DNA of 33,955 bases from NCBI RefSeq assembly GCF_028289705.1, contig NZ_JANQOI010000007.1:1-33955 (forward strand). Direction: 5' to 3'. Shown one piece after another: positions 1 to 33,955 of the stretch (the first letter of the stretch is position 1; each line of letters starts with the position of its first letter). The position numbers and the translations under genes are program-made. The notes below the pieces were generated by a model, which saw only the letters and a program-made list of their open reading frames with translations, was not told the origin of the DNA and searched no databases. The stretch comes from Pelagibius sp. Lineage in GTDB: Bacteria; Pseudomonadota; Alphaproteobacteria; Kiloniellales; Kiloniellaceae.

Positions 1-157
1 CGCCAATCAGTCCCAGGGTTTCGCCACGCCGGATCTCAAAACTGACGCCGTTGGCCGCCTGCACCAGGGTTCCGGGATTGCCGGTCATGCGCCCCCAGAG
101 GCCGCGACGCGAGTCGTAGTGCTTGACCAGATCCTTGGTCTGAACCAGCGGAGTCAT
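1..157 (-). CDS. Peptide-type ABC transporter ATPase (DppF/OppF-like), cut by window edge
   Basis: This is the first 52 residues of an ABC ATPase; the rest lies beyond the left edge. Reading from the ATG at 157 gives [14 protein letters not shown], then a linker and the NGVSFEIRRGETLGLIG segment that normally sits just before the Walker A loop, so the window stops immediately before that loop. The start is firm: its ATG overlaps the TGA of the preceding ATPase gene by four bases (ATGA), a usual sign of translational coupling. In Dpp/Opp importers the second ATPase pairs with the DppD-like partner, which is the gene directly upstream here. The insert between the first beta strand and NGVSF (SRRGLWGRMTGNPGT) is typical of the F-type subunit. 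Substrate unknown. Confidence 0.85.
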   Translation of the reverse strand, partial: MTPLVQTKDLVKHYDSRRGLWGRMTGNPGTLVQAANGVSFEIRRGETLGLIG

Positions 158-1209
158 GACCGCTCTCCCCCGCCGTAGGCCACCTTCGGGGTCGGGTCCA
201 GGGCCGTCTCCAGCGCCGGGCTGATGCAACGCACCTGCCGAGCCTGCGCGACGGAGCGCATGGAGATCGGCGCCGCGCAAGCCGGTAGGGCTTGGGAGCA
301 GCGATCAAGAAAGCGACACTGCGGCGGCAGGTCGATCAGCTCCGGCACCGTGCCATCGATCGGCCGGATGCGTTCGCTGAGGTTCGACAGGCGTGGAATG
401 GAGCCCAGCAGTCCCTGGGTATAGGGGTGCAGCGGGTTATCGATGACGTCACGCGTCGGGCCGCTTTCGACCACCTGGCCCGCGTACATCACCACCACGC
501 GGTCACAGTATTCCGCCACCACGCCCAGGTCGTGGGTGATCAACACCACGCTCATGCCGAGCCGCTCGCGGATGTCCGCGATCAGCTCCAGCACCTGCGC
601 CTGGATGGTGACGTCCAGGGCGGTCGTCGGCTCGTCCGCGATCAGCAGCTTCGGCCTGCAGGCCAGAGCGATGGCGATCATGATGCGCTGGCGCATCCCG
701 CCCGAGAACTGGTGCGGGTAGTCGTCGAGCCGCCTCTCTGCCGAAGGGATACCCACCAGGTTCATCATTTCCAGGGCCTTGGCGCGGGCCTGGCGGGATC
801 TGGCACGGCGCGAGCCGGTGAGGCTGTCGTCGTGAGCCAGCAGCACTTCGATGATCTGGTCGGCGACGCTGTACGCGGGATTGAGGGCGGTCAGCGCGTC
901 CTGCATGGTCATCGCGATGTCCTTACCGCGCAGGCGCCGGTAGTCGGCGGGCGCAAGGCCGACGAGTTCGCGGCCCCGGAATCGGATCGAGCCGGCGTCG
1001 ATGCGGCCGGGCGCCTTGATCAGCCCCATGACGCTGGCGAAGGTGACGCTCTTGCCGGAGCCGCTTTCGCCGACCACGCCGAGGCACTCGCCGGCGGCGA
1101 CCTCCAGGCTCACCCCGTCGACAGCCGTCACCAGGCCGTCGCGGGTCTGGAAGCAGGTCTTGAGATCCCGGACCTCCAGGATCGTTTTGGGAGCTTCCGC
1201 CTCAGTCAT
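154..1209 (-). CDS. Peptide-type ABC transporter ATPase (DppD/OppD-like)
   Basis: This cytoplasmic ATPase of 351 residues powers the importer encoded by the neighbouring permease genes. Visible motifs are Walker A GESGSGKS (residues 47-54), the signature FSGGMRQR, Walker [13 protein letters not shown] and the switch His in ITHDLG. The C-terminal oligopeptide-transporter extension carries CRFLDRC, then LPAC and a later RC. That is the four-cysteine pattern which in Dpp/Opp ATPases binds an iron-sulfur cluster (family knowledge). The frame is open 14 codons further upstream, but I chose the ATG at 1209 because the protein then begins [13 protein letters not shown], as the family does, and overlaps the upstream permease by only 8 bases. 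The Q-loop reads [12 protein letters not shown], with Ala where Pro is more usual. Confidence 0.95.
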
Positions 1210-2110
1210 GGAACTTCGGGTCGAAGGCGTCGCGCAGCCCTTGGCTGACAACGTTGATGGAAAGAACCAGCAACAGGATCGCCAGCCCGGGGAATGTGCT
1301 CACCCACCAGGCATCCAGCATGAAGGAACGGCCGTCGGCGACCATGGAGCCCCAGGAGGCGGTCGGCGGCTGCACGCCGAGGCCGAGGAAGGACAGGCTG
1401 GCCTCCAGAATGATGACGTGAGCCATACGCACCGTGGAGACAACGACCACGGGCGAGAGGATGTTGGGCAGGATCTCGCGCAGCATGATGTAGCGGCGCG
1501 AACCGCCCATGGCACGGGCGGCCTCGACGTACTCGATCTCGCGGGCGGCCAAGGTCTCCCCGCGCACCACGCGGCAGGGTATGACCCATTCCTTGTAGGC
1601 CAGAGCCAGGATGATGTTTCCCAGGCCCGGGCCGGTCATGGCGATCAGGGCGATCGCGAAGATCAGGTAAGGGAAGCCCAACAGGATGTCGACGAGGCGG
1701 GAGATTACAATGTCGGTCCAGCCGCGCAGGTAGCCCGCGGCGAGCCCGGCCAGAGTGCCGATCGTCGTGGCGACCAGGATAACCGCGGCGCCGATGAAGA
1801 TGGAGACCCTTGCGCCGTAGATGATGCGGGAGAGGATGTCCCTGCCCAGGGCATCGCAGCCGAGCAGATAGGCCCACTCGCCGCCCGGCATCCAGGCAGG
1901 CGGCTGCAGGCGGCGGAAGAGGTCGGTCTCGTTGGGATCGTGGGGCGCGAAGAGCGGCGCGGCAAGGGCCATCAGAATGAAGGCGAGCACCACGCCCGCA
2001 GAGACCAGCGACAGTCTGCTCGTCGCGAAAAGCCGCATGTTGCGCGCGAAGAGGGACTCCGTGCGCAGCCCCGCAAGGTCCAGTTCTGTGCGGCTGACGG
2101 CATCGGTCAT
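1202..2110 (-). CDS. Peptide-type ABC transporter permease (DppC-like)
   Basis: Inner-membrane permease of 302 residues, normal for the DppC subunit. It has a cytoplasmic N-terminus, one transmembrane helix at about residues 30-52 (LVSAGVVLAFILMALAAPLF), then the periplasmic HDPNETD segment found in many DppC proteins. The five-helix core follows, starting near LGCDALGRDILSRIIYGAR. The EAA loop that docks on the ATPase reads EYVEAARAMGGSRRYIMLRE followed by ILPN. The C-terminal SFLGLGVQPP and WGSM motifs are also typical. It begins directly after the DppB-like gene and overlaps the ATPase gene by 8 bases, so the genes are co-transcribed. Membership of this family is clear; the cargo is not readable from sequence. 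Confidence 0.95.
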   Translation of the reverse strand: MTDAVSRTELDLAGLRTESLFARNMRLFATSRLSLVSAGVVLAFILMALAAPLFAPHDPNETDLFRRLQPPAWMPGGEWAYLLGCDALGRDILSRIIYGARVSIFIGAAVILVATTIGTLAGLAAGYLRGWTDIVISRLVDILLGFPYLIFAIALIAMTGPGLGNIILALAYKEWVIPCRVVRGETLAAREIEYVEAARAMGGSRRYIMLREILPNILSPVVVVSTVRMAHVIILEASLSFLGLGVQPPTASWGSMVADGRSFMLDAWWVSTFPGLAILLLVLSINVVSQGLRDAFDPKFHD

Positions 2111-3118
2111 CTAGAGGCGTACCCTGGGATTGAGAACCGTGTAGAGGATGTCGGCGAAGAAGTTCAGCATGACGTAGGTAACGGCATAGATCAGCACCGC
2201 CGCCTGAATCAGCGGGTAGTTGCGCACGAAAATGCTCTCGACGACCAGGCGCCCCAGGCCCGGCCAGCCGAACACCGTCTCGACAACCATGTTGCCGCCG
2301 AGCAGCGAGCCGGTTTCGATGGCCGCCACGGTCACCGTTGGGATCAGCGCATTCTTGAGCGCGTGCTTCACCAGGATCTTGTAGCGGCTGAGACCCTTGG
2401 CTTCGGCAAAGGTGATGTAGTCCTGTTCCAGAACCTCCAGCATGGAAGCCCGGGTCACCCGCATCAGGATGGAAGCCATGGGGAGGCCGAGGGTGACCGC
2501 CGGCAAGACGATGTGCGCCAAGGCATCGCCGAAGGCATCGAAGCGGCCGTGCAGCAGCGTGTCGATCAGTAGCAGATAGGTGATCGGCGGGACTTCCGAA
2601 GAGAAGCCCGCACGCCCTGAGACCGGCAAGACGTTCAAATGCACGGCGAAGAGCATGAGCAGCAGAATGCCGAACCAGAAGCCGGGCAGCGACACGCCGA
2701 AGAGCGAAGAGACGGTCGCCAGGCGGTCGAGCAGGCTGTTCTTCTTCACCGCGGCGATGACGCCCAGCGGGATCGAGAGGGCCAGCGCGAAGACCAGCGC
2801 CGCCAGGCTGAGTTCGATGGTCGCGGGCAGACGCGAGGCGATGACCTCCATCACCGGCTGGCGGTGATAGAAGCTGAGCCCGAAGTTGCCGGTGGCGGCG
2901 TTGCCGATGAACTTGACGAAACGCTCGAGCGGCGGCAGGTCGAGGCCCATGTCCTTGCGCAGGGCCTGTTCCTGTTCTTCGGTAACGTGCTGGTCGCCCA
3001 GCATGATATCCACCGGGTCCCCGGGGGTCAGCGTCATCATGATGAACACGATGGCGCTGACCCCGAGCAGCACGGGAAGGAGTTGAACAAGCCGCTCGAA
3101 CAGCTTTCCCAGCTTCAT
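2111..3118 (-). CDS. Peptide-type ABC transporter permease (DppB-like)
   Basis: Inner-membrane permease of 335 residues, the usual size for DppB. Helix 1 is at about residues 9-30 (LVQLLPVLLGVSAIVFIMMT) and is followed by the family hallmark LTPGDPVDIMLGD. The EAA loop is QDYITFAEAKGLSRYKILVK, followed by HALKNALIPTV. The C-terminal FGWPGLGRLVVE and RNYPLIQAAVL motifs are present. A purine-rich ribosome-binding region (GGGGAGGGG) lies about a dozen bases before the ATG. The TAG stop abuts the start of the DppC-like gene. It forms the translocation pore with that gene product. Confidence 0.95.
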   Translation of the reverse strand: MKLGKLFERLVQLLPVLLGVSAIVFIMMTLTPGDPVDIMLGDQHVTEEQEQALRKDMGLDLPPLERFVKFIGNAATGNFGLSFYHRQPVMEVIASRLPATIELSLAALVFALALSIPLGVIAAVKKNSLLDRLATVSSLFGVSLPGFWFGILLLMLFAVHLNVLPVSGRAGFSSEVPPITYLLLIDTLLHGRFDAFGDALAHIVLPAVTLGLPMASILMRVTRASMLEVLEQDYITFAEAKGLSRYKILVKHALKNALIPTVTVAAIETGSLLGGNMVVETVFGWPGLGRLVVESIFVRNYPLIQAAVLIYAVTYVMLNFFADILYTVLNPRVRL

Positions 3119-3157
3119 TGTGACCGCGTCCCCTCCCCAAGGACATCAGGGTTACAC

Positions 3158-3176
3158 ATCGGGCGAAGCGCCCTTA
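3158..3176 (-). terminator. Possible attenuating hairpin between binding-protein and permease genes
   Basis: In the minus-strand transcript, GGGCG (loop CTT) CGCCC forms a 5-bp stem-loop about 15 nt after the stop of the binding-protein gene and before the DppB-like start. No U tract follows. Such hairpins commonly stabilise or partly terminate the message so that binding protein outnumbers permease. This role is inferred. Confidence 0.35.
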
Positions 3177-3188
3177 GCACTCCGGCCT

Positions 3189-4721
3189 TTACTTCAAACA
3201 AGCGTCGTGCAGGTTGATGCGGCTGTCGGCGCTGGGCTGCCAGCCGGCGACCTGGTTGGAGACACCGTAGAGATCCTTGGCCACCCAGAGGTAGACTTTC
3301 GGCAGGTCCTTGTTCACGATGGCCTCCGCCCGGGCGTAGAGGGATGCGCGTTTCGCGCGGTCGGTTTCGGTGTTGGCGGCATCCAGCAAGGCATCCACCT
3401 CCGTGTTGGAATACCCCGAGGAATTGCCACGCCCCGCAGTGCGGTGCGTCGGCACGAAGATGCCCACCGGGTCCAGCGAACCGTTACCCCAGGACGTCAG
3501 CCACATCTGGCCGTCGATGGGCTTGCCTTTGGTGCGATAGCGGGCCTTCAGTTGAGAGGCTTCGTTGACAGCCACCTTGGTGCGGATGCCGGCCTTGGTG
3601 AGCAGCGAGGCAATGGCCTCTGCTGTCTCCTTGTTGGCCCCGTCGACGTCGAGGGTGACGTCAATCCCGTCCGCATGGCCGGCTTCGGCCAACAGGGCTT
3701 TGGCCTTGGCAAGGTCGTAGCCGTAGGTGGGCAAAGCCTCGTTCTTGCCGAAGGCGTCAGGGCTCAGGATGCCGTCAATAAGCGTCGCATTGCCGTCGAG
3801 AATCTTGTCGACGATCAGCTTGCGGTCCAGAGCGTAGGCCACCGCACGGCGCACACGCAGGTCATCGAAGGGCGCAGTCTGGTTGTTGAGCGCGATGAAG
3901 GTCGAGCGCGTGCCATTGACCGCCATGACGCGGGTGTTGGGGTTGCTCTCCACCTGCTTGACGTTGTGCGTCGGCAGGCCGTTGATGATGTGGACGTCGC
4001 CGGCCAACAGCGCTGCGACGCGTGAGGCGTTCTCCGGAATGACCTTGAAGATCACGCGGTCCACGCAGGCCTTGCCCATCGGCGGGATGTCGGCTGCGCC
4101 GCCATAGTAACCGTCGTAGCGTTCCATGATCACGGAGTCGCCGCGGCGCCATTCGACCAGCTTGAAGGGCCCCGTACCCGAAACAGAGCCGGCCATGCCG
4201 GCGGTGCCGACTTTCTCGACGTGGGCCTTCGAGACGACCTCCTGGAACGGCAGCATGGCCGGCAGAATGGGCCACGGCTCCTCCAGGATCATGTGGAACG
4301 TCCGATCGTCGATGACTTTGACCTCCTTCAGCGGACCGAGCAGGCTCTTGCGCGGGCTGGTCTGCCCGTCCATGGCGCCCTCCCCGGTCAGGCGGTCGAA
4401 GGTGAATTTCACGTCCGCGGCCGTCATCGGACTGCCGTCGTGGAAGGCCACGCCCCGCCGTAACTTGAACTCGTAGGTCGTTGGGTCGAGGGCTGTCCAC
4501 GACTCGGCCAGTTCGGGCACGACGTTCATCTGCGAATCACGAGTCAGCAGGCCGTCATGCATGTTGCGGATGATGGTTTGGGTTTCCCGATTGCGGTGGT
4601 TGGCCGGATCGAGGGTCAGCGCATCGGCCGTGAAGCCGATCCGCAGTTCCGCAGCCTCGGCCGCCGCCATCGGTAGGGCGATCATCGCGGCGGTGCATAA
4701 GGCAACCCATTTGAGTCTCAT
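3189..4721 (-). CDS. Periplasmic solute-binding protein, family 5 (DppA/OppA-like)
   Basis: A 510-residue periplasmic binding protein that delivers substrate to the importer encoded downstream. A Sec signal peptide spans about residues 1-23 (basic MRLK, hydrophobic stretch, AEA near the cleavage site). No lipobox Cys is seen. The mature protein starts ELRIGFTADALTLDPANH, and LAESWTALDPTTYEFKLRRG and VAFHDGSPMTAADVKFTFDR are the classic family-5 blocks. The C-terminal NTEVDALLDAAN block also fits. A strong AGGAGG ribosome-binding site (4729-4734) sits 7 bases before the ATG. First gene of the 4721-to-left-edge operon. Family 5 members carry peptides, nickel, opines, glutathione or plant compounds, so the peptide label is only a family name. 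Confidence 0.95.
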   Translation of the reverse strand: MRLKWVALCTAAMIALPMAAAEAAELRIGFTADALTLDPANHRNRETQTIIRNMHDGLLTRDSQMNVVPELAESWTALDPTTYEFKLRRGVAFHDGSPMTAADVKFTFDRLTGEGAMDGQTSPRKSLLGPLKEVKVIDDRTFHMILEEPWPILPAMLPFQEVVSKAHVEKVGTAGMAGSVSGTGPFKLVEWRRGDSVIMERYDGYYGGAADIPPMGKACVDRVIFKVIPENASRVAALLAGDVHIINGLPTHNVKQVESNPNTRVMAVNGTRSTFIALNNQTAPFDDLRVRRAVAYALDRKLIVDKILDGNATLIDGILSPDAFGKNEALPTYGYDLAKAKALLAEAGHADGIDVTLDVDGANKETAEAIASLLTKAGIRTKVAVNEASQLKARYRTKGKPIDGQMWLTSWGNGSLDPVGIFVPTHRTAGRGNSSGYSNTEVDALLDAANTETDRAKRASLYARAEAIVNKDLPKVYLWVAKDLYGVSNQVAGWQPSADSRINLHDACLK

Positions 4722-5136
4722 GTGACAGCCTCCTCAGGTTCTGTGTTGGTGCCTTGCGACCGGACGGATTCTTGGTCTTGTCTCCGCCCAGCACATTCAC
4801 TGCCACCACGAATGCAACCACTATGCCACCAAACCGGAGCTTTCATAGCTGTCTGATTCTAATCATTTATTCCGGCCGGCATGAACCGCTGGAAACGCGA
4901 GGCGAACTGCCCCACTTGGATTGTGCGTCAGTTCAGCGCAGTGTCGCGTGAGATTCGCGCATCGAGGGGGGCTTATCGCTCAGCGGTCGAATCCTGCGCG
5001 TCGGCTCCGCATACCAAGCCTCGGAGATGCGTGCCCAAGCCTCGGTGTCAGCTGCCGCGTTCCGCGGCCGGTGTGGCAGCGCCACAGCAATCGCGAAATC
5101 TCGGCCCGAATCCTCCGGGCTCCGTCCAGCGCGCGC
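4722..5136. other. Spacer of about 415 bases between two minus-strand transcription units
   Basis: No convincing gene. The right part (about 5090-5136) is the 3' trailer of the DMT permease operon. The left part must hold the promoter of the 4721 operon, but I cannot assign a clear -35/-10 pair. An 11-base direct repeat CCAAGCCTCGG occurs at 5014-5024 and 5035-5045, a 21-base period (two helical turns). Short ORFs here lack ribosome-binding sites and resemble nothing I know. Confidence 0.6.
5104..5120 (-). terminator. Weak hairpin after the DMT permease gene
   Basis: GCCCG (5104-5108) and CGGGC (5116-5120) form a 5-bp stem about 17 bases downstream of the DMT permease stop on the minus strand. 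No T run follows, so this is at best a weak or Rho-assisted end of the long operon. Confidence 0.25.
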
Positions 5137-6081
5137 TCAACATGGGGGCGCGGCCGCGTTTGGCTTATGACGGCTTTGACGCACGAGAATGACGAGGCCA
5201 CTGGCCATGATCAGCGCCATCCCGGCGACATCCCAGCCGTCCGGCACCTCGGCGAAGAACAGCCAGCCGAGCAGCCCGGCCCAGAACAGCCTGAGATAGT
5301 CCAGCCCACCCACAGCAACGGAGGAGGCCAGGCGGAAGGCCAGCGTCAGCAAAAGCTGCACCGCGAAAGCCAGCAGCGACAATCCGACCAGCAGCGGCCA
5401 GACCTCGGCGGCGCGCAGCCGCGCTACCGCCGCTTCGCCGTCGACGGCCGCCAGCAACGGGCCGCAGGCGACCGCGCCCATGGCGGCATAGAAAAACAGG
5501 ACGGCGAAGTTGGAACTCGCCGCCGGCATGAGGCGCAGGACGATCAGCATGCAGGCCGCGAGAAAAGAGCCGACCAGGATCACCAGAGCGAAGACGTTGA
5601 AGGCGGCGGCGCTCGGCCGCAGAACGATCAGCGCCCCGGCGAAACCCACCGCGATCGCCAGCCAATCGAGCCTGTCCGGCCGCTCACCCAACAGCGGGAT
5701 CGCCAGCAGGACAACGAACATCGGCGTGGTGAAGTTGATCGCCGTGACCGTGATCAGCGGCAGATGGGCGAGCGCCACGTAGAAACAGGCCATCGACGAG
5801 AGGCCGAAGGCGGCATGCCAGAGATGGGCCGGCTTATGGGCTCGCCGCAAGGCATCGACGTTGGCGGCAAGCGCCAAGGCCGGCAACAACAGCAGCAGGA
5901 CCAGGACGGAGCGCACCGCCATGATCTCCATGGCGCCGATCTCGTAGGTGTCGAGGACCTTGACGCAGAGCCCCATCAGGGGAATCACGACGGTGGTGCC
6001 GAGCATGGCGGCGACGCCGATGAGCGGACGGGGCGCCATGCGGTCCGTGCCGGCGCCCCGGTCTGCCGCCATCAGCCGCAC
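5137..6081 (-). CDS. DMT-superfamily permease (EamA-type, ten helices)
   Basis: A 314-residue integral membrane protein with two EamA repeats of about five helices each. The first runs from GVAAMLGTTVVIPLMGLCVK to AVGFAGALIVLRPS and the second from FNVFALVILVGSFLAACMLI to ALIMASGLVILV. The family exports or exchanges small metabolites and amino acids across the inner membrane; direction and substrate cannot be read. The frame opens with GTG at 6081. An ATG at 6072 or 6039 (MAPRPLIGV, just before helix 1) could be the true start, and no ribosome-binding site decides between them. It lies 23 bases after the CMD-family gene and is last in the long operon, so it may release a pathway product or take in a related compound. 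Confidence 0.85.
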   Translation of the reverse strand: MRLMAADRGAGTDRMAPRPLIGVAAMLGTTVVIPLMGLCVKVLDTYEIGAMEIMAVRSVLVLLLLLPALALAANVDALRRAHKPAHLWHAAFGLSSMACFYVALAHLPLITVTAINFTTPMFVVLLAIPLLGERPDRLDWLAIAVGFAGALIVLRPSAAAFNVFALVILVGSFLAACMLIVLRLMPAASSNFAVLFFYAAMGAVACGPLLAAVDGEAAVARLRAAEVWPLLVGLSLLAFAVQLLLTLAFRLASSVAVGGLDYLRLFWAGLLGWLFFAEVPDGWDVAGMALIMASGLVILVRQSRHKPNAAAPPC

Positions 6082-6104
6082 CCATCGGGCGGCAGCCCCG
6101 ACAC

Positions 6105-6512
6105 CTAGGCCTCTTCGGGCACGTCCTGGTCGACCCAGCCCTTGCCTTCCTGGAGTTCCTTGAAGGCCCGGCAGGAGGCTTCGAACGAGGGAACGCCGGC
6201 CGGCAGGGCGGCCATGAAGGCGGCCTCATAGACCTCCTGCCAGGTGGCGCCGTTCTTGATCGCGCGGGCCGCCGCCCACTCGATCCCCTCGCGGTCGCCC
6301 TTGACCGCGGTGGTCACGCCGACGAGGACCAGAAAGCGGGTCTTCAGGTCGAGGGCGCGGCCCTCCTCCTCGCCGAAGAGGGCGTAGGATGCGAGATTAC
6401 CATAGCGCTTCAGCAGTTCCGGATTGAGTTCCGCCAGGATGTCGTGGAACGGCAGGGTATAGCCGCGCACCGCGCGGATCTTTTCGAGCTCTTCTTTGCC
6501 CTCGGGTGTCAT
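6105..6512 (-). CDS. Carboxymuconolactone decarboxylase (CMD) family protein
   Basis: A small 135-residue all-helical protein. LPFHDILAELNPELLKRYGN followed by LDLKTRFLVLVGVTTAVKGD, then AARAIKNGATWQEVYEAAFM, matches the CMD fold. The redox CxxC of the AhpD branch is absent; the only Cys is near the C-terminus (EASCRAFKE). The His of gamma-carboxymuconolactone decarboxylase near the start of the core helix is replaced (EGIEWAAARA). It may therefore be neither a peroxidase partner nor a classical decarboxylase. AAGGAGG sits 11 bases before the ATG. It lies between the OYE flavoprotein (55-base gap) and the DMT permease, so it probably acts in the same pathway, with function unknown. Confidence 0.8.
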   Translation of the reverse strand: MTPEGKEELEKIRAVRGYTLPFHDILAELNPELLKRYGNLASYALFGEEEGRALDLKTRFLVLVGVTTAVKGDREGIEWAAARAIKNGATWQEVYEAAFMAALPAGVPSFEASCRAFKELQEGKGWVDQDVPEEA

Positions 6513-6567
6513 GACGATCGTCGCCTCCTTACCTGATGAGAATGAAAAATCCGGTGATGGCTGCTCG

Positions 6568-8592
6568 CTAGAGAGCGCGGCCCGCGCGCTCGCCCTCCTT
6601 GATGGCGTCGTTGGCGCGGCGCGGCGCCAGCGCGTCGCCGATCAGGTGCAAGTCGAGCGCGGCGCCCTCCGCCTGTAGCTCGTGGAACAGCGCGTCGCGG
6701 GCGCGGGCGCCGACCATCAGAACCACATCGTCGGCCGGGATCTCCACCGCTGCGCCGGTGTAGAGATCGCGGCAGAGGGCGCGGCCCGGCTCCACGGCGG
6801 TCAGTTCCACATCGACCCTGAAGTCCATGCCGAGCCGGCGCAGCATGCCGTGGGTCTTGCCCCAGTCGCGGCTGGCGGCGAGGTCCGGCGAGGGCTGGCC
6901 GAGCTGGGTCGCGAAGGTCACGCGGTGGCCGCGCCGGATCAGAACCTCGGCCACGACGGCGGCTTGCCGCCCGCCCAGGGCATCGAAGACCAACACCGTC
7001 TCGCCCAGCGCCGGCAAATCGTTCAGCACATCCAGATAACCGTAGACCCTTGCGCCGTCGCAGCCCGGGACCGGCGGGCCGTTCCAGTTCTGCGGGCGCA
7101 AGGGGGTCCAGCCGTGGCGCAGCGCCTCGGCACCGGTGGCGATCACCGCCGCCTCGAAGCCCTCGGCGCGCAGCCGCTCGCTATCGGCCAAGGTCTGCAG
7201 ACGGACCCGCACGCCGGTCTCGGCGAGACGGTCGCTCAGCCAGTCGACGATCCCCACCAGCTCGCGGCGGCTTTCCGCCTGTGCCCAGAGCGCCACCTGC
7301 CCGCCCAGCCGGTCCTTCGCCTCAAACAGGGTCACCTCGTGGCCGCGCCGGGCCGCCGTCAGCGCCGCGCGCATGCCCGCCGGGCCACCGCCGACGACAG
7401 CGACCTTCTTCGGTTCGGCCACAGGCTTCAGCGTATCGTCGGAGAACTGCCGCTCCGCCCCGGCGGCGGGGTTGTGGATGCAGGCGATGGGGGCCTGGGC
7501 GAAGATGGTCGTCATGCACCAGTTGGCGCCGACACAGGGGCGCACCTCCCGCGCCCGGCCCGAAGCCGCCTTGTTCGCCCAATCCGGATCGGCAATGAGC
7601 TGGCGCGCCATGCCGATGAAATCGCAGTCGCCGGCGGCCAGGAAGCCCTCGGCTTCCGCTGGCGAGACGATCCGGCCGGCGCCGACCACCGGCAAGTCCA
7701 CCGCCTGTTTGATCTTGCGGGTCGCCGGCATCTGGTAGCCGTGCTCGCCCGGCGCGGTCGGATAGATCAGCATCCGGTCCACGTAGGTGCCCTGGGAAAC
7801 GGAGATGTAATCGATCTTCCCGGTCGCCTCGAGCCGCCGGGCGATATCGGCCCAGGCATCGGGCGTCAGCCCGCCCTCATGCCCGTCATCGCCGTTGATC
7901 CGCACGCCGACCACCAGCTCCGGCCCGGCCTCGGCCCGCGTCGCCTCGAGGATCTCCTCCACCACCCGCAGGCGGTTCTCGATGGACCCGCCGAAGGCGT
8001 CGTCGCGGTGGTTGGTGGCCGGCGAGAGGAACTGGTTCAGGAGATAGCCGTGCGACATGCCGTGCACCTCGATGCCGTCCAGCCCGCCTTCCCGGGCATA
8101 GCGGGCAGACAGCCGATAGCCCTCGACGATCTTGTCGATATCGGCGGCGGTCATGACGTGAGGCATCTCCCGATAGACCGCACAAGGCACGGCGGAGGGG
8201 GCCCAGACCGGCAGGCCATTGGTCACCGAATTGGTCTGCCGCCCGCGGTGCCAGGGCTGGGCGAAGATCAGCGCGCCTTCGGCCTGCACCGGTCCCGCGA
8301 TCTTCCGGTACTGCTCGACCATCCGCGGGTCGAAGGCAAAGGCCTTGCCCTTGTAGGGCTGGGTCGTCGGATGGGTGGCCATCGCCTCCATGGTGATGAC
8401 GCCAACCCCGCCGCGCGCCCTGGCGACGTAGTAGGCGACATGCTCCTCGGTGAACAGATGATCCTTCACCAGCAGGGTCGCATGGGCCAGCATCCACACG
8501 CGGTTACGCGCCGTCCTGGGGCCCAGGCGCAAGGGACTCAGCAAGGTGGGAAAGGCCGGCGCGGCCGCGGCAGCAGACGAACTATCGGTCAT
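6568..8592 (-). CDS. Large OYE-family FMN/FAD oxidoreductase (2,4-dienoyl-CoA reductase/TMADH-like)
   Basis: A 674-residue two-module flavoenzyme. Residues about 13-350 are the FMN TIM barrel (TLLSPLRLGPRTARNRV; HGYLLNQFLSPATNHRDD; FGGSIENRLR). A cysteine region follows, then a Rossmann FAD/NAD(P) module with GGGPAG at 401-406. The family reduces enoyl groups or oxidatively demethylates amines. In the iron-sulfur segment the cysteines are C353, C359 and C371, but the usual second Cys is Ala356 (CVGANWC). I recall CVGA-type motifs in some amine-demethylase relatives, so this may be a branch trait rather than damage. The paralogue at 17930-19948 has all four Cys. It follows the importer ATPase with a 36-base gap, which suggests it acts on the imported compound. 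Confidence 0.9.
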   Translation of the reverse strand: MTDSSSAAAAAPAFPTLLSPLRLGPRTARNRVWMLAHATLLVKDHLFTEEHVAYYVARARGGVGVITMEAMATHPTTQPYKGKAFAFDPRMVEQYRKIAGPVQAEGALIFAQPWHRGRQTNSVTNGLPVWAPSAVPCAVYREMPHVMTAADIDKIVEGYRLSARYAREGGLDGIEVHGMSHGYLLNQFLSPATNHRDDAFGGSIENRLRVVEEILEATRAEAGPELVVGVRINGDDGHEGGLTPDAWADIARRLEATGKIDYISVSQGTYVDRMLIYPTAPGEHGYQMPATRKIKQAVDLPVVGAGRIVSPAEAEGFLAAGDCDFIGMARQLIADPDWANKAASGRAREVRPCVGANWCMTTIFAQAPIACIHNPAAGAERQFSDDTLKPVAEPKKVAVVGGGPAGMRAALTAARRGHEVTLFEAKDRLGGQVALWAQAESRRELVGIVDWLSDRLAETGVRVRLQTLADSERLRAEGFEAAVIATGAEALRHGWTPLRPQNWNGPPVPGCDGARVYGYLDVLNDLPALGETVLVFDALGGRQAAVVAEVLIRRGHRVTFATQLGQPSPDLAASRDWGKTHGMLRRLGMDFRVDVELTAVEPGRALCRDLYTGAAVEIPADDVVLMVGARARDALFHELQAEGAALDLHLIGDALAPRRANDAIKEGERAGRAL

Positions 8593-8628
8593 GCTAGATC
8601 CAGTGTTGAGAAGAAAAAGGGGGAGCGG

Positions 8629-9660
8629 TCATCGCGGGATCTGATTGCCGCCCTCGGGAATTCTGAGACAGGCCGCGCGATGCCCGTCGTCGCCGACCGG
8701 CACCATCTGCGGCACCTCTTGCCCGCAACGCGGCTGCACCACCGGGCAGCGGGCGGCAAAGGGGCAGCCCTCGGGCAGGTCGATGGGGCTGGGGATCTCA
8801 CCCTCCAGGACGTGACGGGTCAGCCGCGCGCGCGGGTCGGGCGGCAGATGCGCCGAGATCAGGGCCTGGGTGTAGGGATGGGCGGGCCGCTCGAAGACCT
8901 CCTGCGCCGCGGCGTATTCGACGATGGAGCCCAGATAGAGCACCACGATGCGGTCGGAGATCAGGCGGACCGTGCCCAGGTCGTGGCTGATGAACAGCAT
9001 CGCTACCTGGGTTTCGTCGCGCAGCTCGGCGAGCAGTTCCAGGATCCCAGCGCGCACCGAGAGATCGAGGGAACTGGTGGGCTCATCGAGCACCACGAGC
9101 TTGGGGTTGGTCGCGATCGCCCGGGCGATGCAGACCCGCTGCAACTGGCCGCCCGAGAGGTCTGCGGTATAGCGGTCCAGGAAAGCCGTCGAGAGGTGCA
9201 CGCGGTCGGCCAGTTCTTCGACCCGCCGGCGGCGCTCCGCGGAACTCAGGGGCGTATGCAGTTTCAGCGGTTCGCCGATCAGCGCCGATACCTTCATCCT
9301 GGGGTTCAGGGCACCCCAGGGGTCCTGGAACACGATGCTCATGTCCGCACGCAGGGGGCGGCACTCCCGCTCCGGCAGGGCCGAGATGTCGCGGCCGCGG
9401 AAGCGCACGGTCCCGGAGGTCGGCTTCAGAAGGCGCAGCACCATCCGGCCGACGGTCGACTTGCCGGACCCGCTCTCGCCGACCATGCCGAGCACCTCGC
9501 CGGGGCGGATCGAGAAACTGACGCCGTTGACCGCGTGGACGACCTGGCCGTTGTCCGCCGGGAAGTGCTTGACGAGGTTCTCGGCCGCCAGAACGGGCTC
9601 GACGGCGGGCTCCGGCGCGGCCGCTGCCGATACCTGAGGGGCCGCTTCGCGTTCGGTCAT
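8629..9660 (-). CDS. Peptide-type ABC transporter ATPase (DppF-like), second system
   Basis: ATPase of 343 residues. It has Walker A GESGSGKS (61-68), Q-loop IVFQDPWGALNPR, signature LSGGQLQRV, Walker B LVVLDEPTSSLD and switch ISHDLGTVR. The C-terminal cysteine set CPFAARC, PRC and AAC is the Dpp/Opp iron-sulfur type. The open frame extends 15 codons further to an ATG at 9705, but that would overlap the DppD-like gene. The ATG at 9660 (MTEREAAPQV) lies 5 bases after that gene's stop and is preferred. The Ala/Pro-rich N-terminus (residues 10-25) is a low-complexity leader, not a domain. Partner of the ATPase at 9666-10655. Confidence 0.93.
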   Translation of the reverse strand: MTEREAAPQVSAAAAPEPAVEPVLAAENLVKHFPADNGQVVHAVNGVSFSIRPGEVLGMVGESGSGKSTVGRMVLRLLKPTSGTVRFRGRDISALPERECRPLRADMSIVFQDPWGALNPRMKVSALIGEPLKLHTPLSSAERRRRVEELADRVHLSTAFLDRYTADLSGGQLQRVCIARAIATNPKLVVLDEPTSSLDLSVRAGILELLAELRDETQVAMLFISHDLGTVRLISDRIVVLYLGSIVEYAAAQEVFERPAHPYTQALISAHLPPDPRARLTRHVLEGEIPSPIDLPEGCPFAARCPVVQPRCGQEVPQMVPVGDDGHRAACLRIPEGGNQIPR

Positions 9661-9665
9661 GGCGC

Positions 9666-10655
9666 TCACTGAAAGGCCGCCGGCAGGTTGCCCGCGAAAT
9701 GGCACCGCGCGACCTGTCCGGCACCGATTTCGCGGTCCGGCGGGGCCGAGCCGCAGACCTCAGCGGCGTGGGGACAGCGGCCGCGGTAGTGGCAGCCCTC
9801 CGGCAGGGCATAGAGGTCCGGCGGCGGCCCGCCGACGATGGCGCCGCTGCCGAGGGCCAGCCGCTCCGGCGTCGCCGAGATCAGCGCCTGCGTATAGGGA
9901 TGGGCCGGTCCGGCAAAGACACTGTCGACCGGCCCGCTCTCGACGATGGCGCCGGCGAACATGACCGCCATGCGGTCGCAGTAGTGGGCCACCACGCCCA
10001 GATCGTGAGTGATCACGATGGCCGCCATGTCCATGCGCCGCACCATGTCGCGCAGGAGGTCCAGGATCTGCGCCTGCACCGTCACGTCCAAGCCGGTGGT
10101 GGGTTCGTCGGCGATCAGGAGCTTAGGCTCGTTGATGAGGGCCATGGCAATGAGCACGCGCTGGGCCATGCCGCCGGACAGCTCGTGCGGCCAGGCCCGC
10201 ATCCGTCGCTCCGGCGCCGGGATGCCGACCGCCGCCATCATGTCGATGGCCCGCTCACGCGCCTGGGCCACCGACACCTTGCGATGGGCGCGGTGCACGC
10301 GGATCAGTTGGTCGCCGATGCGGGTCAGGGGATCGAGCGAGGTGAGCGGGTTCTGAACGACCAGGGCGATCTCGTTTCCCCGCAAGGCGTTGAGCGCGCC
10401 CGGGTCCATGGAGAGGAGGTCGCGGCCGTCGAATTCGACCAGTCCGTCCACCACCTTGGCCGGCGGCCGCAGCAGGCCGATCATCGACTGCGCGGTCAGG
10501 GACTTGCCGGCCCCCGTCTCGCCCACCAGCCCCAGCACCTCACCGCGCCCGAGGCTGAAACCGACGCCATTGATGGCCTTGGCCACACGGACCTGGTTGT
10601 CGAGATCCCGGCTGATGAACCGGGTCTGAAGGTCGTCGACCTGCAGCAGCGCCAT
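9666..10655 (-). CDS. Peptide-type ABC transporter ATPase (DppD-like), second system
   Basis: ATPase of 329 residues starting MALLQVDDLQTRF. Walker A is GETGAGKS (45-52). The signature is LSGGMAQRV, Walker [13 protein letters not shown] and the switch [13 protein letters not shown]. The C-terminal oligopeptide region holds CHYRGRC, EVC and RC, again the four-cysteine cluster pattern. A GGGAGG ribosome-binding site lies 9 bases before the ATG. It sits 13 bases after the DppC-like gene and 5 bases before the DppF-like gene. Sequence differences from the ATPase at 154-1209 show that the two importers are old paralogues and not a recent duplication. Confidence 0.95.
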   Translation of the reverse strand: MALLQVDDLQTRFISRDLDNQVRVAKAINGVGFSLGRGEVLGLVGETGAGKSLTAQSMIGLLRPPAKVVDGLVEFDGRDLLSMDPGALNALRGNEIALVVQNPLTSLDPLTRIGDQLIRVHRAHRKVSVAQARERAIDMMAAVGIPAPERRMRAWPHELSGGMAQRVLIAMALINEPKLLIADEPTTGLDVTVQAQILDLLRDMVRRMDMAAIVITHDLGVVAHYCDRMAVMFAGAIVESGPVDSVFAGPAHPYTQALISATPERLALGSGAIVGGPPPDLYALPEGCHYRGRCPHAAEVCGSAPPDREIGAGQVARCHFAGNLPAAFQ

Positions 10656-10668
10656 CGCGGGAGCCTCC

Positions 10669-11556
10669 CTATGCCTTGCGGCGCGGGTTCAGGAGGTCCT
10701 GCAGCCCGTCGCCCAGCATGTTGAGGCCCAGCACCATGAGGATCAGCGCGATCCCCGGGAACAGCGCCACCCACCACTGGCCGGTCACCATGAACTCCGC
10801 ACCCTGGCGGATCATGGCGCCCCATTCGGGGGTCGGCGCCTGGATGCCGACGCCGAGGAAAGCCAGGGTCGCGCTGATCCGGACCGCCCAGGCGGCCCGC
10901 ACCGCGGTCTGCGCCATGGCCCCTTGGATCGCGTTGGGCAGCAGGTGGACGAAAAGGATGCGGCGCGTCGGATTGCCGGCGGCGATGGCGCTCTCCACGA
11001 AGGTGCTGGAGCGCAGAGCCAGCACCTCCGAGCGCACCACCCGCGCGAAAATCGGCGAGTCGAGCACCCCGATCACCAGGACCACGTTGACCAGCGACTG
11101 CCCGGTCGCCGCAACCACGGCCAGCGCCAGGATGATCGACGGGAAGACGCGCAGCGCATCGAACACCCGCATGGTCACCTCGTCGACATAGCCGCCGACA
11201 TAGCCGGTCCACAAGCCCAGCGGGACGCCGATCACGATCGACAGGATGACCGCCGGGATAGCGATGCCGAAGGCGTAGCGCGCGCCGTAGATGACCCGGC
11301 TGAAGACGTCCATGCCGTTGCCGTCGGTTCCCAGCCAGAACTCGGAATTGGGCGCGGTCAGGATCTCGCGCGGAAAGGCGGCGATGGGGTCGTAGGGCAT
11401 CACCAGCGGCGCGAACACGGCCAGGCCGGCGAAGCCGGTCAGGATCGCCATGCCGATGGCCGCCGTGGGGCTGCGCCGGGCGATGCCGACGATCCGCGCC
11501 AGCGCGCGCGGCATCCCGGCAGCGTCCCTGGTGGGTCTGAGCGACGCCTCGGTCAT
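10669..11556 (-). CDS. Peptide-type ABC transporter permease (DppC-like), second system
   Basis: Permease of 295 residues. The reading frame is open far upstream (to 12129) across the DppB-like gene, but the real start is the ATG at 11556 (MTEASLRPTRDAAG), whose ATGA overlaps the stop of that gene. Helix 1 is at about residues 31-52 (AAIGMAILTGFAGLAVFAPL). LGTDGNGMDVFSRVIYGARY opens the core domain. The EAA loop is STFVESAIAAGNPTRRILFV followed by HLLPNA, and LAFLGVGIQAPTPEWGAM closes the family pattern. It forms the pore with the DppB-like subunit. Confidence 0.95.
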   Translation of the reverse strand: MTEASLRPTRDAAGMPRALARIVGIARRSPTAAIGMAILTGFAGLAVFAPLVMPYDPIAAFPREILTAPNSEFWLGTDGNGMDVFSRVIYGARYAFGIAIPAVILSIVIGVPLGLWTGYVGGYVDEVTMRVFDALRVFPSIILALAVVAATGQSLVNVVLVIGVLDSPIFARVVRSEVLALRSSTFVESAIAAGNPTRRILFVHLLPNAIQGAMAQTAVRAAWAVRISATLAFLGVGIQAPTPEWGAMIRQGAEFMVTGQWWVALFPGIALILMVLGLNMLGDGLQDLLNPRRKA

Positions 11557-12569
11557 GGCTGCTCGCTGGCGCGCGGCTCCAGGATCACGACCAGCAGGTC
11601 GATGATCAGGAACACCAGGACCGAGAACAGGGCCAGCGCCAGGACGTATCCCTGCACGGCCGCGAAGTCGCCGGCCACGATGGCGTTCAGCCCGTATTGG
11701 CCGAGGCCGCCCCAGGCGAAGACATACTCGATCAGCGAGACGGTGCCGACGAGGCCGGTCAGTTCGGTCCCGACAAAGGTCATCACCGGGACGGTCGAGT
11801 TGCGCAGCACGACGCGGCGCACGATCGCCTCGGGCAGACCCGAGGCGCGGGCATAGCGCACGGAATCGGAGCCGACGACCTCCAGGGCGATGGCGCGGGT
11901 GTGCTTGATGATCGGCGCCGCCGCGACGATAGCCACGCAGATCACCGGCAGCACCAGGTGAGAGGCTGCCGAGCGGGCCGCCTCCCAACTCCCCTGCAGC
12001 AGGCTGTCGATCAGATAGCTGCCGGTGATCGGCTCGGGCGGGATGACGATCAGCCCGATCCGCCCGATCCCCGGCGGCGCCCAGCCGAGCAGATAGAAAA
12101 ACACGAACAGCATCACCAGACCCAGCCAATAGGTCGGGATGGAAAAGCCGAGCAGCGACAGGAAGCGGGAGACATGATCGAAGGCCCGGCCCGGCCGGAA
12201 TGCCGCGTGAAGCCCGACCGGGATGGCGATCAGCGCGCCGATGCCTACGCCCCAGAACAGCAGTTCGAGGGTGATGGGAATGCGCTGCAGGATGTCGGAG
12301 AGGACCGGGCGGTTCGACAGCCAGCTCTCGCCCAGGTCCCCTTGCACGACGTTGGTCATGTAGTAGGAGAACTGCACGAAAAGCGGCTGATCGAGGCCCA
12401 GATCGCGGGTGATCATATCGATCTCCGCCTGGGTCGCGGTCGGGCCGGCAAGCAGCCCGACCGGATCCTGGCTGCCGATACGCACCAGCATGAAGGTGAA
12501 GAACAGGATCCCCACCAGCAGCGGCACGATCATCAGAAAGCGCCGACTGAGAAAGCGTCGAATTCTCAC
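11553..12569 (-). CDS. Peptide-type ABC transporter permease (DppB-like), second system
   Basis: Permease of 338 residues starting with GTG (MRIRRFLSRRFLMIVPLL). The first helix is at about residues 11-32. After it the DppB hallmark is altered: RIGSQDPVGLLAGPTATQ in place of the usual PGDP motif. The EAA loop SDSVRYARASGLPEAIVRRV with VLRNSTVPVM and the C-terminal FAWGGLGQYGLNAIV are recognisable. The ribosome-binding site is weak (GAGG upstream). It follows the binding-protein gene by 63 bases and overlaps the DppC-like gene by four. Confidence 0.93.
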   Translation of the reverse strand: MRIRRFLSRRFLMIVPLLVGILFFTFMLVRIGSQDPVGLLAGPTATQAEIDMITRDLGLDQPLFVQFSYYMTNVVQGDLGESWLSNRPVLSDILQRIPITLELLFWGVGIGALIAIPVGLHAAFRPGRAFDHVSRFLSLLGFSIPTYWLGLVMLFVFFYLLGWAPPGIGRIGLIVIPPEPITGSYLIDSLLQGSWEAARSAASHLVLPVICVAIVAAAPIIKHTRAIALEVVGSDSVRYARASGLPEAIVRRVVLRNSTVPVMTFVGTELTGLVGTVSLIEYVFAWGGLGQYGLNAIVAGDFAAVQGYVLALALFSVLVFLIIDLLVVILEPRASEQP

Positions 12570-12632
12570 TGCGTGTTCCGCCCTCGGCCCGGAGTCAAGG
12601 CACGCCGCAGCCCGTCAGCGCCTGAACGGGGC

Positions 12633-14222
12633 TCACTTTGCAATCGACAGATCGGCCCAGCGCTCATGGGTGTCCGGATAGTCCATCCACCCGACGATGT
12701 TCGGGGCCATGGCCTCGAAGGCTGAAGCATACAGCGTCATGATCCAGGGCGCATCCGCCAGCCAGAGCTGCTGCGCCTCGCGCATCATTGCCAGCCTTTT
12801 CCCGCTGTCCAGGGTCTCGCGCGCCGCGTCGATCAGCCGGTCGACCTCGGGATTGTTGTAGCGCGAGCGGTTCGACACACCCTTGCTGTGGGCCAGCAGA
12901 TACATGGTGTAGACGGGGTCGAGCACGATGGGCGGGTTCTGAAAGGCGAAGAAGGGCATGTCCTGCACCGCCGGCGCCCCGCGCGAACGCATGTCCGAGC
13001 TGGTGATCCGGGTCGGCTTGACCGTCACGCCGGCATCCCGAAGCTGATCGGCGATCTGGATGGCCATGGGCTGCTGCCACCAGTTCATATCCGAATAGAG
13101 CAGCTCGACCTCGAAACCCTCCGCATAGCCGGCCTCGGCCAGCAGCGCCTTGGCCTTGGCCGGATCGTGGTCATAGCCGAAGGTGCTGTCGTCATACCCT
13201 TCGATGACCGAGGGCACGACGGAGCGGGCGATGCTCCCGGTGCCCTGGAAGACGGCCTCCTGAAGGCTGTCCTGGTCGATGGCGTAGTTCAGCGCCCGGC
13301 GCACCCGGACATCGTCGAAGGGCTTGAAGGTGCCGTTCATGCGCACGCTGGCCAAGGCCACGCCGACGGCTTCCTCGACCTTGACCGAGTCGTCCTTGCG
13401 CAGGTCGACGACCTGCTGAACCGAAGGCCGTTCGATCCAATGGACCTGACCGGTCTTCAGCAGGGTCACCCGGCTGGCGCCGGAAGGAACCGCACGATAG
13501 ATCACACGGTCGAAGTAAGGCTTCTCACCGAAGTAGTTCTCGTTGTGGACGAAGACCGCCTGCTCGCCCGGCCGCAACTGCGCCAGGTGATAGGCCCCGA
13601 AGCCGGCCGTGTGTTCCTGCAGCCAAGTCAGGCCCAAGGGATCGTCCGCCGTCGCGTGCTGCTTCACCGTCTCGCTGTCGTAGATCCCAGGCACGTAGAG
13701 CGTCAGCGCCTTCAGAAAGATCGAACTCGGCGCCGACAGCGTGAAGGCGACTTCATAGCGCGAGACCTCCTCAACCCCGGAGACGTTGGACACCCGGGCG
13801 ATGAAGTTGCCGGTCCGCTTCTGGGCGAAGGACTTGTTCCACGACCAGACCACGTCGGCGGCAGTTAGCTCGTTGCCGTGGGGGCTCTTGATGCCCTGAC
13901 GCAGCGTGAACACCCAGCGCTTGCCGTCCTCGGAAGTTTCCCAGCTTTCCGCCAGATGGCCTTCGATGACCGAACTGTCGAGGCTTTCGCGACCCTGCGC
14001 GTCGGTGGTCCGGCCGTAGCGGACCAGCGGTTCGTAGACCTGGGTCACCACGTTTTGCGTCTGCGGGCGCAGCGCATCGCCGTCGAAGCCTTCCGGCGTG
14101 CCCGGCGCCGCGAGCACCAGAGTCTCGGCCAGTGCCCCGGAAACCCCCAGGCCCAGGGCCAGGATACCGGCGCCCACAACAACGGCGGCGCCGCGCACCG
14201 CCCGCGTCCAGATGGTCATCAT
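12633..14222 (-). CDS. Periplasmic binding protein, family 5, tandem copy A
   Basis: A 529-residue periplasmic binding protein with a Sec signal at about residues 1-32 (ends SGALAE). Family-5 blocks include YEPLVRYGR, LAESWETSEDGKRWVFTLRQ and VRVRRALNYAIDQD. Two ATG codons stand in tandem (14222 and 14219). A GGGAG-type site lies just upstream. It is a near copy of the gene immediately upstream (14277-15872). From the signal-peptide end to about residue 280 I count 8 differences in roughly 246 residues. In the remaining C-terminal half I count about 70 in 250. Both copies precede the permease genes, so both probably feed the same importer with different substrate preferences. Confidence 0.95.
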   Translation of the reverse strand: MMTIWTRAVRGAAVVVGAGILALGLGVSGALAETLVLAAPGTPEGFDGDALRPQTQNVVTQVYEPLVRYGRTTDAQGRESLDSSVIEGHLAESWETSEDGKRWVFTLRQGIKSPHGNELTAADVVWSWNKSFAQKRTGNFIARVSNVSGVEEVSRYEVAFTLSAPSSIFLKALTLYVPGIYDSETVKQHATADDPLGLTWLQEHTAGFGAYHLAQLRPGEQAVFVHNENYFGEKPYFDRVIYRAVPSGASRVTLLKTGQVHWIERPSVQQVVDLRKDDSVKVEEAVGVALASVRMNGTFKPFDDVRVRRALNYAIDQDSLQEAVFQGTGSIARSVVPSVIEGYDDSTFGYDHDPAKAKALLAEAGYAEGFEVELLYSDMNWWQQPMAIQIADQLRDAGVTVKPTRITSSDMRSRGAPAVQDMPFFAFQNPPIVLDPVYTMYLLAHSKGVSNRSRYNNPEVDRLIDAARETLDSGKRLAMMREAQQLWLADAPWIMTLYASAFEAMAPNIVGWMDYPDTHERWADLSIAK

Positions 14223-14276
14223 GCTTCTCTCGCTCCCGTTCTTCTTCGTTTTATGACTGGCAATGGCCGGCGGCCG

Positions 14277-15872
14277 CTACTGACGCCTCAGGTCAATCCA
14301 GCGTTCATGGTCGTCGGAATGCGGCACCCAGCCGACGATGTCCGGTGCCATGGCCTCGAAGACCGAGGGATAGATCGCGATCAGCCATGGCGAGTCCTGC
14401 AGCCAGAGCTGCTGCGCCTCCCGCATCATGCCGAGCCGGTCTTCGGCGTTCAGGGTCTTCCGTGCCTCGTCGATCAAGGCATCGACCTGCGGGTTGTTGT
14501 AACCGGCGCGGTTGGACACGCCCTTGCTGTGGGCCATGAGGTAGAAGGCGTAGACCGGGTCCAGCACGATGGGGCCATCCTCGAAGGCGAAGAACGGCAT
14601 GTCCTGCACCGCCGGCGCCCCGCGCGAGCGCATGTCGGAGCCGGTGATCCGGGTCGGCTTTGCCGTCACGCCGGCGGCCCGCAACTGGTCGGCGACCTGA
14701 ATGGCGATGGGCTCCAGCCACCACCAGAGATCGGAATAGAGCAGCTCGACCTCGAAACCCTCCGCATAGCCGGCCTCGGCCAGCAGTGCCTTGGCCTTGT
14801 CGGGGTCGTGGTCATAGACGAAGGCGCTGTCGTCATAGCCTTCGATGAACGGCGGCACCAACGACTTGGCGAAGGCCCCGGTTCCGAAGAACACCGCCTC
14901 GCGGATCGCGTCCTTGTCGACGGCATAGTTCATCGCCCGGCGCACCCGGACGTCGTCGAAGGGCGCGAACTTGGGGTTCATGCGGACACCGGCGATGGCG
15001 CGCCCCTGGGATTCGAGCACCTTGACCGAGGCGTCGTCGCGCAGGTCGACGACCTGCTGGACAGAGGGCCGGTCGATCCAGTGCACCTGGCCCGTCTTCA
15101 GCAGGGTCACACGGCTGGCACCAGAAGGAACCGCACGGTAGATCACCCGGTCGAAGTAGGGCTTCTCCCCGAAGTAGTTCTCGTTGTACACGAACACCGC
15201 CTGCTCGCCTGGCCGCAACTGCGCCAGGTGATAGGCCCCGAAGCCCGCGGTGTTCTCCTGCAGCCAGGTCAGACCCCAGGGGTCCTCCGCCGTCGCGTGC
15301 TGCTTCACCGTCTCGCTGTCGTAGATCCCGGGAACGTAAAGCGTCAGCGCCTTCAGAAAGATCGAACTCGGCGCCGACAGCGTGAAGGCGACCTCGTAGC
15401 GCGAGACCTCCTCAACCCCGGAGACGTTGGACACCCGGGCAATGAAGTTGCCGGTGCGCTTCTGGGCGAAGGACTTGTTCCACGACCAGGCAACATCGGC
15501 GGCGGTCAACTCGTTGCCGTGGGGGCTCTTGATGCCCTGGCGCAGGGTGAACACCCAGCGTTTGCCGTCCTCGGAGGTCTCCCAGCTTTCCGCCAGATGG
15601 CCCTCGACGACAGAGCTGTCGAGGCGTTCGCGCCCTTGCGCGTCGGTGGTGCGGCCATAGCGGACCAGCGGTTCGTAGACCTGGGTCACCACGTTCTGCG
15701 TCTGCGGGCGCAGCGCATCGCCGTCGAAGCCCTCCGGCGTGCCCGGCGCCGCGAGCACTAGCGTCTCGGCAAGCACAGGCGCCCCGGACATCCCTAAACC
15801 GAGCGCCAGGATACCCGCACCCGCAACAACGGCGGCGCGCCGCACCGCCCACCTCATCGAACTCTCGCGCAT
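14277..15872 (-). CDS. Periplasmic binding protein, family 5, tandem copy B
   Basis: A 531-residue paralogue of copy A. The frame is open to 16136, but the start is the ATG at 15872 (MRESSMRWAVRRAAVVAG), which has GGGAGGAG 7 bases upstream and gives a normal signal peptide ending VLAE. The N-terminal half is nearly identical to copy A. The C-terminal half differs at likely ligand-contacting stretches, for example SDLWWWLEP against SDMNWWQQP. The two genes are 54 bases apart. An 88-base spacer with a small hairpin separates this gene from the DUF2848 gene. It is the first transporter gene of the long operon. Confidence 0.95.
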   Translation of the reverse strand: MRESSMRWAVRRAAVVAGAGILALGLGMSGAPVLAETLVLAAPGTPEGFDGDALRPQTQNVVTQVYEPLVRYGRTTDAQGRERLDSSVVEGHLAESWETSEDGKRWVFTLRQGIKSPHGNELTAADVAWSWNKSFAQKRTGNFIARVSNVSGVEEVSRYEVAFTLSAPSSIFLKALTLYVPGIYDSETVKQHATAEDPWGLTWLQENTAGFGAYHLAQLRPGEQAVFVYNENYFGEKPYFDRVIYRAVPSGASRVTLLKTGQVHWIDRPSVQQVVDLRDDASVKVLESQGRAIAGVRMNPKFAPFDDVRVRRAMNYAVDKDAIREAVFFGTGAFAKSLVPPFIEGYDDSAFVYDHDPDKAKALLAEAGYAEGFEVELLYSDLWWWLEPIAIQVADQLRAAGVTAKPTRITGSDMRSRGAPAVQDMPFFAFEDGPIVLDPVYAFYLMAHSKGVSNRAGYNNPQVDALIDEARKTLNAEDRLGMMREAQQLWLQDSPWLIAIYPSVFEAMAPDIVGWVPHSDDHERWIDLRRQ

Positions 15873-15934
15873 GTCGTCTCCTCCCAGTTCCGCGCGCCCC
15901 GCAGCAGCGGCGCTTCGGCGCGAATTCATGGCTC

Positions 15935-15950
15935 GTGCCCCTACGGGCAC
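15935..15950 (-). terminator. Small hairpin after the DUF2848 gene
   Basis: GTGCCC-CTAC-GGGCAC forms a perfect 6-bp stem with a 4-base loop, 10 bases after the DUF2848 stop on the minus strand. There is no T run. It could stabilise or partly end the upstream message, giving the binding-protein genes their own expression level. Confidence 0.35.
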
Positions 15951-15960
15951 CCCTTCGGTC

Positions 15961-16716
15961 TCAGGCCGATGCGGCAACAGCCGATCCGTCGCCGGTGACG
16001 ACCGGTACGCGGTAGTCCGGAGCCAGCGCATCGAACATCTCGACGACCCTATAGGCGTGGTCGATGCGGCGGCCCGCGCTCGGATCGTCGAGCTGGAACC
16101 GCCAGTCCCGGCCGAAACCGAGGCGCTTGTCGACACTGACGATGGTGCCGCAGAACACCATCACATCCCGTTCCGGCAGACCGGGCGCCCGTTCGGCCAA
16201 AATCGCCAGGACATCGTCCGGATGCAGGAAGGCGGCCACCGAAACCTCCTGATAGAGCCGGTCGTCGACCCAACTGCGCAGGACGCAGTCGTCCCAATGA
16301 TCGCGGATCTCCTCCAGGGGCCACAGCACCGGCGCCAGGACGTTCGGACAGACCTGCTTCGACCAGGGGATCGAAACACGCTCCAGGGCGCGGTCGGTAT
16401 GGTCGCTGCCGACACCGACCAGAACGCGGCCGTCGCCGTCCCGCGCGACCACGATCTCCACCTCGCCCGAGGTCTCTTCGGTATGCACCTCGACCGACGT
16501 CCCGGTGGTCAGCGCATGGCTGCCGATCGGATAGATGCGCGGCGCCGGAACCGACGTCGCGATGCGGATACCGTGCTTGGCGACCTCGTCCCGGTGGGCG
16601 ACGGCAGTCTGCGGATCGCGGGTGGCGGAGCCGAGATTGACCATGCGCTCCACGGTGAGCGTGACCGCGCCGTCGCCGCCGTTCAGGCATTGCACCGTGA
16701 GGGGCACCGCAATCAT
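15961..16716 (-). CDS. DUF2848 family protein (possible FAH-like hydrolase)
   Basis: A 251-residue soluble protein that I recognise as DUF2848. Key blocks are VGVGSDHTDR (100-109), SKQVCPNV (119-126), EIRDHWDDCVLRSW (136-149) and MVFCGTIVS. No signal peptide or membrane segment is seen. DUF2848 has no assigned reaction; the layout recalls fumarylacetoacetate-hydrolase-like enzymes, which cleave C-C bonds of oxo-acids, but that link is from memory and not established. The ATG at 16716 overlaps the dioxygenase stop by four bases, so it is translationally coupled to that enzyme and probably acts on its product or next intermediate. Confidence 0.82.
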   Translation of the reverse strand: MIAVPLTVQCLNGGDGAVTLTVERMVNLGSATRDPQTAVAHRDEVAKHGIRIATSVPAPRIYPIGSHALTTGTSVEVHTEETSGEVEIVVARDGDGRVLVGVGSDHTDRALERVSIPWSKQVCPNVLAPVLWPLEEIRDHWDDCVLRSWVDDRLYQEVSVAAFLHPDDVLAILAERAPGLPERDVMVFCGTIVSVDKRLGFGRDWRFQLDDPSAGRRIDHAYRVVEMFDALAPDYRVPVVTGDGSAVAASA

Positions 16717-17801
16717 CGCTCGCTCCCCGTTTGCGGGCGCTCGGCCAGATCGAGGGCGACCGGGTCGACCCCCGGCCCGCGGTGGCGCGCCCAGAGCCAG
16801 ATGCGCTTTAGCACCCGGCGGGCGCCGCCGTCGGGCGCATCGGCATAGGCGAGCCGGCCGTGCAGGGTCGTGAGATTGTTGGTGAACAGAAGGTCGCCGG
16901 CCTTCAGGCGATAGCGCCAGGCTAGGTCTTCACGCTCCAAGAGATGGTCGACAAGATCGAGCGCCTCGCGCATCGCGCCTTCGAGCGTCAGCCCGGCCAG
17001 TTCCATGCCCGGATCGATCATCACCCGGGCATAGTGAACGTTGAGATCGCCCCCCTCGCCCAGATCGAACACCGGCTTGACGACGGTCTCGGGGCCGGCC
17101 GGCCAGGCGTGCAACTGCGGGGGGCGAAAGTGATAGGGGCGATAGAGCCAGGGCAGCAGATCGGGCCGCGCCTCGGCGATTTCCCTATGCAGAGTCTCCG
17201 CTGAAATGATCGTGCTGTCGCCGCCCTGGGCCGCGTTTTGCACGCACAGCAGGGCGATATAATCCGGCGGCCGCGGCTCCAGACAGCCGTTGTCGGAGTG
17301 CATCCGGGAAAGCTTGGCCGATGCGCCGATCCGTGTGGGATCGGTGTTCGCAGCCCCCCTGTCGGTCACGGTGAAGAGCCGCCGGTCGACGTTCAGACCC
17401 TGCCGGATGGGCCGCCCCACATAGTTCGCCAGTCCCCAGGCCGTAATCCCGGCCGCCTCCTCATCGGCAATGTCCAGCGGCACGCCACGCAAGACGACGA
17501 CGCCGGCCCCCGCGTCCAGGCGGCGGCGGATCTCCGCGGCCATTGGCGCAAAGGCCGGCACGCGGAAGTCCTCCTGCTCGAAGGTCTCGAGGGTCAGCCC
17601 GTTCGCACGGATGAAGCCCAGCGCGGCCGCAATCTCTTCGGCGGCCCGCGCCGGCAGATCGCAAAACACCTCGGCCGCGCGCGCGTCGAGGCCGGCCCGG
17701 TCCCATTGCCGGGGGGCATGCGCCACATGGCTCGGAACGGCCGGAGGCCGGCAAGTCGCATCCAAGGATGTCAACGCCCCGACGCCTGATGGACCCGCCA
17801 T
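16713..17801 (-). CDS. TauD/TfdA-family Fe(II)/2-oxoglutarate dioxygenase
   Basis: A 362-residue cytoplasmic enzyme of the non-heme iron dioxygenase family, which couples 2-oxoglutarate decarboxylation to hydroxylation, desaturation or demethylation of a substrate. The iron facial triad is visible: H168 and D170 in RMHSDNGC, and H314 in TTLHGRLAY. The 2-oxoglutarate-binding Arg is probably R333 in RRVLKRIWLW. The central GGDSTIISAETLHRE block is typical of the TauD fold. The first 35 residues are variable, so a later start is possible. First gene of the long operon, with a good promoter on the minus strand at 17862-17890. It probably performs the first oxidative step on the imported compound; the substrate is unknown. 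Confidence 0.9.
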   Translation of the reverse strand: MAGPSGVGALTSLDATCRPPAVPSHVAHAPRQWDRAGLDARAAEVFCDLPARAAEEIAAALGFIRANGLTLETFEQEDFRVPAFAPMAAEIRRRLDAGAGVVVLRGVPLDIADEEAAGITAWGLANYVGRPIRQGLNVDRRLFTVTDRGAANTDPTRIGASAKLSRMHSDNGCLEPRPPDYIALLCVQNAAQGGDSTIISAETLHREIAEARPDLLPWLYRPYHFRPPQLHAWPAGPETVVKPVFDLGEGGDLNVHYARVMIDPGMELAGLTLEGAMREALDLVDHLLEREDLAWRYRLKAGDLLFTNNLTTLHGRLAYADAPDGGARRVLKRIWLWARHRGPGVDPVALDLAERPQTGSER

Positions 17802-17822
17802 CTCGCCACTGTCTCCCTCGCC

Positions 17823-17853
17823 TTGACCGGCTCAATAGTTATGTTGTTATACT
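17823..17853 (+). promoter_or_regulatory. Promoter for the second OYE flavoprotein gene
   Basis: The plus strand shows -35 TTGACC (17823-17828) and -10 TATACT (17848-17853) with a 19-base spacer, slightly long. The predicted transcript would start near 17860 and have a leader of about 70 bases before the GTG at 17930. The -10 lies inside the dyad at 17834-17856. Confidence 0.55.
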
Positions 17854-17856
17854 ATT
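17834..17856. promoter_or_regulatory. 23-base operator-like dyad between divergent promoters
   Basis: AATAGT-N11-ACTATT is a perfect 6-bp inverted repeat. Its right part includes TTGTTATACTA (17844-17854), which fits the GntR/FadR-type pattern TNGTNNNACNA. The dyad covers the plus-strand -10 and the expected start region of the minus-strand promoter, so one bound repressor could block both. The GntR protein at 20814-21617 is the nearest candidate, although it is a UTRA-type member and may prefer another pattern. Confidence 0.5.
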
Positions 17857-17861
17857 AGTTC

Positions 17862-17890
17862 ATTTCAGCTTGCACCCGGGTGGATGTCAA
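17862..17890 (-). promoter_or_regulatory. Promoter for the dioxygenase-led long operon
   Basis: The minus strand shows a perfect -35 TTGACA (17890-17885) and -10 TGAAAT (17867-17862, four of six consensus bases) with an ideal 17-base spacer. It points toward the dioxygenase start at 17801, with a leader of about 55 bases. Confidence 0.6.
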
Positions 17891-17929
17891 GCCGAAAACC
17901 CCGGGAAACCCGTTTGGAGGCCACAGGAC

Positions 17930-19948
17930 GTGACGCGGATCGACAGCGATCTCAGCAGCGGCGCGGCCGCCTATCCGGCCGCCTTTCGACCCCTGCGGGT
18001 CGGCGCCACCCAGCTCCGCAACCGGATCTTCATGCCTGCCCACACGACCAACTACGGCGAGGACAACCTGCCGTCGGAGCGGCACCTCGCCTATCATCGG
18101 GCCCGCGCGGCCGGCGGTGCGGCGCTGAACATTTTTGAGGGCATCCGCGTTCACCGCAGCTCGCTGGGCCGCCAACAAGGCGTCAATGGCTACGATCCGG
18201 CCTGTATCGACCGCTTCGCACGCATTGCCGAAGCCGTGCGGGACGAAGGGGGCCGGCTGTTCGGCCAGATCATTCATCTGGGCCGCCATATCGACGGCAA
18301 CTACACCAGAACGCCCGCCTGGGGCGCTTCGCCGATTCCCTGGGCGGCGACCGCGCCGCCGCCCCACCCCATGACCGAGGGCGAGATCCAGGAAGTGATC
18401 GAGGCCCATGCCCTGACCGCCGGGCATCTCGTCACGGCGGGGCTGGACGGGATCGAATTACAGCTCGCCCACGGCCACCTGCTTCAACAGTTCCTGTCGC
18501 CGGCCACCAATCATCGCGACGACTCCTGGGGCGGCACAGCGGAAAACCGTCTGCGCCTCGCCCGCGAGACGCTGGTGGCCGTGCGCGCGGCCGTCGGCCC
18601 GGAGGTCACCCTGGGCCTGCGCATCAGCGCCGAGGAGTGGCTGCCCGGCGGGCTGACACTGGACGACATGACCGGCATCACCCGCCGGCTCTGCGAGGCA
18701 GCCAGGGTCGACTTCGTCCATGTCTCCCACTCGGCCTATCACGGCAGTTGGACGGTCTCGACACAGATGGCCGACATGGCCTTCGATCCTGCCCTCTTCC
18801 GCCCTTTCGCCCCGGCGATCAAGGCTGCACTGGCCGACCTGCCCGATCCACCGGCGATCTTCGCGGTGTGCAAGTTCCGCAGCCTGGCCGAGGCCGAAAC
18901 GGTGTTGAGCGCGGGCGAGGCCGATATGGTCGGCATGGCGCGCGCCCACATCGCGGACCCGCAGATCGTGGCCAAATCGGCGGCCGGCCGAGAAGACGAA
19001 ATCCGCCCCTGTATCGGCTGCAACCAGGGCTGTGCGAACATGCTGGCGCAGAATCTGGCCATCACCTGCCTGTCCAATCCGCGCGCCGGCCGCGAGGGCA
19101 CGATCGCGGATGTGGAAGCCGACTCTGTCACCCGGCCGCGCCAGGTGCTCGTCGTCGGCGGCGGGCCGGCCGGTATGGAGGCGGCGGCGGCGGCCGCGGC
19201 CCGCGGCCATCAGGTGCAACTCTGGGAGGCCGGAGAGCGCCTGGGCGGCGCGCTGGCCTGGCTGGAAGCGATGCCGCTGCGCCATGACTTCCTGAAGCTG
19301 CTCGACTATCAGACCGCCGCCCTCGAACGGACAGGGGTCGCGGTGACGCTGGGCCGGACGGCCACCGCCGAGGCCATCGCCGCGGCTCAGCCGGACGCCG
19401 TTGTTCTGGCCACCGGCGCGGAGCCCACGCCCCTCGACCTGCCGGCCGGCGGCAGCGCGCTGACCCTGGAGGATGCGATCGCCGATCCGGATACGCTGGG
19501 CGCGCGCGTGGCCCTGGTGGATGTCCTCGGCGGCTGGTCGGTGGCGGCGACGGCGGAATGGCTCGCCGACCGCGGCCACAATGTGACCCTGATCGCCCCG
19601 ACGGGCACGCCCGCCTGGACGGTGAGCATCTATTCCAGCTTCGCGCTGCGCCGGCGCCTGAGCGAGAAGAAGGTCGCCATCCTGCCCCTGCAGACGGTCA
19701 CGGGATTCAGCGGCGGCCTCACCCGGCTCGTCGATCTCTCCACCGGCGCCGAGCGCGAAACCGGCGACTTCGACAGCGTGATCGCGCCGACCCATGCCCG
19801 GCCGCGCAACGCCCTCCACGACGAGCTGTCGGCCCTGTCGGCCGGGGGCAACCGCGTCATCGCCATCCACGCCGCCGGCGATTGCCAGGCCGCGCGCACG
19901 GCGCTGGAAGCGGTCTACGAGGGTTACGAGGCAGGTCGGCTGGCGTAG
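17930..19948 (+). CDS. Second large OYE-family FMN/FAD iron-sulfur oxidoreductase
   Basis: A 672-residue flavoenzyme paralogous to 6568-8592. The FMN barrel shows FRPLRVGATQLRNRIFMPAH, HGHLLQQFLSPATNHRDD and WGGTAENRLR. A complete 4Fe-4S motif follows, C361, C364, C368 and C380 (CIGCNQGC, then TCLSNP). The C-terminal dinucleotide module has GGGPAG at 410-415. The open frame reaches 17768, but that would start upstream of the promoter. The GTG at 17930 has TTTGGAGG 9 bases upstream and gives a length matching the paralogue. Transcribed divergently from the dioxygenase operon, so probably a later reductive or demethylating step of the same pathway. It ends 12 bases from the convergent SDR gene. 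Confidence 0.9.
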   Translation: MTRIDSDLSSGAAAYPAAFRPLRVGATQLRNRIFMPAHTTNYGEDNLPSERHLAYHRARAAGGAALNIFEGIRVHRSSLGRQQGVNGYDPACIDRFARIAEAVRDEGGRLFGQIIHLGRHIDGNYTRTPAWGASPIPWAATAPPPHPMTEGEIQEVIEAHALTAGHLVTAGLDGIELQLAHGHLLQQFLSPATNHRDDSWGGTAENRLRLARETLVAVRAAVGPEVTLGLRISAEEWLPGGLTLDDMTGITRRLCEAARVDFVHVSHSAYHGSWTVSTQMADMAFDPALFRPFAPAIKAALADLPDPPAIFAVCKFRSLAEAETVLSAGEADMVGMARAHIADPQIVAKSAAGREDEIRPCIGCNQGCANMLAQNLAITCLSNPRAGREGTIADVEADSVTRPRQVLVVGGGPAGMEAAAAAAARGHQVQLWEAGERLGGALAWLEAMPLRHDFLKLLDYQTAALERTGVAVTLGRTATAEAIAAAQPDAVVLATGAEPTPLDLPAGGSALTLEDAIADPDTLGARVALVDVLGGWSVAATAEWLADRGHNVTLIAPTGTPAWTVSIYSSFALRRRLSEKKVAILPLQTVTGFSGGLTRLVDLSTGAERETGDFDSVIAPTHARPRNALHDELSALSAGGNRVIAIHAAGDCQAARTALEAVYEGYEAGRLA

Positions 19949-19960
19949 CGACGTGCCCGC

Positions 19961-20710
19961 TTAATCCATGCGCAGGCCGCCGTTGACCGCGAGGACGTGG
20001 CCGGTCACGAAACCCGCCTCCGGCGACAGCAGATAGGCAACAGCGGCGGCGATCTCCTCGGGCCGGGCCATGCGCTGCAGCGGTGTCGAGGCCGACATGG
20101 CGGCCTTCCGCTCGGGCGGATGGGCCTCCAGCATCGGCGTCTCCACGGCGCCGGGCGCAACGCAGTTCGCAGTGATACCGCGCGGCGCGAGTTGCTGGGC
20201 GATGGACTTGGTCATCGCCTCGACCCCACCCTTGGCGGCGGCGTAGGCGGTGCCGGTGAGAACGCCGCCGGTGCGGCCGGCCAGCGAGCCCAGCGTCACG
20301 ACCCGGGCGCCATCGGCGAGCAATGGAAAGCCGTGGTGGCAGACCAGGAAGAACCCCGTCAGGTTGACGGCGATGATCCGGTCCCAGCGCTGCGGTGTCA
20401 GCTCTCCCAGCTTTGCGGTGTCCACGAGGCCGGCAGCCAGAACCAAAGCCGACAGTTGGCCGTGCAACTGCGCCTTGGCCGCCGCGAAGGCCGCCGCGAC
20501 CGTATCGGCCTCGGCCAGGTCGACCGCGATGGGGATTGCGTCAAGGTCCTGCGCAAGCGTGTCGAGAGCGGGCCCGGCCAGGTCCATCAGCACCAGCGGC
20601 CGCGGTCCCTCCGCCGCGAGACGCCGGGCGACGGCCGCGCCGATACCGCCGGCGGCACCCACCAGACAGGCGCCGCCCGGCGGCCAGCTATCGGACTCCC
20701 TGGCATTCAT
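19961..20710 (-). CDS. Short-chain dehydrogenase/reductase (SDR)
   Basis: A classical 249-residue SDR that oxidises an alcohol or reduces a carbonyl with NAD(P). Visible elements are the cofactor loop GAAGGIG (18-24), LAAG in place of the usual NNAG (91-94), N116, catalytic S142, and Y156/K160 in YAAAK. NCVAPGAVETPM and FVTGHVLAVNGG complete the fold. The acidic residue after beta-2 (LMDLAG) suggests NAD rather than NADP. It overlaps nothing and converges with the flavoprotein gene. It follows the GntR gene by about 100 bases on the same strand but has its own TATAAT promoter. Confidence 0.93.
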   Translation of the reverse strand: MNARESDSWPPGGACLVGAAGGIGAAVARRLAAEGPRPLVLMDLAGPALDTLAQDLDAIPIAVDLAEADTVAAAFAAAKAQLHGQLSALVLAAGLVDTAKLGELTPQRWDRIIAVNLTGFFLVCHHGFPLLADGARVVTLGSLAGRTGGVLTGTAYAAAKGGVEAMTKSIAQQLAPRGITANCVAPGAVETPMLEAHPPERKAAMSASTPLQRMARPEEIAAAVAYLLSPEAGFVTGHVLAVNGGLRMD

Positions 20711-20752
20711 CTGCGCTGCCTCCGAACAGGGGCTTCCTGTTCAACCCTTCGA

Positions 20753-20785
20753 TTGTCTGCATTATAGGACAACCGAGCGGGCAAC
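20753..20785 (-). promoter_or_regulatory. SDR promoter with operator-like dyad over the -10
   Basis: The minus strand has a perfect -10 TATAAT (20766-20761) and a weak TTGGTT about 16 bases upstream as -35. The inverted repeat TTGTC-N10-GACAA (20753-20772) exactly brackets the -10. Such a site would let a repressor, most simply the GntR protein encoded next door, control the SDR gene. Confidence 0.55.
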
Positions 20786-20813
20786 CAAGCCCGTTCGCCT
20801 GCGCCCCTGCAGC

Positions 20814-21617
20814 TCAGCCCGTGGGTTCCCACACCGGGGCGTCGCCCCCGGTGTTGCGCGACATGGTCATGCGGTACTCGTAAACGTCGGGGCGGTAGAG
20901 CGCATTGATGAACTCGACGGGGCGGTCGTCCTGGTCGAAGACAATGCGGCTGATGGCCAGGAGGGGCAGGCCGACCTGGGTCTTCAGAAGATCGGCGATG
21001 GTCGAGTCGGCGGCTCGGGCCGTGACCGTCTGTTCAGCGGAGGAAACCTTGATGCCGCCCTCTTCCAAAAGAGCGAGCAGCGGGCGCTCGGCCAGGTCTT
21101 TCTTGGCATAGCCCCGGCCAATGTCTTCCGGTACCCAGGTGGTCAGGTGGGACATGGGCCGGCTCTTGATCGAGCGGACGCGGATCGCCTTCTGGACGGT
21201 CGCACCGAACGGCAGGGCCAGCGCCTCGGCAACGTCGTCGGGCGCCTGAACGTAGCCGAAGTCGATCACGCGCACCGTGGTCGAGAGGCCCATGGCGAGC
21301 AGGTTTTCCAGCAGTCCGCGCATGTTGGACCGCAGGGGTTGCTGTCCCCCCGCCCGCCGGGTCGGAAAGGTTCCGCGGCCGCGATGGCGTTCGATCATAC
21401 CCTCGCGCTCGAGCGTTGCCAGGGCCCGGCGCACGGTGATACGCGAGACCTTGAACATCCTCGCCAACTCGTGCTCGCTGGGCATCGGCTCGTCGGCGCC
21501 GAAGGCCCCTTCGACGAGTTGTTGCCGCAGCACGATGTACATTTGATGGTAGAGCGGCAGAGGGGAGGCCGTTTCAGGCAGACGGCTCCAGCGTCGCTCC
21601 GTCTTGCTTGTTGGCAT
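20814..21617 (-). CDS. GntR-family transcriptional regulator with UTRA domain
   Basis: A 267-residue repressor-type regulator of the HutC/UTRA branch. The winged helix-turn-helix occupies about residues 18-88 (LYHQMYIVLRQQLVEGAF; SEHELARMFKVSRITVRRAL; ERHRGRGTF). The C-terminal UTRA ligand domain runs from about residue 98 (VRVIDFGYVQAPDDVAEALA) to the end and would bind a small effector. The frame is open to 21722, but AGGAG 5 bases before the ATG at 21617 and the low-complexity upstream residues decide this start. Candidate targets are the dyads at 17834-17856 and 20753-20772. Confidence 0.9.
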   Translation of the reverse strand: MPTSKTERRWSRLPETASPLPLYHQMYIVLRQQLVEGAFGADEPMPSEHELARMFKVSRITVRRALATLEREGMIERHRGRGTFPTRRAGGQQPLRSNMRGLLENLLAMGLSTTVRVIDFGYVQAPDDVAEALALPFGATVQKAIRVRSIKSRPMSHLTTWVPEDIGRGYAKKDLAERPLLALLEEGGIKVSSAEQTVTARAADSTIADLLKTQVGLPLLAISRIVFDQDDRPVEFINALYRPDVYEYRMTMSRNTGGDAPVWEPTG

Positions 21618-21925
21618 CTGCGCTCCTGAAGCCGCCGCCCCCGTGGCGGAGCCGGTCCGACCCCGAACAGCAGCACAACCCATTGTTGGCCCGCCCGAAG
21701 TCACTGCACGCGTGCCGGACACCGGTCCCGCTTTATAGGTAAGTCGGTCCAGGCATGCAAGGAAACCGGCGAAGCGTGCAACACGCCCCGTCCGGTTCTT
21801 GCGCGCCCGCCACCATGGCAGAATTGGGCGGCCGGACCGGCGCCCCTAGACGTTGGAGCGCCGCCGGCTGGAAGCATGACCCGCGTCAGCGGCGCGGGTC
21901 AGCCTTCGCAATGCCCTGTCTCGAA
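21618..21925. other. Spacer of about 308 bases between GntR and TRAP binding-protein genes
   Basis: No gene seen. The left part should hold the GntR promoter on the minus strand; I cannot assign it clearly. The right part is the trailer of the TRAP transporter operon with the hairpin at 21877-21901. Confidence 0.5.
21877..21901 (-). terminator. Hairpin after the TRAP transporter genes
   Basis: TGACCCGCG (21877-21885) and CGCGGGTCA (21893-21901) form a perfect 9-bp stem with a 7-base loop. It lies 25 bases after the binding-protein stop on the minus strand. There is no long T run, so it may act as a GC-rich or Rho-assisted terminator. Confidence 0.5.
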
Positions 21926-22900
21926 TCACATATCCAACTGGCCGATCCGCGCGATCTCCCGATACAGCTCCTCGCCCCAGGTCTCCTTGCCGAGGCTGTC
22001 TCGAACCGGCTGCGTCGCGGTGCGAAACTCCTCGCGGTCCGGATAGGTGATCTCGATGCCGGCCTGCTGCAGCTTCGTCACCAGGGCCTCTTGCTGCTCG
22101 GCAAGCAGCTCGTCGACCTTGCTTTCCGAGGCGCGCTGGGCCGCGACGATCCAGCCCTGCTCCTCCTCCGACAGGCCCTGCCAGAAAGCCTCGCTGATTT
22201 TCACCCAGGCCGGCTTCTTGATGTAGTCGACCATCGCGATGCTCTCCTGAACCTCGAAGAACTTCATGGCCCAGATCGTTTCGATCGGGTTTTCCTGGCC
22301 GTCGACGATGCCGGTCTGCAATCCCGTATAGACTTCCTTGAAGGCCATGGGCGTCGGCTTGGCGCCGAAAGCGATGAACGACTGCACATAGTAATCGCGC
22401 GCCGGCACCCGCACCTTCAGGCCCTTTAGATCCGCCATGGAGTTGATGGTTTTGTTGGCGCTGATCTGCCGCGGGCTGCGGGGCAGAATGCCGATCAGGC
22501 GAACCCGGTTCTGGTCGATCAGGCGGGCGTTCCATTCGCGGCCGACATCGCTGTCGAGTACCGCCAGGTAGTTCGCCATATCCTTCATCAGGAATGGCAG
22601 GGCGAGATTCTCGATCTCCTTCAGCCCCGGATCGCCGCTGGCTTCGATCTGGGTCGTGTTCAACGCCAGTTGAGCCAGCATCTCCTTCGGCGTGCCGAGC
22701 TGGTTGCCCGGATAGACGGTCACCGTGAACTTGCCGCCGGACTCGGCTTCCAGGACCTTCTTGAACTCCAGCGCGGCCGTGTGCTGGGCCTCGCCCTCCT
22801 TGGCCCAGAGGCTGTAGCGAACCTCCTCGGCGCCCGCGCTGCCGGCCCCCATCAGGACCAGAGCGATGGCGGAGACCATCAATGATTTCAGTTTTTTCAT
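21926..22900 (-). CDS. TRAP transporter periplasmic binding protein (DctP family)
   Basis: A 324-residue periplasmic protein with a Sec signal at about residues 1-24 (MKKLKSLMVSAIALVLMG, cleavage after AGA). DctP-family blocks are YPGNQLGTPKEMLAQLALNT, the LKGLKVRVPARDYY segment carrying the carboxylate-binding Arg, and GIVDGQENPIETI. TRAP transporters import organic acids or related anions using the sodium gradient. A GAGAGGAAAG region precedes the ATG. It lies 54 bases after the large permease gene. The gene order small permease, large permease, binding protein resembles the yiaMNO arrangement. Confidence 0.95.
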   Translation of the reverse strand: MKKLKSLMVSAIALVLMGAGSAGAEEVRYSLWAKEGEAQHTAALEFKKVLEAESGGKFTVTVYPGNQLGTPKEMLAQLALNTTQIEASGDPGLKEIENLALPFLMKDMANYLAVLDSDVGREWNARLIDQNRVRLIGILPRSPRQISANKTINSMADLKGLKVRVPARDYYVQSFIAFGAKPTPMAFKEVYTGLQTGIVDGQENPIETIWAMKFFEVQESIAMVDYIKKPAWVKISEAFWQGLSEEEQGWIVAAQRASESKVDELLAEQQEALVTKLQQAGIEITYPDREEFRTATQPVRDSLGKETWGEELYREIARIGQLDM

Positions 22901-22954
22901 AACGGCTTTCCTCTCTGTTCTATCCGTTCAAAGGGGTGCTGCAGGATTCGGCAG

Positions 22955-24247
22955 CTAGGGCCCCGAGGCCGGCCCGAAGACCATGTCGGGAATCCACAGG
23001 CTGAGTTCGGGAAAGAGCATGATCACCGCCATCGCCATGAATAGCGGGACGTAGAACGGCATCATGGCCCGAACCATGGCCGAAAACGGGATCTTGGCGA
23101 TGTCCTGGGCGATGTAGAGCAGGACGCCGACCGGCGGCGTGCCGCCGCCGACAATGAGCGTGAACACCATCAGGACGCCGAAATGCACCGGATCGATGCC
23201 GAACTGGATCACGACCGGCACGAGAATCGGCGCCAGGACGATTTCCGCGCTGGAGGCGACCAGAAACAGCCCGACCGCCAAGAGGAGAATGACAATCAAG
23301 ATCAGGATGAGGATCGGATTGTCGGTGAGGGTCGCCAGCGAGGTGGCGATCAACTGCGGCACCTGCTCGCGGACCATGATCCAGCTGAAGGTCGCCGCCA
23401 CGGTTATGAAGGCGAGGATGCGCGCGCTGGCCAAGGACACGTGCACGAAGACGGACCAGAAATCGCCCAGCGATATGTTGCGGTAGACCAGCGTGCCGAG
23501 CAGGAAGGCGTAGAGAACCGCAGCCCCGGCGGCCTCGGTGGGCGTGAAGGCGCCGGAAACGATGCCGAACACGATGATCACCGGCATGAGCGTGGCCGCC
23601 CCGCCGCGATAGCCGGCGCGCAGAACCTGGCGGCGCGTCGCCCGGGGATAGCGCGGCAACCCCTGGCGGCGGGCATAGAAATAGGTATAGCCCATCAAGA
23701 TAAGGCCGATGGTGACCCCCGGTACGATGCCCGCCAGGAGCAGCCGGCCAATGGACACGTCGGCGACGGCGCCGTAGATCACCATGCCGATGCTGGGCGG
23801 AATGATCGGCCCGATCATCGCCGAGGACACGGTGACCGCGGCACTGAAAGGGGCGGGATAACCCTCCTTCTTCATCGAGGGAATCAAAACCGAGCCAAGC
23901 GCCGCCGTATCGGCGGTCGCGGAACCGGACATGCCGGCGAAGATCATGCTCGCGAGGATGTTGACCTGGGCGAGCCCGCCATGGATGTGGCCCACGAAGG
24001 CGCGCGACATGGCGATGATCCGCTCGGTCAACTTGCAGGCATTGAGCAGTTCGCCGGCGAGGAAGAACAGGGGAATTGCCAGGATGACGAAGGAATCGAC
24101 CGCCGAGGTCATTCTCTGGGCCATCACCGAAAGGCTGATATCGGCCGCCAAGAGATAGAGGGCCGAGGCGATACCCATGGCGAAGATCAGCGGAAGGCCG
24201 ATCACCATGAGGAGGATGAGCACAAGAAAGATCGTAACGACAACCAT
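22955..24247 (-). CDS. TRAP transporter large permease (DctM family)
   Basis: A 430-residue membrane protein, the normal DctM length, with about 12 hydrophobic segments. It starts MVVVTIFLVLILLMVIGLPL. Conserved DctM features include FFLAGELLNACKLTERI, AGMSGSATADTAALGSVLIP and IGPIIPPSIGMVIYG, plus a second set near GGGTPPVGVLLYIAQDIAKI. The frame is open well upstream through the small permease gene; the ATG at 24247, 14 bases after that gene's stop, is the family start. The ribosome-binding site is weak (GGCGGG). Confidence 0.95.
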   Translation of the reverse strand: MVVVTIFLVLILLMVIGLPLIFAMGIASALYLLAADISLSVMAQRMTSAVDSFVILAIPLFFLAGELLNACKLTERIIAMSRAFVGHIHGGLAQVNILASMIFAGMSGSATADTAALGSVLIPSMKKEGYPAPFSAAVTVSSAMIGPIIPPSIGMVIYGAVADVSIGRLLLAGIVPGVTIGLILMGYTYFYARRQGLPRYPRATRRQVLRAGYRGGAATLMPVIIVFGIVSGAFTPTEAAGAAVLYAFLLGTLVYRNISLGDFWSVFVHVSLASARILAFITVAATFSWIMVREQVPQLIATSLATLTDNPILILILIVILLLAVGLFLVASSAEIVLAPILVPVVIQFGIDPVHFGVLMVFTLIVGGGTPPVGVLLYIAQDIAKIPFSAMVRAMMPFYVPLFMAMAVIMLFPELSLWIPDMVFGPASGP

Positions 24248-24261
24248 ATCCGACGGCCCGC

Positions 24262-24798
24262 CTATTCGAGATCGTCGAGTGCGTTTGCCGGCGGGTCGGA
24301 CTTGCCGCGGCCGCGGGCCCGCATCGACCACCAGCGCGCCGCGAGAAACGCGATCATCAAGGCGCCGCCCACAGTCACCGGTGCCCGGTACCAGCTCACC
24401 GGAATGTCGAGGGCGCCGATGCTGTAGAGGTTGCTGATCTGCACCAGCGGAATCGAGGTCCAGACGAGGACCCCCAGAAAGGCGACGATCATCGCGCCGC
24501 TGACGACGTGAAGCGCGGTGCCAAATCGGCCGGGCAGGCGGTCGGCAAGCGCGCCGACCCTCAGGTGCGTGCCGTCCCAGCAGCAAACCGCTGCGCCGAG
24601 AAAGGTCATCCAGACAATGCAAAGCCGCGCCACCTCCTCGCTCCACACGAGCGGGCTGTCCAGCAGAAAGCGGAACATCACCTGCAGGATGGTGAGAACG
24701 GTGATGGCGACCAGCAGCAGGCCGACCAGAAGCCGGAGCCATGCCGCGGGATCCCGCCGCCGGCTCCGGCGAGGATCGCTCCCGGTCTGTTCAGTCAT
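24262..24798 (-). CDS. TRAP transporter small permease (DctQ family)
   Basis: A 178-residue protein with four hydrophobic helices, at about residues 22-42, 56-76, 95-118 and 137-155. The family pattern FRFLLDSPLVWSEEVARLCI with FLGAAVCCWDGTHLRVGAL is clear. I chose the ATG at 24798 (MTEQTGSDPRRSRRR); a GTG at 24819 seven codons earlier is possible, and neither has a strong ribosome-binding site. It lies 90 bases after the Pot-type ATPase gene on the same strand, so the TRAP genes may be read through from the ABC operon. Confidence 0.9.
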   Translation of the reverse strand: MTEQTGSDPRRSRRRDPAAWLRLLVGLLLVAITVLTILQVMFRFLLDSPLVWSEEVARLCIVWMTFLGAAVCCWDGTHLRVGALADRLPGRFGTALHVVSGAMIVAFLGVLVWTSIPLVQISNLYSIGALDIPVSWYRAPVTVGGALMIAFLAARWWSMRARGRGKSDPPANALDDLE

Positions 24799-24888
24799 GC
24801 CTGTCGCCCCGGCGTTCACCGAACCGGATCACGGTAGCAGTCTGTTGAGGGCACCAGCCGGATTGCGCGGATGCATTATCGAAGGTTG

Positions 24889-26058
24889 TCATATCGCCTC
24901 TGTGCCGGGGGCCGGCTCATTGTCTGTCACGGGGTCTGTCACGGGTCCGGGCATCGCCGAAAGCGCGACGCATTCAGCCGGATCACAGTGAAATGTAACA
25001 TCCATACCGGTGCGAATGTCCCAGTCGACATTACCGACGATCTCGGAAACCACTGTCGTGCCGCCCGGCAGGGTCAGGTGGATCTCCTGGCGGGAGCCGA
25101 GATAGACGATATGAGAGACCACGGCGTTCAGCAGGCTGGCGCCGTTCTCGACCCGGCGGTCCGTCGGAACGACACCGCAGCGCTCCGGCCGCGCGGCGAC
25201 GCAGACGCGGTGCCCGACGGCAAAGTTCCCCTTGGCCCGGGCGCCGATCGTGCGGTCGTCGCCGAGCTTCACGGTGCAGAGTCCATCGGCGCCGGCAGCG
25301 GCGACGACCGTGCCGTCCAGCAGGTTCATCGATCCGATGAATTCGGCTACGAAGCGGTTGGCCGGCTCCTCGTAGATCTCCCGCGGCGTGCCGATCTGCT
25401 CGATACGGCCGGCATCCAGAACCGCGATGCGGTCCGACATGGCGAGCGCTTCGGTCTGATCGTGGGTCACGAAGATCGTCGGAACGGAAAGCTGCCTCTG
25501 CAGCCGCACGATCTCCAGCCGCATCTCTTCGCGCAGCTTGAGATCCAGGTTCGAGAGCGGTTCGTCCAGCAGCAGGAATTTCGGATCGAAGACCAGGGCG
25601 CGGGCAAGCGCCACGCGCTGGCGCTGGCCGCCGCTGAGCGCCAGCGGCATCCGCCCGCCCAGCCCTTCGAGCTGCACCAGCTCCAGCATCTCACCGACCC
25701 TGCGCTCGATCTCCGCTGCCGGGACCTTTCTTACGCGCAGGCCATAGCCAACGTTCTCCGCCACCGTCATATGAGGGAAAAGCGCGTAGTCTTGGAAGAC
25801 GACCCCGATGTCGCGCTTGAACGGAGGAAGGCCGACCAGGGGAGCACCGTTGAGGAGCATCCGGCCCCCGTCCGGCTCCAAAAAGCCGGCGATCACGCTC
25901 AAGGTCGTGGTCTTGCCGCAGCCGGAGGGACCGAGCAGCGTCACGAACTCGCCGGGCGCCACCGTCAGGTCGAGCGCGCGTATCGCCCAGGTGGAGCCGT
26001 AGCGTTTCGAGATGCCTTCGAGTTCGAGCGCGGCGCTATGCATGCTGCCGTTCCGCAT
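24889..26058 (-). CDS. Pot/Fbp-type ABC transporter ATPase (PotA-like)
   Basis: ATPase of 389 residues. Walker A is GPSGCGKT (43-50), Q-loop VVFQDYALFPHMT, signature LSGGQRQRV, Walker B LLLDEPLSNLD and switch VTHDQTEAL. The C-terminal third (from about residue 240) is a TOBE-type regulatory domain as in PotA and other polyamine/iron ATPases. A GGGAG site 9 bases before the ATG at 26058 supports this start, giving a 23-base overlap with the permease gene. An internal ATG at 26043 is less likely. The substrate could be a polyamine, amino-acid derivative or iron chelate. Confidence 0.93.
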   Translation of the reverse strand: MRNGSMHSAALELEGISKRYGSTWAIRALDLTVAPGEFVTLLGPSGCGKTTTLSVIAGFLEPDGGRMLLNGAPLVGLPPFKRDIGVVFQDYALFPHMTVAENVGYGLRVRKVPAAEIERRVGEMLELVQLEGLGGRMPLALSGGQRQRVALARALVFDPKFLLLDEPLSNLDLKLREEMRLEIVRLQRQLSVPTIFVTHDQTEALAMSDRIAVLDAGRIEQIGTPREIYEEPANRFVAEFIGSMNLLDGTVVAAAGADGLCTVKLGDDRTIGARAKGNFAVGHRVCVAARPERCGVVPTDRRVENGASLLNAVVSHIVYLGSRQEIHLTLPGGTTVVSEIVGNVDWDIRTGMDVTFHCDPAECVALSAMPGPVTDPVTDNEPAPGTEAI

Positions 26059-26854
26059 AGACGAAATCTCCCAAGCGCGTCGTGCGCTGAACGATCGCGA
26101 CGCCGATCAGCGGAATGATCAGCGAGATCGCCGACAGCGCCGCCAACGTCGGCGCGAAGCCAAACTCCAGGAAACCGAGGATCTTCACGGTGATCGGCGA
26201 GGTCGCCGGACCTGCCAGAAACAGCGAAAGATTGACGTCGGTAAAGGAATGAATGAAGGAAAACAGCGCACCGGCGACCAGGCCGTTGCGGATCAGCGGC
26301 AGGATCGTATCGATCAGGATGCGCCAGCGCGTCGCCCCAAGGCTGGCGGCCGCCGCTTCCAGGTTGGGCGGCAGGCCGTTGAGGCTGACGGAGATGGTGC
26401 GCACCGAGAAGGGAACGCAGATCACGATGTGGCCGATCAAAAGCGCGCCGAATCCCATGGACGCGAAGAGGCCGGTCCAGTGGAACACCTGCAGCAGCCC
26501 GATCCCCGTCGCCAGCGTCGGCAGCAGCAAGGGGCCCAGGACCAGGAGGACGAGCGCCTTCTTGCCGGGGAAGTCGTACCGCACCAGGCCGAACGCGAGA
26601 GGCAGCGCCAGGGCGGTGCTGAGCGCCGCGGCGGTGATCGACAGCTTGAGACTGAAGAAGATGGCGCTGCTCCATTCATCGGACAGCGCCTCCTGCCACC
26701 AGCGCAGCGACCAGCCCTCCGGCGGAAAGACGGAGCGCGTGCCGGCGTTGAAGGAGACGGCGACCGTCACCAGGATCGGGACCAGCATGAACAGATAGGT
26801 GAGCGTGACGGCGATCTTGAGCCATGTCCACGGACGGGGAGCCAAGTGCATCAT
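26036..26854 (-). CDS. Pot-type ABC transporter permease (PotC-like)
   Basis: A 272-residue permease with six helices. The first is at about residues 11-33 (LKIAVTLTYLFMLVPILVTV), followed by VSFNAGTRSVFPPEGWSLRW, the normal PotC opening. The EAA loop is LEAAAASLGATRWRILIDTI with LPLIRNGL. Tandem ATGs at 26854 and 26851 overlap the stop of the upstream permease (ATGA). It pairs with the PotB-like subunit. Confidence 0.94.
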   Translation of the reverse strand: MMHLAPRPWTWLKIAVTLTYLFMLVPILVTVAVSFNAGTRSVFPPEGWSLRWWQEALSDEWSSAIFFSLKLSITAAALSTALALPLAFGLVRYDFPGKKALVLLVLGPLLLPTLATGIGLLQVFHWTGLFASMGFGALLIGHIVICVPFSVRTISVSLNGLPPNLEAAAASLGATRWRILIDTILPLIRNGLVAGALFSFIHSFTDVNLSLFLAGPATSPITVKILGFLEFGFAPTLAALSAISLIIPLIGVAIVQRTTRLGDFVYAERQHA

Positions 26855-27720
26855 AACCGCACCTTGCGGCCGCCGAAACGAAACGACAGAACCAGGATGA
26901 CCAGGGTGGACCCGATCAGGACCGTCCCCAGGGCCGCGCCCAGCGACCAGTCCAGAACCTGCATGATGAAGGTATAGATCAAGGTGGCGATGGTCTGGGA
27001 GGCATAGCCCCCAAGGATCGCCGGGGTCGCATAGGCGCTGATCGAGATGGAGAAGGCCAGCAGGAAGGAGGCGATCAGCCCCGGCATGACAAGCGGCAGC
27101 AGGACGTGGACGAAGGTCTGGATGCGGTTCGCACCGAGACTCTTCGAAGCGGTCTCCAGGTTCGGGTTTATCGAGCTCAATGCGGCGATGTTGGTCAGTA
27201 TCCCGTAGGGCAGCAAGGCATGGGTCAGGCCGAGAACGATGCCGCCGGTGCTTGGGATGAAAGCGATGCGATCCTGGATCATCTCAAGCCCCACCAGCAC
27301 GTCGTTGACGAAGCCGAAACGGTCCAGGATGACGTACCAGCCGTAGGTGCGGACGACCACACTGGCCAAGAGCGGCGCCAGGGAAATGGCGATCAGCAGG
27401 CCTTTGAACCGGCTGGTCGTGCGTACCAGAAAATAGGAGATCGGCAGACTGATCAAAGCCACCAGCAAGCCGACGGAGGCGCCGACGACGAAGGTGCGCG
27501 CGATCGCCCTCAGGTAATGCGGCTTGCTGAGCACCAGGACAAAGTTCTCGGCCGTAAGCTGCGATGTCAGCACCTGGTGCTCTGACTTGAAGACGCTGGC
27601 AGACAGCAGCAGCGCGTTCGGAACGACGAAGAAGATTAGAAGAAACAGCGCCGGTACGGCGACCAGATACCAACTGACCGCTATCGCCGCACCGCTGCGC
27701 TGGGAATCGATCCGCCACAT
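26851..27720 (-). CDS. Pot-type ABC transporter permease (PotB-like)
   Basis: A 289-residue permease. Helix 1 is at about residues 17-38 (SWYLVAVPALFLLIFFVVPN). A periplasmic stretch follows, then the core with FLVRTTSRFKGLLIAISLAP and the EAA loop LETASKSLGANRIQTFVHVL with LPLVMPGL. GGYASQTIATLIYTFIMQ near the end is a usual PotB block. It begins 24 bases after the binding-protein stop. Confidence 0.94.
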   Translation of the reverse strand: MWRIDSQRSGAAIAVSWYLVAVPALFLLIFFVVPNALLLSASVFKSEHQVLTSQLTAENFVLVLSKPHYLRAIARTFVVGASVGLLVALISLPISYFLVRTTSRFKGLLIAISLAPLLASVVVRTYGWYVILDRFGFVNDVLVGLEMIQDRIAFIPSTGGIVLGLTHALLPYGILTNIAALSSINPNLETASKSLGANRIQTFVHVLLPLVMPGLIASFLLAFSISISAYATPAILGGYASQTIATLIYTFIMQVLDWSLGAALGTVLIGSTLVILVLSFRFGGRKVRL

Positions 27721-27744
27721 TCCGGAAGGACTCTCGGGGACTTT

Positions 27745-28848
27745 CTAGGACATGATCTCCTGCCACTTGAGGGTCCAGTCCTTGCGCTTCTCGCCGATCT
27801 TCGCCAGATCCGGCCAGATGGTCTTGGCGATCTTCTCCTTCGAGGCAATCTGGCGGCTGAGAAACTCTTCGGGGAAGTCGGTGATGTCGCTGCGGCCGGG
27901 ACCGGCGTGATAGGCCAGCGAAAAGGCGCGCTGGACGTCCTTGGACAAGCGGAAATTGACGAACTCGAACGCGAGGTCCTTGTTGGACGCGCCGGACGGC
28001 ACCGCCGCCACGTCCGGCAGGCCGAAGACACCCTCTTTGGGCACCACCATCTCGAACGGCAGTCCGCGGTCGATGTAGAGCGCGGCGCGGCCGCTCCAAT
28101 AGGGCGAAATCCAGACCTGTCCGTTCTCGAAGTGCGGAACCGCCTCCGACGACCCGGTGACCACGACGCCGAGATAGGGCTTCTGCTTTTCCAGATAGTC
28201 CCATGCCGGCGCCATGTTGTCCGTGCCGCCGCCGTCGAGGCGCGCCGCGTAGAGCAGCGCGAAGATCGATAACAGATTGGCCGGGTTGAAGCCGATGACG
28301 TGGTTGCGGATGCCTTCGCCGTACCGTTTCCAGGGCTGCCAGTAGTCGGCCCAGGAGTCCGGCCTCTCGACCTTCTCCTTGTTGTAGATGAGCGAGGCAT
28401 ACTGCACCGTGTGCACGGCGCCGTAGCCGGCGCCCAGGCCCTTCGCTTCGTCCCAGACATGATCGAGGTTCGGCACCTCCTTGGCGGTCATCGGCGCCAG
28501 CAAACCTTCGCGGCCGCCGAGGATGACTTCCGGAGGCGTCAGGCTCGCGGCCACGTCGAACCCCGGCTTGCCGCCCGCCGCACGGAGCTTTGCCATGTCC
28601 TGCGAGGCGGTGCCCGTGGCGTCGTGTATGACCTTGACGCCGAACTTCTCCTCGAAGGGCGCGATGACCACCCTTTCGAAGATTTCCTTGTACTCGCCAC
28701 CCTGGGAGTTGACGACCAAGGTGTCCGCGGCCCGCGCGATACTGGCCGGCCCGGCACCGGCCGCAACGCAGGCGGCAATCCCGCCTGAGTATTTCAATAC
28801 TTTCCGGCGCGAGATACTTGTTCTGTGGGGCTGCTTTGTCTTGGTCAC
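27745..28848 (-). CDS. Periplasmic binding protein of the Pot-type ABC transporter, Tat signal
   Basis: A 367-residue family-1/PotD-like binding protein. The frame is open to 29094, but the GTG at 28848 has GGGAGG 5 bases upstream and yields a textbook twin-arginine signal, SRRKVLK at 13-19, a hydrophobic stretch, and cleavage near ARA-AD (about residue 40). LVVNSQGGEYKEIFERVV and VIHDATGTASQDMAKL open the mature fold. YGAVHTVQYASLIYNKEKV and AFEFVNFRLSKDVQRAFSLA are typical later blocks. Tat export implies folding in the cytoplasm before secretion. First gene of the Pot-type operon, divergent from the amidohydrolase gene. Confidence 0.9.
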   Translation of the reverse strand: MTKTKQPHRTSISRRKVLKYSGGIAACVAAGAGPASIARAADTLVVNSQGGEYKEIFERVVIAPFEEKFGVKVIHDATGTASQDMAKLRAAGGKPGFDVAASLTPPEVILGGREGLLAPMTAKEVPNLDHVWDEAKGLGAGYGAVHTVQYASLIYNKEKVERPDSWADYWQPWKRYGEGIRNHVIGFNPANLLSIFALLYAARLDGGGTDNMAPAWDYLEKQKPYLGVVVTGSSEAVPHFENGQVWISPYWSGRAALYIDRGLPFEMVVPKEGVFGLPDVAAVPSGASNKDLAFEFVNFRLSKDVQRAFSLAYHAGPGRSDITDFPEEFLSRQIASKEKIAKTIWPDLAKIGEKRKDWTLKWQEIMS

Positions 28849-28980
28849 ATCGGCCTCCCAATTGAATCTGGGTTGAACTGGCTTCGTATTTACTGCCCTT
28901 GAGTTCAGGGACTTCCTCCGCCAAAAATCAGGGTAGAGTGGCGCCCTTCGGTATGTCCAATAGCCAGTTGGGTCCAACCA

Positions 28981-28995
28981 ATAACTCACGGTTAT
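28981..28995. promoter_or_regulatory. LysR-type T-N11-A box 1
   Basis: ATAACTCACGGTTAT is a perfect inverted repeat (ATAAC-N5-GTTAT) that fits the LysR T-N11-A motif. Its first six and last four bases match box 2. It lies about 133 bases upstream of the Pot-type binding-protein start. Confidence 0.5.
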
Positions 28996-29177
28996 CCTGT
29001 GATCTGGGCACGCTGGCCGTCCCGGCGGCGGCCCTGGCGCCACCTCCGGGCAGGGTTCGGCCGGCGTGCGCTCGTGCAGCCGCAGCCTCCTCAACGTTTC
29101 ATTGTTCGACCATACATGCCGAGTGGGCGCCTTCCCGCCCTCTTTCCAGGCGTCGTATTCGGGGTTCCCATTCGGAA

Positions 29178-29213
29178 TTGGTCTCGGCAGATACAGCCAT
29201 GGACCGAGACCAA
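29178..29213. repeat. 10-bp perfect inverted repeat upstream of the amidohydrolase gene
   Basis: TTGGTCTCGG (29178-29187) and CCGAGACCAA (29204-29213) are exact reverse complements 16 bases apart, just before LysR-type box 2. It could be a protein-binding dyad or a leader hairpin. Confidence 0.5.
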
Positions 29214-29236
29214 GCGGCCCTGTCTACCGGCGATAA

Positions 29237-29251
29237 ATAACTGAGAGTTAT
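29237..29251. promoter_or_regulatory. LysR-type T-N11-A box 2
   Basis: ATAACTGAGAGTTAT is a perfect inverted repeat (ATAACT-N3-AGTTAT) with the LysR T-N11-A spacing. It ends 5 bases before the ATG at 29257 and covers that start's GAGAG ribosome-binding site. Confidence 0.5.
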
Positions 29252-29256
29252 GACCG

Positions 29257-30501
29257 ATGGCGAACTCGCAATTGGACCCCGCAAAGGCCTTCCCGATAGG
29301 CTTCGACGTTGTGAAATCAACGGAATTGGACAGCGACATGGCCGTGGACCGGGAAATACTTGAATTCGAAGACGAGATGCGCAAATGGCGTCACGCGCTC
29401 CACCGCCATCCCGAAACGGCCTTCCAGGAGGTCGAAACCAGCCGCTTCGTCGCGGCGCGCCTCGATGAAATGGGCATCCCCTACACCGCCGGCCTGGCGC
29501 ATACCGGAATCGTCGCCCAACTCGGCAACGGGCAGGGCCCGAAGATCGCCCTGCGGGCGGATATGGACGCGCTGGACATCCAGGAGGCGACCGATCTGCG
29601 CTATGCCTCAGAAGTCGAAGGGAAGATGCACGCCTGCGGCCACGACGGCCACACCACCATGCTCCTCGGCGCGGCAGGGGTGCTGTCGCGCAAGCGGGAC
29701 CTGCCGGGAACCGTCTATCTGATCTTCCAGCCGGCCGAGGAGTTCGAGGCCGGCGCCCGCAAGATGATCGAAGAGGGTCTTTTCGAGCGCTTTCCCGTCT
29801 CGGCGGTCTTTGGCCTGCACAACTGGCCGGGTCTGGCGGTTGGCCGGGCGGCGGTTTCCTCCGGCCCCGTCATGGCCGGCTCCGGGACCTTCGAGATCAC
29901 CGTGGCCGGCAAGGGGACCCATGCCGGCATGCCGCAGACAGGCACCGACCAGATCCTCGCCGCCGCGCGCCTGATCGAGAACGCTCAGGGCATCGTCAGC
30001 CGCGAGATCAACCCCGGTGAAGCCGCGGCGGTCAGCTTCACCAAGATCCACGGCGGGACGGCCTTCAACGTCATCCCCGAAACCGTCCACCTCGCCGGCA
30101 CCATCCGCGCCCTGTCGGACCCAACCCTCGCGGACATCCGGGAACGGCTGGAACACCATGCCGGCATCGTCGGCCGCCAGTTCGGCGTGGAGGTCACCCT
30201 CAGCTATACGCCGGGCTACCCGGCGACCTTCAACGATCCCCGTTACGCAGCCCTCGCGCGCTCGGCCGCCGGCGCGGTGCTGGAGGATCGCCATATCGAC
30301 GAACAGTCACCGGCCTCCATGGGCTCGGAGGACTTCGCCTTCATGCTGGCGCAACGGCCGGGCGCCTACATCTGGCTGGGCGCCGGCACCGACCGCGCCG
30401 GCCTGCACAGCCCGCACTACGACTTCAACGACGACCTGCTGCCGATCGGCGTCGCCTATTGGGTCAAGCTCGCCGAGCTGGCCCTCCGGCAGGAACCGTG
30501 A
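29257..30501 (+). CDS. M20-family amidohydrolase (hippurate/IAA-amino acid hydrolase-like)
   Basis: A 414-residue metal-dependent amidase that removes acyl groups from N-acyl amino acids or similar amides. Conserved blocks are WRHALHRHPETAFQE, ALRADMDALDIQE, the metal site HACGHDGH (C127, H129 and H132), FQPAEEFEAGARKMIEEGLF, FGLHNWPG, and SMGSEDFAFM near the end. GTHAGMPQTGTDQILAAA marks the dimerisation domain. The start is uncertain. The ATG at 29257 has GAGAG 9 bases upstream but adds 27 residues with no family counterpart; the ATG at 29338 (MAVDREILEF) gives the usual length and would place LysR-type box 2 about 87 bases upstream. Divergent from the Pot-type importer, so it may process the imported compound. 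Confidence 0.93.
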   Translation: MANSQLDPAKAFPIGFDVVKSTELDSDMAVDREILEFEDEMRKWRHALHRHPETAFQEVETSRFVAARLDEMGIPYTAGLAHTGIVAQLGNGQGPKIALRADMDALDIQEATDLRYASEVEGKMHACGHDGHTTMLLGAAGVLSRKRDLPGTVYLIFQPAEEFEAGARKMIEEGLFERFPVSAVFGLHNWPGLAVGRAAVSSGPVMAGSGTFEITVAGKGTHAGMPQTGTDQILAAARLIENAQGIVSREINPGEAAAVSFTKIHGGTAFNVIPETVHLAGTIRALSDPTLADIRERLEHHAGIVGRQFGVEVTLSYTPGYPATFNDPRYAALARSAAGAVLEDRHIDEQSPASMGSEDFAFMLAQRPGAYIWLGAGTDRAGLHSPHYDFNDDLLPIGVAYWVKLAELALRQEP

Positions 30502-30602
30502 TCCGCGGACAGCCTGATTCTACGACGCCCCTAAAACCCGCCACTGCGGTCCGAACAGGAAACCGAACGCGCCGTGACGGACGGCTTTTTGCGGATGGGG
30601 TG

Positions 30603-30708
30603 TCACCCCCACCCCAGCCCTCCCCCGTCGAAGGGGGAGGGGGAAGTTATTGAAACGGCTCAGAAAATCTCCTCCCCCCTTGACGGGGGGAGGTTGGGAG
30701 GGGGGTGA
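30603..30708. repeat. Inverted pair of GC-rich palindromic elements between convergent genes
   Basis: Two related elements of about 44 bases face each other. At 30603-30646 is TCACCCCCACCCC, then CCCTCCCCC-gtcgaa-GGGGGAGGG. At 30666-30708 is the reverse-oriented relative CTCCCCCC-ttga-cGGGGGGAG, then GGGAGGGGGGTGA. Each contains its own hairpin, and the pair can also fold on itself. They lie between the convergent amidohydrolase and RraA-like genes and could act as a bidirectional terminator. The form resembles dispersed intergenic palindromic repeats. Confidence 0.7.
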
Positions 30709-30778
30709 GCCCCGCGCTCGACCACAGCCTGTTTTCCCGATGCTGACCTTAAACCGGACGGTCGTGGACGCCCGCTTG

Positions 30779-31459
30779 CTATGATGCCCACTTGTCGATG
30801 CGTTCGGTCAGCCTGAAGGTCTCGGTGATCGACTTTCCGGCTTCGACCTCCGCCAGGCGTTCCAGCTCGCCCTCGAGGTGCTCGTCCGCGAGATCGGCAA
30901 TGCGCGCCGCATCGCTCAAGGGCACCACAACGACACCGTCCCTGTCGCCGACCACGATATCGCCGGGATTGACCGCGACGCCGCCGCAGCACAGCGGGAC
31001 GTTGATGGCGCCGGGACCCTGAGAGCCGAAGATGCGAATGCAACTGCCTCTGGCGAAGGTCGGCGGCGCATCTTCGACCATGCCCTGGGCGTCGCGCACG
31101 GCGCCGTCGACGACGATAGCAACCGCACCCTTGCGCTTGAAGAAGTAGCCGAGCCGTTCGCCGATGACCGAGACGTCCTTGTAGCCGCCCGCACCAATGA
31201 CGATGACATCGCCGGGCTGGGTAAGATCGATGGCTTTTTGCACATAAAGGGCATCGCCCGGGCGCGTCAGCACCGTAAGGGCCGCGCCGACGAAGCGCAT
31301 GTTGTTCTCGAGCGGCTTTATCTCGTAGTCGACGGCGCCGTAGCCGCCCATCGAGTCGCAGATTTTCGCGGTGTCGTGACGCTCGAAGCGCTTAAGGAGT
31401 TCGGCCGTGGGGCGGGATATCTCCTGGACCACCTGGCCGTGCAGGGCGTGCTTTTCCAT
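30779..31459 (-). CDS. RraA-like family protein (HMG/CHA aldolase-type)
   Basis: A 226-residue soluble protein of the RraA-like fold. GDVIVIGAGGYKDVSVIGER (83-102) and AIVVDGAVRDAQG (114-126) carry the conserved glycine region and the metal-binding R122/D123. GDIVVGDRDGVVVVP (167-181) is the second family signature. Relatives include 4-hydroxy-4-methyl-2-oxoglutarate/4-carboxy-4-hydroxy-2-oxoadipate aldolases, oxaloacetate decarboxylases and the RNase E inhibitor RraA. The catabolic neighbourhood favours an aldolase or decarboxylase role, inferred. The ATG at 31459 has only a distant AGAGG. It is divergent from the LysR gene. Confidence 0.88.
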   Translation of the reverse strand: MEKHALHGQVVQEISRPTAELLKRFERHDTAKICDSMGGYGAVDYEIKPLENNMRFVGAALTVLTRPGDALYVQKAIDLTQPGDVIVIGAGGYKDVSVIGERLGYFFKRKGAVAIVVDGAVRDAQGMVEDAPPTFARGSCIRIFGSQGPGAINVPLCCGGVAVNPGDIVVGDRDGVVVVPLSDAARIADLADEHLEGELERLAEVEAGKSITETFRLTERIDKWAS

Positions 31460-31503
31460 ATCTTGAGCTTATATCCTCTTCGGTCACCTGCCGGCCTCTC
31501 GCC

Positions 31504-31534
31504 GGCCATCGTGAATTGGCAGCAAACGATGGCC
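31504..31534. promoter_or_regulatory. 31-base dyad between RraA-like and LysR genes
   Basis: GGCCATCGT (31504-31512) and ACGATGGCC (31526-31534) are exact 9-bp inverted arms with a 13-base centre. It lies 45 bases upstream of the RraA-like start and about 120 bases upstream of the LysR start. It may be an operator or a leader hairpin. Confidence 0.4.
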
Positions 31535-31653
31535 ATGGCCACCTATGCATCGACCCTAGGCGATGGTCCCGGAGATTGTCCAATGATCAGATCGGAGGTA
31601 GATATAACCTGAGGAAATATACGACCGCCCCCAAACGCGGAAAGGAACCCGGT

Positions 31654-32571
31654 GTGAATTTTCGGCAGATGGAAGTGTTTCACGCGATCATGATGACCGG
31701 TTCCGTCACCAGTGCAGCGAAGTCGTTGAACATCACCCAGCCGGCGGCGACGAAGATCCTGCGCCACTCCGAAGACCAGCTTAAGTTCCGCCTGTTTCAT
31801 CGGATCAAGGGACGGCTGGTTCCGACCGACGACGCGCTTGCGATTCTGCCCGATGTCGAGCGCGTGTTTCAGGAGATGCGGGCCGTCCATCAGAGCCTGG
31901 ACGACGTCCGCAACGCCCGCCGCGGCTCGTTGAGCATCGTCGCCATTCCCACCCTCGGACAGGTGGCGCTGCCACGGGCCATCGCACAGTTCGCCCGGGA
32001 ACGCCCGGAGGTGCCGGTCAGTTTCGAGATCCGGGCGAAGCGCTATGTGATGCAAAGCGTTGCAACCCAGCGGGCCGAGGTCGGCTTCGCCTTTCTGACA
32101 CCCACCCATTCCGGCGTGGAAACGAGACCTCTGGGCAGTGGGCGGCTGGTCTGTATCGTCCGGCGCGACCACCGGCTCGCGGACCGAACCAGCGTGACGG
32201 CGACGGACCTCGCCGGCGAGTCCTTCATAACCTTCTCAAAGGATCAGGGCTTGCGGCCGCTCGTCGAATCCGCCCTGGTCAACAGCCGCATTCAGTTCTC
32301 AGGACAGATCGAGACCGGATGGGTGTCGACGGCCTGGTCGCTGGTCGACAACGGCATCGGCATCTCGCTGGTCGACAGCTTCTCCCAGCTCGACCGGCTC
32401 TACCCCAACGTGGTGGCGATCCCCTTTCTGCCGGAGCTGCCGGTACAGGCCGATATCCTGATTCCGCGCGCCAAACCGCTGTCACGCATTGCCAGGCACT
32501 TCGTGGACCTGGCATCGAAAGTGCTGAGCGAGGAGCACGGCAAGGCGCCGGCGGAGTCCCCGCCGCCATGA
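31654..32571 (+). CDS. LysR-family transcriptional regulator
   Basis: A 305-residue LysR regulator. The N-terminal helix-turn-helix is MEVFHAIMMTGSVTSAAKSL with NITQPAATKILRHSE (about residues 5-38). The effector-binding domain starts near residue 92 (GSLSIVAIPTLGQVALPRAI) and includes the hinge-side block SLVDNGIGISLVDSF. The frame is open to 31516, but the GTG at 31654 with AAAGGA 7 bases upstream gives the normal family length and start (VNFRQMEVF). Divergent from the RraA-like gene, the usual LysR layout. It may also act on the two T-N11-A boxes 2.4 kb to the left. Confidence 0.93.
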   Translation: MNFRQMEVFHAIMMTGSVTSAAKSLNITQPAATKILRHSEDQLKFRLFHRIKGRLVPTDDALAILPDVERVFQEMRAVHQSLDDVRNARRGSLSIVAIPTLGQVALPRAIAQFARERPEVPVSFEIRAKRYVMQSVATQRAEVGFAFLTPTHSGVETRPLGSGRLVCIVRRDHRLADRTSVTATDLAGESFITFSKDQGLRPLVESALVNSRIQFSGQIETGWVSTAWSLVDNGIGISLVDSFSQLDRLYPNVVAIPFLPELPVQADILIPRAKPLSRIARHFVDLASKVLSEEHGKAPAESPPP

Positions 32572-32572
32572 A

Positions 32573-32617
32573 CTCACCCGGGTGAGCCCCTGTGCAGCGC
32601 GCGGCGCGGTAGGGGCT
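32573..32617. terminator. Palindromes between convergent LysR and decarboxylase-like genes
   Basis: A 14-base perfect palindrome CTCACCCGGGTGAG (32573-32586) begins right after the LysR stop. AGCCCCT (32585-32591) and AGGGGCT (32611-32617) form a further 7-bp stem reaching the stop codon of the facing gene. It could end transcription from both sides. There is no T run. Confidence 0.4.
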
Positions 32618-33656
32618 AAATGGCGCGATTGGCGGCGGCCGGTGGCTCCACCTCCGCAAGCAGCCCCGGTTCGTCGAGGCCGAGGCGGTCGAGGATTTCG
32701 AGAAAATCCGCGAACAGCGTCTCGGGATCGGCCGCTTTGTCGACCAGGTGCTGTGCCTCTTGCTCCGCGCAGATGGCCGACAGCATGCGCTGGTGCCCGA
32801 GGCTGGACACCCCGAAGGGCGGCGTGTCGCCGGCGAATTCAAAGGCCATCGTTTCGATCTCCGCCATGGCCCAAGGACTCGCCTCGGCGAAGCGGATCGC
32901 TTTCAGCCACCAGCTATCCCAGGCGCGCTTCAAGGCACGGTAAAGATCGACGACGACATTCGGCCAAGCCTCGGCATAGCTGCGCCGGAAAGCGACGATG
33001 TGGAACCCGGGATAGACCCCGGTCCGCCGGTAATAGTCCCGCTCGACAGCGACGTAGTCGGTTACTAAGCGCCGGATCCTCGACGTCTCGGTGAAAAGCT
33101 CGGCGGGCGCGAAAGCCGTGGTGATGGCATCGACACGGCCATCCAGCAAGGCGGCCATCAGGGTGTCGCCGGGCGGCAGCGTCTGCGCGCTTTCCGGCGG
33201 CTTGAGGTCTTTGGCGCCCGCCGGCCGAGTGGGCGTGGCCGCGTCCAGGGTGCCGGTCACCCAGTCCACGTCGCCGACCCCGACGCCGGCATCGCGCATA
33301 GCCGCCCGCGCCCACATGGTGCCGGTATCGCTCCATGAGTTCGTCGCCACCCTGCGCCCGTGCAGCATGGCGAGATCGGTGAGATCGCTGTCCTCGCGCA
33401 CGAAAAAGTTCCTGTGCCGGAAGCCACGCAGGATAAACACCGGGATGCCCACCAGATCGTTCTCGCCCCTGGCCTTTGCGAGGACGTAGCGATTGAAGGA
33501 GATCTCGGCGGCGTCGAGTTCGTCGGGAAAGGTGATCGCAAGCGGACCGCGCCAGTCGATGTCAAGCTCGGTGCCGGGGACATCGACCTCGCCGAGCAGC
33601 AAGGGGCAGACATGATCGTAGGGCCTCAGTCTCAGGGCCAGTCGGGGATGAGCCAT
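32616..33656 (-). CDS. 4,5-dihydroxyphthalate decarboxylase-like / periplasmic-binding-fold protein
   Basis: A 346-residue protein starting MAHPRLALRLRPYDHVCPLL at the ATG at 33656; the frame extends to a TTG at 33692, which is less likely. It has no signal peptide, so it is probably cytoplasmic. EISFNRYVLAKARGEND, LVGIPVFILRGFRHRNFFVR and LHGRRVATNSWSDTGTMWAR match the type-2 periplasmic-binding fold of the family named after 4,5-dihydroxyphthalate decarboxylase. Some members are true decarboxylases; others are annotated as ABC binding proteins. The lack of a signal favours an enzyme. A 17-base dyad CTTGT-N7-ACAAG (33684-33700) lies 28 bases upstream. Confidence 0.8.
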   Translation of the reverse strand: MAHPRLALRLRPYDHVCPLLLGEVDVPGTELDIDWRGPLAITFPDELDAAEISFNRYVLAKARGENDLVGIPVFILRGFRHRNFFVREDSDLTDLAMLHGRRVATNSWSDTGTMWARAAMRDAGVGVGDVDWVTGTLDAATPTRPAGAKDLKPPESAQTLPPGDTLMAALLDGRVDAITTAFAPAELFTETSRIRRLVTDYVAVERDYYRRTGVYPGFHIVAFRRSYAEAWPNVVVDLYRALKRAWDSWWLKAIRFAEASPWAMAEIETMAFEFAGDTPPFGVSSLGHQRMLSAICAEQEAQHLVDKAADPETLFADFLEILDRLGLDEPGLLAEVEPPAAANRAI

Positions 33657-33955
33657 GCAGCAGTCTTGCCTTCCGCATCGGCGCTTGTCCAATGCACAAG
33701 ATGACGGAGCGCATAACCCGATGGAATGTACTCTAGGGCCTGTTGATATTCATTTCGCCGTTGTGGTCCGAGCGAATTTGGCCCGCGGTTAGGAGCGACG
33801 AGGAAGGACATGCCTAAGCATATTCGACGAGAAGCGACGCGGCCGCGGGCCAAATGCGCCGGATCCCTTCGGGACGGGGCAGATATTCGCCAGGGCCGCG
33901 TCGCGGACGCCTTGTGGGGGACCACCCCACGGCACCGCCCGCTCCTAACCCTGGC
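33657..33955. other. Upstream region and inverted-repeat block at the right edge
   Basis: Nearest the gene it must hold the promoter of the decarboxylase-like gene; no clear hexamers seen. From 33776 it carries two long perfect inverted repeats: ATTTGGCCCGCGG (33776-33788) with CCGCGGGCCAAAT (33843-33855), and GGTTAGGAGCG (33787-33797) with CGCTCCTAACC (33940-33950). The only ORF across it does not look coding. It may be part of a dispersed repeat or the end of a mobile element continuing past the window. Confidence 0.5.

Follow-up and report, generated by a model that had tools for sequence, protein, structure and literature searches.

A conserved gene block in Pelagibius sp. joining Opp-type import genes with a TauD-type dioxygenase, a FAH-like DUF2848 protein and two OYE flavoproteins

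The window, that is, the whole 33,955-nucleotide stretch of Pelagibius sp. DNA analysed here (contig NZ_JANQOI010000007.1, positions 1 to 33,955), carries a single gene block between positions 5137 and 20710 (Table 1). All named genes scored above the Pfam cut-offs, including the minus-strand set from TauD to EamA and the divergent OYE2 gene that a preliminary description of this DNA had listed. The tight or overlapping junctions claimed there were also found: the TauD and DUF2848 genes overlap by 4 bases, the OppD and OppF ORFs by 40, and the remaining gaps measure 13–88 bases, the OppB/OppC figure referring to an assumed OppC start that is not a start codon. The extent first proposed, 5137–19948, was correct in gene content but omitted the SDR gene, which belongs with OYE2. 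The true start of OppC lies well inside its ORF, roughly at 11.5–11.6 kb, and the ORF starts of SBP5b and OYE2 are likely too long, with ATG at 15872 and GTG at 17930, respectively, as the likely start codons. A second Opp operon (154–4721) was considered as part of the block and rejected; its binding protein matches nothing at 40% or more in the 13 loci described below, and on this basis the operon seems to be separate.

Table 1. Genes of the block, with ORF coordinates in the window.
Gene product	Position	Strand	Pfam match (E-value)
EamA/DMT permease, at the end of the block	5137..6081	-	PF00892 5.9e-18
CMD-fold protein	6105..6512	-	PF02627 5.3e-9
OYE1: FMN barrel + pyridine-nucleotide domain	6568..8592	-	PF00724 2.2e-62, PF07992 4.8e-14
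OppF-type ABC ATPase	8629..9705	-	PF00005 9.3e-34, PF08352 1.6e-19
OppD-type ABC ATPase	9666..10655	-	PF00005 2.9e-26, PF08352 3.5e-15
OppC-type permease (ORF)	10669..12129	-	PF00528 7e-28, residues 300-484; OppC_N from residue 217
OppB-type permease	11553..12569	-	PF00528 7e-34
SBP5a, family-5 solute-binding protein	12633..14222	-	PF00496 8.5e-81
SBP5b, family-5 solute-binding protein	14277..16136	-	PF00496 1.2e-78
DUF2848, FAH-superfamily-like enzyme	15961..16716	-	PF11010 1.3e-49
TauD-type Fe(II)/2-oxoglutarate dioxygenase	16713..17801	-	PF02668 2e-31
OYE2: FMN barrel + pyridine-nucleotide domain	17768..19948	+	PF00724 1.7e-55
Classical SDR dehydrogenase	19961..20710	-	PF13561 2.7e-56

TauD orthologs (53–93% identity) were present at 13 further loci, of which 11 belong to three other families; the genome candidate tallies are lower bounds, as at most 5 or at most 3 candidates were scored per genome. 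DUF2848 adjoined TauD at 12 of the 13 loci, SBP5 lay within the block at all 13, and Opp genes were present at each of the 11 where the contig reached far enough. Among the loci judged testable, by hand, from the contig ends, OYE1 was found at six of eight and OYE2 adjoined TauD at eight of 11. CMD adjoined OYE1 at all six TauD loci bearing OYE1 (for G1132, just the first 30 residues of CMD fall inside the stretch examined). Three genomes of one remote family (G773, G959 and G1132) have TauD, DUF2848, SBP5, OppBCDF, OYE1, CMD, SDR and OYE2 together. Because gene order is kept in other families at ∼50–80% protein identity (46–48% for EamA), the linkage goes beyond chance. Conserved co-occurrence, on which the preliminary description had staked its proposal, was thus examined directly, and the gene set is kept across the TauD-ortholog loci; this conserved set lends good support to the proposal itself, a single pathway for a compound that is imported. 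At the high-GC loci, genes were called from ORFs and tblastn, and accessory genes may have been overlooked.

The set is not invariant. OYE1 and CMD are absent near the block in G218 and G088, and G442 has neither DUF2848 nor OYE2 beside TauD, so the corresponding steps are not universal. OYE2 was also not seen beside TauD in G447, G448 and G449, which encode an OYE2 ortholog (54–56%) on another contig, and OYE1 relatives without a nearby TauD occur in G315 and on the Rhodococcus plasmid L069. The absence of OYE1-CMD, the other location of OYE2 and the OYE1 of G315 would all fit three separate modules (OYE1-CMD, TauD-DUF2848-Opp and OYE2-SDR) that travel together and have no common substrate. 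Against this speak the position of the unlinked OYE2 genes, which have a further SBP5 from the same group nearby (53–54%), and the retention of the set in distant families at ∼50–80% identity; separate modules are therefore considered unlikely.

The DUF2848 protein of the window gave no direct match to PF01557 (FAA_hydrolase) in the Pfam search at E 0.001, unlike members of the FAH superfamily, and has its own Pfam family. Profile comparison by hhalign nevertheless aligned DUF2848 with the FAA_hydrolase set (prob 87.6, E 3.5e-6), also when 22 DUF2848 sequences were used (prob 79.9, E 1.4e-5) or when 7 FAA proteins were the target (prob 83.0, E 9.1e-6); 20 column-shuffled controls gave E values of 0.063 to 0.96, and four other controls 0.12–0.4. 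Residues H40xxE43, E84xE86, D104 and K119 are invariant in all 22 DUF2848 sequences, and the ExE and D we take to be the metal-ligand pattern of FAH enzymes. The counterparts of HxxE and Lys in FAHD1 are the E33-H30 dyad and K123, both named in PMC8398924. The profile match, the HxxE dyad, ExE...D, the Lys and a GT motif are features in common with the FAH superfamily (FAHD1, the MhpD/DmpE hydratases and HpaG). Judged by profile and catalytic-type residues, DUF2848 is related to this superfamily, a relationship that is new here and turns an unnamed family into a testable FAH-type enzyme. DUF2848 had been described as lacking an assigned reaction, a statement that can be improved upon by the superfamily placement. 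AlphaFold, run on an alignment of 3 rows, reached a pLDDT of 39.6, too low for use, so support for the fold comes from sequence. In G315, which has neither TauD nor DUF2848 near OYE1, a FAA_hydrolase gene (35.1 bits, cut-off 23.9) lies immediately upstream of OYE1; a VanA_C Rieske oxygenase gene lies ∼2.5 kb from OYE1, and EamA, SDR and SBP5 genes are found in the same 20 kb. The FAA_hydrolase, with the Rieske gene, is a possible replacement for DUF2848 and TauD; two opposite-strand genes separate the pair, which hence need not belong together.

OYE1 and OYE2 share the domain layout of FadH/TMADH-type flavoproteins; among solved relatives, 1ps9 ranks first for OYE1 and second for OYE2, and the active-site stretches of both differ from that of FadH. 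OYE2 has the full four-Cys 4Fe-4S motif (CIGCNQGC..C) in the window and in all eight aligned orthologs. The iron-sulfur motif of OYE1 is C-x2-A-x2-C-x11-C, with three Cys, Ala replacing the second. CVGANWC is found in 10/10 members of the OYE1 clade, which thus lacks the four-Cys 4Fe-4S motif and differs from the FadH/TMADH type by this Ala; L093, outside the clade, has Gly at the same position. By its sequence, OYE1 falls in a clade, now defined, whose iron-sulfur motif is altered. The closest NCBIfam model for both proteins, at nearly full length, is mycofactocin FadH/OYE oxidoreductase 2 (TIGR03997), with scores (623.5 and 583.1) below the cut-off of 793.15. A link to mycofactocin was rejected, the best maturase score in the genome (96.9% complete) being 119.1 against a cut-off of 265, as was identity of CMD with PcaC, the 4-carboxymuconolactone decarboxylase (TIGR02425, 20.2 bits against 155.7).

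The SDR goes with OYE2. Its orthologs (63–65%) occur in G289, G773, G959 and G1132, and also in the near-identical L054; none lies beside OYE2 in L055, G218 and G088. A GMC oxidoreductase gene and a small gene follow CMD at four of five testable TauD loci (G289, G449, G773 and G959, not L055), GMC genes lie near TauD or SDR in G289, G447, G449, G959 and G1132, and in G218 and G088 other GMC genes separate OYE2 from TauD; the window contains none of these. EamA orthologs are found downstream of CMD in G773 (48%) and G959 (46%), and locus comparison found none there in L055, G289 and G449.

SBP5a and SBP5b are a tandem duplication (83.5% identical; 251/267 in the N-terminal half) in which SBP5a diverged; the other loci show one SBP per block, although L054 and L065 end inside it. 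The closest solved SBP is the dipeptide-binding protein DppA (E 3.8e-49), whose Arg355 and Asp408 presumably anchor the ligand. At the position aligned with Arg355, none of 15 in-frame SBP rows has Arg (Trp 11, Pro 2, Ala 1, Gly 1), and the region aligned with Asp408, its register ambiguous by one, reads QNPP in SBP5a and EDGP in the other 10 of the 11 block copies aligned (these counts leave out the L066 and L067 rows). In this compact, conserved gene set, the binding proteins can be screened for the substrate.

In TauD, the HxD, the distal H and the R, which we take to be the functional residues (HxD...H...R) of Fe/2OG dioxygenases, are invariant in 10/10 aligned orthologs. Its best solved relatives, the "predicted hydroxylase" 7n7v (E 7.1e-25) and FrbJ (E 2e-17), are of low similarity, and their known pathways are different; the third and last match was TmpA (5.8e-5). 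TmpA and GBB dioxygenase are also the best NCBIfam models, both far below the cut-offs (44.3 bits against 400 for the TMAEP dioxygenase TmpA, and 32.2 against 414.75), and both identities were rejected. These two top matches would suit a betaine or methylamine route, with TauD akin to GBB/TMAEP dioxygenase, the OYEs to TMADH or dimethylglycine demethylase, and GMC to choline dehydrogenase. The GMC of G088 indeed scores above the cut-off of PRK02106, the choline dehydrogenase subfamily model (632.2 against 605), though not above that of betA (547.7 against 732.1), the structural relatives of the OYEs include histamine and trimethylamine dehydrogenases, and a cation could be accommodated by a Trp-rich loop and acidic residues in the pocket region of the SBP. 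Apart from the low TauD scores, however, each OYE has mycofactocin, BaiCD and bilirubin reductase models as its four nearest in NCBIfam, and a FAH-type enzyme is not known to play a part in betaine routes. Such a route is thus improbable, and the earlier statement that no named pathway was known to have this set still stands, no characterised match having been found in these searches.

On balance, the block is probably a conserved island for the catabolism of one imported compound, acting through import, oxygenation, redox chemistry and a FAH-type step; the order of reactions given here is a guess. The family-5 binding protein and OppBCDF would import the compound, and TauD, with Fe2+, O2 and 2-oxoglutarate, would hydroxylate it, possibly as a demethylation at O or N. 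The SDR, joined in relatives by GMC dehydrogenases, may oxidize an alcohol to a carbonyl, and OYE2 and OYE1 may act as dehydrogenases or reduce an activated C=C. DUF2848, as a metal-dependent enzyme of the FAH superfamily, would cleave (or hydrate or decarboxylate) a 2-oxo or 1,3-dicarbonyl intermediate; CMD would act late, and EamA may export or import a side product. A role in making or modifying a small secreted molecule, with which the EamA permeases (window, G773 and G959) and the SAM methyltransferase genes (on the contig of G289 and, in G447 and G448, close to OYE2) could be compatible, is very unlikely, as the loci conserve nothing better than TauD and the dedicated import system with its binding protein, and FAH and CMD enzyme types are mostly catabolic.

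The substrate of this putative catabolic island is possibly an N-methylated or ring compound, as first suggested. A far more specific idea, offered as a long shot, is a methoxylated cyclic 1,3-dicarbonyl/enaminone-amino acid conjugate, a type to which we take mycosporine and gadusol to belong. TauD would then remove the enol methyl ether, SDR/GMC would oxidize the hydroxymethyl group, the OYE enzymes would act on the cyclohexenone, and DUF2848 would open the ring of the 1,3-dicarbonyl through C-C hydrolysis of the FAH type; the VanA-type Rieske gene of G315, near FAA hydrolase and OYE1, could be a parallel solution for demethylation. Judged by title and start of abstract, the papers listed in a search on bacterial mycosporine breakdown are not evidently on a pathway. 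Should the substrate prove to be an abundant natural product, the cluster would expose a new route in its turnover.

The enzyme kinds are known; their combination is new. Literature searches, including combined gene names, found no published match for the gene set and no paper naming DUF2848; matches for PF11010 concerned, by title and start of abstract, a heart device and apicomplexan parasites, those of malaria or others. DUF2848-TRAP operons of G002–G004 were rejected as orthologous clusters (DUF2848 33–38%, TauD 27–30%, other neighbors). Protein searches of the plasmid collection returned just distant relatives of DUF2848 (54 records; neighborhoods inspected for 7, of which 6 were annotated) and TauD (37 records), all below 60% identity, and of six viral contig stretches matching a DUF2848 pattern, none encodes a relative. 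DUF2848 does occur in soil and plant bacteria, where it is frequently found beside amidases.

Gene annotation of the window bore out the gene set of the preliminary description, with everything from TauD to EamA on the minus strand and OYE2 diverging from this row. The source genome (5.41 Mb, 193 contigs) is 96.9% complete; within the window, ARAGORN found no tRNA and Rfam gave no match at gathering thresholds.

Features of the window and of related DNA stretches
Stretch	Feature	Coordinates	Strand or orientation
Window	TauD, DUF2848, two family-5 binding proteins, OppB, OppC, OppD, OppF, OYE1, CMD, EamA	in 5137-20710, right-to-left	minus
Window	Tandem binding-protein (SBP) copies	12633-15872	
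Window	OYE2	17768-19948	divergent from TauD-to-EamA row
Window	SDR	19961-20710	minus
Window	Second Opp-type operon, distinct from that of the block, immediately downstream of EamA	154-4721	
Window	Further uptake systems in a row: GntR/UTRA regulator, TRAP DctP/DctM, PotABC-like importer with SBP8, M20 peptidase, RraA-like, LysR and NMT1-like genes	20814-33692	
L055	PEP mutase/ICL-family gene adjoining OYE2	6622-7626	
L057	Acetoacetate-decarboxylase-family gene	5135-6043	
L058	Acetoacetate-decarboxylase-family gene	14135-14965	
L069	Neighborhood of OYE1 relative	7685-15959	
L084	Acetoacetate-decarboxylase-family gene	10010-10798	
L084	Related GMC oxidoreductase	11242-12801	
L085	Related GMC oxidoreductase	509-2032	
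L093	OYE relative adjoining Opp-type operon	8352-10322	
L096	Related GMC oxidoreductase	4299-5843	
L099	Related GMC oxidoreductases	1252-2829, 12712-14304	
L100	Related GMC oxidoreductase	8755-10332	

Close TauD orthologs were rare across the genome samples searched. In the class sample, TauD was matched at E 1e-35 in at least 15 of 385 genomes and at ≥55% identity in at least four (its own counted), the remaining matches being at most 38% identical; within the window's own order (61 genomes), the best other match was 28% identical (E 2.5e-32). With the center genome counted each time, matches at 1e-60 occurred in 2 of 398 genomes of the phylum sample and 3/394 of family f30, and at 1e-50 in 3/10 of family f36 and 5/23 of family f135. 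The co-occurrence search called for by the preliminary description was run on the 13 loci with a close TauD besides the window: 11 from genomes (G-handles) of f36, f135, and f30 (the window's family is f1), and the named contigs L054 and L055 (SJ804). A locus was considered testable, as judged by hand, when the contig or fetched stretch extended to the expected gene place. Where a close TauD was present, the block neighbors recurred: SBP5 in 13/13 loci, DUF2848 in 12/13 (not G442), and the Opp genes in all 11 testable ones. OYE1 was present in six of eight testable loci (not G218 and G088), each of the six also having CMD, and OYE2 in 8/11 (not G442, G447, and G449), five of these eight with SDR (not L055, G218, and G088). 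Downstream of CMD, EamA was detected in two loci (G773 and G959) but not in three others (L055, G289, and G449). The order SDR-CMD-OYE1-OppFDCB was likewise found in G187, whose contig ends inside OppB. The block is almost certainly one conserved unit. L054, from the MAG Rhodospirillales bacterium isolate PL25a_bin.107, is near-identical to the window (93-98% per protein; GntR 92%), and among the 13 loci only this contig had GntR at ≥40%. In the other loci, the surroundings of the block contained no match of ≥40% to the binding protein of the second Opp-type operon.

We favor reading the block as a conserved, uncharacterized catabolic island for a single imported compound, with moderate confidence in the proposed step logic; a literature search, with most subscription journals and preprints outside its coverage, found no published description of it. 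DUF2848 very probably belongs to the FAH superfamily, as judged from profile comparison and conserved residues. A profile of 14 sequences matched six FAA_hydrolase proteins from the same genome with a probability of 87.6 (E 3.5e-6); the match to seven FAA proteins gave 83.0 (E 9.1e-6), and a profile of 22 sequences gave 79.9 (E 1.4e-5). Control profiles in the same comparison (TauD, OYE, SBP, and reversed FAA) yielded E 0.12-0.4, and 20 column-shuffled controls 0.063-0.96. A report on FAHD1 describes an E33-H30 dyad, K123, and magnesium (PMC8398924). In DUF2848, 23 residues were invariant in 22/22 sequences, among them G28, H40, E43, E84, E86, D104, H105, T106, D107, R108, E111, K119, G189, and T190. 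The ExE motif (E84, E86) and D104 we take, by analogy with FAH enzymes and from the alignment, to be metal ligands. Structure prediction from a three-row alignment was poor (pLDDT only 39.6). Matches to DUF2848 were found in 54 plasmid records; in 6/6 annotated records examined, an amidase or nitrilase-type hydrolase gene lay beside it, and four of the six also had MFS carriers. The family therefore serves other pathways too. In this second DUF2848 context, four plasmids from different genera (L079-L082) have DUF2848 adjoining an amidase, two of them with DUF4286 and MFS.

The layout in G315, a single case, points to a possible replacement and suggests a logic of oxygenase, FAH enzyme, and OYE1. 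Its OYE1 relative (53%) has the same CVGANWC motif; no TauD or DUF2848 match was found in the surrounding 20 kb. Immediately upstream of OYE1 lies a genuine FAA_hydrolase gene, scoring 35.1 bits against a cut-off of 23.9, its nearest model, 2-oxopent-4-enoate hydratase, being far below cut-off. The same 20 kb contains a VanA_C Rieske oxygenase, separated from the FAA gene by two opposite-strand genes, as well as SDR, EamA, and SBP5 (31%).

SBP5a was nearest to DppA (E 3.8e-49). In contrast to DppA, however, the position of the anchor Arg355 was non-Arg in 15/15 in-frame SBP rows (Trp in 11/15), and the ligand is, on these residues, probably not a plain dipeptide. Near Asp408, 10/11 aligned block copies had an EDGP loop, which is QNPP in SBP5a. 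The tandem copies are 94% identical over the first 267 aligned residues and ∼73% over the remainder; this contrast and the altered pocket loop may reflect recombination or a new ligand specificity.

In four of five testable TauD loci (G289, G449, G773, and G959; not L055), CMD was followed by a GMC oxidoreductase gene and then a small gene. GMC genes lay near TauD or SDR in G289, G447, G449, G959, and G1132, Pfam GMC domains being confirmed on two G959 proteins, and other GMC genes lay between OYE2 and TauD in G218 and G088. The window had no match to the GMC proteins of G959, G218, or G088; SDR alone remains there for the proposed alcohol oxidation. In L096, L099, and L100, the related GMC oxidoreductases carry a CNNCGPC cysteine motif; in L084, L085, L096, and L099, GMC precedes a small gene lacking any Pfam match.

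OYE2 also occurred away from TauD: G447, G448, and G449 had an ortholog (54-56%) on separate contigs (L090-L092), where another SBP5 (53-54% to SBP5a) and an extended SDR lie nearby. In two of these genomes, G447 and G448, a SAM methyltransferase is present too. G442 and G450 (75% complete) had no OYE2 match above 38%. Acetoacetate-decarboxylase-family genes (those of L057, L058, and L084) lie near OYE2 or downstream of CMD: in G088 and G218 they adjoin OYE2, and they also occur on the G289 contig.

Both OYE proteins have a FadH-like domain layout. The four cluster cysteines are complete in OYE2 and eight aligned orthologs; in OYE1 and nine relatives, among them that of a Rhodococcus plasmid, Ala replaces the second Cys. 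The cysteine spacing of OYE1 presumably resembles that of TMADH. Because the OYE of L093, outside the OYE1 clade, has Gly at that Cys position, loss of the second Cys is not limited to this clade. The active-site stretches of the OYE1 and OYE2 clades differ from each other and from FadH; the reaction may be either C=C reduction or dehydrogenation. The OYE1 relative on the plasmid of Rhodococcus sp. USK10 (L069; 49%, same Ala motif) has Amdase, aconitase, and, as next to OYE2 in L055, PEP mutase/ICL-family genes nearby, a neighborhood that suggests a dicarboxylate route.
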